Shown here piece by piece: positions 1 to 64,000 of a stretch of 64,000 nucleotides of DNA. The notes under the pieces are model-generated. The model had not been told where the DNA came from and ran no database searches. It was given only the letters and a program-made list of their open reading frames with translations. Source of the DNA: Bacteroidaceae bacterium (GTDB lineage: Bacteria > Bacteroidota > Bacteroidia > Bacteroidales > Bacteroidaceae). The stretch is from NCBI GenBank assembly GCA_017461605.1, contig JAFTXN010000004.1:1-64000 (forward strand). Reading direction: 5' to 3'. The first letter of the stretch is position 1. Each line of letters starts with the position of its first letter. A program made the position numbers and the translations under genes.

Positions 1-588
1 ACTTATGCCGATTACACGCCGCAAAAGTTTTTTCCGCTTTTTATCGGCGCGGACTGCAAACATACGAAAAACACAGGGACACAAAGAGGAGTTTTAATAA
101 AAAATGAGCAAAATATGCTCAAGAGCAGGAAAACACACCGGGGAGGGGGATAGGCAAATGGGGTATCAACGGATTACACACGAGATATTTTGAACACGAA
201 TGGGCACGAATTTAGCGAAAGAGAAGGGCTCGCCATATGGGGCGAAGCCCGTCCGGATGGTACTTTATATTAAATGTACGCGCACATATAATACGCGCAC
301 GCGCGCATCAGGGATTTTTCAGGTTTTTACTGCCCTACTGTCACTCTTGAGCGTAAATATCTGAGCGCAACATGGTTGGGGTATGGCAGATGGCATGGAA
401 GACGACGTTTCGTCTGTCACCCATTTGTCACTAGGATTGCAGGACTGATTAGGATAACAGAATAGAGTTTTTGCTCCAACAGGTGCATTCATCGCCGTTA
501 CAAAGAATCAATGCTGTGCCCGAGCTATTAGCTTTGTGGTCTTGCAGGTCGTTTGCTGATGTTTTCTATCGGACACCAATCATAAAAA
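1..588. other. Gene-free left edge
   Basis: No open reading frame here looks like a gene on either strand. Positions 165-215 contain degenerate copies of the 'atcaac(t/g)gattacac' and 'gaacacgaat..cacgaattt' words that recur at 7077-7512 and 8916-9005. Positions 266-305 hold an alternating 'cgcgcacatata..acgcgcacgcgcgc' stretch. The region lies downstream of the 56-residue peptide gene. A gene belonging to the left may end beyond the window. Confidence 0.6.
324..340. repeat. Dispersed repeat, copy 1 (TTTTTACTGCCCTACTG)
   Basis: The 17-mer TTTTTACTGCCCTACTG occurs here and again exactly at 13727-13743. In both places 'GAGCGCAACA' or 'CAGCGCAACA' follows shortly after (about 361-372 here, 13752-13761 there), so the homology is longer than the exact word and differs by a small internal indel. 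Both copies are intergenic. Function unknown. Confidence 0.7.
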
Positions 589-619
589 ATTCGGGCGACT
601 CGAAGTGAGCCGCCCGAAT
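583..619 (-). terminator. Intrinsic terminator of the giant protein/peptide unit
   Basis: ATTCGGGCG (589-597) pairs with CGCCCGAAT (611-619). On the minus strand the hairpin is followed by a T-run (complement of 583-588). It lies 20 bp past the stop of the 56-residue gene and probably ends the transcript starting near 6898. Confidence 0.85.
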
Positions 620-638
620 GATGATAGAGGTTGTTAGG

Positions 639-809
639 TTAATCGTTTTGGTTGTTATTCCAAATGCTGGTAGAGGATGTGGCGTTCGGTCTGCGCTTCT
701 GCGAACCCATTTCGTCGGTCCATTCATCAGATTTACCGAGCAGAACGCTTTCTTCCATATACATATTTACCACTTCCACAGAGGGAATTACATACTCGTT
801 CTTTTTCAT
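639..809 (-). CDS. Small uncharacterised peptide (56 aa), MKK..Y..PSVEV type
   Basis: The ATG at 809 gives a 56-residue product beginning MKKNEYVIPSVEVVNM. An alternative ATG at 824 would add five residues. The start lies 20 bp after the stop of the 1981-residue surface protein, and a strong terminator follows at 583-619, so the two genes probably share a transcript. There is no signal peptide or membrane segment. The second half is polar and low-complexity, rich in S, T, N and Q, with a KRR triplet. From memory, short Bacteroidales proteins with an N-terminal 'MKK.Y..P..E...' block and a variable tail are common and unassigned. A modified-peptide precursor is one possibility, but no modification enzyme is adjacent. 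Function unknown. Confidence 0.6.
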   Translation of the reverse strand: MKKNEYVIPSVEVVNMYMEESVLLGKSDEWTDEMGSQKRRPNATSSTSIWNNNQND

Positions 810-829
810 AATTATTCTCTCCATGATTT

Positions 830-3800
830 TTATTTGAAATAAACTTTCTTACCATTCACGATGTATACGCCCTTACCGGGTTCTGCCACACGACGACCGC
901 TGAGATCGTAGATGATGGCATCTTCGAGAGAGATGGCAGGCGCTTCTTCGATACCTGTCGGTTCTTCGATTTCACCGAAGTTCAACACTGCGGCCAAGTT
1001 TGCGTTCACCTCTGCCGGCACCTTAAGGAAGGCACGGAAGTGAGTGAACTTGTTGCCGGCATATTGATACATGGCCACCTTATCATTCTTGTTCGCCAAA
1101 GTATAAACCTTGTCTCCCACTTCTTCTTCCAGATAAGGCAGACTAGGATTCTCGCCTTCTTCGGAAGTCATTTCAGGATTCTTGTTCTGACATTCGGGCT
1201 TACGCCAAGTCTTATACACACCGCCATGCAGATAGTTTTCGCTCTCGAGCAAGGGCATAATATCATTCGCAGCCGGTTCTGTGAAGTATACCTCCTGACC
1301 GGCAAGTTCTTCTGCTTTGAGAATGACAGCTGTGCCCGCAGGAATCAAACCACCCGCCAGTGTTTCCATTGTGAGGTCTCCGGTTACTTCGTTCCAACCT
1401 GTGCAGATTTGGGCTTCAACACCCTCAGGAGCACAGAGAGCTATCGGAGCATAGAATGTTGCATAGCCATAGCTGTTGATTTTAACCGGCAGACTGTCCA
1501 CGCGCTCGAGCACCCAGTTGTAACCGGTAGAACCGCTCAAGTCCGTTGCCACATGCACTATCGTTGCATCACCGCCATTATCCAAGCGATATCCGCCTTC
1601 AGCCGAACCGGCAGCACCAAAGAGGTAGCGTCGTCCGTCCTGGCTCTGAGTATTATCTGAACTGATGTTGTAAGAGCCGAACTCCTTATTGGCAGGAATG
1701 TCAAATCTGAACATATCTCCCTTTTCACCGATACCCTTCAGTAGCGCATAAATTCCGCTGTATCCCTGAGTTCCGGTTCCCTGTGTGAAGTAGTATCCCT
1801 CCTTGTAAGAGAGCAGAGTACCCTCACCATCCGCAGACTCATCGGTATCGAGGTAGAATATAGAACTCATTCCGGTTTCTGCATTCATTTTCAACTTGCT
1901 ACTGTCGTGCTTTTCCGACTGCATGTACATATCATTGTGCACACAACGAATGCGGAAGAAACCATCACGATTGGGTTTGTTCAGTTGCAGAGTGTTCATA
2001 AATGCATTGAGAGCTTGAACCAACATCATTGCCTGATCTATCTGATGTCCACCTCCCGGTTCTTCTGCACCTTCGGCAAGAGCAATAGCATTGCTGATAT
2101 ATTCCCAGAAGTCCGCTTCAAATTCCTCTGTTGTATCATATAATCCCTGCAGATCCTCACCGGTAGGACTATAGTGACCGGCTTTTACGTCATCAATATA
2201 GTCGACTACGACATCTTCACCATTCTTAAAATAGTATCGCTTGGCTCGTTCTATCGTCGGCACAAACACATATTCATGATAAGCTTGTGCCTGATATGTT
2301 GTCATACTATCCTCATCAAATGTTGCCTCTGTAATGATCCACATAGAGGCATCTGCATTGCGAGCACCATTCACCACAGCGTTGTTGTTGAGAACGGCAT
2401 GCAAGGCATTGTTTTTAGATGCTGTTCCTTCGTTCGAGAAAACCACGAAGCACAATTCACCATCAGCTGTGGTCCGGTTGGGCACCAATTTGAGAGAATC
2501 GGCATGTGCTTCATTCTTGTTCTGCACCAACTGAACTTGCCAACTGTCATAAAAAGGATGCTCCGCATAAGAGAATGTCATCACGTTCTTGAGATAGAAA
2601 CGTCCGGAGTCTTTTTCATCTACTTCCAACTCCCAAACAGTAGATTCTACAGAATTGAAAGCTGTTTCTCCTTCACCTTCTACCACTTCATAGTGCGACA
2701 AACCATCTTCGTTGACACCCAGATAGTGTGTGGGATACACCTTGTTGCGCAGACGAATCCGGTCTCCGTCTGTCGGTTCGCGGCCATTCTTTTTACCATC
2801 GGTATACATCGCACTGAGAGCTGCGTCGATGGCGGCCCATCTTTCCTTGAAGACGGCATACGATGTAATCTCTGAACTTTCCACATTCACAGCTTCAATT
2901 GCTGCCGTCGCATCATCCGCGGCACCTTGCGTAGGAGCAAAGTAGTACGACTTGGTAGCACCTTCAACTTTCTGAAGCGCAAGTTCCTTATATTTTGCCA
3001 ACGTATCAACAGCCAATGCCAGGAAATCTGCGTCCGAAACCATCTCAAAGTTCCATTGAGAAGCATTATGTGAATCCAGCCAACGCGTTACATGGCCTTC
3101 GGAGCCATAGTGCAGACTGTTTTCCGACAGTTCTTCGTCAGTCTTTACCACGACATTCACATAGAGTCCGTTGGGCACAACATTGTAAACCGAAGCCTCT
3201 GCCTTGGCTACGAGTGCTGCCTGTTGACCATTTTGGGCAGGATGCTTGACATACTTATCGGCAGACTCATTATACATGTAGAAGCCGGTCTGGTCGTCAT
3301 TCTCCACAAATACCCAATGACTTTCCAATCCAACGTTAGCGTCGGCTGTTACACCTTGGGCATTGGTTGTCATCCACAATGTGGGATTTCCTCTATTCAC
3401 GAACTTGGCACGTGCACCATTCACAAAGGGATTGTTCGAAGCACTGCGGTCAGTAGCCAAGAACGCGTTAAGAGCTTCGTCCAGGCTTGCCTTACCGTTT
3501 GACAAGCCGAGATATGTAACAACTTCACCGATTTCGGCTACAGCCTCGTTGTATGCAGTCACTGCAGCTTCGGTAGCGGTAAAGTAAGGAAGTGCTGCAT
3601 AAGCATCCACCGTTGCTTGGGCTTCTGCCTTATAAGCTTCCCATTGCGCCGACGCTTCAGCAGATATAGCAGCGTTCAGGGCATCTACCTCGTCATCTGT
3701 AACAGAAGCCAGTGTCCAATATGAAGCCTCAGCTATTGCATTCCAACGAACCACGGCGTTCCAGTTAACGCCATGCAGATAGTCAAGGCTACTTTCCTCC

Positions 3801-6775
3801 TTGCTCAGTTCAGGCAAGAGACCCACTGTCACATAGAGACCATTGGGATGAACGTAGTAGACCGAAGCTTCTTCGGTGCTTGCTACAAGACTGAAGGGGG
3901 TATCGTTGGAACCAGCGTGCTTCACATACTTATTGGTCAACGGATTGAGGAGATAGAAACCACCGCCTTCAGCTGCCTTAAATGTCCATACAGATCCGGC
4001 ATCTGCAGCAGCAACGGTATTCACTTTATAATCTGCGGTAGAGACAGACATGTATGTCTTATGCTGACGGTTGAGGAGCTTGATCCGTGTGCCATCCCCA
4101 ACAATATTGCTCAGCTCCACGTCATCGGCTGCCACAGCAACTTCGAATGCAGCCTGTGCAGCGGTAATGGCTTCGAGGGCGGCAGCCAGTTCGTCGTAGG
4201 TATCTACACCGTCTTTTGCTGCAGCGATGGCTGCGTCGTAAGTAGTGATAGCAGCCTGGGGCTTGTAGTACTCGAGGGCCTTATACGGATTCACCACAGC
4301 ATCAGCAGCAGCTACGGCTGCATCGAGTTGCGTTGTGATGTTTGTCTGAATGTCAGTATTGAGCTGAGTGAGTTCTTCGGCCGTTGCAGAAGTTACCGTC
4401 CAGAGTGAGCGATCGCTTTCTTCCGTATAACGAGTAATCTTGTTTGACGGATCATCGCAATGCACATAGGCTCTGTCTGATGTCGGAACCACTTCGCCCA
4501 TCACAACATAAGCACCCTTGGGCTGAACGTTGTAGAGAGTAGCTTCAGTCTTGGCCACGAGAGTAGCTTGACCGCCATTTTGCGCAGCATGCTTGAGGTA
4601 TTTGCCCGACAGATTGTTGTAGAGATAATAGCCTGTAGCTCCATCGTTGGCCACGAGTTCCCATACAGAGGCGGTTGTGACCTCACTGCTTGTCGTTGCA
4701 CCATTGGCATCGGTGGTCATATAGTTGGTGTTGACCTCTTTGTTCAGGAACTTCACCTTAGTGCCGGCAGCGAGGGGATTCGTACGGTTGTCGGTGGCAT
4801 TGATGAAGTCGTTGATAAGTGTTGCCACTTCCAACTTTGCAGCCGTCAATTCTGCACGCGTGGTAGCAGCATTGATCTTTTCCGCCACGGCGGTCTTCAG
4901 TGCATCCATCTTAGCTGTATCGTAGAGATAGAACTCACGACCGGTATTCAATCCATCAATTTGCGTGTTAGCTGCAGCGATGGCCTGAGCTTGAAGGTCC
5001 GACACACTTGCCAAGAGGTTTTCCAATGTAGCCACCTCATCATCCGAAGGCTTTTCGATGTACCAGTTGGCACGATTGTCGTTGTCTACAGCCTTTCCAC
5101 CAACTGCTGCGGCAACATTATTAAGGATCAAGTAATCGGTATTCTCATCACCTGCTCCAACCGTCGCCCAGAAATAATCGTTTTGGGCTTGGAATGTGTA
5201 CACACTTGCTTCTGCAGGATCAGCCACCAAGGTCAGCTGTGCACCAGCAGCATGCTTCACATATTTTCCGGAAAGCGGATTGTAGAGATAGAAGCCCGTA
5301 TTGTCACTATTGGCCACGACCTGCCAAATGTTGCGAGCATCGGTAGCTGTCTGATTACCCAGCAGATTGGTAGCATTCGCGGCTGCTTCGGAAGTAGCCT
5401 CGGCAGCATTGGTTGTCAGATAATAGCGAGTATCACGTTGCCAGTGGAACTTGATATATTCGCCACCCGCAAACACATTCTTGGTGGGAGTCTTCGCTTT
5501 CAGAGCAGCCACGCATGCGGGGATGGTGGTTGTCTTTGCAGTTACAAACTCCTCGTAAGTACTTGCTGTAACAGCATTGATGGCATTAACGCATTCGGTT
5601 ACGTCTGCATCGGCATAAGCGTAATAATCGCGACTACCCAGCGCCTCAGCTTCGGCAATGGCCGTTGTCTTAGCTGAAGCCAATTCGTTTTCGAACAACG
5701 CAGGTTCTTTAGATTTCGAAGAAGTCACGGCACTGGGAGAAGTAGGCACGAAAGCCCAAATGGAGCCGGAGTCATCACCCATATAATAACATACACGCAG
5801 TCCGTCTCCATTTTCATCGCACCAGCAGTCACGTACATTAGAGATAGCTGATGCCGTACAAATCACATATCCATTATAGGTGTTTTCGTGCGGAATGAGG
5901 TAGAACACAGTACCCGTTTCTGCATAATTCATCGAAGTAGCATTGGTCAGAGCCAAACCGGAGGCGGCATTCTTGATATAAACAGGAATTACTCCTTCTG
6001 CCACTTCACCGGCTGCAGCCTTGGCATCTACGAAATACCACACGGCACCGGCTTCGGTGTCATCTGTCGTTTGCTTCAAAGGGGAACCCAACGAATTCCA
6101 AGCTGCGAACTTACTTTTGCGCAGGTTCTTGATGCTGTAATAAACAGGAGCATCATCGGTTGAGAGCGTAGGTGCTGTGGTTGTTGTCCAACTATCTGTA
6201 GCGGCCTGCCAATCTTCGTGAGCCTGAATGGCAGCATCCGCAGCTGCGATTGCCGTAGCAAACGTTGTTTCACCTTCAGCCACTGCTGTGATGGTGTACT
6301 TAGCTCCACCATCGTTTTTATTGGTGTCATACGCCATCGGTCTATTGGCAGCAGTTCTGCCACAACCTCCGGACATGAACTTACCTGCGTTGGCTACGTC
6401 CTCGATGTTGAGATAGCTACCATTGGCTGAGATTTTCCACAGATAAGGAGTATCTCCAAAATTGATCTGACTACCGGTACCTACCAAGAACTTACCCACT
6501 GCCACGTTGTAAATGTAGTAGGAAGTACCATCGTTGGTTGTGGTGATGTACCAGTTCTTACCATTCTCAATGGCCGGGGTACTATTATCTTCATACCCTC
6601 CCAAGGTAATACCGTCCAACACGGGGTAATCGGCGTAGCCTTCACCGGCTACCACATACCCTCGTTGTTGGTTCTCATCGACCTGCATGGTATAGATACC
6701 ATCGTAAGTCGTCTGAGCCCATGCTGTCCCAATAAGCATACAGAACAGCATCAAGAGTAAAGTAAACTTTCTCAT
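830..6775 (-). CDS. Giant secreted modular surface protein (1981 aa) with five tandem trefoil-like/helical modules
   Basis: Signal peptide at residues 1-21 (MRKFTLLLML..., cleavage near TAWA-Q). Residues 22-430 hold two divergent trefoil-like segments. Five copies of a module of about 225 residues then start near residues 437, 671, 895, 1120 and 1336. Each opens with 'G...KF.N....YMTT', continues with '(S)VW.......GFYLYN..SGKY.KH' and 'A.LVA..EASVYNV.PNGLYV', and closes with an alanine-rich helical FIVAR-like stretch. The last 300 residues hold a further domain ('INSYGYATFYAPIAL') and end in the tail YDLSGRRVAEPGKGVYIVNG followed by KKVYFK, typical of Bacteroidetes secretion-tail proteins. 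No catalytic domain is visible. A carbohydrate-binding or adhesive role is inferred from ricin/trefoil-like repeats alternating with helical spacers. The 5' leader is about 120 nt. Confidence 0.85.
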   Translation of the reverse strand: MRKFTLLLMLFCMLIGTAWAQTTYDGIYTMQVDENQQRGYVVAGEGYADYPVLDGITLGGYEDNSTPAIENGKNWYITTTNDGTSYYIYNVAVGKFLVGTGSQINFGDTPYLWKISANGSYLNIEDVANAGKFMSGGCGRTAANRPMAYDTNKNDGGAKYTITAVAEGETTFATAIAAADAAIQAHEDWQAATDSWTTTTAPTLSTDDAPVYYSIKNLRKSKFAAWNSLGSPLKQTTDDTEAGAVWYFVDAKAAAGEVAEGVIPVYIKNAASGLALTNATSMNYAETGTVFYLIPHENTYNGYVICTASAISNVRDCWCDENGDGLRVCYYMGDDSGSIWAFVPTSPSAVTSSKSKEPALFENELASAKTTAIAEAEALGSRDYYAYADADVTECVNAINAVTASTYEEFVTAKTTTIPACVAALKAKTPTKNVFAGGEYIKFHWQRDTRYYLTTNAAEATSEAAANATNLLGNQTATDARNIWQVVANSDNTGFYLYNPLSGKYVKHAAGAQLTLVADPAEASVYTFQAQNDYFWATVGAGDENTDYLILNNVAAAVGGKAVDNDNRANWYIEKPSDDEVATLENLLASVSDLQAQAIAAANTQIDGLNTGREFYLYDTAKMDALKTAVAEKINAATTRAELTAAKLEVATLINDFINATDNRTNPLAAGTKVKFLNKEVNTNYMTTDANGATTSSEVTTASVWELVANDGATGYYLYNNLSGKYLKHAAQNGGQATLVAKTEATLYNVQPKGAYVVMGEVVPTSDRAYVHCDDPSNKITRYTEESDRSLWTVTSATAEELTQLNTDIQTNITTQLDAAVAAADAVVNPYKALEYYKPQAAITTYDAAIAAAKDGVDTYDELAAALEAITAAQAAFEVAVAADDVELSNIVGDGTRIKLLNRQHKTYMSVSTADYKVNTVAAADAGSVWTFKAAEGGGFYLLNPLTNKYVKHAGSNDTPFSLVASTEEASVYYVHPNGLYVTVGLLPELSKEESSLDYLHGVNWNAVVRWNAIAEASYWTLASVTDDEVDALNAAISAEASAQWEAYKAEAQATVDAYAALPYFTATEAAVTAYNEAVAEIGEVVTYLGLSNGKASLDEALNAFLATDRSASNNPFVNGARAKFVNRGNPTLWMTTNAQGVTADANVGLESHWVFVENDDQTGFYMYNESADKYVKHPAQNGQQAALVAKAEASVYNVVPNGLYVNVVVKTDEELSENSLHYGSEGHVTRWLDSHNASQWNFEMVSDADFLALAVDTLAKYKELALQKVEGATKSYYFAPTQGAADDATAAIEAVNVESSEITSYAVFKERWAAIDAALSAMYTDGKKNGREPTDGDRIRLRNKVYPTHYLGVNEDGLSHYEVVEGEGETAFNSVESTVWELEVDEKDSGRFYLKNVMTFSYAEHPFYDSWQVQLVQNKNEAHADSLKLVPNRTTADGELCFVVFSNEGTASKNNALHAVLNNNAVVNGARNADASMWIITEATFDEDSMTTYQAQAYHEYVFVPTIERAKRYYFKNGEDVVVDYIDDVKAGHYSPTGEDLQGLYDTTEEFEADFWEYISNAIALAEGAEEPGGGHQIDQAMMLVQALNAFMNTLQLNKPNRDGFFRIRCVHNDMYMQSEKHDSSKLKMNAETGMSSIFYLDTDESADGEGTLLSYKEGYYFTQGTGTQGYSGIYALLKGIGEKGDMFRFDIPANKEFGSYNISSDNTQSQDGRRYLFGAAGSAEGGYRLDNGGDATIVHVATDLSGSTGYNWVLERVDSLPVKINSYGYATFYAPIALCAPEGVEAQICTGWNEVTGDLTMETLAGGLIPAGTAVILKAEELAGQEVYFTEPAANDIMPLLESENYLHGGVYKTWRKPECQNKNPEMTSEEGENPSLPYLEEEVGDKVYTLANKNDKVAMYQYAGNKFTHFRAFLKVPAEVNANLAAVLNFGEIEEPTGIEEAPAISLEDAIIYDLSGRRVAEPGKGVYIVNGKKVYFK

Positions 6776-6903
6776 AAAGCTTTTGTTAATTGATTAAAGT
6801 TATAGATTTGTAATGTTGTTTGCTGCAATAGCATAGGCCGCGCAGCCCCTTCTCTGTGGCCGCACGGTGTCTCATTTCTCCACAAATTCATCCCATCAGA
6901 CGA

Positions 6904-6935
6904 CAAAGGTATAACCTTTATCCGTGCCCGACCAA
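6904..6935 (-). promoter_or_regulatory. Bacteroidetes-type promoter for the giant surface protein
   Basis: Read on the minus strand, TTGG (complement of 6932-6935) is followed after 20 bp by TACCTTTG (complement of 6904-6911), matching the Bacteroidetes consensus. The predicted start near 6898 leaves a leader of about 120 nt before the ATG at 6775. Confidence 0.6.
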
Positions 6936-7076
6936 TAGGATAGAGTGATTTTTTATTAATTCTCAATACTTTTATACAAAATTGCTAACTACGACTATGC
7001 AATCGGAGGGTTGTTTTGTTCATCGAGACGGCTCGCGAAGAGTGTCAACCGCGTTGACATGGAAGAACACGAATTT

Positions 7077-7451
7077 GTTTTTGTCAACAGATTACACTGA
7101 TTAAACGGATGAAGTTTGGGAACACGGATGGAAATTGGGGAACACGGATGGAAATTGGGGAACACGAATTGCACGAATTTTTCGAATAGCTTGGAGGTAT
7201 CAACTGATTACACTGACAAAACGGAATTCGTGATATTCGAGATATTCGTGTTCTGATTAAATCAACTGATTGCACGAATTGGTTTTTGTCAACAGATTAC
7301 ACAGATTAAACAGATGAAGTTTGGGAACACGAATTGCACGAATTTTTCGAATGGCTTGGAGGTATCAACTGATTACACGGAGAAAACGGAATTCGTGATA
7401 TTCGAGAGATTCGTGTTCTGATGAAATCAACTGATTGCACGGATGAAACAG
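7077..7451. repeat. Tandem segmental duplication of intergenic words
   Basis: The segment starting 'gtttttgtcaacagattacac' at about 7077 recurs at 7282, a period of 205 bp. Both copies run through 'gattaaac.gatgaagtttgggaacac', 'gaattgcacgaatttttcgaat', 'ggaggtatcaactgattacac', 'acggaattcgtgatattcgag' and 'aaatcaactgattgcac'. The first copy carries an extra internal doubling of a 20-bp 'acggatggaaattggggaac' unit at about 7112-7151. The short frames at 7084-7275 and 7365-7601 are translations of this repeat. This block accounts for most of the gene-free stretch 6936-7548. Confidence 0.85.
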
Positions 7452-7512
7452 AATTTGGCGGGTCTCAATGCGGAGGCATTGGAAAACTGTTTCATCTGTG
7501 CAATCAGTTGAT
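7426..7512. repeat. Inverted repeat with 26-bp arms downstream of the ABC permease
   Basis: Left arm 7426-7451 begins ATCAACTGATTGCAC. Right arm 7487-7512 is its reverse complement with one mismatch. The loop is about 35 nt. It lies 37 bp past the permease stop and may act as a 3' stem for the minus-strand transcript, but no clear T-run follows. The arm sequence is the same family as the repeats at 7077-7451 and 8916-9005. Confidence 0.8.
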
Positions 7513-7548
7513 AATAAATTTAGCACGTGGACAAAGGAGGCCACGTCG

Positions 7549-8862
7549 TTATTTGTAGCGCAGCCACTTGAGCATTTCGCGGAGTGAGGGCTTCTTGCCA
7601 TACATCAAGATGCCGACACGGTAGATTTTGGCGCTGATCCACACGAAGAGGGTGGCCGTGCCATAGAGCAAGCCCAGGGAGAGGAGTTCTTGCCACAAGG
7701 GTACGTCGAAGGGGATGCGCACCATCATGACTATGGGGGATGTGAGCGGGAACATGGAGGCCCAGAATGCCAAGGGGCCATCGGTGTTCTCCACACTGTA
7801 CATGGCGGCATAGAGGCCGAAGACCATGATCAGCACCACGGGCATGATGAATTGCGAACTGTCTTCCTGCGCATTGATGCTGGCACCTACGGCTGCAAAG
7901 AAGGAGGCGTAGAGCAGATAGCCTCCGACGAAATAGAGCACAAACATGATGCCCAGTTCGGCAAAGGGCAGATTGAGCAGGGCGGTGAGCACCTCGTTGT
8001 CGGCAGCATCCATGGCCGGCATATTGCCCTGCGCACCGGCTGCCATCGTGCCCTGTGCCTCGGCCATGGCACCGGCATCGAGGCCGAAAGCCACTGAGCA
8101 GATACCCAAAATCGCAGCCAGCATCACACCCCATATCAGGAGTTGCACGAAGCCAACCATGGCCACTCCCACTATCTTGCCCATCATGAGCTGGAAGGGC
8201 TTGATGCTCGACACCATGAGTTCGACAATGCGGTTGGTCTTCTCCTCCATCACGCTCTGCATCACCATGCCGCCATACGACATCACGAACATATATATCA
8301 TGAAGGTAAAGAGGAAGCCGGCTGCAATGGCGATGCCGGTGTTCGACGAGCTTTCCTCGCCCTCGTCGTTCCATTTCACCGTACTGACTTCAAGCGTGCT
8401 CTGCACGTCTTCGATGATTTTGTCCAGTCCCTGCACGTCGTAAGCACTCAGCTTGTCGCGGCGCACCTGCTCGTTGAGCACATTGGTGACGTAGCTGAGC
8501 AGGTCGGCCGACACTTCCTTGCGCGAATAGATTTTCACAGCCTTGGGGTCCTTGCTCAGGTCGCCCTCGATGTTGACCACCGCCTCGACATCTGTCGTGT
8601 CGCTGCGGTGTTCGGGCAGCATGGCCGGCGCCGGAACGAAGCGATAACTCTTGTCGTCCTTGAAGGCTGAGAGATAGTGCGTTGTGCGATCGACGACCAC
8701 TACCGTTCGCTGCGCGTCGTCCTTGATGGTGGAGAGCCACAAGGGCACCACGATGAGGGCTGCAAAGATGAAAGGCATCAGGATGGTGAGCAGCACAAAC
8801 GACTTTTTGCTGACGCGCGTCATGAATTCGCGCTGTATGACGATGAGCGTGTTGTTCTTCAT
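7549..8862 (-). CDS. ABC transporter permease, NatB/ABC-2 type (437 aa)
   Basis: Membrane half of an ABC-2 export system. One N-terminal transmembrane segment lies at about residues 20-43 (FVLLTILMPFIFAALIVVPL). A large extracytoplasmic domain follows to about residue 170, then five or six hydrophobic helices between 170 and 410, the classical NatB (DUF/ABC2_membrane_3) plan. The ATP-binding partner is upstream on the same strand, 170 bp away, with a 90-bp inverted-repeat element between them. The family exports Na+ or drugs or serves unknown substrates, and the substrate here cannot be read from sequence. Length is normal and the start at ATG 8862 fits the family N-terminus (MKN..LIVIQREF..RV). 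Confidence 0.9.
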   Translation of the reverse strand: MKNNTLIVIQREFMTRVSKKSFVLLTILMPFIFAALIVVPLWLSTIKDDAQRTVVVVDRTTHYLSAFKDDKSYRFVPAPAMLPEHRSDTTDVEAVVNIEGDLSKDPKAVKIYSRKEVSADLLSYVTNVLNEQVRRDKLSAYDVQGLDKIIEDVQSTLEVSTVKWNDEGEESSSNTGIAIAAGFLFTFMIYMFVMSYGGMVMQSVMEEKTNRIVELMVSSIKPFQLMMGKIVGVAMVGFVQLLIWGVMLAAILGICSVAFGLDAGAMAEAQGTMAAGAQGNMPAMDAADNEVLTALLNLPFAELGIMFVLYFVGGYLLYASFFAAVGASINAQEDSSQFIMPVVLIMVFGLYAAMYSVENTDGPLAFWASMFPLTSPIVMMVRIPFDVPLWQELLSLGLLYGTATLFVWISAKIYRVGILMYGKKPSLREMLKWLRYK

Positions 8863-8915
8863 GTTGGTTCTATTGATTTGTGTGTGTTCTTGTCTGGTTG
8901 AGGGAGGGGTGTTTT

Positions 8916-9005
8916 TATCAACTGATTACACAGAACACACATGCTTGGTTGGGCCTAATACGACCGCACCCGAGAAACGGTTAAATCTGTGTAATCGCGT
9001 TGATA
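8916..9005. repeat. 90-bp inverted-repeat element between the two ABC genes
   Basis: Left arm TATCAACTGATTACACAGA (8916-8934) and right arm TCTGTGTAATCGCGTTGATA (8986-9005) are near-perfect complements enclosing about 51 bp. The arm matches the 'atcaactgattacac' word repeated at 7077-7512. The element sits in the 170-bp gap between the ATPase stop and permease start and could cap or separate the two messages. Confidence 0.8.
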
Positions 9006-9032
9006 TAAAGAGCATCGCTATTCGCATTGACC

Positions 9033-9950
9033 TCACTGCACGCACTTCAGGAAGATTTCGTGCATGGAGGGTAGTTGTTCGCTGAAATGGCGTATCTCTG
9101 TCTGCTGAGCCAACAGGGCCACCAGTTCGGAGTTGGTCAAGCCGTCAGCCTTGTGCAACAGATAATGCTGCACGCCATCGGCCTCGGTGTGTGAAAGCAC
9201 CCGGTAGGCTTCCGTATCCGTCAGCGGCGCTGCGCCACCGGTACACACCAGTTCGTATTTGCCGGTGCGGAAACGCTCTTTGACCTCAGCCACATTGCCC
9301 GACAGAGCCACCTGCGAACGATTGATAAGTGCCATTTCATCGCAGATATCCTCCACCGAAGCCATGTTGTGGGTGGAGAAGATTACGGTATGTCCCTTAC
9401 GCTTCAGTTCGAGGATTTCCTGCTTCAACAATTCGGCATTGACGGGGTCGAATCCGGAGAAAGGCTCGTCGAAAATGAGCAATGGGGGTTCGTGCAGCAC
9501 GGTGATGATAAACTGCACCTTCTGCTGCATACCCTTGGAGAGTTCTTCCAACTTCTTGTCCCACCAAGGCATGATGTCGAAGCGTTCGAACCATTGCTGC
9601 AAGCGCTGCTTGGCCTCCTGCTTGGAGAGTCCCTTGAGGCGGGCCAAATAGACAGCCTGTTCGCCCACCTTCATTTTCTTGTAGAGTCCGCGCTCTTCCG
9701 GCAGATAGCCGATGCGTGCCACGTCCGATGGAGCAAATTCGTGCCCGTCGAACATCACGCTTCCGCTATCGGGGGCCGTGATGCGGTTGATGATGCGTAT
9801 GAGGGTGGTCTTGCCGGCACCATTGGGTCCCAGCAGCCCAAATATCTTACCGCGAGGCACTTCGATGCTCACATCGTTGAGTGCCGTGTGCTCGGCATAG
9901 CGTTTCACTATGTGCGAAGCCGAAAGAAATATATCAGGATTGTTCATCAC
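9033..9950 (-). CDS. ABC transporter ATP-binding protein, NatA-like (305 aa)
   Basis: ATPase subunit of the exporter formed with the permease downstream. Walker A is LLGPNGAGKTT (about residues 38-48), the Q-loop region is YLPEERGLYKKM, the signature is LSKGMQQKVQ (about 140), Walker B is LLIFDEPFSGFDP (about 160) and the H-loop is STHN. A C-terminal DUF4162-like extension of about 90 residues follows, usual in NatA-type proteins. Two adjacent methionines start the frame, and the second (9947) is equally possible. Upstream is lpxH, 58 bp away on the same strand, so the pair may be read from further upstream. Confidence 0.92.
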   Translation of the reverse strand: MMNNPDIFLSASHIVKRYAEHTALNDVSIEVPRGKIFGLLGPNGAGKTTLIRIINRITAPDSGSVMFDGHEFAPSDVARIGYLPEERGLYKKMKVGEQAVYLARLKGLSKQEAKQRLQQWFERFDIMPWWDKKLEELSKGMQQKVQFIITVLHEPPLLIFDEPFSGFDPVNAELLKQEILELKRKGHTVIFSTHNMASVEDICDEMALINRSQVALSGNVAEVKERFRTGKYELVCTGGAAPLTDTEAYRVLSHTEADGVQHYLLHKADGLTNSELVALLAQQTEIRHFSEQLPSMHEIFLKCVQ

Positions 9951-10007
9951 AGAATGTATTTGGTTGTTTTTGCTTATTTATTGAGGAGTTGAACTCACGA
10001 AAAGCCT

Positions 10008-10772
10008 TTACGGCATACTCTCTCCCTCCACAAAATCCTCCATAAACATGTGTTCGCCATCAAAAACGGCATAGGTGAACTGCGAAATCCAATCACCCAA
10101 AAGCAACAAGCGCGTTTGCTTTGCCAACTGCAAGTCCAATTCTATGTGCCGGTGCCCAAATACAAAGAAGTTTACCTCGGGATGGGTGGCGAGATAGTTT
10201 TTGGAGAAACGTACCAACTCTTCACGTTCTTCCCCCATGTATGGCGGTTCTTTGCCATCCACACGCTTGAGTCGGCTGCGGCGTGCCCATTCTCGTCCGA
10301 AGGCAATGCCCCAACGCGGATGCACGGCAGCAAAGAGACGCTGACACAGCCGGTTGTGGAACACGGAACGCAGGAAGAGGAACTTGCGATCGGTCGACCC
10401 CAAGCCATCGCCATGCGCCACATAGAACACCTTGCCGTAAATCTCCATCACCGCCCCGGCACGATGCAACGTCACACCACATTCGCGCTCCAGATAGTTG
10501 CCCACCCACAGGTCGTGGTTGCCTATGAAGTAGTGCACCTCCACCCCTCTATCGGTCAGTTCGCTGATTTTCCCAAGGAAACGGGTATAGCCCTTGGGCA
10601 CCACGGTGCGATATTCATGCCAGAAGTCGAACATATCGCCCAGCAGATAGACGGCCGCAGCCTTGGTCTTGATGCTTTCGAGAAAGTTCACCAATCTTCG
10701 CTCCTGCATCCGACGATGCGAAACGGCCAAACTACCCAGGTGGGCATCAGAGAGAAAATATACGTTCTTCAT
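10008..10772 (-). CDS. lpxH: UDP-2,3-diacylglucosamine diphosphatase (254 aa)
   Basis: Calcineurin-type metallophosphoesterase of lipid A synthesis that cleaves UDP-2,3-diacylglucosamine to lipid X and UMP at the inner membrane. Metal-binding motifs are all present: D9 and H11 in SDAHLGS, D46 in LLGDMFDFW, GNHD at residues 84-87, HGDG at about 120 and FGHRH near 208. The insertion between HGDG and GHRH is typical of Bacteroidetes LpxH. Length is normal. It lies between a SufT-like gene and the ABC exporter on the same strand, with 42- and 57-bp gaps. Confidence 0.93.
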   Translation of the reverse strand: MKNVYFLSDAHLGSLAVSHRRMQERRLVNFLESIKTKAAAVYLLGDMFDFWHEYRTVVPKGYTRFLGKISELTDRGVEVHYFIGNHDLWVGNYLERECGVTLHRAGAVMEIYGKVFYVAHGDGLGSTDRKFLFLRSVFHNRLCQRLFAAVHPRWGIAFGREWARRSRLKRVDGKEPPYMGEEREELVRFSKNYLATHPEVNFFVFGHRHIELDLQLAKQTRLLLLGDWISQFTYAVFDGEHMFMEDFVEGESMP

Positions 10773-10814
10773 GTTTGTGTGCTTTTGGTTGTGTACACGC
10801 TGCGAGGCATGCTT

Positions 10815-11135
10815 TTACAAGAAGCCCAAATCCAACTTTGCCTCCTCGCTCATCATGTCCTTGTCCCACTCCGGCTCAAACACGAGGTTGATATGTGGTT
10901 CCACCACCCCGGGCACGCCGGAGAGCTTGATACGCACGTCTTCTACGATGAAGTCGGCCGCAGGACAGTTGGGCGCAGTGAGCGTCATGTCTACCATCAG
11001 ATGCCCATCGTCTTGCAGGTCCACCTTGTAGATCAGCCCAAGGTTGTAGACGTCTACAGGTATCTCCGGGTCGTAAACGGTTTTGAGCACCTCGATGATG
11101 CGCTCTTCTATTTTCAGTTTTTCTTCAGCTGTCAT
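10815..11135 (-). CDS. SufT/MIP18-type (DUF59) iron-sulfur assembly factor (106 aa)
   Basis: Single-domain DUF59 protein. The motif TVYDPEIPVDVYNLGLIY and the invariant cysteine in LTAPNCPAADF are present. The family helps mature iron-sulfur proteins, and in Bacteroidetes this stand-alone form is usual. The C-terminus MMSEEAKLDLGFL is the common ending. It lies in the string radC, sufT-like, lpxH with gaps of about 45 bp. The target protein cannot be inferred. Confidence 0.9.
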   Translation of the reverse strand: MTAEEKLKIEERIIEVLKTVYDPEIPVDVYNLGLIYKVDLQDDGHLMVDMTLTAPNCPAADFIVEDVRIKLSGVPGVVEPHINLVFEPEWDKDMMSEEAKLDLGFL

Positions 11136-11183
11136 ATATTATATATAATGTGTATTTTCGGTATCATGGGAAACTTGTGTGAC

Positions 11184-11882
11184 CTACAAGCGTCCCTCGT
11201 CGGCATAGCTATAATAATTGCGGTCGGCCACAATCAGGTGATCGGCCAGTCGGATCTGCATGAGGTCGGCTGCTTGTCGCACACGCTCGGTCAGCGCATC
11301 GTCCTGCTTGCTGGGCAACGGGCTGCCGGAGGGATGGTTGTGGCAGAGCACAATGGCACTGGCACGGGCCACAATGGCTTCGCGCAGGATGCAACGCACA
11401 TCGGCCAATGTCTGTGTCAAACCGCCACTACTCACGCAGCGAGAGCCCAGGCTCTGCATACGCGAATTGAGCAGCAGCACATGCATTTCCTCTGTGGGAA
11501 GGTCCTGCATCTGTGCCGAGAAATAGCGGAACACAGCCCCCGAGTCGGTCAACGACACGCGGTCGGACGGCGGCTCTGCTGCCCGTCGGCGTCCCAATTC
11601 GCATGCCGCCATAATGGTGATGGCCTTGGCTTGCCCGATGCCTTTGTATTGGCAAAGCCGGTCAAGAGGCAATTTGCCCAATGTCGACAAGCTGCCCTTG
11701 CAGTCCTGAAGAATGCGGCGCGTCAGGTCAACAGCACTCTCGTCCGCAGTGCCGGAGCCAATCAGGATGGCCAACAACTCGGCATCAGAGAGCGCACTCG
11801 CACCATGCTTGGCCAACCGTTCACGCGGTCGGTCGGCCTCATCCCATCGGTTGATGCTGAGTTTGCGCACGCTTTCCGACAT
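11184..11882 (-). CDS. radC: RadC-family JAB/MPN protein (232 aa)
   Basis: N-terminal helix-hairpin-helix region (about residues 15-90, with ALSDAELLAILIGSG and YKGIGQAKA) followed by a JAMM metalloprotease-fold domain (about 105-232) with E131-type glutamate and the HNHPSGSPLPSKQDD metal motif. The name comes from a historical DNA-repair assignment, and the true biochemical role is unsettled. Length is normal. It begins five bases after the stop of the GT2 gene, so the two are co-transcribed. Confidence 0.92.
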   Translation of the reverse strand: MSESVRKLSINRWDEADRPRERLAKHGASALSDAELLAILIGSGTADESAVDLTRRILQDCKGSLSTLGKLPLDRLCQYKGIGQAKAITIMAACELGRRRAAEPPSDRVSLTDSGAVFRYFSAQMQDLPTEEMHVLLLNSRMQSLGSRCVSSGGLTQTLADVRCILREAIVARASAIVLCHNHPSGSPLPSKQDDALTERVRQAADLMQIRLADHLIVADRNYYSYADEGRL

Positions 11883-11887
11883 AATTG

Positions 11888-12877
11888 TTACTTATAGAAA
11901 TTCTTCTTAAAGGCTTCGAACTCCCCACGCCCCAACACTTGACACTGCCACCAGGCACGCAGAAAGCCCGTGCCATAGCCCAACAGCTGTACATAAGCCG
12001 CAGCAACAGCACGCAAACCCACGCCGACACTCCGTTCGGCACAGGTCGCATCCACTAAGATAATCAGGGAAAAGAGCAACAGGGGCAGCAAACTCCATAC
12101 GCACAGCGGTGAGCACAACAGCAGCACCACACAGCCCAAGGTAAACACTGCCGGCAAAAGATGTACCAACTTCAGTGTACCCGGATGACGTTTCGTCAGG
12201 TGAATGCGGGCAATGCCTGAATTGTGCACTTGTTTGAAGAACTTACGAAGATCGGTGCGTCGCTTGTGCCATACCCAGGCTTCGGGAAACAGGCGACAGC
12301 TATACTTTCCTGCAAAGATGCGCGTACTGAAATCGATGTCTTCACCAAATCGCATCTCCGAGAAGCCGCCCAAAGCACGATACACCGACGTGCGAACCCC
12401 CATATTGAACGAGCGGGGATAGAATTTGTCCATCTTACGCTTACCACCGCGAATGCCTCCGGTAGTAAAGAACGAGGTCATGGCATAATTGATGGCTTTC
12501 TGCATTGGGGTAAACGAACTATGCGCACGGTCCGGCCCTCCGAAAGCATCACAAGGATTGGCTGAAAGTTCCTTGTCCACTTCCACAAGATAATCGGGCG
12601 GAAGCACCACATCGCTGTCAAGTATCAGCACATAGTCGCCCGATGCCCTCTCCACGCCATAGTTGCGTGTCTGTCCCGGCCCACTATTGGGCTTCACAAA
12701 GTATTTCACATCCAAACGCGACGCATACTTTTCCACTACTTCTTGGCATGGCACAGACGAGCCGTCTTCGATGATGAGCACCTCAAAGCCTTGCATTGTT
12801 TGGCCGCAAAGACTGTCCAAGAGCTCGTCCACTTCATCCGGACGATTGTACACAGGAACTACAAAAGAGTACTTCAT
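11888..12877 (-). CDS. Membrane-anchored GT2 glycosyltransferase (329 aa)
   Basis: GT-A fold family 2 enzyme. VVPVYNRPDEVDELLDSL starts the nucleotide-binding domain, IIEDGSS follows, LILDSDVVLPP carries the DxD-type acidic motif (about residue 93), and GEDIDFSTRIF (about 180) supplies the ED base. Two or three hydrophobic segments at about 235-305 anchor it in the inner membrane. Donor and acceptor are unknown, and surface polysaccharide or glycolipid synthesis is likely. It heads the string GT2, radC, sufT-like, lpxH. Its promoter lies inside the REP-like repeat at 12904-12934. Confidence 0.88.
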   Translation of the reverse strand: MKYSFVVPVYNRPDEVDELLDSLCGQTMQGFEVLIIEDGSSVPCQEVVEKYASRLDVKYFVKPNSGPGQTRNYGVERASGDYVLILDSDVVLPPDYLVEVDKELSANPCDAFGGPDRAHSSFTPMQKAINYAMTSFFTTGGIRGGKRKMDKFYPRSFNMGVRTSVYRALGGFSEMRFGEDIDFSTRIFAGKYSCRLFPEAWVWHKRRTDLRKFFKQVHNSGIARIHLTKRHPGTLKLVHLLPAVFTLGCVVLLLCSPLCVWSLLPLLLFSLIILVDATCAERSVGVGLRAVAAAYVQLLGYGTGFLRAWWQCQVLGRGEFEAFKKNFYK

Positions 12878-12903
12878 ATTCTTCCAATGCTTTATTTTGT
12901 GGA

Positions 12904-12934
12904 CAAAGATAGTGCAAGGCGAGCGGAATACAAA
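12904..12934 (-). promoter_or_regulatory. Promoter of the GT2 operon inside a repeat copy
   Basis: On the minus strand TTTG (complement of 12931-12934), 19 bp, then TATCTTTG (complement of 12904-12911), giving a start near 12898 and a leader of about 20 nt. The same DNA (caaagatagtgcaaggcgag) is the edge of the repeat family at 12964-13201. Confidence 0.65.
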
Positions 12935-12963
12935 GAAAGGTCATAGGCTTTTCTTTTATTCCC

Positions 12964-13201
12964 GAGCCGCAGCCTATCTTGGGCGAAGCCAAAGTAGTGC
13001 AAGGCGAGTGGAATGCCAAATTTATTTGAGCATTACCGAGCCGCAGCCTATCTTGGGCGAAGTCAAAGATAGTGAAAGGTGAGTGAAAAGCTTGAAAGTG
13101 AGCTTGCGAATTTTCAAAAGCTTTTCCAAACCGCATCCTATCTTGGGCGAAGCCAAAGTAGTGCAAGGCGAGTGGAATGCCAAATTTATTTGAGCATTAC
13201 C
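12964..13201. repeat. Three tandem REP-like units of 74-90 bp
   Basis: Unit 1 is 12964-13037 (74 bp), unit 2 is 13038-13127 (90 bp, diverged second half), unit 3 is 13128-13201 (74 bp, nearly identical to unit 1). A truncated fourth copy lies at 12904-12930. Each unit starts 'gagccgcagcctatcttgg' and carries a hairpin, CTATCTTGGGC-GAA-GCCAAAGTAG, with the second copy restored to a fuller match (AAAGATAG). The units end 'ggaatgccaaatttatttgagcattacc'. Frames at 12834-13166 and 13022-13210 are translations of these repeats. Confidence 0.9.
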
Positions 13202-13275
13202 GAGCCGCATGTAGGCTCACGCCGGATTTTCATACACATTCTGAGAACTCCCCTGAAAGGGGAAGAAGCTATCAG

Positions 13276-13370
13276 CTTAGGGCAACGCCCTAAGAACACA
13301 ACGCAGATTCACCGTGCGCCCTGCAGGGCGCATTTATCGCCATTACATATACTCGGGGCGCTGCCCCGAG
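13276..13370. repeat. Cluster of three perfect palindromes
   Basis: CTTAGGGCAACGCCCTAAG at 13276-13294 has 8-bp arms and a 3-nt loop. TGCGCCCTGCAGGGCGCA at 13315-13332 is an 18-bp perfect palindrome. CTCGGGGCGCTGCCCCGAG at 13352-13370 has 8-bp arms and a 3-nt loop. More imperfect inverted repeats follow to about 13580 (gggcttgccggccc, cctcctaaggtaggagg). The stretch 13202-13680 holds no gene and looks like accreted palindromic elements. Confidence 0.85.
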
Positions 13371-13726
13371 CTGAGGGCTTGCCGGCCCTTCAGGCCGTTT
13401 ACTCTGTTTAATCTGTTGAAATAACTCTGCTGTTCGTTCATACCCCTCACCCGTTCCGGGAGCTCCCCAACCTTAGGGAGCAGCCCCATCCGGTTTGTCC
13501 GAACGCAGAAAATCAGAGGGAGAAACCATCCGGACGGGGCTGTCCTCCTAAGGTAGGAGGACGAGCGAAGCGGAGGAGGTATGAGCAGATGACATATGCA
13601 GTTGCTCAAAAAAGCATCCAACTGCACGTCTCATCCGTGTATTCTGTTGATTAAAATTCGTATGTCCAAAGCCTTTGTGCCACCCCGACAACCTACGACA
13701 TACTCTACACAGATTTTTATTTCGCG

Positions 13727-13743
13727 TTTTTACTGCCCTACTG
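13727..13743. repeat. Dispersed repeat, copy 2 (TTTTTACTGCCCTACTG)
   Basis: Exact second copy of the 17-mer at 324-340, followed by 'ccatttctcagcgcaaca'. Intergenic, downstream of the TPR gene terminator. Confidence 0.7.
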
Positions 13744-13854
13744 CCATTTCTCAGCGCAACAAATTGTATTTCAACCCTTAAGAGCATGGCAACAAATATG
13801 GCAGCAAGCTGCTTCTTCTGCCATGCCTGCCATCAACGGCATTGGCAGGAACTA

Positions 13855-13893
13855 CAAAAAAATGCTTCTTCGTAATGAGAATACGGAGAAGCA
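13855..13893 (-). terminator. Terminator of the TPR gene
   Basis: TGCTTCTTCGT (13863-13873) pairs with ACGGAGAAGCA (13883-13893). On the minus strand a run of seven or eight T follows (complement of 13855-13862). Confidence 0.85.
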
Positions 13894-13926
13894 CTTGAAA
13901 AGAAACGTTGTTGCCTATCACATCCA

Positions 13927-14901
13927 TCAGAACCCATAAGGATTCATAGTGCGGTAGCGATCGGCCATTTGGTTCTCCACATTGGTAAATTCACCCTCGA
14001 CTTCGGCCACCACTTCGGGCTTCAGTTCAAGCGCACGACGCAAGTCGTCGGCTGCGCCTTCCTTGTCGTGCAAGGCCAAACGCACTCCGCCACGTTGCTT
14101 ATAGGCCTCAGCAAAGTCGGGTTGCAGTTCGATGGCTTCGTCATAGATGGCCAAAGCCTTATCTCTGCGCGAAGTGTTTTCATAGAGCGAACCCAGGCGC
14201 AACACGGCCTCTTGACTGAAAGGATAGAGTTCGTGTACATGCAGCAGTGCAGCCTCGGCAGCTTCGGTTTGGCCGGTTTGCAACAGCGCTTCGGCCTGCA
14301 AAAGTCCGAACTCCTCATTGTCGGCATCGGCCTGCAAGAGCACTTCAACATCCTCCATGGCTTGTGCGGCCTGCCCCATATCGCACAGGATGCGTGCACG
14401 GAGCAGGCGGGCCGGCAGATGGTCGGCTGCTTGTTCGATGGTCTGCGTGAGGCGAGCGATGGCAGTGAAGAGATCTTTCAGCCCGTAAGCAGCCTCGGCG
14501 CAAGCATAAAGCACAGCCGGATTGGTTTCGGCATCTTTCACCAAATCGTCACAAATGGTTTTCATGTCCTCATAGCGTCCCATCCGTCCCAGTGTCGTTG
14601 CGCGCAACAGCTGCACCGAGGTGTTGTCAGGGGCTTCCGCAGACAGAGTCTCGAGCAACGGCAAGGCTTTCTCCAGGTTTCCCTGACGCAAATAGGCTTC
14701 TGCCAGAAATCCTTGCGTCTGAGCATCCTGCTTGATATTCAGCGCACTCTCGAAGCAACGCACGGCATATCCAGGTTCGCCCATACGCATGGCACGAACG
14801 CCATCATCGCGTAGCGTGTTGAAATTTCGTTCCTGCGTACGCTGTTCCTGTTCTTCCGAATCGGCTTGCGGTGCACCGAAGATGCGTTGAAAAAATCCCA
14901 T
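13927..14901 (-). CDS. Cytoplasmic TPR-repeat protein (324 aa)
   Basis: Starts MGFFQRIFGAPQ at ATG 14901, preferred over the frame-opening codon at 14943 because the hydrophobic N-terminus MGFFQRIFG is a typical start and the extra 14 residues look like leader. About seven tetratricopeptide repeats span residues 35-300, with typical positions such as 'GVRAMRMGEPGYAVRCFESALNI' and 'ALAIYDEAIELQPDFAEAYKQRG'. There is no signal peptide. TPR proteins scaffold protein contacts, and the partner is unknown. fabI lies 96 bp upstream on the same strand with a hairpin between them. Confidence 0.85.
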   Translation of the reverse strand: MGFFQRIFGAPQADSEEQEQRTQERNFNTLRDDGVRAMRMGEPGYAVRCFESALNIKQDAQTQGFLAEAYLRQGNLEKALPLLETLSAEAPDNTSVQLLRATTLGRMGRYEDMKTICDDLVKDAETNPAVLYACAEAAYGLKDLFTAIARLTQTIEQAADHLPARLLRARILCDMGQAAQAMEDVEVLLQADADNEEFGLLQAEALLQTGQTEAAEAALLHVHELYPFSQEAVLRLGSLYENTSRRDKALAIYDEAIELQPDFAEAYKQRGGVRLALHDKEGAADDLRRALELKPEVVAEVEGEFTNVENQMADRYRTMNPYGF

Positions 14902-14950
14902 GGTCGTGAAAGTTTTTTGAAGGTTTGGTACCGAAATTATCAATGAGAAA

Positions 14951-14985
14951 GGGCGAAAACGAAAGGTTGTCTTTCGTCACCGCCC
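14951..14985 (-). terminator. Possible fabI terminator hairpin
   Basis: GGGCG (14951-14955) with CGCCC (14981-14985) encloses ACGAAAG/CTTTCGT. The minus-strand T-run after it is short (three T), so termination may be partial and the TPR gene may be read through. Confidence 0.45.
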
Positions 14986-14996
14986 CTATGGATTGT

Positions 14997-15854
14997 TTAT
15001 CCGTATATCACTTTGCCGTTTTCGTCCTCAAAGGGAGCAAGGTCCTTGGCATATTGGTTCATGGCACGCAGGCTCATGCCCATGCTTGAGAAACCGCCAT
15101 CGTGGTAGAGGTTCTGCATCGTAACCTTGCGGCAGAAGTCGGAGAAGAGCATCACGCAATAGTCAGCACACTCCTCGGCACTTGCATTGCCCAGCGGCGA
15201 CATCTTGTCAGCGAAGTCCATCAGGTCGTCCATCATCTTGATGCCCTTGCCGGCTGTTGTCGGTGTGGGCGACTGCGAAATGGTATTGACACGCACGCCT
15301 TTCTCACGGCCGTAAATATAGCCGAAGCTGCGGGCAATGCTCTCCAACATGCTCTTGGCATCAGCCATATCACTGTAACCATAGAAGGTACGTTGGGCTG
15401 CCACATAGCTGAGGGCAACCACCGAACCGCCTTCTGCGATGGCATCGAGTTTCTTGGCAGTCTGCAGCATCTTATGGAAAGAAACGGCAGAGATATCGAG
15501 TGTTTTCGACAACATGCCATAGTCCAAGTCGTCGTAGGTGCGGTGTTTGCGCACATTGGGGCTCATTCCGATGGAGTGGAGCACAAAGTCCACAGGTCCG
15601 CCCAGCACTTCCATACTGCGCTCAAACACAAGCTTGAGGTCGTCCACGCTTGTGGCATCTGCCGGGATGATTTCCGCACCCAGCTTTTCGGCCAAAGCAT
15701 CCAGCTCGCCCATACGCAATGCCATGGGGGTGTTGCTCAAGGTGATGGTTGCGCCTTCGGCTACTGCCTTTTCTGCTACTTTCCAAGCAATGGAATGTTC
15801 GTTGAGTGCGCCGAAAATGATACCGCGCTTACCTTTCAATAAATTGTGCGTCAT
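14997..15854 (-). CDS. fabI: Enoyl-ACP reductase, FabI type (285 aa)
   Basis: NADH-dependent reductase of the last step of fatty-acid elongation. It is a short-chain dehydrogenase fold starting MTHNLLKGKRGIIFGALNEHSIAW, with the FabI nucleotide motif G-A-x5-S-I-A-W, the SIG segment, and catalytic tyrosines in the block YVAAQRTFYGYSDMADAKSM (Y-x6-K). ATG 15854 is chosen over 15890 because the -7 promoter element occupies 15888-15895. The family length of about 280 residues also fits. A single gene with its own promoter. Confidence 0.95.
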   Translation of the reverse strand: MTHNLLKGKRGIIFGALNEHSIAWKVAEKAVAEGATITLSNTPMALRMGELDALAEKLGAEIIPADATSVDDLKLVFERSMEVLGGPVDFVLHSIGMSPNVRKHRTYDDLDYGMLSKTLDISAVSFHKMLQTAKKLDAIAEGGSVVALSYVAAQRTFYGYSDMADAKSMLESIARSFGYIYGREKGVRVNTISQSPTPTTAGKGIKMMDDLMDFADKMSPLGNASAEECADYCVMLFSDFCRKVTMQNLYHDGGFSSMGMSLRAMNQYAKDLAPFEDENGKVIYG

Positions 15855-15887
15855 GTTCAAAAATCTTTTTAATCCTAAAAAACGGCA

Positions 15888-15919
15888 CAAAGATACAACT
15901 TTTGTGCATACCCGACAAA
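15888..15919 (-). promoter_or_regulatory. Promoter of fabI
   Basis: On the minus strand TTTG (complement of 15916-15919), 20 bp, then TATCTTTG (complement of 15888-15895). The predicted start near 15882 leaves a 28-nt leader to ATG 15854 and rules out the longer start at 15890. Confidence 0.75.
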
Positions 15920-16120
15920 TTCACGGGTCGCAAAGCGCAATGCAAGGAGTTATGCCGGGCCGCAGCCGAATTTGATAAAACCCGAACGTAGATACCTCCC
16001 CCACTCTGCCTGCCTCCCTTACACACCTTATAATTATATCATGTATCAGGACTTTCACACAGAGTTTTCAAACTTTGCTTACACTTTGTTCGAAAAACGG
16101 CCCTTCCGTGTGTAAAAATT

Positions 16121-16176
16121 CACAGTGCTTGTAGAATTTTCTGCAGTGTTTGTAGAAAATTCTGCAGTGCTTGCAG
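16121..16176. repeat. 21-bp phased palindrome array, locus A
   Basis: Three near-palindromes of the type CTGCAGTGCTTGCAG have cores AGTGCTT, AGTGTTT and AGTGCTT centred at 16127, 16148 and 16169, exactly 21 bp apart. AT-rich spacers 'aattttct' and 'aaaattct' separate them. They lie 77 bp upstream of the helicase start in the gene-free stretch 15920-16252, which otherwise shows nothing I can name. Confidence 0.85.
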
Positions 16177-16238
16177 ATTTTCCGCAGAGGGCGGCGATTT
16201 TCAAGCATCGTATCTCAGAAGATTTCACTCACCTTTCT

Positions 16239-16246
16239 TATATTTG
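16239..16246 (+). promoter_or_regulatory. -7 element just before the helicase start
   Basis: TATATTTG at 16239-16246 fits TAnnTTTG. With the usual 5-7 nt to the start point, transcription would begin at about 16252, on the ATG at 16253. No good -33 TTG is seen, so the call is moderate. Confidence 0.5.
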
Positions 16247-16252
16247 CAAATC

Positions 16253-17710
16253 ATGTTGAGCGATGCCTTATTACAACACATAGAGCGCGAGTTCCCTCAC
16301 GCATTCACTCCGTTGCAACACGAAGCAGCCGAAGCACTCTCACGCTTTGTGATGAGTGGTGCGCGGCGACCTGCCTTCTTGCTGCGCGGATATGCCGGCA
16401 CGGGCAAGACTTCGCTCGTAGCTGCCTTGGTGCGCACGCTCCGCGCCATCGGTCGCCCCGTCTGCCTGCTCGCTCCCACGGGCAGGGCCGCCAAGGTGTT
16501 TTCGCACTTTGCCGGGGAAAAAGCAACCACTATTCATCGCACCATCTACCGTCAACGCACTTTCAACGGCGAGGACACAGGGTTCGACTTGGGGTTCAAC
16601 AAGCTGAAAGATGCTGTCTTCATCGTCGATGAGGCTTCGATGCTTTCCATCGGTGTGGAACTGAATTCACCTTTCGGCACCGGGCACTTGCTTGACGACT
16701 TGGTGAGTTTTGTCTACCAAGGCACAGGCTGCCGACTGCTGTTGGTGGGCGACCGCGCACAATTGCCCCCGGTGGGCGAAGAGGAAAGCCCCGCACTCTG
16801 TGCCGACGTGATGAGTGCTTATGGGTTGACGGTGAGCGAAGCCAACCTTACGGAAGTGGTACGACAGGACGAGGCTTCGCCCGTACTACTGGCAGCGACA
16901 CAGCTGCGCCTTGCCATGTACACCGAACCGGACACTCCGCCGCGCATAGCCTCCGGCGGACCACGAGGCCAATTGCAGTTTCTGCCCGGCAACGAACTGA
17001 TTGAGGCCCTGGTATCAGCCTATTCGGACATGGGAACAGACGAAACCATCGTGGTGGTACCATCCAACAAACGGGCGATTGTCTACAACAATGGCATACG
17101 CGCACGCATCTTCGACCGCGAGGACGAACTCACACGCGGCGATCGGGTGATGGCTGTACGCAACAACTATTATTGGCCGGAACAGTGGAAAGCCGGACTC
17201 TCCAAAGAAGAGACCGCACGCCTACCCTTCAGCTTCATTGCCAATGGCGACACCGCCGAAGTGGTGCGCATTCGCAACATCCACGAGCAGCACGGATTTC
17301 GCTTTGCCGATGCGACCTTGCGTTTTCCCGACTACGACGAATTCGAAATGGAGTGTCGCGTGATGCTCAACACGCTGACATCGGAAGCTCCGGCCCTGAC
17401 ACAGGAAGAGAGTAGACAACTCTATGAGAACGTGTTGGCCGATTATGCCGACATACCCTCACGCCGCGAACGCATGAAGCGATTGCGCGAAGACCCTTAC
17501 TACAACGCTGTGCAACTGAAATATGCTTACGCCGTCACGTGTCACAAGGCACAAGGCGGACAATGGGCACGCGTCTTTGTGGACCAAGGACATTTGGGCA
17601 TCGAACCCACTGGCCTTTCGTACCTGCGGTGGCTCTACACCGCCATGACGCGCACCACTGACCGCTTGTACCTGGTCAACTGGCCGGAGTCGCAGCGCGA
17701 AACTTCATAA
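16253..17710 (+). CDS. RecD-like superfamily 1 DNA helicase (485 aa)
   Basis: SF1B helicase of the RecD/Dda group without RecB/RecC partners nearby. Walker A GYAGTGKTS has K52. Walker B is VFIVDEASMLS (about 125). LLLVGDRAQLPPVGEE is motif III, and the C-terminal UvrD_C_2 part has YAYAVTCHKAQGGQW and YTAMTRTTDRLYLV motifs (about 425-475). ATG 16253 is preferred to the TTG at 16244 because that codon lies inside the -7 element. The role is inferred as 5'-3' DNA unwinding in repair or replication restart. First gene of a tight + strand run, with clsA 29 bp downstream. Confidence 0.88.
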   Translation: MLSDALLQHIEREFPHAFTPLQHEAAEALSRFVMSGARRPAFLLRGYAGTGKTSLVAALVRTLRAIGRPVCLLAPTGRAAKVFSHFAGEKATTIHRTIYRQRTFNGEDTGFDLGFNKLKDAVFIVDEASMLSIGVELNSPFGTGHLLDDLVSFVYQGTGCRLLLVGDRAQLPPVGEEESPALCADVMSAYGLTVSEANLTEVVRQDEASPVLLAATQLRLAMYTEPDTPPRIASGGPRGQLQFLPGNELIEALVSAYSDMGTDETIVVVPSNKRAIVYNNGIRARIFDREDELTRGDRVMAVRNNYYWPEQWKAGLSKEETARLPFSFIANGDTAEVVRIRNIHEQHGFRFADATLRFPDYDEFEMECRVMLNTLTSEAPALTQEESRQLYENVLADYADIPSRRERMKRLREDPYYNAVQLKYAYAVTCHKAQGGQWARVFVDQGHLGIEPTGLSYLRWLYTAMTRTTDRLYLVNWPESQRETS

Positions 17711-17739
17711 CCCCATCGCCATCAACACAAATACCGCTC

Positions 17740-19161
17740 ATGTGGTTGGAGATTACAACATATAGCCTGCTCATAGCCTACGCCGTCATCGTGATAGGCA
17801 CGGCCATCGTGATACTCCTGGAAAACCGACAACCGGCCAAGACCATTGCTTGGTTGCTGGTGCTTATCGTGTTGCCGGTCATCGGATGGGTGTTTTTCTA
17901 CTTCTTCGGACAAAACGTACGCAAGGAACGCCACTTGCACAAACGCAATTTCCAAATTCTTACTCACCTGATGCACACGGCCAAACAGCAGCCACCTCCC
18001 CACGAACTGCCTGAGGCCTATGTACCACTCATCACTGCCATGCAGCGGCACAAGGGGGCATACCCCACCATGGGCAACGAATTACGGCTGCTGGAAAGCG
18101 GTGCCGACTTCATCATTGCCCTGCTGCGCGCCATCCGTGCAGCTCGCCACCACATCCACGTCGAAAGTTACATCTTCGAGGACGACCCTGTGGGACGCCT
18201 GGTGCGCGATGCTCTGACCGACAGTGCTCGGCGCGGTGTGGAAGTACGCGTGATCTACGACGATGTGGGATGCTGGCGCGTGCCACAACGCTTCTTTGAC
18301 GAGATGACACAAAACGGCATTCAGGCCGAAGCCTTTCTGCCGGTGCGTTTTCCCTCACTCACCAGCAAGGTAAACTATCGCAACCACCGCAAGATATGCA
18401 TCATCGACGGAGTGGAAGGTTTCATCGGCGGCATGAACATTGCCCAACGCTATGTGAGCCGACGCAAGGGGCAGTGGACCGACTTGCAACTGCACATCAA
18501 GGGGGCTGCGGTAGGAGCACTGCAACGCACTTTCCTCACCGATTGGCACATCGTCACTGAAGCGCTTATCACAGAGCGAAGCTATTTTCCCGACAACCGG
18601 GACATGCATCGCGGAGGCCTCATGCAAATCATCGATGCCACACCTGTGTCGCAGTATCCCGAGATAGAGTTCGGACTGGTGTGGGTCAGCATGCACGCCA
18701 AGCGATACCTGTACCTGCAAACGCCTTACTTCATGCCCACCGAACCGATGCTCAATGCGCTAAAAGTGGCTGCACTTGCCGGCACTGATGTGCGCATCAT
18801 GGTGCCGCAGAAGCCGGATGCCTTCTGGCTGCGTCTGGCCAATGACAGCTACTTCTCCGACCTGCTCAAGGCGGGGATACGCGTCTTCACCTATTCGCCG
18901 GGATTTCTGCATAGCAAGAGCGCCGTGGCCGACGACACCTGGTGTTCGGTCGGCTCGTCCAACATCGACTTCCGTTCGTTTGAAAACAACTTCGAGAGCA
19001 ACGCATTCATCTACGATGCCGACACGGCACAGCAGATGCGCGACATCTTCCTGCGCAACCAGCAGGAATGCGAAGAGATGGTGCTCAAGGAATGGCGCAA
19101 GCGACCCTTGCTGAACCGCTGTATCGAATCGCTGACGCGCATCATGTCGCCATTGTTCTGA
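17740..19161 (+). CDS. cls: Cardiolipin synthase, ClsA type (473 aa)
   Basis: Phospholipase D superfamily enzyme that joins two phosphatidylglycerols into cardiolipin at the inner membrane. Two N-terminal transmembrane helices (about residues 5-27 and 37-58) precede two HxKxxxxD motifs, the first at H216/K218/D223 (NHRKICIIDG) and the second at H391/K393 (LHSKSAVADD). Both are intact, so the enzyme should be active. Length is typical for ClsA. The next gene, a C10 protease, begins 23 bp after the stop. Confidence 0.92.
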   Translation: MWLEITTYSLLIAYAVIVIGTAIVILLENRQPAKTIAWLLVLIVLPVIGWVFFYFFGQNVRKERHLHKRNFQILTHLMHTAKQQPPPHELPEAYVPLITAMQRHKGAYPTMGNELRLLESGADFIIALLRAIRAARHHIHVESYIFEDDPVGRLVRDALTDSARRGVEVRVIYDDVGCWRVPQRFFDEMTQNGIQAEAFLPVRFPSLTSKVNYRNHRKICIIDGVEGFIGGMNIAQRYVSRRKGQWTDLQLHIKGAAVGALQRTFLTDWHIVTEALITERSYFPDNRDMHRGGLMQIIDATPVSQYPEIEFGLVWVSMHAKRYLYLQTPYFMPTEPMLNALKVAALAGTDVRIMVPQKPDAFWLRLANDSYFSDLLKAGIRVFTYSPGFLHSKSAVADDTWCSVGSSNIDFRSFENNFESNAFIYDADTAQQMRDIFLRNQQECEEMVLKEWRKRPLLNRCIESLTRIMSPLF

Positions 19162-19184
19162 ACCCTCCACAAAAAAGACGTATT

Positions 19185-21137
19185 ATGCTTATTCCTACAC
19201 ATAAACACCACTCACGCATCCTCGGTTTCGTCCTGGGTATCTGCCTATGGCTTGGGGCTTTTGGCACCCACCATCTTACGGCACAGCCCATCGACCTCGA
19301 AACTGCCAAACAGCGAGCGAGAATGTTCTTCAGCACGGCACAACAGAGCCGCAGCACACAGAAGGTTCGCCGGATGCTGGCGCAGCACGAAGAGGTTGTT
19401 GCGAAACAGCAGGGATGCACCTGGCTGCTGTGCGGAAGCGATGGTGCGTTTGTGCTGGCTGCCGCAGACAAATCGCTGCCGCCGGTGCTCGGCTACGGAA
19501 GCCATGCCGGACAACAACTGCCGCCGGCCTTGCGTTTTCCGAACAACGTCAATTGGTACACAAGTGCTTCGCCCGTTCCCCAACGGCCCACCCAACCCGT
19601 AGGACCGTTGCTACCCATGATCCGACACCAGTCTGCCCCCTACAACGCGCATTGCCCCTTCTACCGACACGAGGATGGCACGCTCAGCAGCGAGCGTTGC
19701 GTGGTGGGATGCGTCGCCACGGCACTGGAGGAGATTATCACTTATTACCGCAGGCCGGTGGAATTGCTCGACACGCTGCACGGATGGAGCACAGACCATT
19801 ATGACATCGCAGACGTGCTTCCCGGCACACGCGTGGAGACAGCCGGCATTCTGAACGACTACGACGGACTGTCGGCCGGGGAGGCCGAGGAGGTGGCACG
19901 CCTCTCCTATCTCTGCGGAGTGGCAGCCCACATGAACTGGGGGCCGGAGGAAAGCGGTGCAAACATCTGCAATCTGCCCGAGCCGCTGCGCCGGGCTTTC
20001 GGGTGGCAATATGCACACTGTCTCGACAGCTACAAATTCCGCCCACAGGACTGGCACGATTTGCTCGACCGTGAGCTACACGCCGGACGGCCGGTGCTCT
20101 ACACGGGATACACCATGAAAATGGCCGGACACGCCTTCGTCATCGACGGACTGGACGCGCAGGGCTTCTACCACATCAACTGGGGATATGGAGGCGACTT
20201 CGACGGTTACTTCTGCCTTGAGACCCTCTACTTCGGCGAAGACCGCAACCACATGACCGAGCAGGGAATGTATGACGGCTTCTTCTGCAACCAGCAAGCC
20301 CTTGTGCTGTGTCCCGACAGCGTGGCTGAAGCTTTGCCCGACACACTGGCACGCACAGGATGGGAAATTGCTGTGGACTCCGTGCGGTGGGAACAGCCAC
20401 CAAGCACTCGAAAATACACGCAAATGCAACTGTATCTGCGCAACACCACCGAAGATACGCTCACCACACCTCTGGAGATATTCACCAATGCACCCGAAGA
20501 CACAGCCTACTTTGAGCAAGGCGACTATGTGGCACTGACAGGACTGACAATGGGGCCCAAGGAGAGCCGTAGGCTCACGATAACTACCAACTTCAGAAAG
20601 GCAGGAGAACGTGTGCTACGCATATCGCCTGACGATGTAGCCGTGATATGGGAGCAGCCCATCAGCGTGGCAGAGGGTCAATACACCAACCCCGAGACGG
20701 CAGCACCCATCGTGCAGGTGCTCTCGGACAACACGCTGCGAGCCTCCGTCGAAATGAACAACACATCGGCCGAAAGAGCCGGCACATACCTCGTGCTCTG
20801 CCTCCTCCCCGAAGAAAGCATGAAGGACGAAACCGAAATCAATCACACGCACTACGTTTTTCTGGAAGCCGGCGAGCACCGCACATACACTTCCGACTTC
20901 ACGCACCTGAAGCCCGGAAGAAAATACACCTTGGTGGTGCGCCAACCCTGGACGGTGCGCTACAGTGTCGACATACGCATGCCCGATGCCACCGGCGTGA
21001 ACGAAGTGGAAACAGAGACGCTACCCGACATCTGGTACCTGCCCGACGGACGCCGAATAAAACATCCACAAGCGCCGGGCGTGTATCTGCGCAAACGGGG
21101 AAGCCGGGTGGAAAAAATCTATTGGGAACAACCATGA
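19185..21137 (+). CDS. Secreted C10-family cysteine protease (650 aa)
   Basis: Streptopain-like peptidase. The ATG at 19185 begins a signal sequence (HSRILGFVLGICLWLGAFG, cleavage near residue 33). A propeptide follows to about 130. The catalytic region contains C176 in VVGCVATALEEI and H316 in AGHAFVIDG, with the INWGYGG tryptophan loop after it. Residues 390-600 form beta-rich repeats. The end (DIWYLPDGRRIKHPQAPGVY and following) resembles the tails of the other secreted proteins here. C10 enzymes are secreted proteases of anaerobic Bacteroidetes and streptococci. The stop overlaps the next start (ATGA). No separate inhibitor gene was seen. Confidence 0.9.
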   Translation: MLIPTHKHHSRILGFVLGICLWLGAFGTHHLTAQPIDLETAKQRARMFFSTAQQSRSTQKVRRMLAQHEEVVAKQQGCTWLLCGSDGAFVLAAADKSLPPVLGYGSHAGQQLPPALRFPNNVNWYTSASPVPQRPTQPVGPLLPMIRHQSAPYNAHCPFYRHEDGTLSSERCVVGCVATALEEIITYYRRPVELLDTLHGWSTDHYDIADVLPGTRVETAGILNDYDGLSAGEAEEVARLSYLCGVAAHMNWGPEESGANICNLPEPLRRAFGWQYAHCLDSYKFRPQDWHDLLDRELHAGRPVLYTGYTMKMAGHAFVIDGLDAQGFYHINWGYGGDFDGYFCLETLYFGEDRNHMTEQGMYDGFFCNQQALVLCPDSVAEALPDTLARTGWEIAVDSVRWEQPPSTRKYTQMQLYLRNTTEDTLTTPLEIFTNAPEDTAYFEQGDYVALTGLTMGPKESRRLTITTNFRKAGERVLRISPDDVAVIWEQPISVAEGQYTNPETAAPIVQVLSDNTLRASVEMNNTSAERAGTYLVLCLLPEESMKDETEINHTHYVFLEAGEHRTYTSDFTHLKPGRKYTLVVRQPWTVRYSVDIRMPDATGVNEVETETLPDIWYLPDGRRIKHPQAPGVYLRKRGSRVEKIYWEQP

Positions 21138-21553
21138 AGCAAGCCGCACGCATCACCCTGCGCTCACGTTTCGGATGGGGCGAGGAGCACGAAGAAACCA
21201 TGGAACAACACACCGGCAGCCTCAGCGTGTCGGAGCGCGGACTGCTGTTGCGCTACCGCACCGACGAGCCTGGCGACGTGCTGATTTCGGCCACCGACGA
21301 ACGCATCACCATACGGCGCGAAGGAGCTGTGAGAAGCTCCATGGTGCTGTGTAAAGGCTGCACCCACCCCATGGCATACACCACAGCCATGGGCACACTG
21401 CGCATCGAGGTGCGCACCCTCGACTTCGCCATCCGCAGGCCCGAGAGGGACGCTCCACCAACCGCAGGAGAAATCACGGCACGCTACGAACTGCTGAACG
21501 ATGGCGAGGCCGTGTCATCGCACTGGCTGCACATCATTTTCGAAACACTTTAA
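21134..21553 (+). CDS. DUF1934-type small beta-barrel protein (139 aa)
   Basis: ATG 21134 overlaps the C10 protease stop by four bases (ATGA), which indicates translational coupling. The sequence fits the DUF1934/YwiB calycin-like family: alternating beta strands, G-x-L-x-V-x-ERGLLLRYRTDE, and a central 'TIRREGAVRSSMVL' strand. There is no signal peptide. The calycin fold resembles protease inhibitors, and the overlap with a C10 protease makes an inhibitory or immunity role thinkable, but this is speculation. The family has no established function. Confidence 0.75.
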   Translation: MKQAARITLRSRFGWGEEHEETMEQHTGSLSVSERGLLLRYRTDEPGDVLISATDERITIRREGAVRSSMVLCKGCTHPMAYTTAMGTLRIEVRTLDFAIRRPERDAPPTAGEITARYELLNDGEAVSSHWLHIIFETL

Positions 21554-21563
21554 GCCAATCTAT

Positions 21564-22934
21564 ATGACAGACATCAAACACTACATCCGCGAGAACGAAC
21601 ATCGCTTCCTCGACGAATTGTTCAGTCTCATCCGTATCCCGAGTATCAGTGCACTGCCTGCGCACAAGGCCGACATGACGGCGTGTGCCGAACGCTGGCG
21701 CGAGCTGTTGCTGGCAGCAGGTGCCGATCACGCCGAAGTGATGCCGTCGGACGGCCATCCACTGGTCTTTGCCGAAAAGGTGGTCGACAAGAATGCCCCC
21801 ACCGTGCTCATCTATGCACACTACGACGTGATGCCGGCCGAACCCCTGGAGCTATGGAAGAGTGCTCCCTTCGAACCCGAAGTGCGCGACGAGCGCATCT
21901 ATGCCCGCGGTGCTGACGACGACAAGGGGCAGGGAATGATTCAGGTCAAGGCTTTCGAATACCTGGTGCGCGAAGGACTGCTGCGCCACAACGTGAAATT
22001 CATTTTCGAAGGAGAAGAGGAAATCGGTTCGCCCAGTCTGGGAAAATTCCTCAACGACCACAAGGAGCTGTTGCGCAGCGACGTGATCTTGGTGTCGGAC
22101 ACCAGCATGCTGGGCGCCGAACTGCCCTCGCTCACCACCGGCCTGCGCGGTCTGGCCTATTGGGAAATCGAAGTGACAGGCCCCAACCGCGACCTCCACT
22201 CCGGCCACTTCGGCGGTGCCGTGGCCAATCCCATCAACGTACTATGCGAGATGCTCTCCGGCCTCACTGATGCCGACGGTCGCATCACGATTCCGGGATT
22301 CTATGACGACGTGGAGGAAGTGCCGGCAGCCGAGCGCGAAATGATAGCCTCCATTCCCTTTGACGAAGAGGCCTACAAGCAAGCCATCGGAGTGCGCGAG
22401 CTGCGTGGCGAAAAGGGGTATTCCACCCTTGAGCGCAACTCCTGTCGTCCGAGCTTTGACATTTGCGGAATCTGGGGCGGATACACGGGTGAGGGCAGCA
22501 AGACCGTGCTCCCGTCGAAGGCGTATGCCAAAGTGTCGTGCCGACTGGTGCCACACCAACAGCACGAGCACATTTCTCAACTCTTCATCGAGCACATTGC
22601 CCGCATCGCACCCAAATGCGTGGAGGTGAAGGTGAAGCCCATGCACGGCGGTGAGGGATATGTATGCCCCATCACGCTGCCGGCCTATCGCGCTGCCGAA
22701 ATCGGATTTACCGAAGCCTTTGGTCGCCGTCCCTTGGCGGTGCGCCGCGGAGGTTCCATCCCCATCATCAGCGACTTTGAGAAAATTCTCGGCGTGAAAA
22801 CGGTGCTCATGGGCTTCGGCTTGGAGAGCGATGCCATCCACTCGCCCAACGAGAACTTCCGTCTGGAGATGTTGCGCAAGGGCATCGAAGCCGTGGTGGT
22901 GTTCCACCGCGAATTTGACAACCTGCAAGCATAG
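21564..22934 (+). CDS. M20-family dipeptidase/metallopeptidase (456 aa)
   Basis: Di-zinc peptidase of the M20 (CNDP-like) group. ATG 21564 gives MTDIKHYIRENEHRFLDELF. Metal and catalytic residues are in VLIYAHYDVMPAEP (His and Asp), ARGADDDKGQ, and EGEEEIGS (general base Glu). A lid dimerisation domain lies at about residues 190-350. RRGGSIPI and SDAIHSPNENF (terminal metal His) complete the fold. It is cytoplasmic and cleaves di- or small peptides. It begins 10 bp after the DUF1934 gene and ends the + strand run. Confidence 0.92.
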   Translation: MTDIKHYIRENEHRFLDELFSLIRIPSISALPAHKADMTACAERWRELLLAAGADHAEVMPSDGHPLVFAEKVVDKNAPTVLIYAHYDVMPAEPLELWKSAPFEPEVRDERIYARGADDDKGQGMIQVKAFEYLVREGLLRHNVKFIFEGEEEIGSPSLGKFLNDHKELLRSDVILVSDTSMLGAELPSLTTGLRGLAYWEIEVTGPNRDLHSGHFGGAVANPINVLCEMLSGLTDADGRITIPGFYDDVEEVPAAEREMIASIPFDEEAYKQAIGVRELRGEKGYSTLERNSCRPSFDICGIWGGYTGEGSKTVLPSKAYAKVSCRLVPHQQHEHISQLFIEHIARIAPKCVEVKVKPMHGGEGYVCPITLPAYRAAEIGFTEAFGRRPLAVRRGGSIPIISDFEKILGVKTVLMGFGLESDAIHSPNENFRLEMLRKGIEAVVVFHREFDNLQA

Positions 22935-22958
22935 ATCACCCACACACTTTCAACCAGC

Positions 22959-23000
22959 AACCACGCGCACCGCGATCCTCGGGTAACGGTGCGCGTGGTT
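22959..23000 (+). terminator. Stable hairpin after the M20 gene
   Basis: AACCACGCGCACCG (22959-22972) and CGGTGCGCGTGGTT (22987-23000) are perfect 14-bp arms around a 14-nt loop. There is no strong T-run after it, so it may be a factor-dependent terminator or 3' stabiliser. Confidence 0.6.
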
Positions 23001-23065
23001 GTGTATGCAAAGGCCGCAATGACTCGACAGAATGAAGAAAGCGCAACACGCTTCACATACTCTCC

Positions 23066-23140
23066 CTGCAAGCACTGCATAGAAAATCCGCAGTGCTTGC
23101 AGATTTTTTTGCAGTGCTTGCAGAATTTTCTAAACGCCGT
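23066..23140. repeat. 21-bp phased palindrome array, locus B
   Basis: Cores AAGCACT (centre 23073), AGTGCTT (23095), AGTGCTT (23116) and ACGCCGT (23137) are spaced 22, 21 and 21 bp. The first three have TGC/GCA arms. The fourth lies in 'ctaaacgccgtgtaaa', a sequence also found at locus D. The array lies 186 bp upstream of the GH20 start. Confidence 0.85.
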
Positions 23141-23294
23141 GTAAATTTATGTACACCGAACGGATGTTTTTCAGACAAAACGAAAGAAAAATCCTTATGC
23201 CACTTTCACAACGGCATATAGTTGAAAAAAGTTAATCTACAGCATTTTCACATGCTTTGGGGCACAAGCAGTTTCTCCAAACCAAATTTTGACG

Positions 23295-23302
23295 TATTTT
23301 TG
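23295..23302 (+). promoter_or_regulatory. -7 element of the GH20/SGNH operon
   Basis: TATTTTTG fits TAnnTTTG and lies 24 bp upstream of the ATG at 23326. No convincing -33 element at the right distance. Confidence 0.45.
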
Positions 23303-23325
23303 TAGCATATAATTATACTTAAATC

Positions 23326-26300
23326 ATGAGAAAGACATTCCTTTCCTTGGCAACTGTGGCACTGCTCGCACTTGCTCCATCGGCAGAAGCCAAAATTGTG
23401 CATCTGCTGCCCAAGCCTCAACAACTCACAGCCTCCGACGCAACACCCTTTGCCCTGGGACGCCCAGTCCGTGTGGACGATGCCACCGGCAACACCGCAT
23501 TGCTGCGCTTCCTCAAAGAGACGGGATGCACCGTCGACAAGGGAGCAACGGCGGTCATCAAGGTCGCTCTCGTCGACAAGGTGGACGGAGCTTACGACTA
23601 CGCATTGGCAGGATTTCCGGCCGAGGGCTACCGAATGACCGTCAGTGCCAACGAAATCAGTATCGAAGCCCTGACTGAGACCGGCGTAATCAGAGCCGCA
23701 CAGACCCTGACACAGTTGGCCGAAGGCTATGACGGAACAGCTGCCATCGAAGCCCTTGAAATGACCGACTGGCCGGCCTTCAAGCTGCGTGGCTACATGC
23801 ACGACGTGGGTCGATCGTTCATTGAGTTCGAGACGCTGAAGAAGCACATCGACCTGCTTTCCCGATTTAAGGTAAACGTATTCCACTTTCACCTCACAGA
23901 GAACCAGGCATGGCGCTTCGAGGTAAAAAAATATCCGCAACTCACAGCGACCTCGAGCATGACTCGCTTTGCCGGAAAATACTACACACAAGAGCAATGC
24001 ACCGAGCTTGAAGCATACGCTGCCGAGCGAGGAGTAATCGTAATCCCCGAGATCGACATGCCGGGACACAGCCAGGCCTTCAAAACTGCCATGGGACACT
24101 CCATGCAGACCGATCAGGGTGTGGAGGAACTGAAGAATATCCTTGAGGAAGTGGCAGCCGTATTCTCACGTGCCCCCTACATTCACATAGGTGCCGACGA
24201 GGAAACCATCAGCTACCCCGACTTTCTCAAAATCATGACCGACAAAGTTCACAGTTTGGGCAAGAAAGTGGTGGTGTGGAATCCCATTCGCGGTGTCAGC
24301 ATCTCGAAAGATGCAGGCTTCGACATGACACAGATGTGGAGCACGGCCGGAACTAAAATTGCCGGTATCCCCAACATCGACTGCCGATACAACTACACCA
24401 ACCACTTTGACGTGTTTGCCGACTTGGTGGGCATCTACAAAAGCAGCATCTACTACCAAGACAAAGGCTCTGCCGAAGTGGCCGGAACAATTTCAGCATA
24501 TTGGAACGACCGCAAGACACCCACCGAAGAGGACATCGTAAAACAGAACAACATGTACGCCAATGTGCTGGCCTCAGCGGAAAGAGCATGGATCGGCGGT
24601 GGAGAACAATACATCGAACAGGGAGGAACCACATTGCCCAACTCCGGAAAGATATACGACGAGTTTGTAGATTGGGAAACGCGCTTCCTCTTCCACAAAG
24701 CGCACTCGCTGAAAAACGAGCCTATCCCCTACGTGAAGCAAACACACATTCGCTGGCGCATCACAGATGCTTTCCCGAACGGCGGCAATGCTTCGCTGCA
24801 ACTGCCCCCCGAGACCGAAGGACTCAAAGACAGCTATACATATAATAACAATACCTACGGAACAGGCATGGCCACGGGCGGCGGAATCTACCTGCGCCAC
24901 ACATGGGGTAGCACCATCCCGACCTACTTCTCCAACCCGCAGGAGGGAACTACAGCCTATGCCTGGACTTACATCTACTCACCGGTGGAGCAAACGGCAG
25001 GAGCACTCATCGAATTTCAGAACTACGGACGCTCTGAGAAGGACGCTGCTCCCAATGCCGGAAAATGGGATCGACGCGGTTCACGCATCTGGCTCAACGA
25101 TGCCGAACTGCTTCCACCAACATGGAAAAACAGTGGAAAATCCATCAACAACGAGGTGGACTTGCTCAACGAGAACTTCACAGCACGCGACCCCGAACGC
25201 ATCACACTGAAGAAGGGATGGAACAAAGTGTTCATCAAACTCCCCAACAATCCCAACGGCTTGCGCCTTAACAAGTGGGCTTTTACCTTCGTCGTTACCG
25301 ACATCGAAGGAAAGAACGCCCTCGACGGACTGATCTACTCGCCCAACAAGTGCATGGACGAAGCAGCCGAACAAGTGGCAGCCACCCTGTCCGAACTGAA
25401 GAAACTGCGCTCGTCGGTTGTGGGCAGCAATCCCGGATACTATCCCGAAAGTTGTGCCGCAACACTGGATGCCGTAATCGAAGAGATCGAAGCCACATTG
25501 CAAGATGAGATGAGCAAGGAGGAGCGCGACGCACAACAAGCCCGATTGGCCGAAGCTCGCGCAGAATTTGTGGCATACTACCCGACACAAGACATCAACC
25601 AACCTTGGGTTTCGACAGAGGCAGAGAGCTTCTTCTACTACATGAACACACCGCTCCGCGAGGGACGCTACCCTACCGCCAAGGGAGCCGGAGCCGACAT
25701 CGTGGGAGAGAAGAACACATCGGAAGCCGCGGCATGGAAGTTCGTACAGCGCAGCAATGGCAGCTACGACATCGTGAACTACAGCGACGGAACCTATATT
25801 TCGCCCGCCAGTTCCAACAACACGGCACTGCGCACCCAGACCGCACGCCCCACAGCCGGATGGACCATCAAGCCGGCCGACGAACCCGGCTATGTGATTA
25901 TCACTTCGGGAAGTGCTCAATTCAACCAGACCAATAACTCCACACTCGGATACAAGGTATACAACTGGGGCTCGGGCACCAACACCAACGATACGGGTTG
26001 CAAATACAAAATCATGCCGGCCGACGACCTGCCCGAACACCCCGAAGAGGTGGAACTGCCGGAGCCTCTCCTCGTTCTCACAGACCTTACATTCGATGGC
26101 ACCAGCCCTTTCCGCATTCCCGACGCACAGGCTGCACCGGTGCTGAGAGCTTCCTCGGTTACGGTGGCGGTGGACTTCACTCTGACCAACAACAGTAGGG
26201 AAATGGCCCTCGTGGGTAGCAGCAACTCCGACGCAGCTGAAGAATTTGTCTGCTTCAACGTAGCTTCGGCCAACAACATCGGCGTGCGCTACAACAACTC

Positions 26301-26793
26301 CGGCGGACGCTACACCAGCAGCAAGAGCATCGGCACTGCACGCCATCAGTTTGTGGCGACCATGCAGGAGGCTGCACCCTCACTGCAACACTATCTGGAC
26401 GGAGCACATCTGCGTGAAGTAGGCGCAACGGTCTACACCTTCGGCAACGTGCCCAATGTGAACGGCCTCTATCTCGGTGGTATCGTGTGCTCGGACAATG
26501 CCAACAAGTATCCCATGAGCGGCACCGTGCACTCCGTACAATTCTTCCCCGGAGTGCTGACCGCCGCACAGGTGAGCCGGATTTCCTACACCAACCTGGT
26601 GCCCACCTTCATCGACAACATAAATTCCGACAATGCTCCCTACATCACAGTGACGGGTGGCCGCATCGTATGCGCCGAACCCTACGATGTCTTTGACACC
26701 GCAGGCTGTCGCATGCAGACCGAAAGCATTCTCCCCCGAGGCATCTACATCGTTCGCACCACCTCCGGCACAGCTAAAATAGCCATTCGATAA
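23326..26793 (+). CDS. Secreted GH20 beta-N-acetylhexosaminidase, multidomain (1155 aa)
   Basis: Signal peptide at residues 1-23. GH20b N-domain (about 24-155) and GH20 catalytic barrel (about 160-480), opening with LRGYMHDVGRSFI and carrying the acid pair D291-E292 in YIHIGADEE, where the first residue after HIG is Ala rather than the commoner Gly. Cleaves terminal GlcNAc or GalNAc from glycoconjugates. A beta-sandwich insertion (480-670), a helical FIVAR-like stretch (about 680-755), a trefoil-like module (about 760-905) shared with the next gene, a LamG-like domain (about 920-1090) and a weak sorting-tail ending (DTAGCRMQTESILPRGIYIV) follow. It is 33 bp upstream of the SGNH gene, so an operon. 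Confidence 0.9.
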   Translation: MRKTFLSLATVALLALAPSAEAKIVHLLPKPQQLTASDATPFALGRPVRVDDATGNTALLRFLKETGCTVDKGATAVIKVALVDKVDGAYDYALAGFPAEGYRMTVSANEISIEALTETGVIRAAQTLTQLAEGYDGTAAIEALEMTDWPAFKLRGYMHDVGRSFIEFETLKKHIDLLSRFKVNVFHFHLTENQAWRFEVKKYPQLTATSSMTRFAGKYYTQEQCTELEAYAAERGVIVIPEIDMPGHSQAFKTAMGHSMQTDQGVEELKNILEEVAAVFSRAPYIHIGADEETISYPDFLKIMTDKVHSLGKKVVVWNPIRGVSISKDAGFDMTQMWSTAGTKIAGIPNIDCRYNYTNHFDVFADLVGIYKSSIYYQDKGSAEVAGTISAYWNDRKTPTEEDIVKQNNMYANVLASAERAWIGGGEQYIEQGGTTLPNSGKIYDEFVDWETRFLFHKAHSLKNEPIPYVKQTHIRWRITDAFPNGGNASLQLPPETEGLKDSYTYNNNTYGTGMATGGGIYLRHTWGSTIPTYFSNPQEGTTAYAWTYIYSPVEQTAGALIEFQNYGRSEKDAAPNAGKWDRRGSRIWLNDAELLPPTWKNSGKSINNEVDLLNENFTARDPERITLKKGWNKVFIKLPNNPNGLRLNKWAFTFVVTDIEGKNALDGLIYSPNKCMDEAAEQVAATLSELKKLRSSVVGSNPGYYPESCAATLDAVIEEIEATLQDEMSKEERDAQQARLAEARAEFVAYYPTQDINQPWVSTEAESFFYYMNTPLREGRYPTAKGAGADIVGEKNTSEAAAWKFVQRSNGSYDIVNYSDGTYISPASSNNTALRTQTARPTAGWTIKPADEPGYVIITSGSAQFNQTNNSTLGYKVYNWGSGTNTNDTGCKYKIMPADDLPEHPEEVELPEPLLVLTDLTFDGTSPFRIPDAQAAPVLRASSVTVAVDFTLTNNSREMALVGSSNSDAAEEFVCFNVASANNIGVRYNNSGGRYTSSKSIGTARHQFVATMQEAAPSLQHYLDGAHLREVGATVYTFGNVPNVNGLYLGGIVCSDNANKYPMSGTVHSVQFFPGVLTAAQVSRISYTNLVPTFIDNINSDNAPYITVTGGRIVCAEPYDVFDTAGCRMQTESILPRGIYIVRTTSGTAKIAIR

Positions 26794-26826
26794 TTCTTAA
26801 TTTAATCATATAAAAACACATCTGCA

Positions 26827-29652
26827 ATGAAAAACAGACTACTAACTCTCTTGACCATTCTGCTCTGTATCGGCAGCATTGCCCATGCGGACCTGCCTTT
26901 TCGCAACCACCGTTACGATGGTTTCAAGGTGCTGAAGGTAAACTCGGAAAGCATCGTGTTCATCGGCAACAGCATCACCAACATGCACGAGTGGTGGGAG
27001 GCGTTCGACAATCCCAACATCGTCAATCGCGGAGTGAGCGGTGCCGTTTCAGACGAGGCTCTGGCCAACTTGGAATCCGTTCTCGAAGGAAAGCCGGCCA
27101 AGATATTTCTTATGATAGGCACCAACGACCTCGGCACATCGGGCATGGATTATCCCAAATACCCTTTCCGTAATTTCAAGAAGATGATGGAACGCATCAA
27201 GCAGGAATCGCCCACCACAGAAGTGTATGTACAGAGCGTGCTACCCGTCTCGGCATCCGACAAACGCGATCATCAGGAAATCAAAGCGCTGAACGAATTG
27301 ATGAAAAGCTATTGCGAAACACACGACATCACTTACGTGGATTTGCACAGCCTGATGGTGACTTCCGGAACCACTAATATCAATCCCAACCACACGCTGG
27401 ACGGACTGCACCTGCTGGCCAGCGGCTACCGAGTGTGGTGCAAAGCCATTGCTCCCTATGTTGGCAGTGAGTGCGTGTATCCCGACAATGCTACGAACCA
27501 AACAGCCGGTCTGGGTGGCAGTTACGGAATGCGTGCCAGCTATTTTGGTATGCTTCCGGTGCGTGAAGGCGATGTGCTGATGATTGGCGACGAAATGATA
27601 CACGGCGGCGAATGGCACGAACTGCTCTCCTGTGCCCGAGTGAAGAGTCGCGGCAGCGGTTGGGGCTTTGCCGGACCCGACATCAACACTGTGAAAAATC
27701 AGTTGTCCGTCATACTGAAAGGCAGAAGCGACAACGCCGAACCCGAGAAGATTTTCCTCTACACAGGAGCGGCTGATGCATGCGGCAGCACCGACCTCAC
27801 GACACTCCAAACGCGTTACCGCTCCCTGGTGGACGAGACGCGCCGTCTGGCACCTACCGCCACCATCTATCTGCAAGCCATTCTGCCTACGGCCAACAGC
27901 ACCACCAACACCGACCGCGTGGTACCTCTGAACACCTACTTCGAGGAGCTGGCTGCCGAGATGGAGAATGTGGAATACGTCGACCAATACACACCTTTCG
28001 TCAAGGGAGGCGTGGCCAACAGCGACTACTTCAGCGGAAACTATCTCTATGGCAAGGGATACGCCAAGCTCTCACAAATCATTGCCCCCCTCATCGGCGA
28101 TGATGCCACTCCCATCAGCGACGATGAGGCCACCCTGCGCCATGCCACCTTCGGCTTGCGCACAGCGCTGATGCAAGCTGTGGTTTCGGCCGAAAGCATC
28201 GAGCTGGGCACGAAGGCCGGACAGTATCCTGCTGAAGCTGCCGGCGACCTGCAAAGTGCCATCGAGGCTGCCAACAGCGTCCTGGCGAAAAGTGGTGCCG
28301 ACGAGGCCGAAGTCGAGAACGCCACCGCGGCACTCAGCACTGCGCTGAACAAGTTGCTCCCCTCCATCAACCAACCCACGGCAAGCACCGAGGACGCTGC
28401 CGCATGGTATCAGGTAGTAGCCACCCTGCGCGGCAATCGCTATCTCACTTCATCCGGAAGCGGCCAGGGGCTGACCGGTGAGGAGCAAAACAACTTGGCG
28501 AAAAGCATGTGGCGATTTGAAAAACGCACGGACGGAACGTGGAACATCATCAATCGCAAGGATGGTTCGTACATCAGCCCCACAGCTTCCTACAACACGC
28601 AGGTGAAGACTTCGACCAAAGCACCGTCAAAGGGCTGGACGCTCGACTACGCCTCCACCCCCGGCCTATACATCATCAAGAGCGGCACGGTGCAACTCAA
28701 CCAGACACAGGCCGGACTTTCCTACCAAATCTACAACTGGAGCGCCGGCCAGAGCGGTACCGACCGTACCGACTCGGGCTGTCAGTTTGCCCTGATTGAA
28801 ACCACCGAAGAGCCTGAAGCCGAACCCGACCCGCTCGAAACCGGTTGGTACACCTTCAGCGTAGCCTCGGGCGATGCTACCATGAACGGCTACATCGCTG
28901 CCGGCACACATCACATCCTCAACGCCGAGCGCGAATACCGCCAGACGGCAGCCAACTACTACCCCCTGCGCATCGGTGCACCCGATGCCGAACGTCCGGC
29001 ACTGGGATGGGTGTACCTCACATCGGGCAACGGAAAATTTCGCGTGCAGGCACTGAACGGGCACACCCTCAACGAGAATTGCACCTCCTCACGCAGCCTC
29101 ACCCACACCCCGACCGGCATCACGCCAAAGGGCGGCACGGAGGTGAGCATCGACAAGTGGAGCTGCTACAGTCCGGCCGACGGAACCGAAGCGCCTTACG
29201 TGGGAAAGATGAGCAACTCGAACAACACCTTCAACTATAGCCGCGTGAGCGAAGAAGCCCTGGCAGCACTCGACCACTATGTGGTGGAAATCACAGGTGC
29301 GGCCAACGCTTCCGAGATAGGCAACGACGCCACACTGACCTGCCTCCGCGACGACTGCGCCGGCATTCCGCGCGTATTCAACAACGGACACCTGTTCTTC
29401 CCGGCCGGAACGCCCATCTCGGCCACCGACTTCACAGCCTCCGAACAGGCCGACCTCTATCCCTCCATCGCTATCGAGAAGGGCAAAATCAAGCTTACCT
29501 ATTCGGACGAGCCACCCACAGAAGTGAGCATCGGGCATATCGAAACCACCTCGGCCACGCAAGCCGTCTACCACGACCTCAGCGGCCGCCGCACCGAGGC
29601 CAAAGCACCCGGCATCTACATCCGAAACGGACAGAAGGTGTGGGTGAAATAA
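26827..29652 (+). CDS. Secreted double-SGNH esterase with degenerate second domain (941 aa)
   Basis: Signal peptide at residues 1-21. First SGNH hydrolase domain at about 35-215 has all blocks: S49 in VFIGNSITN, G in NRGVSGAVS, N in IGTNDL, and D192/H195 in LDGLHLL. The second SGNH-like domain (about 245-430) has E256 where the serine should be (MIGDEMI), TGAADA in place of GTND and no D-x-x-H, so it is probably inactive. A FIVAR-like helical region (about 440-515), a trefoil-like module matching the GH20 gene upstream (about 520-660), a further beta domain and the tail YHDLSGRRTEAKAPGIYIRN follow. Likely removes acyl groups, perhaps O-acetyl from sialic acid or mucin sugars, working with the GH20 enzyme. 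The substrate is inferred. Confidence 0.85.
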   Translation: MKNRLLTLLTILLCIGSIAHADLPFRNHRYDGFKVLKVNSESIVFIGNSITNMHEWWEAFDNPNIVNRGVSGAVSDEALANLESVLEGKPAKIFLMIGTNDLGTSGMDYPKYPFRNFKKMMERIKQESPTTEVYVQSVLPVSASDKRDHQEIKALNELMKSYCETHDITYVDLHSLMVTSGTTNINPNHTLDGLHLLASGYRVWCKAIAPYVGSECVYPDNATNQTAGLGGSYGMRASYFGMLPVREGDVLMIGDEMIHGGEWHELLSCARVKSRGSGWGFAGPDINTVKNQLSVILKGRSDNAEPEKIFLYTGAADACGSTDLTTLQTRYRSLVDETRRLAPTATIYLQAILPTANSTTNTDRVVPLNTYFEELAAEMENVEYVDQYTPFVKGGVANSDYFSGNYLYGKGYAKLSQIIAPLIGDDATPISDDEATLRHATFGLRTALMQAVVSAESIELGTKAGQYPAEAAGDLQSAIEAANSVLAKSGADEAEVENATAALSTALNKLLPSINQPTASTEDAAAWYQVVATLRGNRYLTSSGSGQGLTGEEQNNLAKSMWRFEKRTDGTWNIINRKDGSYISPTASYNTQVKTSTKAPSKGWTLDYASTPGLYIIKSGTVQLNQTQAGLSYQIYNWSAGQSGTDRTDSGCQFALIETTEEPEAEPDPLETGWYTFSVASGDATMNGYIAAGTHHILNAEREYRQTAANYYPLRIGAPDAERPALGWVYLTSGNGKFRVQALNGHTLNENCTSSRSLTHTPTGITPKGGTEVSIDKWSCYSPADGTEAPYVGKMSNSNNTFNYSRVSEEALAALDHYVVEITGAANASEIGNDATLTCLRDDCAGIPRVFNNGHLFFPAGTPISATDFTASEQADLYPSIAIEKGKIKLTYSDEPPTEVSIGHIETTSATQAVYHDLSGRRTEAKAPGIYIRNGQKVWVK

Positions 29653-29685
29653 CCCCTCCCTCCGCCCATCACACACTCCCCATTC

Positions 29686-29727
29686 AAGCCTGCCGACACG
29701 CCTCCCGAGGATGTCGGCAGGCTTTTT
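29686..29727 (+). terminator. Terminator of the GH20/SGNH operon
   Basis: AAGCCTGCCGACA (29686-29698) pairs with TGTCGGCAGGCTT (29712-29724), followed by TTTTT. Strong intrinsic terminator 33 bp past the stop. Confidence 0.92.
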
Positions 29728-29822
29728 GTGTATGTCAAAGCGGCTTCCACACCATCGTCTCCTCCCTCCCGAGCATCGCCCGAAGCACTCCGACAAGCGT
29801 GCTCAGGGCATTTGGCATCTCC

Positions 29823-29882
29823 CTGCAAGCACTGCAAGTTTGTTATCACTACGATGATAAATCCTTATCACTGTAATGATAA
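29823..29882. repeat. 21-22 bp phased palindrome array, locus C
   Basis: Three palindromes are CTGCAAGCACTGCA (centre 29830), TTATCACTACGATGATAA (29843-29860, centre 29851.5) and TTATCACTGTAATGATAA (29865-29882, centre 29873.5). Spacing is 21.5 and 22 bp. The last two have TTATCA/TGATAA arms, unlike other loci. About 190 bp upstream of the MATE gene. Confidence 0.8.
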
Positions 29883-30039
29883 TTGTATGAGAGTGCTTCT
29901 CGACACCTCCTACGGTGCCTCTCGGAAGCCCCTTTCTGCCCTGTCGGAAACACGGATATCCGCTGCAGGTTTGCCGCAAAAGCACAAAAAAAATGCGCAA
30001 AGTGCCCTCACGGCTTCCTGCGCATAGGATGCTTTTTCG

Positions 30040-30047
30040 TACATTTG
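30040..30047 (+). promoter_or_regulatory. -7 element of the MATE operon
   Basis: TACATTTG fits TAnnTTTG. The start would be near 30053, leaving a leader of about 17 nt to ATG 30071 and supporting that start over the earlier in-frame ATG at 29915. Confidence 0.55.
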
Positions 30048-30070
30048 TCCACAGAATAGCAAAATGCCTT

Positions 30071-31456
30071 ATGGAAGAAACGGCAAAATTCAACGAATTG
30101 GGCGAAAAGCCTGTGGGAAAACTGCTGATGCAGTATGCCATCCCGGCCATTGTGGCCATGGCAGCCTCCTCAGTATATCACATCATCGACGGCATATTTA
30201 TCGGACAGGGCGTCGGGCCTGAAGCCATCATGGGGCTTGCCCTGACCGGCCCCGTCATGTCGCTGACCGCCGCCTTTGGGGCCATGGTGGGCGTCGGAGC
30301 AAGCACGCTGATGTCGGTGCGACTCGGACAGCGCGACTACGACACCGCGCAACGCATCCTGGGCAACGTGGTGCTGATGAACGTAGTGATGGGACTCGCA
30401 CTGGGATGCGTGTTGCTCGTCTTCCTTGAGCCAATCATGCGCTTCTTTGGCGCAAGCGACGCTACGCTGCCCTACGCTTGCGAGTTCATGACCGTGATTT
30501 TGGCCGGCAACGTCGTGACACACCTCTACCTGGGCCTGAACTCCCTGCTGCGGTCCACCAACCGCCCCAAGCTGGCCATGTATTCCACCTTCGGCACCGT
30601 AATACTCAACTGCCTGCTGGCACCGCTCTTCATCTTTGTCTTCGATTGGGGCATCCGAGGCGCAGCCCTGGCCACGGTGCTCTCGCAGTTCGTCATGCTG
30701 TTGTGGCAACTGAAACTCTTCTCCCGAAAGAGCGACCTGGTGCATCTGTCGCGCTCCACCCTACGCTTGGAGCAACGCATCGTGTCCGAATCGCTCGTCA
30801 TCGGACTCCCGTCTTTCCTCATGAACCTCTGTGCCTGTCTCGTGGCAGTGATCTTCACGCGCAGCATGTCAGGATACGGCGGCGACGTAGCCGTGGGTTC
30901 CTACGGCATTACCCACCGTTTGGTCCTCTTTATCGTGCTCGTGGTCATCGGGCTCAACCAAGGCATGCAGCCCATCGCCGGTTTCAACTTCGGAGCCCAA
31001 AAGTTCGACAGGCTCATCTCCGTTCTGAAACTCACGATGATATTTGCGAGCATCATCACCACCACCGGCTTCCTGGTATGTATCATTTTTGCCGAGCCAT
31101 GCGTCGCGCTGTTTGCCAAGAGCTCGCCCGAACTCATTGCAGAGGCAAGTCGCGGCCTGCGCATCGCAGTGCTGGTGTTCCCCTTCGTAGGCATACAGAT
31201 GGTGAGCACCACCTTCTTCCAGAGCATCGGCTATGCCGGCAAGAGCATCTTCCTCTCGCTGACCCGCCAGCTCATCTTCCTGCTCCCGGCGGTGCTCATC
31301 CTCCCCCACTTCTTCAGCGACCCCGTGCTGGGTGTGTGGTACGCCATGCCCCTGTCCGACGCCGCTGCCACGCTGTTGGCCATCGGTCTGCTGAGCGTGG
31401 AAATCCGTAAGTTCAAGCAAAGAAATGCCGACACGGCCACCGGCCTTCAGTCATAA
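30071..31456 (+). CDS. MATE-family efflux transporter (461 aa)
   Basis: Twelve-helix multidrug or metabolite exporter of the MATE/DinF superfamily in the inner membrane. It starts MEETAKFNELGEKPVGKLLM, the usual Bacteroidetes opening. Two related halves of six helices begin near residues 15 and 240. Conserved signatures include YHIIDGIFIGQGVGPEAIMG and the matching second-half GLNQGMQPIAGFNFGA. Length is normal. Driven by H+ or Na+, substrate unknown. Followed at 19 bp by a cytidylate-kinase-like gene, an arrangement I recall from other Bacteroidales. Confidence 0.92.
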   Translation: MEETAKFNELGEKPVGKLLMQYAIPAIVAMAASSVYHIIDGIFIGQGVGPEAIMGLALTGPVMSLTAAFGAMVGVGASTLMSVRLGQRDYDTAQRILGNVVLMNVVMGLALGCVLLVFLEPIMRFFGASDATLPYACEFMTVILAGNVVTHLYLGLNSLLRSTNRPKLAMYSTFGTVILNCLLAPLFIFVFDWGIRGAALATVLSQFVMLLWQLKLFSRKSDLVHLSRSTLRLEQRIVSESLVIGLPSFLMNLCACLVAVIFTRSMSGYGGDVAVGSYGITHRLVLFIVLVVIGLNQGMQPIAGFNFGAQKFDRLISVLKLTMIFASIITTTGFLVCIIFAEPCVALFAKSSPELIAEASRGLRIAVLVFPFVGIQMVSTTFFQSIGYAGKSIFLSLTRQLIFLLPAVLILPHFFSDPVLGVWYAMPLSDAAATLLAIGLLSVEIRKFKQRNADTATGLQS

Positions 31457-31475
31457 CCCTCTCAAACATTTCACC

Positions 31476-32150
31476 ATGACACCCAACGATTTCTCTCCCC
31501 GGTCGAGCGCCATCTCCCTGCAGGACAGCTCCTTCGTTATCAACATCGGCCGACAGCTGGGCAGCGGCGGCAGAGCCATCGGTCGCTTGCTGGCTTCTGC
31601 CCTCGGTATGGACTATTTTGACAAGGAAATTCTGAAAATAGCAGCACGCGAGAGCGGATTTTGCCCCGAAATCTTTGCACGCACCGATGAGCACAAAGGT
31701 TTCTTCCGAAGCATGATGAGCAGCGTCACGCCCTATTTCGGACAAGGTGGCGACTATTCGTGCAACCAGATCAGCGAAGAATCGCTGTTCCGCTGGCAAG
31801 CCGAAGCCATCCGCAAGGCTGCCGCCGAACGTCCGTGTGTGTTCATCGGACGCTGCGCCGACTACATCTTGCGTGACCACCCACGCTGCATCAACGTCTT
31901 CGTGGCGGCCGATGCCGAGGATCGCATCCGGCGCATCGCCGAAGCCGAGCAGGTAGACGAAAAAGCCGCACACCGCATGATGGAGCAGGGCGACAAGGCA
32001 CGCGCCGACTATTATAATTTCTATAGTTCGCAACGCTGGGGCGCTGCCACTACTTACCATCTGTGCATCAACTCTTCGCAACTCGGCATAGAGGGTACGG
32101 CAGAATTTATCAAGGACTTCGCCATTCGCACACTGCATCTCGAACAATGA
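31476..32150 (+). CDS. Cytidylate-kinase-like P-loop protein (224 aa)
   Basis: ATG 31476. The phosphate-binding segment IGRQLGSGGRAIGRLLA replaces the classical GxxGxGK(S/T) loop, as in the 'cytidylate kinase-like' (Cytidylate_kin2) family. A central region 'YSCNQISEESLFRWQAEAIRKAAAERPCVFIGRCADYIL' holds the conserved GR-C-AD. An arginine-rich lid (AEDRIRRIAEAE) and a C-terminal 'CINSSQLGIEGTAEFI' follow. Nucleoside-monophosphate kinase activity is inferred from the fold only, and the real substrate is unknown. Its stop overlaps the next start by four bases (ATGA). Confidence 0.85.
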   Translation: MTPNDFSPRSSAISLQDSSFVINIGRQLGSGGRAIGRLLASALGMDYFDKEILKIAARESGFCPEIFARTDEHKGFFRSMMSSVTPYFGQGGDYSCNQISEESLFRWQAEAIRKAAAERPCVFIGRCADYILRDHPRCINVFVAADAEDRIRRIAEAEQVDEKAAHRMMEQGDKARADYYNFYSSQRWGAATTYHLCINSSQLGIEGTAEFIKDFAIRTLHLEQ

Positions 32151-32650
32151 AACGCATCGGACTGATTTCGGACACGCACGGCTACTGGGACGACCGCTAT
32201 GCCAAGCACTTTGCCGAGTGCGACGAGATATGGCACGCCGGCGATATCGGCAGCATGGAACTGGCCGAACGGCTCTCGGACATTGCTCAGTTGCGAGCCG
32301 TATGCGGCAACTGTGACGGCGGAGACCTGCGACGGCTCTACCCCACCCTGCTGCGTTTTCGCTGCGAGGATGCCGACATTCTCATCAAGCACATCGGAGG
32401 CTATCCGGGCAACTACGACCGCTCCATACGCGGCACACTCTTCGTCCGACCGCCTCAACTCTTCATCAGCGGGCATTCGCACATTCTGAAAGTGATGTAC
32501 GACAAAACGCTGGACTGTCTGCACATCAATCCGGGCGCAGCAGGACTGCAAGGGTGGCAGAAGAAGCGCACGTTGGTGCGGTTCAAGGTGGACGGACGCG
32601 AGTTTAAGGACTTAGAGATTATCGAACTGGGAACACGCGGCGAGCGCTGA
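32147..32650 (+). CDS. YfcE/MJ0936-type metallophosphoesterase (167 aa)
   Basis: Small calcineurin-like phosphodiesterase. Metal ligands: D9 and H11 in LISDTHGY, D-in-HAGDIGS, N in VCGNCDG (the usual NHD replaced by NCD), and GHSHI with a late H-I-N-P-G-A. The family hydrolyses artificial phosphodiesters or cyclic nucleotides, and the cellular substrate is unknown. Translationally coupled to the kinase-like gene (ATGA overlap). Last gene of the three-gene unit. Confidence 0.88.
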   Translation: MKRIGLISDTHGYWDDRYAKHFAECDEIWHAGDIGSMELAERLSDIAQLRAVCGNCDGGDLRRLYPTLLRFRCEDADILIKHIGGYPGNYDRSIRGTLFVRPPQLFISGHSHILKVMYDKTLDCLHINPGAAGLQGWQKKRTLVRFKVDGREFKDLEIIELGTRGER

Positions 32651-32677
32651 ATGTTCGGCTCCCATTCCGGAGAAATC

Positions 32678-32732
32678 TACACGGCGTTTAGAAAATCCTG
32701 CAAGCACTGCAGAAAATTCTAAACGCCGTGTA
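32678..32732. repeat. 55-nt inverted repeat with phased cores, locus D
   Basis: Arms of 25 bp (32678-32702 and 32708-32732) pair at 22 positions around AGCAC. The outer arm contains ACACGGCGTTTAG and its complement. Near-palindromic cores ACGGCGT (centre 32684), AAGCACT (32705) and ACGCCGT (32726) are exactly 21 bp apart, so this fits the phased array family. It lies between convergent genes, 27 bp past the phosphoesterase stop. Confidence 0.85.
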
Positions 32733-32792
32733 AACTTTTGCACTTCCCGAGCACATTTTCCCGGCAAAGTGTCAGCAGACTCTGCATACAAC

Positions 32793-32879
32793 AAAGCCCC
32801 CTCCCAACGCACTCTCACGAGCAGGACTCACCTTTCGGACCGAGTTTCCTTCGCAAAGAGTATGTTGGGAGGGGGCTTT
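32793..32879. terminator. Bidirectional long-loop terminator between convergent genes
   Basis: AAAGCCCCCTCCCAAC (32793-32808) and GTTGGGAGGGGGCTTT (32864-32879) are perfect 16-bp arms with a 55-nt loop that holds a smaller ACTCT/AGAGT stem. T-runs or A-runs flank both sides, so it can serve the phosphoesterase (+) and menA (-). Confidence 0.85.
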
Positions 32880-32907
32880 TGTTTATCTTATCGAGATTAT
32901 CAATTCA

Positions 32908-33894
32908 TCAGAGGTCCCACGGCATCTGCTCAGCCACTAGGGCCAGGATGCAGAGTGCGGCAAACGTCAGCATGTTGCGCGAGGTAAATCCCAGGACTCG
33001 GTTCAACTCACGGCCACTGCCTATCTGCACCATTTTACGCCAGGTGAGGTAATGCGGCAACACATAGAAGAGTGGCAGCACCGCCATCCACATGTGTCCG
33101 TAGAGCGCGAGCATGGCTGCCGCAAGGTATCCCAAGACTCCCTGCAGCAGGTAGAAATAACGGCCAAAGGGTTCGCCCAGCACCACGATGAGAGTTCGCT
33201 TGCCGGCACGACGGTCGTTGTCGCGGTCGCGGTAGTTATTCAGCACCAACAGTGTGTCGGTCACCAATCCGCAAGCAGCAGCCAGCCACCACACTTCGGG
33301 GGAGAAACCGCCGGCTTGCACGTAGTAAGTGCCACACACCGGCACGATGCCGAAGAACAGCCACACCAGGACATCACCCAGCCCGCAGTAGCTCAGCAGC
33401 GTGGTGTAGAGGAATGCAAACAGCACACAGGCTGCGCCTACCAGTGAGAGCCACAGCACCACTTCGGTGGCCGAATGTCGGGCTGCGGCTTGCTCGAAAG
33501 CCAACGCCACAATGCCGATGCCAACAATGCCTGCCAATATCAGTGCCACCACGATGCCTACCTGCATGGCGCGGGGCGAAATCCATCCCTGCGCACAAGC
33601 TCGCTCCGGCCCCAGTCGGTCGGCTCCATCGGTACCTTTGCGAAAATCAAACAGGTCGTTGATGAAGTTGGCAGCCACCTGCATGAAGATGGCAAAGGCC
33701 ACACAGAGCAGTGCCGGCACAAGCGAAAACCTGTCGTGAGCAAAAGCCAATGCCGACGCCGTGCATACGGGGATGAGGGCAGCCGAGAGCGTTTTGGGAC
33801 GTGCAGCCAGCCACCAAGCCCTTACGGAGTTGATTTTCACAGATACAACACCGCCCCCCACACAGCGTTCGGCCATTTGCTCAGAGTGCTTCAT
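32908..33894 (-). CDS. menA: 1,4-dihydroxy-2-naphthoate polyprenyltransferase (328 aa)
   Basis: UbiA-superfamily membrane enzyme that prenylates DHNA to demethylmenaquinone. Eight or nine transmembrane helices. The first Asp-rich motif is NFINDLFDFRKGTDGADR (about residues 77-94) and the second is the NNYRDRDNDRRAGKRT block (about 205). N-terminal W-x-x-A-ARPKTL is the family signature. An in-frame ATG or GTG somewhat downstream of 33894 is possible because the first 20 residues are atypical. It starts 12 bp after the stop of the GH20 gene, so it may be read from that promoter. Confidence 0.92.
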   Translation of the reverse strand: MKHSEQMAERCVGGGVVSVKINSVRAWWLAARPKTLSAALIPVCTASALAFAHDRFSLVPALLCVAFAIFMQVAANFINDLFDFRKGTDGADRLGPERACAQGWISPRAMQVGIVVALILAGIVGIGIVALAFEQAAARHSATEVVLWLSLVGAACVLFAFLYTTLLSYCGLGDVLVWLFFGIVPVCGTYYVQAGGFSPEVWWLAAACGLVTDTLLVLNNYRDRDNDRRAGKRTLIVVLGEPFGRYFYLLQGVLGYLAAAMLALYGHMWMAVLPLFYVLPHYLTWRKMVQIGSGRELNRVLGFTSRNMLTFAALCILALVAEQMPWDL

Positions 33895-33906
33895 GACAAT
33901 TCGTTA

Positions 33907-36900
33907 TCACTTGATGTAAATCTTCTTTCCGTCCACGATGTAGATGCCGGCACCGGCAATGCGCTGCAAACGGCGTCCGCTGAGGTCGTAGATGGCATTC
34001 TGCTTCGCCGTAGTGGTCGGGAGCGCAATACCCTCGGGTACTTCGGCCTTGTAGATTACTTTCACCACCACGTGACCGGTCACGGCTTCTGTCAGCTCGG
34101 CACCTTCGATTTTCTCCAAGGTGTAACCTTCGAACGAAGGCGCAACGAGGGTGTATCCTTCACCTGCTTTTACCAAAGCCGTGGTGCTTCCCAGCTCGGT
34201 GTCGTCGGTGCTAACAGCTTGAACAGTTACTGTGAAATAAGGCTGAACGTAGTATTCGAACACCTTGTAGGGATGGCCATAAGTGTGCCAGCCGGTCATG
34301 CTTCCGGCCACACCGTCCCAATACTGTCCGTTGGAGCCTTGCACTTTCCATGTCTCACCATCGGCGTTGAGCGTGAAGGTGAAATTGTCGCCCGACTTGT
34401 TTAGGATGACCTTACCGCTCTGCGTGAGTTTCGGTATATAGAGGCCGGTATATTCGTTCTTGACCTTAAACTTTGTGCCGTTCTTCTCAAGGGTCCACAC
34501 ATAGTAGGGGTTGGTGTCTTCGATGCTTCCGGCCTGCATCACCTGCAGAGTGGTGGGATTGACATTGCGGTAGCCGATGCGCTCGGTGGCATTGGGTGAC
34601 GTGTCATACAGCACATAGGAGTGCCCGTTCTGCAACTGCGAAACGGCAGGACCGAGTTGGCGAACACCGCTCCAAGCCTCTGTTTCGTAGGTAGCCGTGA
34701 TGGTAACGTCGGACTCGGGGGTGAAAGTGGTGTTTCCCTCCAGGTCGGAAGATGCATAGGTGTAGTAATCGTGCTCGGGATATTCGGCCGTGTAGCTCTC
34801 GCCCACAGGACATGCCGCTTCCTCTACAGAGATCAGCGCACCGCGTGCGTCGCGGCTCACCATGGTCACAGCGTAAGCCGAACGGCGATAAACGACGCGC
34901 ATCGTGAGGTCGGCCGTGAGCGCATCCACTGTGGGAGCTTCCGCCAGGCTCTCATCACCATAAGCCACGGGTTCGTGATTCTTGATCTCAGGAACTACGA
35001 CGGTGTAAGCCTCACCTGTAGTTGCACTGGTGCGATAGGTGCCCAGCGCATTGCCCTGTTCGTCCTCGCAGACATAGGTTACCACTTGTACGGGAGCAAT
35101 GTGCCAAGCTGCACCCACCACGCGAGTGGCATTGCGTCCGTTGATGGACGATCCGGAGCTCACGATGCCAGGCAGCGAAGCCGATGTATGCGGCACGGGA
35201 TAGAGGTTCTTCTCACCGGAAGCGAGGGTATAATCGCCCGTAACGACATCGAACACACACACAATGTCTCCACCGGTATTACCTACCGACACAGGATAGG
35301 CCACATAGCCCGTGGTACTTCCTGCTGCACTTCCCACAGAACGGCCGGTCTGCTTGTTGCGCAGCCGAACGGTTTGCGAATAGTCTGCCTTGATGGTGGA
35401 TTTCGTTACCTCCCATGCATCATCCGCCCAACGGTCGGCCGAATGTTGCAGTTGCGTTGCCTTGCCGTTATCCACAAAGGCTGTGTTTTCAAAACCCTCA
35501 ACGGCATTACTGATACGGTAAGTAGCGCCTTCCTGCATGTAGCCGAACGACTGGCGCAGGGCTGCATAAGCCTCAGCAAAGGAGGTTGAGAAGGCTGCCA
35601 GTTCTTCGGCTGTCATGCCGGCAGGGTCGGCAGTAGCGATGAGTTGTTGCAAGGCTTCGGCCTCGGCTGCGCCAAAACAGCCCGGCACCTTGGCATCGCC
35701 CTCGTACGTCTTTATATTATTAAGGAATGCTTTTGCTTCCTCCACTTGTGCCACCACATCTTCAGCACCGGCAGCACCATTCACAGGCATCGCACTCCAA
35801 TGACCGCCACTACCGCTTCCGGGATCGGTGTAGAGGTTCACGGCGAGCCCCTGCCCACTCATCGAAGCGTTCAGGTACCAGCCGTTTGTCTTGCTGCTAC
35901 GGATGGTATAGTAGTAGGTCTCGCCATCGTCGTTCCGGCCGTAGCCTTTCTCGCCGAGCAAGAACTGATAGTGCTTCGTGCTGTTGTCGTAACTCCAACG
36001 GCCGGTGACGCCTGTGGTTGAGGGAGTGGCATTCAGCGAACCTTCGGGTAGCGCCTTGCACACCAAGGCATAGCGTCCGGCGTTGGCGGGATCTTCCTCG
36101 AAAGCCCAGAGCTGATAATCGTAAGCGGCTTCGCCCTCTGCAGCCTGGGGAGCTGTCCAGAGCACACCTGCGGCGGCACCCTTGCCGGAATACTCGCCGA
36201 TGAGCGGAGAGCCCTCGGCCAACAATTCGAAGCAGCGGCCGACACGGGTATCATCGGTGGCGCGAGTCACGATGCGATACCAGTATTTCTCAGTGGCGGT
36301 GGAGGATTTCGGCATTACCATTTCCTCTTCACCGGAAGCACTGCCCTTACCGATGTAATGCTTTCCGTAATTGTATCCATTGTAGTTGAGCATCACAGTA
36401 TCGGCTGTGATGCGTTGGCAGAAGCTGTTGAAGTTTTTGCGAGCCGCAGGTGTCCATCCCGTCTCGGCGATGGCGATGAGGCGCGGCAAAGCCAGATATT
36501 CCATCAGCTCACGATCGGCCACATGCTCTGTCCAGAAAGTTCCCTGCACGCCGGTATAGAAGGCCTTCTGCGCAGTGGTAATGCCCGAAGAGGGCACAGG
36601 CACTTCGTTGTATGTGGCTTGCAGATTGTCCGTACCGCCTCCGGCCAAAGTGGCTTCGCAGGCATCCATACTCTGTCGGCGGTTGATGTAATAAGGACCC
36701 CACGGAGTGTAAACATTGTCGAGTCCGAGTTGTGCCGCACGCTTTGCGCCATCGGAAGCAGGGTAGCTCCATGCCCACACATACACTCCGGCTTCCTGCA
36801 TCAGCTTTGTGTCGGCACCGCCGGCGGTGATGGCTTCGTTCCAAACGCAGGTACGACGTCCGTGCTCCTTGAAGAAATCGGCCATCTCCTTGATGAAGTG

Positions 36901-37989
36901 CGACTGAAGTTGACGATAAGACGTCAGACCCAATTCCTTATATTTGGCCTGACACAGAGCATTTCCTTCCCAGGCACTGGTGGGACACTCATCGCCACCT
37001 ATGTGCACATACTGACCGGGGAAGATATCGAGCAGTTCGGTCCAAATATCCTTAACAAACTGCACGGCTGCAGGGTCGGCCACATTGAGAACGTCCGAGG
37101 AGATACCACCGCTTGTCCATACTTTCCGACCTGCCGATGGGTTACAGCTGAATTCGGGATAAGCCACCAGTGCTGCCACGAAGTGACCCGGCATGTCGAA
37201 CTCGGGAATCACCTCGATGTGGCGTGCTTTGGCATAAGCGACAACCTCACGCAGCTCATCCTGTGTATAGAAGAAAGGACCGTACTGTGCGTTTGTCCAA
37301 TAGGGACCGTACTCCAGCGATGTGGCGTAGCAGTTGTCGGCCGTCGCCCCCACGGTGGTGAGTTTCGGATACTTCTTTATCTCCACGCGCCAGCCTTGGT
37401 CGTCGCTGAGGTGCCAATGGAAATAATTCATCTTATAGGCCGCCATGATGTCGATCATACGCTTGACTTCGGCCACAGTGAAGAAGTGACGCGCCACGTC
37501 GAGCATAAATCCGCGGTAGGCGAAGCGAGGTTCGTCGTTGATGGTTACGCACGGCAGAGCATAGCGTTCAACTTTGGGGTCGGTAACTCCGGCCATCACA
37601 TTGCCGGGCAGCATCTTCTTGATGCTCTGGAAGGCATAGAAGAAGCCGCGGGCCGTGCTGGCCTCGATGCTTACATTCTCGCCCACGGTGAGCGAATATC
37701 CCTCCGCCGAAGCGTCGTTCAGACTCATCGTGATGAGTGCTTCGCCCGAAGCCACTGCTGTGGCCTCATAGCCTGTAGCGGCATTGAAGTCGGCCACAAA
37801 GTGTTCGGCCTCGGCAGCAATACTGTCCGGCAGGCCGGCATAGCTCACAGCGAACGCACGAGGCAGAACCAACTCGCCCGTCCCCACAGTCATACTCTTG
37901 GGAGTAGGCGTCAGATTCACAAAGGTTTGTGCCATGGAAGTGCTTACACAGAGCACTAACAACATCGTACAAATCAGAAGTCTCTTCAT
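33907..37989 (-). CDS. Secreted GH20 beta-N-acetylhexosaminidase with lectin-like and MucBP-like modules (1360 aa)
   Basis: Signal peptide at residues 1-20. GH20b (about 22-150), then a catalytic barrel (about 155-520) with 'RGFMLDVARHFFTV', HWHLSDDQGWR, and the acid pair D333-E334 in YVHIGGDECP. C-terminal to it: a ricin/trefoil-like segment (about 560-745), a FIVAR-like helical stretch (about 750-820), a second trefoil-like unit, two MucBP-like repeats (about 960-1105, 'YVCEDEQGNALGTYRTSA' and 'MVSRDARGALISVEEAA'), another trefoil-like unit, a third MucBP-like repeat and the tail AIYDLSGRRLQRIAGAGIYI. Removes terminal HexNAc from host glycans at the cell surface. Leader of about 108 nt from a TATCTTTG element at 38103-38110. 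Confidence 0.9.
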   Translation of the reverse strand: MKRLLICTMLLVLCVSTSMAQTFVNLTPTPKSMTVGTGELVLPRAFAVSYAGLPDSIAAEAEHFVADFNAATGYEATAVASGEALITMSLNDASAEGYSLTVGENVSIEASTARGFFYAFQSIKKMLPGNVMAGVTDPKVERYALPCVTINDEPRFAYRGFMLDVARHFFTVAEVKRMIDIMAAYKMNYFHWHLSDDQGWRVEIKKYPKLTTVGATADNCYATSLEYGPYWTNAQYGPFFYTQDELREVVAYAKARHIEVIPEFDMPGHFVAALVAYPEFSCNPSAGRKVWTSGGISSDVLNVADPAAVQFVKDIWTELLDIFPGQYVHIGGDECPTSAWEGNALCQAKYKELGLTSYRQLQSHFIKEMADFFKEHGRRTCVWNEAITAGGADTKLMQEAGVYVWAWSYPASDGAKRAAQLGLDNVYTPWGPYYINRRQSMDACEATLAGGGTDNLQATYNEVPVPSSGITTAQKAFYTGVQGTFWTEHVADRELMEYLALPRLIAIAETGWTPAARKNFNSFCQRITADTVMLNYNGYNYGKHYIGKGSASGEEEMVMPKSSTATEKYWYRIVTRATDDTRVGRCFELLAEGSPLIGEYSGKGAAAGVLWTAPQAAEGEAAYDYQLWAFEEDPANAGRYALVCKALPEGSLNATPSTTGVTGRWSYDNSTKHYQFLLGEKGYGRNDDGETYYYTIRSSKTNGWYLNASMSGQGLAVNLYTDPGSGSGGHWSAMPVNGAAGAEDVVAQVEEAKAFLNNIKTYEGDAKVPGCFGAAEAEALQQLIATADPAGMTAEELAAFSTSFAEAYAALRQSFGYMQEGATYRISNAVEGFENTAFVDNGKATQLQHSADRWADDAWEVTKSTIKADYSQTVRLRNKQTGRSVGSAAGSTTGYVAYPVSVGNTGGDIVCVFDVVTGDYTLASGEKNLYPVPHTSASLPGIVSSGSSINGRNATRVVGAAWHIAPVQVVTYVCEDEQGNALGTYRTSATTGEAYTVVVPEIKNHEPVAYGDESLAEAPTVDALTADLTMRVVYRRSAYAVTMVSRDARGALISVEEAACPVGESYTAEYPEHDYYTYASSDLEGNTTFTPESDVTITATYETEAWSGVRQLGPAVSQLQNGHSYVLYDTSPNATERIGYRNVNPTTLQVMQAGSIEDTNPYYVWTLEKNGTKFKVKNEYTGLYIPKLTQSGKVILNKSGDNFTFTLNADGETWKVQGSNGQYWDGVAGSMTGWHTYGHPYKVFEYYVQPYFTVTVQAVSTDDTELGSTTALVKAGEGYTLVAPSFEGYTLEKIEGAELTEAVTGHVVVKVIYKAEVPEGIALPTTTAKQNAIYDLSGRRLQRIAGAGIYIVDGKKIYIK

Positions 37990-38102
37990 AGTTTTGTTTG
38001 TATTAAGGTTTTAATGTTTTCTTCACGGGTTATCGACCGACTTGACACCGTCTCTGGGCTGCGAAACAGCCTCACCACTTGTGCACATGCCGTTCTCAGT
38101 GG

Positions 38103-38110
38103 CAAAGATA
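38103..38110 (-). promoter_or_regulatory. -7 element of the second GH20 gene
   Basis: On the minus strand TATCTTTG (complement of 38103-38110). No clear -33 element. Gives a leader of about 108 nt. Confidence 0.45.
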
Positions 38111-38210
38111 AGACAAAAACTAATGAACGATGCATTTTGAAGCCATCAAATACGAAATGCAAAACTATACCTCCGACGAACGTTTTTTCAGCGTCCGTTT
38201 TCACAATTGC

Positions 38211-38305
38211 GGAGGCTTCTCGTAAAAACTGGCAAGGCTTGCCAGAAAAGTGGCAAGCACTGCCAAAAAAGTGGCAAGGCCTGCCACTTTTCGCCGAAAG
38301 CCTCC
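38211..38305. repeat. 21-bp phased palindrome array, locus H
   Basis: Three strong palindromes are GGCAAGGCTTGCC, GGCAAGCACTGCC and GGCAAGGCCTGCC, with cores centred at 38237, 38258 and 38279, exactly 21 bp apart. Weaker outer units GGAGGCTT (centre about 38215) and AAGCCTCC (about 38301) form an inverted repeat around the array. Arms are GGC/GCC here, not TGC/GCA. It lies between the divergent GH20 and AspT-type genes and fills most of the 463-bp gap. Confidence 0.88.
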
Positions 38306-38386
38306 GGAAAAACAAACTTCGGGTTGACAAAATCGGACTACGAGTGAGCGACTTCGAAAAAGCCGGCGGTGTTTTCTCACGAAGAC

Positions 38387-38417
38387 TTGGCAAAACATTA
38401 AATAATCTTTACCTTTG
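38387..38417 (+). promoter_or_regulatory. Promoter of the AspT-type transporter
   Basis: TTGG (38387-38390), 19 bp, TACCTTTG (38410-38417), leader of about 30 nt to ATG 38453. Confidence 0.75.
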
Positions 38418-38452
38418 CCGAAAACCCTTAATAAAATATTAAACACTGCATT

Positions 38453-40174
38453 ATGGAATGGTTTCTTAACCTTTTGAAAGACCCTGCTTCCATTGCCCAC
38501 ATCGTTGTGGTGTATGCCGCCGTCATCAGCATCGGCGTGAAGTTGGGTAAAATCAAGTTTGGAGGCGTTGCATTGGGTGTAACGTTTGTGCTCTTCGCCG
38601 GCATTGTGGCCGGACACATCTTCAATCAGTTCGGAATCGATCACGCCGCGCAGAAACCCATCATCGACGTGGTGAAAGAGCTTGGACTGATTCTCTTTGT
38701 CTACTGCATAGGATTGCAGGTGGGCCCCAGCTTTTTCGCAACCTTTCGCCAAGGCGGCCTCGGCATGAACATGCTCACCGTCGGGCTTGTGCTGCTCAAC
38801 GTCGTGGTAATGCTGGGACTCTACTACATGTGCGTGGGCCTCGGTCTGCTTGACAACTCTGACGGAACAGCCCTGCCCATGATGGTGGGTGTGATGTACG
38901 GAGCTGTTACCAATACGCCGGGTCTCGGTGCTGCCAACGGTGTGCTTCCGTCGCTCTTCCCCGATGGCAACGTTCCCGCGATAGCCAATGGTTACGCCTG
39001 TGCCTATCCCTTGGGCGTCGTCGGCATCATCCTGGCCACCATCGCCATTCGCTATCTGTGCCGCATCAGTCTGGAAGATGAGCAGGAGAAAATCCGCAAA
39101 GAGCAGGAAGGCAATCCGCAAGCCACTCCCAAACACCTGGTCATCAAGGTGACCAATCAAGCTGTGGTGGGACGCACGCTGCACGAACTTCACAAGTTCC
39201 TGAATCGCGAGTTTGTGGTGTCGCGCATCATAGTAGGCGACTCGTTCATCATCCCCAATGGTGACACAAAGCTTGAACTCGGCATGGAACTCCACTTGGT
39301 ATGTACCGAAGAGGAAGCCGAACCTATTACCGTGCTTATGGGTGAAGCTCTGCCCAAGGACTGGAAGTCGGACATGGATCTGAAGAAATACGTATCGCGT
39401 CGCCTCGTAATCACAAAGCCCGAAATCAATGGTAAAACCTTTGGTCAGCTTCACTTCTCCTCCGTGTATGGCGTCAACGTAACTCGCGTGACACGTAACG
39501 GCATTGAATTGTTTGCCAACCGCAATCTGCGCCTTCAGGTAGGCGACCGCATCCTTGTTACGGGTTCGGAGGAGAATATCGAACATGTGAAGAATGCCAT
39601 CGGAGCCTCATCGAAGATGCTCAACCACCCCAATGTAGGTGCTATCTTCTTCGGTATCATGCTCGGTATCATCGTCGGCCAAATTCCTATCCCCATTCCC
39701 GGTGTCGACATACCCGTGAAGCTCGGTTTGGCAGGCGGTCCACTCGTCGTGGCCATCATCATCGGTGCTTTCGGATACCGTTATAAAATCAACACTTACA
39801 CTTCGACGTCTGCCAACCTCATGCTGCGCGAAGTGGGACTCATTCTGTTCCTCGCCAGCGTGGGTATACAAGCCGGCGCGACGTTCTGGGACACTGTAAC
39901 AAACGGAGACGGAATAACCTACGTATGGGCCGGTTTCCTCATCACCACCATCCCCATTCTCATCATCGGCATCATCGGTCGTCTGAAGTTGAAGCTCAAC
40001 TATTTCACCCTGATGGGTCTCATCGCAGGTTCGAACACCGACCCCCCGGCCTTGGCATTCGCCAGTCAGACTGCCGGCAACGATGCTCCGGCTGTGGGCT
40101 ACAGCACCGTGTATCCCTTGGCCATGTTCCTGCGTATCCTGATGGCACAGCTGGTGTTGCTCTTCTTCATGTAA
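38453..40174 (+). CDS. AspT/YidE-family transporter with two RCK_C domains (573 aa)
   Basis: Membrane protein of the aspartate:alanine exchanger superfamily. About five N-terminal helices (residues 15-190) and five or six C-terminal helices (385-573) flank two cytoplasmic TrkA-C (RCK_C) domains (about 225-300 and 310-375). Conserved repeats such as FVYCIGLQVGPSFFATF and the matching FLASVGIQAGATFWDTV are the family hairpins. The length of about 560 residues fits. The substrate in Bacteroidales is not established. Single gene with its own promoter and terminator. Confidence 0.9.
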   Translation: MEWFLNLLKDPASIAHIVVVYAAVISIGVKLGKIKFGGVALGVTFVLFAGIVAGHIFNQFGIDHAAQKPIIDVVKELGLILFVYCIGLQVGPSFFATFRQGGLGMNMLTVGLVLLNVVVMLGLYYMCVGLGLLDNSDGTALPMMVGVMYGAVTNTPGLGAANGVLPSLFPDGNVPAIANGYACAYPLGVVGIILATIAIRYLCRISLEDEQEKIRKEQEGNPQATPKHLVIKVTNQAVVGRTLHELHKFLNREFVVSRIIVGDSFIIPNGDTKLELGMELHLVCTEEEAEPITVLMGEALPKDWKSDMDLKKYVSRRLVITKPEINGKTFGQLHFSSVYGVNVTRVTRNGIELFANRNLRLQVGDRILVTGSEENIEHVKNAIGASSKMLNHPNVGAIFFGIMLGIIVGQIPIPIPGVDIPVKLGLAGGPLVVAIIIGAFGYRYKINTYTSTSANLMLREVGLILFLASVGIQAGATFWDTVTNGDGITYVWAGFLITTIPILIIGIIGRLKLKLNYFTLMGLIAGSNTDPPALAFASQTAGNDAPAVGYSTVYPLAMFLRILMAQLVLLFFM

Positions 40175-40241
40175 GAAAGCCCGGGCATTTGCTCGAAAGC
40201 ACCAGAAAATGCCATCCGGCATACATATAATTAGATATAAC

Positions 40242-40278
40242 GTCTCCGCACACCCTCACATCGTGCGGAGACTTTTTT
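40242..40278 (+). terminator. Terminator of the AspT-type gene
   Basis: GTCTCCGCAC (40242-40251) and GTGCGGAGAC (40263-40272) followed by TTTTTT (40273-40278). The T-run overlaps the -33 box of the next promoter. Confidence 0.92.
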
Positions 40279-40306
40279 GTGTCCTTGGGGGAAATCCCTA
40301 CCTTTG
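40276..40306 (+). promoter_or_regulatory. Promoter abutting the flippase start
   Basis: TTTG (40276-40279), 19 bp, TACCTTTG (40299-40306). The ATG is at 40311, only five bases after the -7 box, so the transcript should have no 5' leader. This placement also rejects the longer frame from 40209. Confidence 0.8.
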
Positions 40307-40310
40307 CACC

Positions 40311-41765
40311 ATGACTCAACCCGGTATCAAGGAAAAAACCGCCAAGGGTTTTCTGTGGGCCGCCGTCAACAACGGAGGGCAGCAGTTGCTGAACCTGATT
40401 TTCGGCATATTTCTGGCAAGATTGCTCACCCCGTCCGACTATGGTATGGTGGGCATGCTGAGCATCTTCGCCCTCATCGCCGGCAGTCTGCAAGAGAGCG
40501 GCTTCATGTCTGCATTATGCCGCAAAAAAGATGTTACGCAAGCTGATTTCAATGCCGTGTTCTGGTTCAACGTGCTCTGTGCTTCGGTGGTCTACATCAT
40601 CCTCTTTGCATGTGCGCCCCTCATTGCCGCATTTTTCAAGGAACCGGTCCTCGTTCCGTTAGCGCGACTCTCGTTTCTCTCCTTCGTTATCTCCAGTTTC
40701 GGCACCACACCGCGCGCAAAACTGTTTCGCGAGCTGAAGGTGAAAGAAACCGCCGGCATCACTTTTGCCGCCCTTGCCGTATCCGGTCTGACGGGCATCA
40801 CACTTGCGTGGAACGGATTTTCCTATTGGGGTATCGCCGTGCAAAATCTCACCTACTGCTTCTGCATGAGCACCGGCAGCTGGCTGGTTTCCGGCTGGCG
40901 TCCTTCGCTCAGTCTGAACCTGCGTCCGTTGCGCGGCATGATTGGTTTCAGTTCACGCCTACTGCTTACCAACATTTTCACACACGTCAACAACAATCTG
41001 TTCTCCGTGTTCTTCGGCCGCCTATATGGCGACAAAATGGTGGGATACTATAACCAAGCCAACAAGTGGACTACGATTGGTTACAGCACCATTACCGGAA
41101 TGCTCTGGAACGTAACCCAACCCGTCTTCGCCCAACTCGATACCACGGAGGAGCGACACCGAGCCTTCCGCAAGATGCTCCGATTCACGAGCTTCATATC
41201 CGTACCGTGCCTTTTCGGGTTGGCACTCATTGCCCCCGAGTTTATCACCATCACCATCACCGACAAGTGGTTGCCGAGCGCCAAGCTGATGCAACTGCTG
41301 TGCGTGGGCGGAGCTTTCGTGCCTATCTGTTCGCTCTATTCCAACTATATCATAAGTCAGGGACGCAGTAACATTTTCATGTACAACACTGTTGCACTCT
41401 GCCTGTTGCAGTTGGGAAATTTGGCACTGCTTCATCCCTACGGCATCTTACCGATGGTAACCACCTACGTGCTGATCAACATCTTGTGGGTGCCGGTATG
41501 GAATCGCTGCGCCCATCGCTACATCGGCCTGTCGCTGTCCACAGCTTTGCGCGACATACTCCCCTTTGTGGGCACTGCGGCTTTGGCCATGACAGCCGCC
41601 TACTTCGCAGCCGGCCTCTTCGACAACATTTACCTGATCCTGGTGACAAAAATCATCGTGGCCGTCGGCGTTTACCTCGGCACACTCCATCTGCTCGGCG
41701 CTGCCATTCTGCGTGAGAGCATCGGCTATCTGTTTCGTCGGAACGGCAAGCAGGCCGATGCTTGA
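40311..41765 (+). CDS. Polysaccharide flippase, Wzx/MOP type (484 aa)
   Basis: Multi-helix membrane protein of the MOP superfamily (PST/Wzx branch). Starts MTQPGIKEKTAKGFLWAAVN at the leaderless ATG. About twelve to fourteen helices. The family motif LLTPSDYGMVGMLSIFALIAG (about 40-60) and the central SSRLLLTNIFTHVNNNLFSV are typical of O-antigen or capsule exporters in Bacteroidales. Likely moves lipid-linked polysaccharide units across the inner membrane. No glycosyltransferase cluster is adjacent, so it is an orphan flippase. Confidence 0.88.
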   Translation: MTQPGIKEKTAKGFLWAAVNNGGQQLLNLIFGIFLARLLTPSDYGMVGMLSIFALIAGSLQESGFMSALCRKKDVTQADFNAVFWFNVLCASVVYIILFACAPLIAAFFKEPVLVPLARLSFLSFVISSFGTTPRAKLFRELKVKETAGITFAALAVSGLTGITLAWNGFSYWGIAVQNLTYCFCMSTGSWLVSGWRPSLSLNLRPLRGMIGFSSRLLLTNIFTHVNNNLFSVFFGRLYGDKMVGYYNQANKWTTIGYSTITGMLWNVTQPVFAQLDTTEERHRAFRKMLRFTSFISVPCLFGLALIAPEFITITITDKWLPSAKLMQLLCVGGAFVPICSLYSNYIISQGRSNIFMYNTVALCLLQLGNLALLHPYGILPMVTTYVLINILWVPVWNRCAHRYIGLSLSTALRDILPFVGTAALAMTAAYFAAGLFDNIYLILVTKIIVAVGVYLGTLHLLGAAILRESIGYLFRRNGKQADA

Positions 41766-41983
41766 TGCTCGACCGAACACACGAAGGCCATTTTGGCATT
41801 TCGGGAAGCACAAACGTCGCAAAAAGTAAGGCTTTGTGATTTATTAACAGCCGTACAGCAATTGACACAAGGCTTTTTCGTAATTTGGCACACAGATTGC
41901 AAATAGCAGAATAGCCTCCACGGTGTACACCACGCCGATGGCAAAAATCAGAAACAAATCAATCATAATCTATCTACATTCAA

Positions 41984-42664
41984 ATGACTTACTGGATCCT
42001 ATTTATCGGAATTGCCTTGGTGAGTTGGCTCGTACAGCTCAACTTGCAGAGTAAATTCAAGAAGTTTTCGAAAGTGCCCCTCGCAAGCGGAATGACGGGC
42101 CGCGAAGTGGCAGAAAAGATGTTGCGCGACAACGGAATCTACGACGTAACCGTAACTTCCACCTCGGGACACCTGACCGACCACTACAATCCCTCGAACA
42201 AGACCGTGAACCTTAGCGAAAGCGTCTACCTGAGTAACAGTGTGGCCGCCGCAGCCGTAGCCGCCCACGAGTGCGGCCACGCCGTGCAACACGCTGTGGC
42301 ATACGGCCCGCTGCAGATGCGCTCTGCCCTTGTGCCGGTGGTGCAATTTGCCTCCTCATGGGTGCAATGGGTGTTGCTGGCCGGAATTATCCTGGTCGAG
42401 AGTTTCCCACAGATACTTTTGGTGGGCATCGGTCTGTTTGCCTTGACCACCATCTTCAGCTTGGTGACGCTGCCCGTCGAAATCGATGCATCGCGTCGCG
42501 CAACGGCCTGGCTGTCGCACGCAGGCATCACCGGAAGTGCAGACCACCCCATGGCTGTGAGCGCATTGCGTTCGGCTGCCTACACCTACGTCGTAGCTGC
42601 GCTCAGTTCGCTTGCCACGCTGGTCTACTACGTCATGATTTATCTCGGACGCTCTCGAGATTAA
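41984..42664 (+). CDS. YugP-type membrane zinc metallopeptidase (226 aa)
   Basis: Neutral zinc metallopeptidase family (YugP, DUF2265-like). One N-terminal helix (residues 3-20), active-site motif AAHECGHAVQHAVAY (HExxH variant HECGH, about residue 88), and two C-terminal helices (about 125-160 and 195-222). The conserved segment NKTVNLSESVYLSNSVAA precedes the zinc site. Inner-membrane protein with unknown substrate. Followed by a strong terminator. Confidence 0.9.
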   Translation: MTYWILFIGIALVSWLVQLNLQSKFKKFSKVPLASGMTGREVAEKMLRDNGIYDVTVTSTSGHLTDHYNPSNKTVNLSESVYLSNSVAAAAVAAHECGHAVQHAVAYGPLQMRSALVPVVQFASSWVQWVLLAGIILVESFPQILLVGIGLFALTTIFSLVTLPVEIDASRRATAWLSHAGITGSADHPMAVSALRSAAYTYVVAALSSLATLVYYVMIYLGRSRD

Positions 42665-42707
42665 GCCTCCTCTGCCGGCCGAAAATTTCAGGCCCGAAGC
42701 ACGAAAC

Positions 42708-42747
42708 CGGGCGACAAGTTTCAAATGACTTGTCGCCCGATTTTTTT
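42708..42747 (+). terminator. Terminator after the metallopeptidase
   Basis: CGGGCGACAAGT (42708-42719) and ACTTGTCGCCCG (42728-42739) followed by a run of T. Convergent with the PspC gene ending at 42797. Confidence 0.92.
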
Positions 42748-42796
42748 GTTGCGAAACAGGAGTTGTGAGACTCCCGACGCAGGGTTTATATGGTTC

Positions 42797-44500
42797 TTAA
42801 TGCTTTTGCGAATTTGCCGGCAGGTCGCCCACGCGACGCAATGCCACACGATAGAACCCGAAGCGGTCGGCCGAACTTCCGGCCGGCACCAACCGACTGT
42901 CGTTGCTGAATCCGAATTGCACCGTTCCGCCCTGCACGGACAGCGTGTCGGTGGTGACGTATTTCCAACCCTCGGTCAGTTCGTAGTACATCACACGCTC
43001 GTCATACACGGGTGAGGGTATCAAGTCCTCGTTCACATTCCAGCCGCTCACTTCTGCCGCGCTCGATATGCCCACATGCGGTTTGTCTTCTCCCGGAAGC
43101 AGGGCAAAAAGATGTGCAGGGCGCACGCTGCGCGAGACGATGCCTTCCACGAGATAGCGACCCGGCGCAACATATTCGCTGCGTTGCAGGCGGAAATTCC
43201 AATCGTGCTTGGCGTCATGTCGGTGCAGCACGCAGGCTCTCAGGTTTTGCTTTGCCTCCTGCTCTTCTTCTGTGACAGAACTTCCCGGATTGTAGGTGCG
43301 ATTTACGGCAAAGTCGAAGTAATCGACGTCGTACCACAGATTTTCGGCCGAGACGAGTGTGAGATTTTTCTCATCCAATCTGCTCCAACCGGCATGTTGC
43401 AGATAGATTCCGTTGCGCGTGTTGCGTTCATGGTCCAGCATGTTGCCGGCTTTTTTGACGTAGACACTAAATATCACGCCCAACACCCACACGGAGGCAA
43501 AGGACACAATCCACAGCACCAGGAGTGTGAGACGTTTGCCAAAGCCCAACGGACGGTCCGAACTCATGAAGAGCCAACGCGTTAGGGCATAGAAAGGGAT
43601 GCTGACGGCTATCAGCGCTGCCACAGCTAAACCGCCAACCACCCAGACGAAGGCCGGAAAATGTTGCAAGGCATAGACAAAGCTACCGTCGTACATCGAG
43701 ACATCGCCAAAGCCAACCAAAGCCGCCACCGATACATAGATGGCAAGCACCACTCCTACAATAACAGCTACCAGCAGCGCGCAGCCTGCCACAAACAGAC
43801 TACCCTTGAACAGCAACACCACGGCCATAAGCAGGGCTCCCATGCAGCCGCGCGCCTTCTGCGGGGCACCGCTCTCGCGCACATAGTGGGCCGCACGGTT
43901 TACCCCGTTGATGATTTCCTCGTTGATGGCCGAGGCATTCACCGGCCGTCCGCACATCTGCAGGCGCTCTTCGGCCGTGCGTGCCTGCGGCACGAAAGCC
44001 CAGAGAATGAGGTAAGCAATGATTGCCATGCTGAAACTGAAAATGCAAAGCAGCACGAAGCCTATGCGCCAAGGCAGTGGGTCGTTTCCCCCAAAGTATC
44101 GGCAAAGCCCCGAGAGCACACCGCCTACCATCGTGTCAGTAGGGTCGCGAAACAGTTTGCGACGGGCAAACCATCCACGTGCGCCACCCGGTTCACCGGC
44201 TGCGGTGTGACTCTTGCCATCAGTGCTTTCCGCATCTTCGGCCTCCATCTCTTCCGGATTACCGATGCGGCTGATGATGTTCTCCACATGACCGATATTG
44301 ATGGCCTCCACACCCTCGGCTTTCAACTCCGATAGCAGTTCGGCCACACGGTGCTCGATGTCGTCTGCAATCTCTTCGCCGCCCTCCCTGCGACTGAAGT
44401 AGGATCGCATATTCTCCTCGTAGCGTTTCAGAAGCTCGTACGCGTCTTCGTCTATGGCGTAGAGCTGTCCGAACAGATTGATTGTGATATTCTTTTTCAT
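42797..44500 (-). CDS. PspC-domain membrane protein (567 aa)
   Basis: Starts MKKNITINLFGQLYAIDEDAY at ATG 44500, preferred over 44545, which would run into the PadR gene. An N-terminal cytoplasmic helical domain of about 95 residues ('ELLKRYEENMRSYFSRREGG') is typical of Bacteroidetes PspC proteins. The PspC domain lies at about 110-175 (DPTDTMVGGVLSGLCRYFG). Four more helices follow to about 380, then a large extracytoplasmic beta domain. PspC senses or buffers envelope stress in enterobacteria, and here the role is inferred. It is 44 bp downstream of the PadR regulator, so an operon. Confidence 0.9.
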   Translation of the reverse strand: MKKNITINLFGQLYAIDEDAYELLKRYEENMRSYFSRREGGEEIADDIEHRVAELLSELKAEGVEAINIGHVENIISRIGNPEEMEAEDAESTDGKSHTAAGEPGGARGWFARRKLFRDPTDTMVGGVLSGLCRYFGGNDPLPWRIGFVLLCIFSFSMAIIAYLILWAFVPQARTAEERLQMCGRPVNASAINEEIINGVNRAAHYVRESGAPQKARGCMGALLMAVVLLFKGSLFVAGCALLVAVIVGVVLAIYVSVAALVGFGDVSMYDGSFVYALQHFPAFVWVVGGLAVAALIAVSIPFYALTRWLFMSSDRPLGFGKRLTLLVLWIVSFASVWVLGVIFSVYVKKAGNMLDHERNTRNGIYLQHAGWSRLDEKNLTLVSAENLWYDVDYFDFAVNRTYNPGSSVTEEEQEAKQNLRACVLHRHDAKHDWNFRLQRSEYVAPGRYLVEGIVSRSVRPAHLFALLPGEDKPHVGISSAAEVSGWNVNEDLIPSPVYDERVMYYELTEGWKYVTTDTLSVQGGTVQFGFSNDSRLVPAGSSADRFGFYRVALRRVGDLPANSQKH

Positions 44501-44544
44501 GATTGCGTGTTTTTTAGGTATTGATACAGCGGCCCTCGCCACCA

Positions 44545-44916
44545 TCAGGAGTGATTGAGCTCCTCACCCACATCGTCCGACGTGGCAAGCAGCGTCCCCT
44601 TCAGCACACCCACGGTGTAGGCCAATTCGTTCCAGGCGGCGTCGAGTCCTTCGAGAAAACGCGCCCCCTCTTGCGTGAGAGCATAATACTTGCGCGGAGG
44701 TCCTTGCGACGACTCCTGCCATTCGTAACTCAGCAGCCCTTCTTTCTTCAGGCGCGTGAGCAACGGATAGAGCGTACCTTCCACCACGATGAGCTGCGCC
44801 TGCTTCAGCCGCGTAATGACATCGGCAGCATAACTCGGCTCGCGTCGAAGCAGCAACAGCACGCAGTATTCCAGCATCCCCTTGCGCATTTGCGACTTGG
44901 CATTGTCAACGTTCAT
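44545..44916 (-). CDS. PadR-family transcriptional regulator (123 aa)
   Basis: Winged-helix regulator. MRKGMLEYCVLLLLRREPSYAADVI is the PadR opening, EGTLYPLLTRLKKEGLLSYEW the recognition helix and wing, and the C-terminal helix (about residues 85-115) is short, as in the small PadR group. It precedes the PspC gene in the same transcript, a common pairing in Firmicutes and Bacteroidetes, and probably controls it. A -7 element is at 45008-45015. Confidence 0.92.
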   Translation of the reverse strand: MNVDNAKSQMRKGMLEYCVLLLLRREPSYAADVITRLKQAQLIVVEGTLYPLLTRLKKEGLLSYEWQESSQGPPRKYYALTQEGARFLEGLDAAWNELAYTVGVLKGTLLATSDDVGEELNHS

Positions 44917-45007
44917 AACTTCGATTTTTGTTTTTCTTAAGGGCGGAACAAGCCCGCCAAACTGCGAATTCGCTGTGCAGAACGCCGGCCGGACGTTCCA
45001 TCACACC

Positions 45008-45015
45008 GCAAAAGT
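45008..45015 (-). promoter_or_regulatory. -7 element of the padR-pspC operon
   Basis: On the minus strand TACTTTTG (complement of 45008-45015). Leader of about 85 nt to ATG 44916. Confidence 0.5.
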
Positions 45016-45150
45016 AAGTCTAAGCACACTACTATGCAATACATAGTACTATCTATTTTCTTCTATTTAGCATTTATTAAGATTTGCACCAAGTTTGGAA
45101 AATCCGTCTCGCCCTCCGCATCGGGCTGACACTTTGCTGAAAAATCGGCC

Positions 45151-45242
45151 TCCAAGTGGACAAAAATCTACAAGCACTGCAGATTTTTCCGGAAGCACTG
45201 CAGAAAATTCTACAAGCACTGCAGAATTTCGCAGAAAGCCTC
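45151..45242. repeat. 21-bp phased palindrome array, locus E
   Basis: Three AAGCACTGCAGA cores are centred at 45175, 45196 and 45217 (21 and 21 bp), with TCCAAGTGGA (45151-45160) about 20 bp before and AAAGCCTCC (about 45239) after. Spacers are AT-rich. The array sits mid-way between the divergent padR and fur-like genes. The rest of the gap (45243-45466) holds 'cgcgcgcgtacg..' and a T/A-rich block with nothing else recognised. Confidence 0.88.
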
Positions 45243-45466
45243 CGGAACAAACCCTATGCTTTGGCACGCTTCACCGGTTGGGAGTCCGTCCTCGCAGAGG
45301 CACACTGCGCCTCATCATAGTGCGCATGGAGCATCGGCACACGTCGCTACACGCGCGCGTACGCACCACACGCATATATATAATGTATCTTCAGGCTCTC
45401 CCACCCCACTCACAGACTCACGGAATGGGCACCAAAAAATTTTTTTCAAAAAAATATCCTCAAAAA

Positions 45467-45498
45467 TTTGGAGGAGAAAATTCCGCACCCTATATTTG
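45467..45498 (+). promoter_or_regulatory. Promoter of the fur-like/rubrerythrin operon
   Basis: TTTG (45467-45470), 20 bp, TATATTTG (45491-45498). Start near 45504, leader of about 26 nt containing the palindrome at 45513-45527. Confidence 0.75.
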
Positions 45499-45512
45499 CA
45501 CTCGAAACAAGG

Positions 45513-45527
45513 TTGTAATCATTACAA
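45513..45527 (+). promoter_or_regulatory. PerR/Fur-type operator TTGTAATCATTACAA
   Basis: Perfect 7-1-7 palindrome in the leader, two bases before the ATG of the regulator. It differs from the Bacillus PerR box (TTATAATNATTATAA) by one symmetric pair. Strongly suggests autoregulation. Confidence 0.8.
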
Positions 45528-45529
45528 AT

Positions 45530-45949
45530 ATGGACGACGTAAAAATCTATCAGCATCTGGCCGACTGCGGCATCAAGCCCTCAGTGCAGCGCATAGCCAT
45601 CATGAGATACCTCATGGAGCACCGCACGCACCCCAGCGCTGATGAAATTTACAGCGAGTTGGTGAACAAAATCCCCACCTTGTCGAAGACCACCGTCTAT
45701 AACACTCTGAAACTCCTGGCTGAGCAAAACGCAGCGCTGATGCTCACCATCGACGAACGCAATGCCCACTTCGATGGCGACACAACGCCCCACGCACATT
45801 TCCTGTGCAAACAGTGCGGCACTGTCTACGACATCCCGGCACACGAAGTGCTAACCTGCGCCAAGCCCTGCGTACCCGGAGAATTCCACACGGACAGCGT
45901 AGACCTCTACTTCCGTGGAAGATGCCCGAAATGCAACTGCGAGAATTAA
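45530..45949 (+). CDS. Fur/PerR-family metalloregulator (139 aa)
   Basis: ATG 45530 directly after the operator. Winged-helix domain at residues 1-80 with 'CGIKPSVQRIAIMRYLMEHRTHPSADEIY' and 'PTLSKTTVYNTLKLLAEQNA'. The dimerisation domain has HFDGDTTPHAHFLCKQCG, with the H-x-H-F regulatory metal site, and two CxxC pairs (CKQC, CPKC) for structural zinc. The palindrome type and the rubrerythrin gene 36 bp downstream favour a PerR (peroxide) role over iron uptake control. This cannot be settled from residues alone. Confidence 0.9.
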   Translation: MDDVKIYQHLADCGIKPSVQRIAIMRYLMEHRTHPSADEIYSELVNKIPTLSKTTVYNTLKLLAEQNAALMLTIDERNAHFDGDTTPHAHFLCKQCGTVYDIPAHEVLTCAKPCVPGEFHTDSVDLYFRGRCPKCNCEN

Positions 45950-45985
45950 CATAAACATACCATAACAATTAAAAAACACAACATC

Positions 45986-46540
45986 ATGAAAAAGAAATTC
46001 ATCTGCACCGTTTGCGGTTATGTTCACGAAGGTAACGAAGCTCCCGAAAAGTGCCCCATGTGCCACGTACCGGCTTCAAAGTTCAAGGAACTCAACGAGA
46101 ATGCCTCTCTCAACTTTGTGGCTGAACACGAGATTGGTGTGGCCAAGGGTTGCGATGACGAAATGATAAAGGATCTGAACAACCACTTCCTTGGCGAATG
46201 CACCGAAGTGGGCATGTATCTCGCCATGAGCCGTCAGGCCGATCGCGAAGGCTATCCCGAAATTGCCGAAGCCTTCAAGCGCTACGCTTGGGAGGAAGCC
46301 GAACACGCTTCAAAGTTTGCCGAACTCCTGGGAGACTGCGTATGGGACACCAAGACCAATCTCGAAAAGCGCATGAACGCTGAAAGCGGAGCCTGCGAGG
46401 ACAAGGCACGCATCGCCAAGCGCGCCAAGGAACTCAACCTCGACGCTATTCACGACACCGTGCACGAGATGGCTCGCGACGAAGCACGCCACGGACGCGG
46501 CTTCGAAGGCCTCTACAACCGCTACTTCGCAAAGAAGTAA
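45986..46540 (+). CDS. rbr: Reverse rubrerythrin (184 aa)
   Basis: The rubredoxin-like domain is N-terminal ([10 protein letters not shown] and [11 protein letters not shown], residues 8-34) and the diiron four-helix domain follows (about 45-184), with ExxH-type ligands in [22 protein letters not shown] and [12 protein letters not shown]. Classical rubrerythrin has the opposite order, so this is the 'reverse' type, an NADH-dependent peroxidase system in anaerobes that reduces H2O2. It is co-transcribed with the PerR-like gene and ends in a strong terminator. Confidence 0.93.
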
Positions 46541-46612
46541 GAAGAAGCACTGACAAGAAACTATGACTTAACACACAAAAGACCTCATTACCAACACAAA
46601 ACATCAACCGGC

Positions 46613-46647
46613 AAAGCCTGCCTCCCAACACCGGAGGCAGGCTTTAT
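46613..46647 (+). terminator. Terminator after rubrerythrin
   Basis: AAAGCCTGCCTCC (46613-46625) and GGAGGCAGGCTTT (46633-46645) with a 7-nt loop, followed by 'attatt'. Confidence 0.88.
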
Positions 46648-46769
46648 TATTCCCTATGTAGCAACTGCTTGATGGCTCATCTGTACATCCGGCATGCCGA
46701 TGCAAACACCACACAACATTTCACGAGATAAAAAAAGCCAGTGGAAAACTTCTTTTCGCGAAAAAGATT

Positions 46770-46777
46770 TAACTTTG
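46770..46777 (+). promoter_or_regulatory. -7 element of purA
   Basis: TAACTTTG fits TAnnTTTG. Start near 46783, leader of about 40 nt to ATG 46823. It lies inside the longer frame from 46694 and so supports the shorter protein. Confidence 0.6.
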
Positions 46778-46822
46778 TCCGCTGTTGAACAGCCTAAAGG
46801 CAAACCTCACATTTTAAGAAAC

Positions 46823-48088
46823 ATGACAAAAGGAAAAGTAGACGCTCTGCTGGGCATCGTCTTTGGCGACGAAGGCAAAGGAAAGGTGGTCGATTATTTC
46901 ACACCGCGATATGACGTTGTGGCACGCTTTGCCGGAGGTCCCAACGCAGGACACACCATCATCTTCGAGGGAAAGAAATTTGTGCTCCGCTCCATCCCGT
47001 CGGGCATCTTCGATGAAGGAAAAATCAACATCATAGGCAACGGATGCGTCATCGCACCCGACCTCTTCATGGCCGAGGCTCGCGAGCTCGAAAACGCCGG
47101 TTATCAACTCACCGAGCGCCTGCACATCAGCCGACGCGCACACCTCATTCTGCCCACACACCGTGTGCTGGATCGCGCCTACGAAGCTGCAAAAGGCAAG
47201 AACAAAGTGGGAACCACCGGAAAGGGCATAGGACCTACCTACAGCGACAAAGCAGCTCGCGTAGGTCTTCGCGTGGGTGATATCATGGAGAACTTCGAAG
47301 CGAAATACCAAGCCCTGAAAGCACGCCATGCACAGCTGCTCAGCGATATGGGCTTCGAGTATGACATCACCGAGGAAGAAAAACTCTGGCTCGAGGGCGT
47401 GGAATACATGCGCAAGTTTCACCTCACCGACACCGAGATCGAAATCAACAAATACCTCTCCGAAGGAAAATCCGTGCTGGCCGAAGGCGCACAGGGCTCA
47501 CTGCTCGACATCGACCACGGCACTTACCCCTTCGTAAGCTCATCGAGCACCACCAGCGGAGGCGTTTGCACCGGTCTGGGTATCGCGCCCAACACCATCG
47601 GTTGCATCTTCGGAATTTTCAAAGCCTACAGCACTCGCGTAGGTTCGGGTCCGTTCCCCGTGGAATTGTTTGACGAAACCGGCGACACCATCCGCCACAT
47701 CGGCAACGAGTACGGAGCCGTTACAGGACGCAATCGCCGCTGCGGATGGGTGGACCTCGTAGCTTTGAAGTATGCCATCATGATCAACGGAGTTACCGAC
47801 CTCGTGATGATGAAAGGTGATGTGCTCGATGGTTTCAGCACCATCAAAGTTTGCACAGCCTACACAAAAGACGGCGTAACCACCACCGAAATGCCTTACG
47901 ACACTGAGGGATGGGAAGCCGTGTATGAGGAAATTCCCGGATGGAACACGCCTCTCACAGAGATGCGCACCTACGATGAGCTGCCTCAAGCTTTCAAGGA
48001 CTATGTAGCCTATCTGGAGCGCGAGCTCAGCACCCCCATCAGCATCGTCAGCGTCGGCCCCGACCGCGATGCCACCATCATTCGTTAA
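46823..48088 (+). CDS. purA: Adenylosuccinate synthetase (421 aa)
   Basis: GTP-dependent first step from IMP to AMP. ATG 46823 gives MTKGKVDALLGIVFGDEGKGK with the P-loop-like GDEGKGK at residues 15-21. NAGHTI follows at about 45, then the IMP-binding GTTGKGIGPTYSDKAAR segment (about 132-148), EGAQGSLLDIDHGTYPFV, and TGRNRRCGWVDLVA near 305. Full family length and no missing motif. Single gene with its own promoter, convergent with rfbB. Confidence 0.97.
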   Translation: MTKGKVDALLGIVFGDEGKGKVVDYFTPRYDVVARFAGGPNAGHTIIFEGKKFVLRSIPSGIFDEGKINIIGNGCVIAPDLFMAEARELENAGYQLTERLHISRRAHLILPTHRVLDRAYEAAKGKNKVGTTGKGIGPTYSDKAARVGLRVGDIMENFEAKYQALKARHAQLLSDMGFEYDITEEEKLWLEGVEYMRKFHLTDTEIEINKYLSEGKSVLAEGAQGSLLDIDHGTYPFVSSSSTTSGGVCTGLGIAPNTIGCIFGIFKAYSTRVGSGPFPVELFDETGDTIRHIGNEYGAVTGRNRRCGWVDLVALKYAIMINGVTDLVMMKGDVLDGFSTIKVCTAYTKDGVTTTEMPYDTEGWEAVYEEIPGWNTPLTEMRTYDELPQAFKDYVAYLERELSTPISIVSVGPDRDATIIR

Positions 48089-48108
48089 GAAGCACTTGAC
48101 ATAAACAA

Positions 48109-48135
48109 AAATCCCGACCACAATGGCCGGGATTT
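48109..48135. terminator. Terminator between purA and rfbB
   Basis: AAATCCCG (48109-48116) and CGGGATTT (48128-48135), extended by CC/GG, with T-runs on both strands. Can serve both convergent genes. Confidence 0.8.
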
Positions 48136-48182
48136 GTTGTATAAAGAAGAATGCAGGATGGCGAAAATCGCACAAGCCGATT

Positions 48183-49322
48183 CTATCTCTGACCGTACAT
48201 CTTGTCGTAATACAGCTGGTAGTCCTCACCGCTCACAGCCTCTACCCAATTACGGTTCTCGAGGTTCCAACGAATGGTCTTCACGATACCGGTTTCGAAG
48301 TCGGTCTCAGGATACCAGCCGAGGTCTTCGCGAATTTTCGAAGGGTCGATGCCGTAACGCAAGTCGTGTCCCAGACGGTCCTTGACGAATGTGATGAGTT
48401 CATCATTGATCCAATCGATGCGTATCTGCCCATCCGCATCACGCTCCTGCTTCTTGAGAAGTGCGCGCCACTCAGGGTGTTCTTCCATAAGCTCTCGGAT
48501 GGTTTTGATAATGATTTTCACAATCTGTATGTTCTGACGCTCGTTGTGGCCACCCACGTTGTAAATACTGCCATCGGCTCCGCGCGTAATAACAGCATCG
48601 ATAGCTTTGCAATGATCCTCTACATAAAGCCAGTCGCGCACGTTAGTACCTTCGCCATACACCGGGAGTTTTTTGCCTTCCAATATATTGTTTATAATGA
48701 GCGGTATCAGTTTTTCCGGAAACTGGTACGGACCGTAGTTGTTGGAACAGCGCGTGATGGAAACGGGCATGTGGAATGTGTCATGGTATGCACAAACAAA
48801 GTGGTCAGCACTGGTTTTTGACGCACTGTAAGGGCTGTGCGGACAGAGGGGAGTCTGCTCTGTGAAAAAGCCCTCCGCACCCAAGCTGCCGTAGACTTCG
48901 TCGGTGGAAACTTGGTGGAAACGAACGCCCTTGCGCCATGTGGGATAGCCCTGCGCATCCTTACCGGTTACCCATGCGGCGCGTGCAGCGTCAAGCAGAC
49001 ACTGCGTTCCCAAGATATTGGTCTGGAGAAACAGCTGCGGGTTCTCGATACTTCTATCCACATGACTCTCGGCTGCAAAGTTGACAACGACATCAAACTT
49101 GTACTCGGCGAAAAGTCTGTCTACAAGGGCGCGATCGCAAATATCGCCGCGCACAAATGTGCAACGATCGTTGTCTATATCATCAGCGATGGTACCGAGA
49201 TAGCCGGCGTATGTAAGCAAATCTAGCACGACAACGCGCACGTCGTCATACTTTGCCAAAATATACTTCAGGTAGTTGGCTCCGATAAAACCGGCAGCCC
49301 CGGTTACTAAATAGGCTTTCAT
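48183..49322 (-). CDS. rfbB: dTDP-glucose 4,6-dehydratase (379 aa)
   Basis: Extended short-chain dehydrogenase that forms dTDP-4-keto-6-deoxyglucose, the first committed step to dTDP-rhamnose and other deoxysugars. NAD motif TGAAGFIGANY (G8, G11, G14), catalytic tyrosine in YSASKTSADHFV, conserved NNYGPYQFPEKLIPL, GTNVRDWLYVEDHC and the C-terminal RYGIDPSKIREDLGW. Family length is about 350-380. The other rml genes are not beside it, so here rfbB is solitary. Promoter at 49352-49359. Confidence 0.95.
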   Translation of the reverse strand: MKAYLVTGAAGFIGANYLKYILAKYDDVRVVVLDLLTYAGYLGTIADDIDNDRCTFVRGDICDRALVDRLFAEYKFDVVVNFAAESHVDRSIENPQLFLQTNILGTQCLLDAARAAWVTGKDAQGYPTWRKGVRFHQVSTDEVYGSLGAEGFFTEQTPLCPHSPYSASKTSADHFVCAYHDTFHMPVSITRCSNNYGPYQFPEKLIPLIINNILEGKKLPVYGEGTNVRDWLYVEDHCKAIDAVITRGADGSIYNVGGHNERQNIQIVKIIIKTIRELMEEHPEWRALLKKQERDADGQIRIDWINDELITFVKDRLGHDLRYGIDPSKIREDLGWYPETDFETGIVKTIRWNLENRNWVEAVSGEDYQLYYDKMYGQR

Positions 49323-49351
49323 AAATTTGAAGATTTACTTTTGTTACGAAG

Positions 49352-49359
49352 CAAAGGTA
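49352..49359 (-). promoter_or_regulatory. -7 element of rfbB
   Basis: On the minus strand TACCTTTG (complement of 49352-49359), leader of about 24 nt to ATG 49322. The remaining gap 49360-49627 shows no other feature I can support. A 73-residue frame at 49341-49562 crosses this promoter and is not credible. Confidence 0.6.
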
Positions 49360-49627
49360 ATAATAAAATGTTACTTCGTACAAAGAAAACGCAGATATTG
49401 CTGCAGCGTTTTCCCGACCGCAGGAAGGTTTTTGCTCCTACAGTACAAAACTTGCTATCTCCCATAGGAAGTTTTTCACACTGCGACCTTCAAATTATTG
49501 TTAAAGGTCCGACTTTTCATCCTGCGCTCCACATTCTTTTGCTAACTTGCGACAGTTTTTGAGCCGGCGAGTAAAAATCTAATCGGCGCATACCTATTTT
49601 TCACACGGCACACATAATATATTATAT

Positions 49628-50281
49628 ATGTATATAAGAAAAGTCATACTCCTGCTTACGGTGCTCAGCACCTCACTCGTTAGCTTTGCGCAACAACAGC
49701 AGGAACACCGCAGGAGCACGGAAACATTTGTATTCCCCGAATTCCAAGAGGCCAAAGTGCTGCAGACTTTCGGACGCTCGGTGCGTGCCAAGGTCAATAT
49801 CTTTCTGAAAGATGCTGCCTTGTATTTCGTAGAAGACAGCGTCGTTAAGAAAGCCTACACACAGCACATCATCGGTGTTCAGTTCGACTCCGTGAAATAC
49901 CTCAAGGTAGACAGCATCATGGGCGAGGTGCTCAGCTCACGCAAATACACACATTTGGTTCGCGTTACTACCATCGATATGGACAAGCTTCGCGCGGAAA
50001 CAACCGGCGGCGAGAATCTGCCATATTTCCAAATCGAGGGCGTGCACACCAGTGCCTTCTACGAAATCGAGGGCCAAATCTACGATGAGAAGGGCTACCC
50101 GCTGAAAGATAAATACTACTTTCTGATACGCGGTAACGTGGTTCCGGCCATCGAGAGCAAAGTAAAGCCGTACGTTCGCCCCGAGATGCGAGAAGCCTTC
50201 AAGAACCTTATGGGCGACCGCTTCTGGAGTTGGAGCGACCCGAAGTCGCTCAAGATGTTGCTGGACTATTTGCCAGAATAA
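49628..50281 (+). CDS. Secreted protein of unknown function (217 aa)
   Basis: Signal peptide MYIRKVILLLTVLSTSLVSF followed by AQQQQ (cleavage near residue 22). The mature part of about 195 residues is predicted mixed alpha/beta with no cysteine and no motif I recognise. 'KVLQTFGRSVRAKVNIFLKD' and 'EGVHTSAFYEIEGQIYDEKG' look like conserved strands. There is no lipobox cysteine. The upstream DNA is A/T-rich (ataatatattatatatgtatata), so the start could be this ATG. It ends in a terminator at 50336-50366. Probably periplasmic or outer-membrane associated. Confidence 0.7.
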   Translation: MYIRKVILLLTVLSTSLVSFAQQQQEHRRSTETFVFPEFQEAKVLQTFGRSVRAKVNIFLKDAALYFVEDSVVKKAYTQHIIGVQFDSVKYLKVDSIMGEVLSSRKYTHLVRVTTIDMDKLRAETTGGENLPYFQIEGVHTSAFYEIEGQIYDEKGYPLKDKYYFLIRGNVVPAIESKVKPYVRPEMREAFKNLMGDRFWSWSDPKSLKMLLDYLPE

Positions 50282-50285
50282 CCGG

Positions 50286-50298
50286 AAGCACTGCAGAA
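50286..50298. repeat. Single AAGCACTGCAGA unit, locus F
   Basis: One copy of the core found in the phased arrays lies five bases after the stop of the secreted protein gene. No clear second unit at 21 bp. Confidence 0.5.
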
Positions 50299-50335
50299 AA
50301 TCTAACACCGCAACTGGATATCTACTCTTACTATC

Positions 50336-50366
50336 ACGGGAAGTCCATAAGGCTTCCCGTTTTTTC
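50336..50366 (+). terminator. Terminator of the secreted unknown
   Basis: CGGGAAG (50337-50343) and CTTCCCG (50353-50359) followed by TTTTTT. Confidence 0.85.
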
Positions 50367-50471
50367 GTTCTCCATTCTGCATCGTTATTATCCTCGACAG
50401 GAATTGTCTGCCTCTCCGTGCGCACCTTTCCCTCCGGTATCTCGACAGTTCAAACCCAAATATAGAAAAAC

Positions 50472-50506
50472 ATAAAGGGCTTCCGCAAATTGCAGAAGCC
50501 CTTTAT
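50472..50506 (-). terminator. Terminator of rplS
   Basis: ATAAAGGGCTTC (50472-50483) and GAAGCCCTTTAT (50495-50506) around an 11-nt loop, 23 bp past the rplS stop on the minus strand. Confidence 0.8.
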
Positions 50507-50528
50507 CAAAATCTTGCTGTGCTCGATT

Positions 50529-50894
50529 TTAGTTTGTCTTGGCAATGGTACGCTTTTCCTTGATGCGTGCCTTCTTACCGGTAAGCCCGCGCAAGTAGTA
50601 AAGCTTGGCGCGACGCACCTTACCTACCTTGTTCACTTCGATGCTTTCAATGTTGGGAGACTCGAGGGGGAAGATACGCTCCACACCTACGGTGCCAGAC
50701 ATTTTACGAACAGTGAAACGCTTTTTGTCTCCGTGTCCAGAGATTTTGATAACAACACCGCGATACTGCTGAACGCGTTCCTTGTTACCTTCGACGATTT
50801 TGTATGCTACGGTAATGGTGTCACCGGCCTTGAAGTCGGGGTGAGATTTTCCTGTAGCAAATGCTTCTTCAGCAACTTTAATTAAATCTGCCAT
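50529..50894 (-). CDS. rplS: 50S ribosomal protein L19 (121 aa)
   Basis: Starts [20 protein letters not shown] at ATG 50894. The extra 20 residues of the longer frame are not family-like. Core motifs are [54 protein letters not shown] and the basic end [21 protein letters not shown]19 sits at the 30S-50S interface. It is a stand-alone gene here, not in an rpsP-rimM-trmD-rplS cluster. Confidence 0.97.
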
Positions 50895-51104
50895 TTTATT
50901 GGGGATTAAAAATTGTTTGTCCGTCCCGGCCCAACATAACGGGGAACTCTGCATCCCGACAGCGGTTGAGCGGAAAAGCGTTGCAAAGGAACAACTTTTT
51001 TTCGGAACCGCAAAGGTTCATACACAACAATTCGCTGTTTTTCGTTCAATTGCGCATATTTTTGCACTCCTTCTAAAAAAAGCAAGAGCCGATGCCGAGG
51101 TTTT

Positions 51105-51833
51105 TCAGACGCTTTCCGAGAAGATGTGCCACGAATTTTCCTCAGGATAGGGTGCTTCCACGAAAATCTCTTTGTGCGAAACAGGATGTTCGAAAGCCAC
51201 GCTGCGAGCATGGAGGCAGATGCTGCCATCGGGGTTGCTACGGGGCGAGCCGTACTTCAGGTCTCCCTTGATGGGTAAGCCGACGGCTGCCAACTGACAG
51301 CGAATCTGATGATGACGCCCGGTATGCAGATGCACCTCCAACAAGCTGTAACGGTCGGAGTGTGCCAAGATGCGATAATCCAACTCTGCCCGCTTGCTGC
51401 CCGGCACTTCGCGCGTATGTGCATACGCCTTGTTCTGACGCTCGTTGCGCGTGAGCCAATGGGTGAGTAGCACTTCGCGCTCCACCGGTGCGACCGACGA
51501 ACCTGCAACCGGCACGGGCTTTTTCACGATGGCGTGATAGGTCTTTCGCACCTTGCCACTGCGAAACATCTCATTGAGCCTTGCCAGTGCTTTGCTCGTT
51601 CGCGCCAACACCACAACGCCACTCACGGGGCGGTCAAGGCGGTGCGGAACTCCCAGGAACACTGCGCCCGGTTTGGCATAGCGTTCCTTGATATAGGCTT
51701 TCACAGCATCGGTGAGCGGAGCATCTCCTGTCTTATCGCCTTGCACGATTTCGCCTGCCGCCTTTGCCACCACGATGATGTGGTTGTCTTCGTAGAGTAC
51801 GTTCATCGGATTTACATTCATGGAATGTGCCAA
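51105..51833 (-). CDS. RluA-family pseudouridine synthase (242 aa)
   Basis: Converts uridine to pseudouridine in rRNA or tRNA. The catalytic aspartate is in VPHRLDRPVSGVVVLARTSKAL. The RluA block 'RKTYHAIV' and the C-terminal HLHTGRHHQIRCQLAAVGLPI with GDLKYGSP are present. No S4 domain precedes it, so it is a short RluA/RsuA-type member. Several methionines are near the start, and M6 or M10 (51818, 51806) are alternatives. Exact target site unknown. Confidence 0.92.
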   Translation of the reverse strand: MAHSMNVNPMNVLYEDNHIIVVAKAAGEIVQGDKTGDAPLTDAVKAYIKERYAKPGAVFLGVPHRLDRPVSGVVVLARTSKALARLNEMFRSGKVRKTYHAIVKKPVPVAGSSVAPVEREVLLTHWLTRNERQNKAYAHTREVPGSKRAELDYRILAHSDRYSLLEVHLHTGRHHQIRCQLAAVGLPIKGDLKYGSPRSNPDGSICLHARSVAFEHPVSHKEIFVEAPYPEENSWHIFSESV

Positions 51834-51906
51834 CAGGTCTTTGGGCTTTTCGCCCCGAGACTCATTGGCACATCGCTAAACTATGAAAACTTGCTTTTGC
51901 TTTTTC

Positions 51907-52653
51907 TTACATGTTCATACCGCCGTCAACCTGGATTACCTGTCCGCTGACATAGGATGCCAGTTCGGAAGCAAGGAATACGGCCACATTGGCAATATCT
52001 TCGGGCTGTCCGCCACGGCGCAGAGGTATCTTCTTCGCCCAATCGGCACGCACCTCGTCGGGCAGGGCAGCTGTCATGGCTGTTTCGATAAATCCGGGAG
52101 CTATGGCGTTGGCACGGATGCCGCGACTTCCCATTTCCTGAGCCACACTCTTGGCGAGCGCAATCATGCCGGCCTTTGACGCGGCATAGTTGCTCTGACC
52201 TGCGTTTCCATGAACGCCGACCACGCTGGCCATATTGATAATCGAGCCACTGCGCTGGCGCATCATGATGGGCGTGCAAGCGTGTATGAAGTTGAAGGCC
52301 GATTTCAAGTTTACGTTGATCACAGCGTCCCACTGCTGTTCGGTCATTCGCATCATGAGTCCGTCTTTTGTGATTCCTGCGTTGTTCACCAGCACATCGA
52401 TGCTGCCGAAGTCGGCGTGCACCTGCTTCACCACTTCCTCGGTCTGAGCGAAGTCGGCCGCATTGCTGGCATAAGCCACACACTTCACGCCTTTGGCTTC
52501 AATCTCGGCGCGCGTTGCTTCGCCGTTTTCGTCAATCACCAGGTCGGTAAAGGCGATATTGGCACCTTCTTCCGCAAATTTCAGAGCTATAGCCTTGCCG
52601 ATGCCACGTGCGGCGCCGGTTACGAGAGCTGTTTTACCTGTTAAGAGTCCCAT
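51907..52653 (-). CDS. fabG: 3-oxoacyl-ACP reductase (248 aa)
   Basis: NADPH-dependent ketoreductase of fatty-acid elongation. TGAARGIGKAIAL glycine motif (residues 12-24), NNAG at about 90, catalytic Ser in IINMASVVGVHGN, YAASKAG (Tyr-x-x-x-Lys, about 155), and the FabG ending YVSGQVIQVDGGMNM. Length is exactly that of the family. It starts 12 bp after the TetR gene stop, so the regulator and enzyme form an operon. Confidence 0.94.
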   Translation of the reverse strand: MGLLTGKTALVTGAARGIGKAIALKFAEEGANIAFTDLVIDENGEATRAEIEAKGVKCVAYASNAADFAQTEEVVKQVHADFGSIDVLVNNAGITKDGLMMRMTEQQWDAVINVNLKSAFNFIHACTPIMMRQRSGSIINMASVVGVHGNAGQSNYAASKAGMIALAKSVAQEMGSRGIRANAIAPGFIETAMTAALPDEVRADWAKKIPLRRGGQPEDIANVAVFLASELASYVSGQVIQVDGGMNM

Positions 52654-52665
52654 AAGTTGAGTTTT

Positions 52666-53286
52666 TTATTTGGTAAATAAATTTGTTTGCAATGTAGTGG
52701 GGATGTTCATGCCCAGTGCCCGACATACGATGGCTGCGACGATGGGGCGACTGGTATTATCGTTCAAGCCGCGCCCCAGGCGGTCGTAAATGTAGGGTAC
52801 CTCGATGCCTTTCACCGAATAGTGTATGATTTCGGCGGTGAACGACGGGCATTCCACACTGAACGTTCCGCGACGACAGCCTTCCTCTATCACTCGTTGC
52901 AGGAGGGCAATCTCCTCTTCGTCGAAGGCTTTGCGTTTCCGCTCCACCAGCCAGATATTCTTGAAGAACTCTGCCCGAAGCGAACCATTGCGTGCCACGA
53001 CCTCCTTAATGGCACACAGGTGCGTGTATATCATGTTGATGAGCTTCTCTTCGGGCGGTGCATTCATGGCTGCCACCTCGTCCATTCTCTCAGATAGCAC
53101 TTCCAATTCGCTCTCGATGACGGCATCATAGATTTCTTCCTTGTTGCGAAAATAGGTGTAGAGCGTGCGCCGGCCTTTCTGCGATGCCTGCGCAATGTCG
53201 TTCATCGTGGTGGCATCAAGACCTTGACGGGCGAAAAGGTCGCGTGCCACTTCCACGAGTTTCTGTCTGGTTTTGGAGATGGACAT
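52666..53286 (-). CDS. TetR-family transcriptional regulator (206 aa)
   Basis: ATG 53286 gives MSISKTRQKLVEVARDLFAR. The helix-turn-helix is TTMNDIAQASQKGRRTLYTYFRN (about residues 26-48). The C-terminal ligand domain (about 70-200) has no recognised signature. Directly upstream of fabG, so it probably controls fatty-acid synthesis in response to an acyl ligand, which is inference. The longer frame from 53364 lacks family similarity in its first 26 residues. Confidence 0.9.
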   Translation of the reverse strand: MSISKTRQKLVEVARDLFARQGLDATTMNDIAQASQKGRRTLYTYFRNKEEIYDAVIESELEVLSERMDEVAAMNAPPEEKLINMIYTHLCAIKEVVARNGSLRAEFFKNIWLVERKRKAFDEEEIALLQRVIEEGCRRGTFSVECPSFTAEIIHYSVKGIEVPYIYDRLGRGLNDNTSRPIVAAIVCRALGMNIPTTLQTNLFTK

Positions 53287-53380
53287 ACTTTGTGAATGTT
53301 GAGGTAAGGACTGCAGCCGACGCACCACCCCAAAACGAGCTGCCGGAGTGATATAAATGCGCACACGTGCTGATTGTGTG

Positions 53381-53388
53381 CAAATTTA
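53381..53388 (-). promoter_or_regulatory. -7 element of the tetR-fabG operon
   Basis: On the minus strand TAAATTTG (complement of 53381-53388), leader of about 90 nt to ATG 53286. Confidence 0.45.
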
Positions 53389-53549
53389 AGGTAAAGGAGC
53401 GTAACCGCAAAGGCTTTGCAACGAATTTTATGCACACTCTCGCTTTTTGTGTGCTTTTTCAGAAAATCCTCCATCACCATCGCAAAACACTCGTCAACAG
53501 TTTGAGCTATTTTACTTACATTCTGTCAGAACGGGAGGTTGGATGCCGA

Positions 53550-53618
53550 TTTGGCAGAACGGCTGAAAATGCTTATCTTCGCAGTGATGGAGAATGTCGC
53601 GGCGTTCTCCATTTTTTT
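53550..53618 (+). other. Promoter followed at once by a terminator: possible tiny RNA
   Basis: TTTGG (53550-53554), 19 bp, TATCTTCG (53574-53581) looks like a promoter with a start near 53587. At that point begins ATGGAGAA (53587-53594), 10 nt, TTCTCCAT (53605-53612), then seven T. The predicted transcript would be only about 32 nt. No gene lies between tetR and this site on the + strand that would need the terminator. It may instead end a transcript I cannot see. Confidence 0.5.
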
Positions 53619-53640
53619 GTGCTCGCAAGGGGGCTTTATG

Positions 53641-53745
53641 CGCAGTGCTTTCCCGTTTTTTCACAAGCACTGCAGAATTTTCCGAACGCCTTGCAGATTT
53701 CTGCCGAAGCATTGTGCAAAGGCGCGCACCGCCTGCAAGCACTCC
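53641..53745. repeat. 21-bp phased palindrome array, locus G (five positions)
   Basis: Cores AGTGCTT (centre 53647), AAGCACT (53668), ACGCCTT (53689), AAGCATT (53710) and ACCGCCT (53731) are all 21 bp apart. A further AAGCACT lies out of phase at 53740. The array lies between divergent tetR and leuB, about 200 bp upstream of leuB. The fifth core is the weakest. Confidence 0.82.
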
Positions 53746-53848
53746 AGAGAGCGTGGGCGATGTTTTTACGAAACTTTAAGAAACATACATTGTGTAAGCA
53801 TTTTTAATCAAAAGCCGACACTTTGACAGACGAAAAGAATACAAAAGT

Positions 53849-53879
53849 TTTGTCTCGCGGACTTTTTTCGTTACTTTCG
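53849..53879 (+). promoter_or_regulatory. Promoter of leuB
   Basis: TTTG (53849-53852), 19 bp, TACTTTCG (53872-53879). Start near 53885, leader of about 55 nt. Confidence 0.65.
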
Positions 53880-53939
53880 CATTCGGATGTTTTCGCATCC
53901 CGCTTCAAAAAAGTTCAAAACCAAGAAAAAACATAGCTT

Positions 53940-55001
53940 ATGAAACTGAAAATAGCCGTACTCGCGGGCGACGGCATCGGCCCCGAGATTTCCACGCAGG
54001 GCGTGGCTGTGATGAGTGCCGTTTGTCGCAAGTTCGGGCATGAGGTTGCCTACACCGAAGCGCTGTGTGGCGCGGCGGCCATCGATGCAGTGGGCGACCC
54101 ATTTCCGGTCGACACTCTGAAAGCGTGCCAAGAGGCCGATGCTGTGCTGTTCTCCGCCGTAGGACACCCCAAATACGACAACGACCCTGCGGCCAAGGTA
54201 CGCCCGGAGCAGGGACTTCTGGCCATGCGCAAGCAGTTGGGGCTCTTTGCCAATATCCGTCCCGTTCAGACGTTCGACTGCCTGGTGCACAAATCTCCGC
54301 TCAAGGACGAGCTGGTGCGCGGGGCCGACTTCGTTTGCATCCGCGAACTGACGGGTGGTATGTACTTCGGGGAGAAGAAGGAAGGCAGCGACTACGCTCA
54401 CGACACCTGTGCCTACACACGTCCGGAAGTGGAGCGCATCCTGCGCGTGGCCTACGACTATGCCCGCCGTCGCAGGAAGCATCTCACCGTGGTCGACAAG
54501 GCTAACGTGCTGGCTTCGTCAAGACTTTGGCGCAAAGTGGCGCAAGAGATGGCTCCCGAGTATCCCGACGTAGAGACCGACTTCATGTATGTGGACAACG
54601 CGGCCATGCGCATGATTCAGGACCCCAAATTCTTCGATGTGATGGTAACAGAAAATACCTTCGGCGACATTCTCACCGATGAGGGTTCATGCATCACAGG
54701 TTCGATGGGCTTGCTCCCCTCGGCCTCGACAGGCGAGAGCACTCCCGTGTTTGAACCCATACACGGCTCCTGGCCACAAGCCACCGGCCTCGACATCGCC
54801 AACCCCTTGGCACAAATTCTGTCGGTGGCCATGCTGTTCGAACACTTCGGCTTGACGGACGAAGGGGCCTTGGTGCGCCGTGCCGTCGATGCCAGCCTGG
54901 ATGCCAATGTACGCACTCCCGAGATTCAGGTGGAGGGTGGCGAAAAATATGGAACGCGCGCCGTCGGCGAATGGATTGTGCGATGGATTGAGGAAAACTG
55001 A
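53940..55001 (+). CDS. leuB: 3-isopropylmalate dehydrogenase (353 aa)
   Basis: NAD-dependent oxidative decarboxylation of 3-isopropylmalate in leucine synthesis. [17 protein letters not shown] opening, R-rich substrate motif ANIRPVQTF and [24 protein letters not shown], the metal aspartates in [10 protein letters not shown] and [22 protein letters not shown], and [20 protein letters not shown]. All family positions are present. It is on the + strand, while leuA, leuC and leuD are on the minus strand 3-8 kb away. Confidence 0.97.
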
Positions 55002-55052
55002 GCCACATAGATTACGGACAGCCCGAAGAAAAGCGTTGATCCTATAAACATA

Positions 55053-55097
55053 AAACGAGGAGCGGATGCCATCCTTACGCATCCGTTCCTCGTTTTT
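55053..55097 (+). terminator. Terminator of leuB
   Basis: AAACGAGGAGCGGATGC (55053-55069) and GCATCCGTTCCTCGTTT (55079-55095), one mismatch, followed by TT. Confidence 0.85.
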
Positions 55098-55154
55098 AGC
55101 ACTCCCCTCCGGCAAGCTATCCGTGCTTTCTTGGTGCGCTTCACCCCTTTTTCG

Positions 55155-55162
55155 TAATTTTG
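55155..55162 (+). promoter_or_regulatory. -7 element of queA
   Basis: TAATTTTG fits TAnnTTTG, with TTGG about 20 bp upstream (55131-55134). Start near 55168, leader of about 16 nt to ATG 55184, which excludes the TTG at 55160. Confidence 0.6.
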
Positions 55163-55183
55163 CACCGTTTTCAAGAAATACGC

Positions 55184-56425
55184 ATGACACACGACCCACG
55201 ACACATACGCATCAGCGACTATGCCTACGGGCTACCCGACGAACGCATTGCCAAGTATCCCATGGCCGAACGCGATGCATCAAAACTTCTCATCTATCGC
55301 GACGGTTCCGTTAGCGAGGATGGATTTCGCCACATAGCGGACCACCTGCCCGAAGGAGCACTGATGGTTTTCAACAACACACGCGTCATCCGTGCCCGTT
55401 TGCACTTCAACAAGTCGACAGGCGCACAGATTGAGGTGTTCTGCCTCGAGCCGCACACACCAGCCGACTACCAACTCACCTTTGCCGCTAAGGGAAGCTG
55501 CACTTGGACCTGCCTCATCGGAAACCTGAAGAAGTGGAAAGAAGGAGCACTGGAGCGAAACATCCCGATGGGAGAGAAAAGCGTTTGCCTCAAGGCAGAA
55601 CGCATCGGAGTGAGCGGAACAGGACACGAAGTGCGTTTCAGTTGGGACCAACCGGATGTGAGTTGGGCCGAAGTGCTCGAAGCCATTGGCGAACTGCCTA
55701 TCCCACCCTACCTCAACCGAGCCACAGAAACGAGCGACCTGAGTACATATCAGACGGTCTATTCCAAAATCAAGGGCAGTGTAGCCGCACCTACCGCCGG
55801 CCTGCACTTCACTCCGGCCGTGCTGGAGGCCATCGACCGCAAAGGTATCGAACGAAACGAGATAACACTACACGTGGGCGCCGGCACCTTCAAGCCGGTG
55901 AAAAGTGAGGAAATAGGCGGACACGCCATGCATGCCGAATGGGTGGCTGTGCCGCGCGAAAGCATCGAGCGCCTGCTGGCTCACGGCGGAGAGTGCATCG
56001 CCGTGGGAACGACCAGTGTGCGTACTCTCGAAAGCCTCTACTATGTGGGCGTGATGCTTGCCCGCAATCCGGAAGCCACGCAAGACGATTTGCATGTGCC
56101 TCAGTGGTTGCCCTACGAGTATGCCGAAACCGCTGAAGCCCCACTCAGCACCTGCGAAGCCCTGCAGAACATTCTGGACTACCTCGACCGAAATGCGCTG
56201 CCGGTGCTGCACACTTCCACACAGATTATCATCGCACCGGGCTACCGTTATCACATTGTCCGCGCCATAGTGACGAATTTTCACCAGCCACAAAGCACCT
56301 TGCTGCTCTTGGTGTCGGCCTTTGTGGGTGAGGACTGGAAAAACATCTATCGCTATGCCCTCGAGCACGACTTCCGTTTTCTGAGTTACGGAGACAGTTC
56401 GCTGCTTTTCCCGAAGCAAGTATAA
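55184..56425 (+). CDS. queA: S-adenosylmethionine:tRNA ribosyltransferase-isomerase, long Bacteroidetes form (413 aa)
   Basis: Queuosine pathway enzyme that transfers the ribosyl group of SAM to preQ1 in tRNA. Motifs: MVFNNTRVIRARLHFNK, PPYL, TYQTVYSKIKGSVAAPTAGLHFTP, LHVGAGTFKPV, VGTTSVRTLESL and the end TNFHQPQSTLLLLVSAFVG. About 60 residues longer than E. coli QueA because of inserts near residues 85-130 and 295-330, normal for Bacteroidales. No other queuosine gene is adjacent. Confidence 0.93.
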   Translation: MTHDPRHIRISDYAYGLPDERIAKYPMAERDASKLLIYRDGSVSEDGFRHIADHLPEGALMVFNNTRVIRARLHFNKSTGAQIEVFCLEPHTPADYQLTFAAKGSCTWTCLIGNLKKWKEGALERNIPMGEKSVCLKAERIGVSGTGHEVRFSWDQPDVSWAEVLEAIGELPIPPYLNRATETSDLSTYQTVYSKIKGSVAAPTAGLHFTPAVLEAIDRKGIERNEITLHVGAGTFKPVKSEEIGGHAMHAEWVAVPRESIERLLAHGGECIAVGTTSVRTLESLYYVGVMLARNPEATQDDLHVPQWLPYEYAETAEAPLSTCEALQNILDYLDRNALPVLHTSTQIIIAPGYRYHIVRAIVTNFHQPQSTLLLLVSAFVGEDWKNIYRYALEHDFRFLSYGDSSLLFPKQV

Positions 56426-56441
56426 ATCTCACAACACAACA

Positions 56442-56487
56442 AAAATCCCTCCCCGAAGCAATCACACACTTCGGGGAGGGATTTTTG
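56442..56487. terminator. Bidirectional terminator between queA and cimA-like gene
   Basis: AAAAATCCCTCCCCGAAG (56442-56459) and CTTCGGGGAGGGATTTTT (56470-56487), perfect 18-bp arms with a 10-nt loop, T-run on both strands. Confidence 0.93.
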
Positions 56488-56537
56488 TATTTTATCAACA
56501 AGGTTTCAGCCCGCGGGTGGGCCTCCGGTCGCCTGCA

Positions 56538-58085
56538 TCAACACGGCTCGCTGTCGGTCGCCGCATTCTGCGCATTGTCCTCCAGGAGGTTCAGCATCTT
56601 CACCGTAGCCTTGATGGCCGCATCGGTTTGGTCGGCATCGAGGCCTCGGGTGCGAAACACCTTCTCGCCCAGACGCCAAGTGATAACGGCTTGCACCAAA
56701 GCATCCGTGCGACCGCCGGGCGGGATGGTAACATAGTAGCCCTCCAGCAAAGGGAAGTCGCGGCGCAACTCGTGCTCGTAGATATTTCGGAGTCCCCGCA
56801 TGAAAGCATCATACTGGCCGTTACCACTCGCATTGGCTTCGTAGGCTTTTCCGTCAATCTCGATGCGAAACGACGCCGTGGGTTTCAGACCATAGGCCGT
56901 GGTTACAAAATAACTCACCAAGCGCACACGATTATCGGCAGTGCTCTGCCGAAGCACGTCAGACACGATGTAAGGCAGGTCGTCGGGTGTAACAACTTCC
57001 TTCTTGTCTCCCAACTCGATGATACGCTGTGTTACGGCACGTGCCTGCTCTGCCGTAATCTCCAGTCCCAATGCTTCAAGATTTTTGAGGATATTGGCTT
57101 TTCCGCTATTCTTTCCCAAAGCATACTCACGCTGTCTGCCAAAACGTTCGGGCAACAAAGCATTGCAATAGAGTCCGCTCTTGTTATCGCCGTCGGCATG
57201 CACACCCGCCACCTGTGTGAATACATTTTCGCCCACGATGGGACGATTGGCCGGCACCGCGATGCCGCTATAGCTCTCCACCAAGCGACTTGTTTCATAA
57301 AGCCGACTCTCATCCACAGACGTCTCGGCTGAAAAGTGGTCGTGCAGCAAGGCTTGCACACTCGAGAGCGGCGCATTGCCGGCTCGCTCGCCCAACCCGT
57401 TGACGGCCGTGTGGATGCCATTGAACCCACTGCGCACGGCTGCCGACACATTGGCGATGGCCAGGTCGTAGTCGTTGTGTGCGTGGAAGTCGAAGTGTAA
57501 ATTCGGGTAACGCCGCCGCATCTTCCGCATATAGGTCTGCGCCAGCAGCGGATTGAGCACACCCAACGTATCCGGCAACATAAAACGTCGCACTGCCGAC
57601 TGTGCGAGCGCATCGACCAGGGCGAAAACATACTCCGGCTCTTGCATTCCGTTACTCCAATCCTCCAGATACACATTCACCGTGAGGCCGGCAGCTGTGG
57701 CTCTTTCCACTTCGGCCAACACGTCTGCGATGTGCTGCTCGGGGCTTTTTCGCAGTTGCAGTTCGCAATGACGACGCGACCCCTTGCAGAGCAGATTCAT
57801 CACACGGCCACCGCAGGACTTTATCCAGTCTATGGAAATTCCGCCATCCACAAATCCCAACACCTCAACGCGCTCCAGCATTCCGTGGCGTGCAGCCCAA
57901 CGACAGATGTCGCCCACGGCCTGACGCTCACCCTGCGACACGCGAGCCGAAGCCACCTCAACGCGATCCACCCCCACACTGCGCAAGAGTTGTTTGGCAA
58001 TGTGGAGTTTCTCATGAGGCAGGAACGATACGCCGCTGGTCTGTTCGCCATCGCGCAGCGTGGTGTCCATGATTTCTATTCTCAT
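56538..58085 (-). CDS. LeuA-like DRE-TIM synthase, probable citramalate synthase (515 aa)
   Basis: [16 protein letters not shown] is the DRE-TIM metallolyase opening with the catalytic R-D. HAHNDYDLAIAN supplies the metal histidines, and NGLGERAGNAPL and GVHADGDNKSGLY follow. A LeuA-type allosteric domain lies at about residues 380-500 (RLVSYFVTTAYGLKPTASFRIEID). It differs from the true leuA in this window (60854-62350) throughout. Bacteroidales carry such a second LeuA-like gene in the leu cluster, often suggested as citramalate synthase (isoleucine from pyruvate) or a paralogue of isopropylmalate synthase. Substrate not settled by sequence. It starts 24 bp after leuD. Confidence 0.8.
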   Translation of the reverse strand: MRIEIMDTTLRDGEQTSGVSFLPHEKLHIAKQLLRSVGVDRVEVASARVSQGERQAVGDICRWAARHGMLERVEVLGFVDGGISIDWIKSCGGRVMNLLCKGSRRHCELQLRKSPEQHIADVLAEVERATAAGLTVNVYLEDWSNGMQEPEYVFALVDALAQSAVRRFMLPDTLGVLNPLLAQTYMRKMRRRYPNLHFDFHAHNDYDLAIANVSAAVRSGFNGIHTAVNGLGERAGNAPLSSVQALLHDHFSAETSVDESRLYETSRLVESYSGIAVPANRPIVGENVFTQVAGVHADGDNKSGLYCNALLPERFGRQREYALGKNSGKANILKNLEALGLEITAEQARAVTQRIIELGDKKEVVTPDDLPYIVSDVLRQSTADNRVRLVSYFVTTAYGLKPTASFRIEIDGKAYEANASGNGQYDAFMRGLRNIYEHELRRDFPLLEGYYVTIPPGGRTDALVQAVITWRLGEKVFRTRGLDADQTDAAIKATVKMLNLLEDNAQNAATDSEPC

Positions 58086-58109
58086 AGTCGGAACTTCAAT
58101 AACGTTTGT

Positions 58110-58694
58110 TCAATGTTGGGCTTCCCACTGCTCGATTTTCTCCTTGTTCTCCAAGAGATAGTCAATGTCGTCGAGCGCGTTCATGAGGCAATACTTCTTG
58201 TAGCCATTGAGCTCAAAACTTTCGGAACGTCCCGTGGCCTCATTCGTGATGGTCTGCGCAGGGACGTCCACCGTGACCAGCGTCTTGGCATCGGCCTCTA
58301 TGCTCTTGAAGAGTTCGGCAAGAAAATCCTCGCTCACGACCACGGGAAGCACAAAGTTGTTTAGCTCATTCTGCTTGTGGATGTCGGCAAAGAAACTACT
58401 GACCACGACCCTGAAGCCATAGCCTGCGATGGCCCAGGCGGCATGTTCGCGACTGCTTCCGCAACCGAAGTTTTTGCCGGCCACGAGTATCTCTCCCGAG
58501 TAGGCGGGGTCGTTCAGCACGAAGTCTTTCGGCGTTCCGTCGGGTGCATAGCGCCAATCGCGGAACAAGTTCTCACCAAACCCCTCCTTGTCGGTGGCTT
58601 TGAGGAAGCGCGCCGGAATGATTTGGTCGGTATCTACGTTTTCGAGCGGCAGGGGTACACAAGTGCTCTTGATGATATTGAATTTCTGTTTCAT
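58110..58694 (-). CDS. leuD: 3-isopropylmalate dehydratase small subunit (194 aa)
   Basis: Swivel-domain subunit that pairs with LeuC. N-terminal [22 protein letters not shown], conserved [23 protein letters not shown] and [14 protein letters not shown] motifs. Length is about 195, standard. It lies 32 bp after leuC and before the cimA-like gene on the same strand. Confidence 0.97.
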
Positions 58695-58726
58695 GTTTCA
58701 AAATTTGAGAAAGGCGTTACAACTTT

Positions 58727-60106
58727 TCAGGATAGAAAATCGCGCGGATCGGTAATCACTCCGGTAACTGCAGCTGCGGCGGCCACCAGCGGCGAAGCGA
58801 GGCAGGTGCGTGCGCCGGGACCTTGGCGTCCCTCGAAATTGCGGTTCGAAGTTGAGACCGCCAGTTTGCCGGCCGGAATCTTGTCATCGTTCATCGCCAA
58901 ACAGGCGGAGCATCCCGGCTGACGGATTTCGAAACCGGCCTCTGCCAGCACCACATCCAGCCCCTCGGCCTTGATTTGCTCCAACACCTTCCACGAGCCC
59001 GGCACCAGCCATGCCGTCACTCCGTCGGCCTTGCGGCGGCCCTTGGCAATGGATGCGAAAGCACGAAAATCCTCAATGCGACCATTGGTGCAGGCACCGA
59101 GGAAAACGTAGTCTACCGGTGTGCCGACCATGCGTTGGCCTGCCGAAAAACGCATATAGGCCAGGGCTTTCTCGTCGGAGGCATTCTGGGGTTCGGGAAT
59201 GGTTTGCGAAATTCCGATGCCCATTCCCGGATTTGTTCCGTAGGTAATCATCGGTTCGATGTCGGCCGCGTCAAAGGTTTCTTCACGGTCGAACACGGCG
59301 TCTTCACCGCTTCGGAGCGTGCGCCAATAGGCCACGGCCTTTTCCCACTCGGCACCCTGTGGTGCGTAGGGGCGGCCTTTGATGTAGTCGAAAGTGGTTT
59401 CGTCGGGGGCCACAAAGCCTCCGCGCGCTCCCATCTCGATGCTGAGATTGCAGAGCGTGAGTCGGCCTTCCATCGAGAGTGCTTGCACAGTGCTGCCGGC
59501 ATACTCTACAAAATATCCCGTGGCACCGCTGGTTGTGATTTTACTCATTATATATAATGCCACGTCCTTGGCCGTAACTCCCGGACGCAATGCGCCGTTC
59601 ACAGAGATGCGCATTGACTTGGGCTTGCTCTGAAGGATGCATTGCGACGCCAAGACCTGCTCCACCTCGCTCGTTCCTATACCAAATGACACGGCTCCCA
59701 TGGCTCCGTGGGTCGAGGTGTGCGAATCGCCACACACGATGGTCATTCCCGGCAACGAGAGTCCCTGCTCCGGACCTACCACGTGGATAATTCCGTTGTT
59801 GGGGTGCATCATTCCGAAGTGCGTCAGGCCAAAATCGGCTGCATTCTGCGCCAACGTGTCCACCTGATGACGCGATACGGGGTCCTCGATGGGTTTGTCC
59901 TGATCGTGCGTCGGTGTGTTGTGATCGGGCATACAAACAATCTGATCGGGGCGGAAACATTTCAGTCCGCGTGCCCGCATACCGGCAAAGGCTTGCGGAC
60001 TTGTTACCTCGTGACAGTAGAGGCGGTCGATGTAGAGCTGTGTGGGGCCATCGGGTACGCACTGCACCACATGGGCATCCCAGATTTTGTCGAAAAGTGT
60101 ATTCAT
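58727..60106 (-). CDS. leuC: 3-isopropylmalate dehydratase large subunit (459 aa)
   Basis: Aconitase-family [4Fe-4S] enzyme isomerising isopropylmalate. The iron-sulfur cysteines are in [13 protein letters not shown] (about residue 340) and GCSACLAMN (about 400-405), both present. [15 protein letters not shown] and [24 protein letters not shown] are substrate and fold motifs. Its start at 60106 is 463 bp downstream of the previous gene, and a phased palindrome array lies in that gap. Confidence 0.97.
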
Positions 60107-60321
60107 ATCTGTTGTTTTGTTTCAATTCTTCACAATGCTTTCCGCGTCTTGCTTCCGGCCCTCCGATGATGCCGGGCGCTCTGCCGAAAGTTAGGAACGG
60201 CGAATGTACGACTTAAAAACGCTTTTTACAACATTTTCACACCAAAAAGCGTCTTTTTCGTGGCTTTTTGCCACACAAACACCCAATTTCTGCATTTTCT
60301 GTCCGTATCCGGCATCTTTGC

Positions 60322-60394
60322 AAAGGCTTTCGGAAAATATCTCACGCCTTGACACGCGCGTATCAAGCGCTTGACACAAAAATATCAAGGCGTG
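60322..60394. repeat. 21-bp phased palindrome array, locus I
   Basis: Palindromes AAAGGCTTT (centre 60326), TCACGCCTTGA (60347), TCAAGCGCTTGA (60368.5) and TCAAGGCGTGA (60390) are spaced 21 to 21.5 bp. The arms are TC/GA, different from every other locus. It lies 216 bp upstream of leuC and 86 bp from the terminator at 60480-60510. The gap 60107-60479 otherwise shows nothing I can name. Confidence 0.85.
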
Positions 60395-60479
60395 AGAAAA
60401 AACTTGATACCCGATTTCACACTCCTAACCGGCCTGAGAATTCCGCTTCTGCGCATTCTGCCTCTCCTTCACACAACAA

Positions 60480-60509
60480 AAGAAGCACCCGCTTGGGCGG
60501 ATGCTTCTT
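60480..60509 (-). terminator. Terminator after the leuA-membrane protein pair
   Basis: AAGAAGCA (60480-60487) and TGCTTCTT (60502-60509) with an inner CCGC/GCGG stem. The minus strand continues with TTTTG. Confidence 0.8.
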
Positions 60510-60569
60510 GAAGATGGTTTTTCTGTTTTTATACAAAGTACGCTGCTGTTTGCAATCGCCCCTCGCCGC

Positions 60570-60854
60570 TCAGCTGAAGATGAGGCAGGCATCGGCGATG
60601 GTGATAAGCAATGCCAGCACTGCCACAAACACCGAGGGAATCACAAAGCAGCGATCGTAAAGTTCGAGACTCAAGAAGAAGAAGAGTGCCGGCACAATCC
60701 AAAGCAGCTGCGTGAGCACATACAGAAGCAGGCGCACAAAGCCGGAATCGCTCGTACCGAACGGCTGCAAGCCGAAGAGAAACAGCGGACACACCAGCAC
60801 AGGCAGCAGGCCTGTTCCGGCCAAAGCCAAGAGCCATTTGGGAAAATTCTTCAT
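60570..60854 (-). CDS. Small membrane protein of unknown function (94 aa)
   Basis: ATG 60854 shares bases with the leuA stop (TGATG), so it is translationally coupled to leu[21 protein letters not shown] opens three hydrophobic segments (about residues 6-27, 38-62, 68-92) with little loop between. No motif recognised. Coupling to leuA makes a role in amino-acid metabolism or export possible, but a small integral membrane protein can also be unrelated. The longer frame from 60878 would overlap leuA by 25 bases and is less likely. Confidence 0.7.
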   Translation of the reverse strand: MKNFPKWLLALAGTGLLPVLVCPLFLFGLQPFGTSDSGFVRLLLYVLTQLLWIVPALFFFLSLELYDRCFVIPSVFVAVLALLITIADACLIFS

Positions 60855-62350
60855 CACTTCTTGAATTTGTTGATACAATCGATGTAAGCCTCAACACTGG
60901 CTGCGATGATGTCGGTATTGGCGCCGAAACCATAGTAAACGCTTCCGTCGTATTCCACCTGCATGTGCACTTTTCCCACATCGTTCGAGCCACGATTGAT
61001 GGCTTGGATGGTAAATTCCTTCAGCGTCATCTGACGCTTGATGATGCGCTTCACGGCATTGATGGCGGCATCCACAGGACCATTGCCCTCGGCCGCGGCA
61101 TCAAACTTCTCACCGGCAATATCGAGGATGAGGGCAGCCACCGGGCGCACGCCGTGTCCGCTGGTCACCTGCAGGTAGTCCAACTTGATGCTGTGGGCGT
61201 TGCTTCGCTCTGCTCCTGCCAACACGAGCACATCGTCGTCGGTCACTTCCTTCTTCTTGTCGGCCAACTTCAGGAACTGCTCATAGATGCCATCCAACTT
61301 GCCATCCGACACGCTGATGCCCAACACTTCCAACCGATGCTTCAGAGCGGCACGCCCCGAACGGGCAGTCAGAATGATGGAATTGTCGTCCACACCCACG
61401 TCCTTGGGGTTGATGATTTCGTAAGTCTCAACGTTCTTCAACACACCATCCTGGTGTATTCCGCTGGAGTGCGCAAAGGCGTTTCTACCCACGATGGCCT
61501 TGTTTGGCTGCACCGGCATGTTCATCAGCGAACTGATCATGCGACTCGTGGAGTGTATCTTGCGTGTATTAATGTTGGTCTGGATATTCAGGTCGTGGTG
61601 GCACTTCAATATCATAGCCACTTCCTCTTCGCTCGTATTGCCTGCTCGTTCACCGATACCGTTGATGGTTACTTCCACCTGCCGTGCACCGTTGAGCACA
61701 CCTTCGAGCGTGCACGCCGTCGCCATACCCAGGTCGTTGTGGCAGTGGGTGGAGATAATTGCGCGGTCGATGCAGTCGACGTGTTCCATGAGGTAACGAA
61801 TCTTGGCTCCGTATTCGCGCGGCAGGCAATAGCCCGTGGTGTCGGGTATATTCACGACGGTGGCTCCGGCCTTGATGACAGCCTCCACCACACGCGCCAG
61901 ATATTCGTTGTCAGTGCGTCCGGCATCTTCGGCATAGAACTCAACATCCTCCACATAGCGCTTGGCATACTTCACTGCAGCCACGGCACGTTCGATAATC
62001 TCCTCGCGGGTAGAGTTGAACTTGTAGCGGATGTGGCTGTCACTGGTTCCGATGCCTGTGTGAATGCGTTTGCGCTTGGCATACTGCAATGCCTCGGCTG
62101 CGCAGTCGATGTCCTTCTCCACGGCACGGGTCAGCGCACAAATGGTGGGCCATGTCACGGCTTTGGAGATCTCGATGACGGAGTTGAAGTCGCCGGGGGA
62201 AGAGATGGGGAAGCCGGCTTCGATTACGTCCACGCCAAGGGCTTCGAGCTGCTTGGCCACCTGAATTTTCTCAACGGTGTTGAGTTGACACCCCGGCACC
62301 TGCTCGCCATCGCGCAGGGTGGTGTCGAAGATATATAGTCTGTCGCTCAT
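60854..62350 (-). CDS. leuA: 2-isopropylmalate synthase (498 aa)
   Basis: First committed step of leucine synthesis, condensing acetyl-CoA with 2-ketoisovalerate. [20 protein letters not shown] at ATG 62350 is the canonical start. The long frame upstream is rsmD read in another frame. Motifs: [28 protein letters not shown] (metal His-x-His), [25 protein letters not shown], and the C-terminal regulatory domain (about 390-498) that gives leucine feedback. Starts five bases after rsmD and ends coupled to a membrane protein gene. Confidence 0.96.
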
Positions 62351-62355
62351 AATTC

Positions 62356-62925
62356 TTATTCTGTTGTCGGGTTTTCGGATATGCTTACTTCCTGTTTGCG
62401 GAAGAAGCTGAAGTTCACGCTGCCATACGCCCGATGTTCGAGGAAGCACGGATGCTTGGAGAAATCGTGATTCTTGCCATGTTCGAGCACAAAGATGCCG
62501 CCTGCCTTCAGCACCGGCCGACTCAGCACACGCTCCGGCAATTCTGCAAGCTCGGGCAGGGCATACGGGGGGTCTGCGAAGACGAGGTCGAACTCCTCCT
62601 TGCATTTTGCCACAAAACGCAGCGCATCTCCACACAGCGGGATGGAGGCTGTGTCCTGCAGGCTGCGCAACGTGGACTGGATGAAGGAAAAGTGCTTCCG
62701 GTCCTGCTCCACCACGACCACCTTGGGGCATCCACGCGACAGCAGTTCGAGCGTGATGCTTCCCGTTCCGCCAAAGAGGTCGAGCGCCCGTGTTTCCTCA
62801 AAGTCGAGGTAGGAGCGCAGCACATTGAAGAGATTTTCTTTGGCAAAGTCTGTGGTGGGACGCGCCTTGAATGTGCGAGGCACTTCGAAGCGTCTGCCTT
62901 TGTATTTTCCGGTGATTACACGCAT
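62356..62925 (-). CDS. rsmD: 16S rRNA (guanine-N2) methyltransferase (189 aa)
   Basis: SAM-dependent enzyme modifying G966 of 16S r[19 protein letters not shown] start, [18 protein letters not shown] motif [15 protein letters not shown], and catalytic [15 protein letters not shown]. Family length. In Bacteroidales rsmD follows a DUF3822 gene, as here (15 bp gap), and leuA follows at 5 bp. Confidence 0.94.
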
Positions 62926-62940
62926 GGGGACGGGAGGGGA

Positions 62941-63765
62941 TTAGATGTCAAGCAGGAGGGTCATGAGGTCGTAAGGCACTTCGGGTGTCATTGCTACGAT
63001 GTGGCGATTGTATTCGCCCGCGGGGTTCACCGTGAACACACTTGAGGCATACTTGCGCAGCTCTGTTGAAATGCTCTCGCGCTCCTCTGCGGTTCCGGCC
63101 ACGAAGAAGGCTGCTTCCTCGGGCTTCATGGCTTGATGAGAAGCCACGTTGAACACATAGTATGCCGCATCCACCGGATTTCCGATGCGATAAGTGTTGG
63201 CCACTACCAACTTGTTCTCCTCGAACACCGCCACACTGAGCGTCTCACCATGCACATAGGCAAACAGGCGCTTGGCGGCCGACACGCCCTTCGCCGAGAA
63301 GTGGCGCAGCACCGGCGTGAGGCCGGACACATAGTGCACGTTGCCATATTCCTCCTCCAAGGTGCGGCAGGTGGTCTCCTCGAGAGCAAACAGCAACACG
63401 GCGTTGGCGGACGGGAGCACGTCATAGAAAACGCGCCGCTTCGTGTCGGAAGGGAAAGTGTAATTGTATAATGTTTCGCAATACTCTTCTTGAAAATCGG
63501 CCAAGGGCACCAACGTGGTGGAGCCCACCACCAGCACCTGCACCTTGCGAATGGGAGCTGCCAGGATGGGTTCGGAAGTTTTGGCTTCGCGCAAGTTCAC
63601 CGCCAACGAGGTGTTGGGGCGCACGGCATAGGGCGCGAACTCAAAGAAAGTGTCGCGCCGCGCCTCGTAGCGAGCGAAGCAAATATCACCATCCCCGATG
63701 CGCAAATAGAGCGTGGCGGGAGGGGTGGCTTTCTGCGTTTCCGCATTCGTTATCGTCTGGTCCAT
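62941..63765 (-). CDS. DUF3822 family protein (274 aa)
   Basis: Bacteroidetes-specific family with an actin/ASKHA-like fold suspected from distant comparisons. Features seen: N-terminal strand pattern LYLRIGDGDICFARYE, VLVVGSTTLVPLADFQEEY, DVLPSANAVLLFAL and a C-terminal NPAGEYNRHIVAMTPEVPYDLMTLLL. No signal peptide. It precedes rsmD in the same transcript, the usual neighbourhood. Function unknown. Confidence 0.88.
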   Translation of the reverse strand: MDQTITNAETQKATPPATLYLRIGDGDICFARYEARRDTFFEFAPYAVRPNTSLAVNLREAKTSEPILAAPIRKVQVLVVGSTTLVPLADFQEEYCETLYNYTFPSDTKRRVFYDVLPSANAVLLFALEETTCRTLEEEYGNVHYVSGLTPVLRHFSAKGVSAAKRLFAYVHGETLSVAVFEENKLVVANTYRIGNPVDAAYYVFNVASHQAMKPEEAAFFVAGTAEERESISTELRKYASSVFTVNPAGEYNRHIVAMTPEVPYDLMTLLLDI

Positions 63766-63799
63766 ATTCTTTTGTTCTCGAAATGTGATTTCGGTGCCG

Positions 63800-63807
63800 C
63801 AAATTTA
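63800..63807 (-). promoter_or_regulatory. -7 element of the DUF3822-rsmD-leuA transcript
   Basis: On the minus strand TAAATTTG (complement of 63800-63807), leader of about 29 nt to ATG 63765. Confidence 0.5.
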
Positions 63808-63870
63808 CGTTTTTCTTTCATATGTAAAGAACATTGCGGGCACAACGCTGCATTTTGTAGCCCCACACCA

Positions 63871-64000
63871 TCATTTTGCGCCATCTCGGGGCTTCATCAG
63901 CCGGGGCATCACCCATCGTCCGAGCGCGGCGGCCATCAATACGCCCAAGGTGTTGGCAGCCAAGTCGTACCAGTCGCCACTACGGTGTCGCGTAGCGTAT
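63871..64000 (-). CDS. VanZ-like membrane protein, C-terminal fragment
   Basis: The frame ends at TGA (complement of 63871-63873) and is open to the window edge, so only the last 42 residues are visible. RSGDWYDLAANTLGVLMA followed by AALGRWVMPRLMKPRDGAK resembles the C-terminal helix and tail of VanZ-type small membrane proteins (DW.D..AN..G). The start lies beyond 64000. It runs in the same direction as DUF3822-rsmD-leuA, 105 bp upstream. Confidence 0.6.
   Translation of the reverse strand, partial: YATRHRSGDWYDLAANTLGVLMAAALGRWVMPRLMKPRDGAK

Follow-up and report, generated by a model that had tools for sequence, protein, structure and literature searches.

Some chromosomes carry dispersed palindromes that a single protein recognises, as at parS, matS and the sites of Noc and SlmA, which occur singly or loosely grouped and keep their letters between species. 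The ARG box has an 18 + 3 bp layout. Extragenic palindromes in general are already well known; the new element reported here is a 21-bp plan that several species share although each spells it in different letters. To our knowledge, no known family behaves in this way, and none was found in the literature, searched mostly outside subscription journals; a preliminary description of this DNA likewise knew of no described family of 21-bp phased palindrome arrays. In the part of PMC7248756 drawn on here, ArgR is described on tandem palindromes about two turns apart, one oligomer spanning four major-groove openings on one face. REP/BIME elements are short, palindromic, intergenic and high in copy number, form species-specific families and often lie close together in opposite orientation; as far as the sections cited extend, REPs are found mainly in tandem and convergent intervals, and the inner spacing of REP dimers is variable, 20–100 bp in most (Di Nocera et al., PMC3733652). 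Among Bacteroidales, the BrickBuilt MITE of Porphyromonas gingivalis comprises 23-nt direct repeats, in up to 22.8 copies and at 19 loci, and carries a leader and a tail with IS5-type inverted ends (PMC4596501, in the portion cited).

The window, the whole stretch of DNA analysed, is 64 kb long and forms part of an Alloprevotella-like MAG. The preliminary description had placed eight arrays of phased palindromes in it, designated A–E and G–I, and inspection of the sequence found palindromic units at every centre it proposed. A detector was built for arm-palindrome triples at 21 bp pitch with AT-rich spacers; arms alone were scored because the common core, AAGCACT, is itself not palindromic, and under full 8-pair palindrome scoring the arrays did not stand out in the window. 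At threshold 13, exactly six places were detected, corresponding to arrays A–E and H, against a mean of 0.65 and a maximum of 2 in first-order shuffled intergenic DNA. Arrays G and I fell below this threshold, but traces of each are present at the corresponding loci of G019, the nearest relative.

Genes were called with a codon-model script of our own rather than taken from an annotation. Array A (16119..16177) contains three TCTGCA-type units centred on 16127, 16148 and 16169 and lies in a divergent interval between enoyl-ACP reductase-like and RecD2-helicase-like genes; its tail, on the minus strand (16077..16118), is of the GATTTTTG...GGCCGTTTTTC...CAAAGTGT type, its motif starting at a distance of 39 bp from the centre of the final unit. 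Tandem intervals hold array B (23065..23145; four units, centres 23073, 23095, 23116 and 23137) and array C (29822..29882; one CTGCA-type unit, then two TTATCA..TGATAA palindromes), the latter upstream of a MATE transporter gene. Array D (32676..32734) is convergent, and the outer two of its three units are near-perfect inverted copies of one another; its plus-strand tail (32735..32776) ends with CAAAGTGTCAGC. In a divergent interval, array H (38229..38287), made up of three TGGCA..TGCCA units (family F2), precedes an aspartate-alanine-exchanger-like permease gene. Array E (45167..45225; three units), intergenic by the codon-model calls, is divergent and upstream of a Fur-family gene, with a tail match on the minus strand (45125..45166). 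The five degenerate units of array G (53639..53739) occupy a divergent interval upstream of leuB, and array I (60318..60398), of the small family F4 (ATATCAAG..CTTGA) and with a doubtful first listed unit (60326), lies in a tandem interval upstream of leuC. The distance of about 75–400 bp upstream of a gene start, previously given for six of the eight arrays, applies by these calls to seven, with D the exception.

The survey of the same genome covered 844 kb (41% of the genome; the assembly is 81% complete) and revealed a family that is real, dispersed as had been proposed, and larger than first described. Of 93 detections, 84 were intergenic, about seven of which look by eye like chance; location only between genes, as originally claimed, therefore holds for most arrays but not for the remaining nine detections. 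Intergenic triples at period 21.0 numbered 88 in this genome and 50 in G019, as compared with 14.5 and 8.1 in first-order Markov samples, and 21.0 was the top period among all those from 16 to 30, bearing out the expected excess of 21-bp phasing over shuffled intergenic DNA. In the present genome, periods outside 20–21.5 also gave 18–35 triples versus 11–15 in shuffles, an excess of about twofold, so the shuffles understate the background that should fairly be used. Neighbouring units 20–22 bp apart were separated by exactly 21 bp in 124 of 135 cases here and 117 of 132 in G019. The 84 intergenic detections occupied 82 of 336 intervals, 80 with one array and 2 with two, where length-weighted chance expects 13.7 intervals with two or more; 27 were divergent, 49 tandem and 8 convergent (length expectation 24.0 divergent and 15.5 convergent). 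Spacers within arrays are about 4–5 bp, AT-rich and alike, and CRISPR, with its unique repeat-length spacers, was rejected on this ground. Many arrays open with a run of A and close with a run of T, an array taken as a whole is often an inverted repeat, and some arrays contain another repeat or an insertion-sequence-like piece. A tail was matched in 19 of the 84 arrays, in 18 of them at the same distance, 39 bp, from the centre of the final unit (14 directly and 4 one unit further, the detector having centred one unit earlier).

Array occupancy is conserved at orthologous intervals between this genome and G019, as had been predicted for related genomes: 18 intervals carry an array in both, 60 in neither and 9 in each genome alone (p = 5e-7). 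At individual loci, B has an array in G019, G keeps its degenerate five-unit series, and I retains its first two units, the rest being cut by an insertion-sequence-like stretch; different units stand at the place of E, and the interval of A is shorter and lacks an array. Core inversions occur between orthologous arrays, as in the middle unit of D in G019, and the ortholog of H in L041/L053 has changed cores with the same inner arms. The arms had been said to differ by locus but stay complementary, which holds between families; at orthologous loci there was almost no compensatory change. In the 21 orthologous arrays compared (21 of 27 retained, five being left out as unaligned and one as over the length limit), the 347 arm cells showed 1 double change against 54 losses or gains of a pair, so that pairing is lost or gained one side at a time. 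Paired arm changes as a sign of selection for symmetry, an earlier suggestion, were not borne out. Gaps per mismatch were fewer in arrays than in their flanks (p = 1e-4).

Motifs derived from five further species in this genus had 57–209 copies in one genome each (G010, 145; G036, 209; G061, 122; G076, 57; and G064, with letters TAAACCAAGGTTTGGTTTA, 123 when up to two mismatches were allowed), and 0–6 copies in each of the other 57 of the 58 genomes. Among the matches listed, which for some genomes come only from contigs with neighbours, all spacings below 150 bp were multiples of 21 in G036 (41/41), G010 (13/13) and G064 (30/30), as were all same-strand spacings in G076 (11/11) and G061 (3/3); opposite-strand neighbours were 14 bp apart in G061 and 18 or 39 bp apart in G076. 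The 21-bp plan is therefore common to these species and the letters are lineage-specific, a result the preliminary description did not foresee. For species with different letters, the single-gene comparison detected no association of arrays upstream of the same gene (4 in both, 19 in this genome only, 7 in the other only and 27 in neither; p = 1.0, a small sample), and flanking-gene pairs numbered 13 in all, too few to compare. The units of G076 are direct rather than palindromic, and with 60–100 kb sampled per species the palindrome detector gave nothing at 21.0 bp in 4 of 9 other species, so the plan is either not universal or missed there. The motif-bearing intervals of G010 were 4 convergent, 9 tandem and 3 divergent, a convergent use unlike that seen here.

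The reading we favour, at about even odds, is that the arrays form dispersed clusters of operators on which an oligomeric DNA-binding protein works from a single face of the DNA, and that they are renewed in the manner of a repeat family. One protein dimer would bind each unit, a palindrome of ~17–19 bp; with three to five such units spaced by 21 bp, the dimers would share one helix face and could assemble as a single oligomer. The family would be copied and renewed faster than genes diverge, so that letters become private to each lineage but the two-turn spacing is retained. Arrays occupy roughly one interval in four, as a rule no more than one in each, and lie away from gene starts, which suggests that they act between transcription units, either in organising the chromosome or in controlling transcription broadly. 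The protein, its oligomer, its role and the spread of copies are inferences. Sister species share the layout but write it in entirely different letters, which suggests a candidate DNA-binding system acting across the genome whose sites are re-spelled during species divergence. It is possible, though doubtful, that this is an unrecognised chromosomal system in which an oligomer reads three to five dimer sites at two-turn pitch, with no more than one array per interval, and in which each lineage exchanges its site letters along with the specificity of the protein; rapidly re-spelled centromere or recombination-hotspot sites offer a parallel. A 21-bp plan that outlasts changes of letters points to a missing chromosome-wide DNA-binding protein and would make testable how at least 100 scattered sites switch to a new recognition sequence together. 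Several points count against the operator reading: the one-sided arm changes, the absence of a locus association across letters, the many copies of one sequence, which also fit a selfish repeat, the 4 blank species of 9, the direct units of G076 and the convergent use in G010.

ArgR is a precedent for one oligomer reading tandem palindromes on one face, and the present arrays share with ArgR/AhrC operators tandem palindromes centred about two turns apart (PMC7248756, in the part cited). ArgR matches were found in 48 of 58 genomes, one each (including G019, G010, G036 and G064) except for two in G026; the present assembly, 81% complete, gave none. The array letters vary between species and by direct comparison, rather than model scoring, are unlike the ARG box, and motifs reach 57–209 copies per genome. 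ArgR is not supported as the binder. The arrays resemble parS, matS, Noc and SlmA sites in being palindromes scattered over the chromosome, and differ in being grouped and lineage-specific in their letters.

The main rival is a REP- or MITE-like selfish extragenic repeat that has no host role and is spread by an unknown mover recognising the 21-bp pattern, which we hold to be a tentative possibility. Many copies of one sequence per genome in lineage-private letters would follow from it, as would the failure to detect shared loci in species whose letters differ, and the fixed-distance tail of 18 arrays resembles an element end; the other repeats or insertion-sequence-like pieces inside some arrays also fit. 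However, no clean empty site was apparent by eye in the 14 one-sided cases displayed between this genome and G019 (4 pairs over 650 bp were skipped), and near-absent double occupancy is unlike random landing. The pitch is fixed at 21 bp over three to five units, whereas REP spacing is variable in the sections of PMC3733652 cited, and the arrays are common in divergent intervals (27, versus 49 tandem and 8 convergent). No constant GTAG/CGTC foot, the tag that marks the palindromes of REPs, was seen by eye in the array stretches of this genome, GTAG occurring only where the arm reads TGTAGA. A search of the Y1 family gave no cognate transposase: the one Y1 gene here is flanked by other repeats, and G010 (86% complete) gave no match despite its 145 motif copies, so that no RAYT, the Y1 transposase associated with REPs, was found flanked by cognate repeats in either genome. 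BrickBuilt is likewise intergenic, species-specific and built of tandem short units in Bacteroidales; identity with it was rejected, the unit here being 21 bp as opposed to the 23-nt direct unit given in the cited part of PMC4596501. Carriage by phages or plasmids was rejected as well: array D, the one array compared by blastn with plasmids and phages, gave no match. A 15-mer occurred in at least 120 stretches of viral contigs; the 80 listed held one match each, 3 of them with one neighbour at a phased distance (5/6 arm pairs), and none was an array. Two two-unit patterns gave 0 matches.

That the arrays act as RNA or single-stranded DNA hairpins, serving as bidirectional terminators, mRNA stabilisers or insulators, is improbable. 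The units are palindromic, many arrays run from A to T, and core flips would be expected from hairpin-loop inversion; a gut-metagenome survey lists 250 palindromic candidates for structured RNAs, 230 of them predicted to hold terminators and some confined to Bacteroidetes (PMC8040213, in the part cited). Against this, the excess over length expectation lies in divergent rather than convergent intervals, and canonical terminators were equally common at gene ends with an array (14/62) and without (48/169; p = 0.41), by which substitution for terminators was rejected. Hairpins have no need of a 21-bp pitch, arm breaks go uncompensated, and Rfam returned nothing at gathering scores. A purely mutational product, with tandem duplication setting unit length and template switching at hairpins maintaining palindromes, accords with the core inversions, the likeness of units within a genome and the one-sided arm changes, but is unlikely, since it does not explain why unrelated letter sets share a pitch of 21 bp, nor the intergenic place and the near-absent double occupancy. 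Even spacing of the arrays along the chromosome was weakly indicated (4.6% of simulations were as even) and was rejected.

Imperfect palindromes were found in every intergenic array that the preliminary description had named in the window (A–E and G–I), with centres 21 bp apart, sometimes 20 or 22. The window (54% G+C) comes from contig 1 of an assembly 2.06 Mb in size and 81% complete; protein searches placed the kin of this genome among Alloprevotella and unclassified Bacteroidales, and the closest relative found was G019. The commonest unit was TCTGCA-N5-TGCAGA with AAAATT-like spacers, and half-site variants such as TCTAAACG were intermixed with TCTGCAAG. A second family had arms TGGCA..TGCCA (array H), and smaller ones comprised the types of arrays C and I and one ATATAT-spaced type.

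The 15-mer TGCAAGCACTGCAGA occurred 85 times in the genome, and its reversed control was absent. Counts of intergenic palindrome triples peaked at a period of 21.0, with 88 against 14.5 in shuffled DNA (50 against 8.1 in G019), which bears out the predicted excess over shuffled intergenic sequence. Outside periods of 20–21.5, triples in our genome numbered 18–35 against 11–15 in shuffles, so the real intergenic background is about twice the shuffled one. With a threshold of 14, an AT-spacer condition and crude gene calls, one 400-kb contig part yielded 22 intergenic and 5 genic arrays, against 0.5 in length-matched shuffled intergenic DNA. A separate search by core sequence and arms gave 458 units; 124 of the 135 neighbours at 20–22 bp were exactly 21 bp apart, and runs of three (49), two (19) and four units (6) were accompanied by 249 solitary units. 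One shuffled copy gave 141 units, with a single pair, spaced at 19 bp, and not one three-unit run.

Using codon-model gene calls over 844 kb, 84 of 93 detections were intergenic, the preliminary description having placed the arrays only between genes. Seven of the 84 looked like chance by eye. Arrays occupied 82 of 336 intergenic intervals of at least 80 bp, with 27 in divergent (24.0 expected by length), 49 in tandem (44.5) and 8 in convergent intervals (15.5). In tandem intervals the median array lay 139 bp past the upstream stop and 219 bp ahead of the next start, and in tandem and divergent intervals alike every array midpoint was at least 70 bp away from a start. Two intervals held two detections (13.7 expected by length-weighted chance), one being a single array split by another repeat. 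A repeat unlike the array units, ~55–85 bp long and with core AAAGCCCAAAGGCTTTCCGC, was seen inside arrays that are uninterrupted in G019 (L009, ~11781–11930, and L011, ~18841–18950; G000:C9, 171.8 and 218.9 kb). A CAAAGTGTCA-like tail was matched at 19 of 84 arrays. In 18 it began 39 bp (our own conversion) from a unit centre, after a 21-bp shift of four whose detected centre lay a unit too early; the nineteenth is the split array.

Comparison with G019, at a median gene identity of 85%, gave 96 pairs of orthologous intergenic intervals; arrays were present in both genomes at 18, in ours only at 9, in G019 only at 9 and in neither at 60 (Fisher p = 5e-7), so that conservation at the same loci was upheld for this relative. 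For at least four of the nine present in ours only (array E and three others), a sub-threshold array was visible by eye in G019; another, at window position 49418, looked like chance. Between the two genomes units were exchanged and cores inverted in place (array D, AGCAC to GTGCT), which resembles what hairpin-loop inversion would give. At 21 loci the gap:mismatch ratio was lower in arrays (55:168) than in flanks (343:551; p = 1e-4), the aligner also having set gaps at flipped cores. Among 347 arm-pair cells at these loci, 218 were paired and unchanged, 74 unpaired in both, 54 lost or gained, and 1 altered on both sides and still paired; the compensatory arm changes anticipated from the preliminary description were therefore not borne out, and complementarity is not tracked by double changes at this distance. 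The array I orthologue is interrupted by a stretch resembling the start of an insertion sequence (L141, G019:C33 40001–58001, near contig position 57830–58001).

A 13-mer of our genome had 95 copies there, 124 in G019 and 0–2 per genome in 35 further members of the genus and in 24 genomes from other families. When relatives were sampled, different arrays turned up. Triples at period 21.0 numbered 13 against 0.3 in G010 (units AACTTAC..GTAAGTT, clear by eye at 11 of 15 listed places) and 6 against 0.0 in G036 (motif GTTACAAACTTTGTAAC, at 4 of 7 listed places). One motif per source species was scanned over 58 genus genomes: that of G010 had 145 copies at home and none elsewhere, G036 209 (one in G061), G061 122 (none elsewhere), G076 57 (six in G033, single copies in three more) and G064, at up to two mismatches, 123 (five in G035 and single copies in G061 and G019). 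All listed spacings below 150 bp were multiples of 21 in G036 (41/41), G010 (13/13) and G064 (30/30), as were same-strand ones in G076 (11/11) and G061 (3/3); listed opposite-strand neighbours lay 14 bp apart in G061 (14/14) and 18 (5) or 39 bp (3) in G076. The G076 unit is a direct repeat, and one G064 locus carries a 22-bp GTTTCA array besides its 21-bp motif, so neither palindromy nor 21 bp is absolute. Non-palindromic units AAGTGGCGCAGG and ACTCGGCACTTAG were also arrayed at ~21–22 bp in both orientations (L051, upstream part; L189, 2290–2790), a related plan without unit palindromy. G077 and G062 had 2 triples each at 21.0 bp (0.1 and 0.4 expected), and 60–100 kb each of G004, G005, G032 and G081 gave nothing at that period. 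Having an upstream array in our genome did not make a gene likelier to have one in G010, G036 or G064 (57 gene pairs, p = 1.0), and downstream arrays likewise showed no association (45 pairs, p = 1.0).

A two-turn pitch in unrelated unit sequences is hard to obtain from hairpins, terminators or slippage. The strongest rival is a purely selfish REP-like family, and REP/BIME elements are the nearest class; tag, transposase tie and spacing differ from theirs, as does position in our genome. The genome's single Y1 transposase match (L116, G000:C10 80001–100000, contig position 84498–84836) carries NQKEHH, the motif of subclass 1.2, which PMC6006769 tables without REP-like structures; the repeat copies that flank this gene are GC-rich and contain GCCCCGTTGGGGC hairpins. 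Unit sequences private to lineages, with no detectable locus sharing beyond our genome and G019, indicate that the arrays form a repeat family which spreads and turns over. Taking these together with the two-turn pitch, our best reading is that the arrays are a copying repeat and would at the same time serve as operators for a putative oligomeric DNA-binding protein. The pitch is that which cooperative binding to one helix face would require, and such a protein would occupy the phased units cooperatively from that face. ArgR offers a worked precedent: four subunits of one hexamer engage tandem palindromes across four major-groove openings that follow one another along one face (PMC7248756). 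The repeat copies are observed, and a putative copying process would copy and replace the family lineage by lineage. No description of such arrays was found in literature that mostly lacked subscription papers, the palindromic RNA candidates in Bacteroidetes listed by one survey (PMC8040213) lying outside the comparison; the system may be categorically new.

Elsewhere in the window, a 20-bp tandem repeat of 3.2 copies (7105–7166), outside the array family, lies in a long interval (6752–7548). Two very long proteins are encoded on the minus strand, one of 1981 aa whose sole match is a sub-threshold ricin-type lectin (830–6775) and the other a GH20 glycosidase that also matches MucBP (33907–37989).
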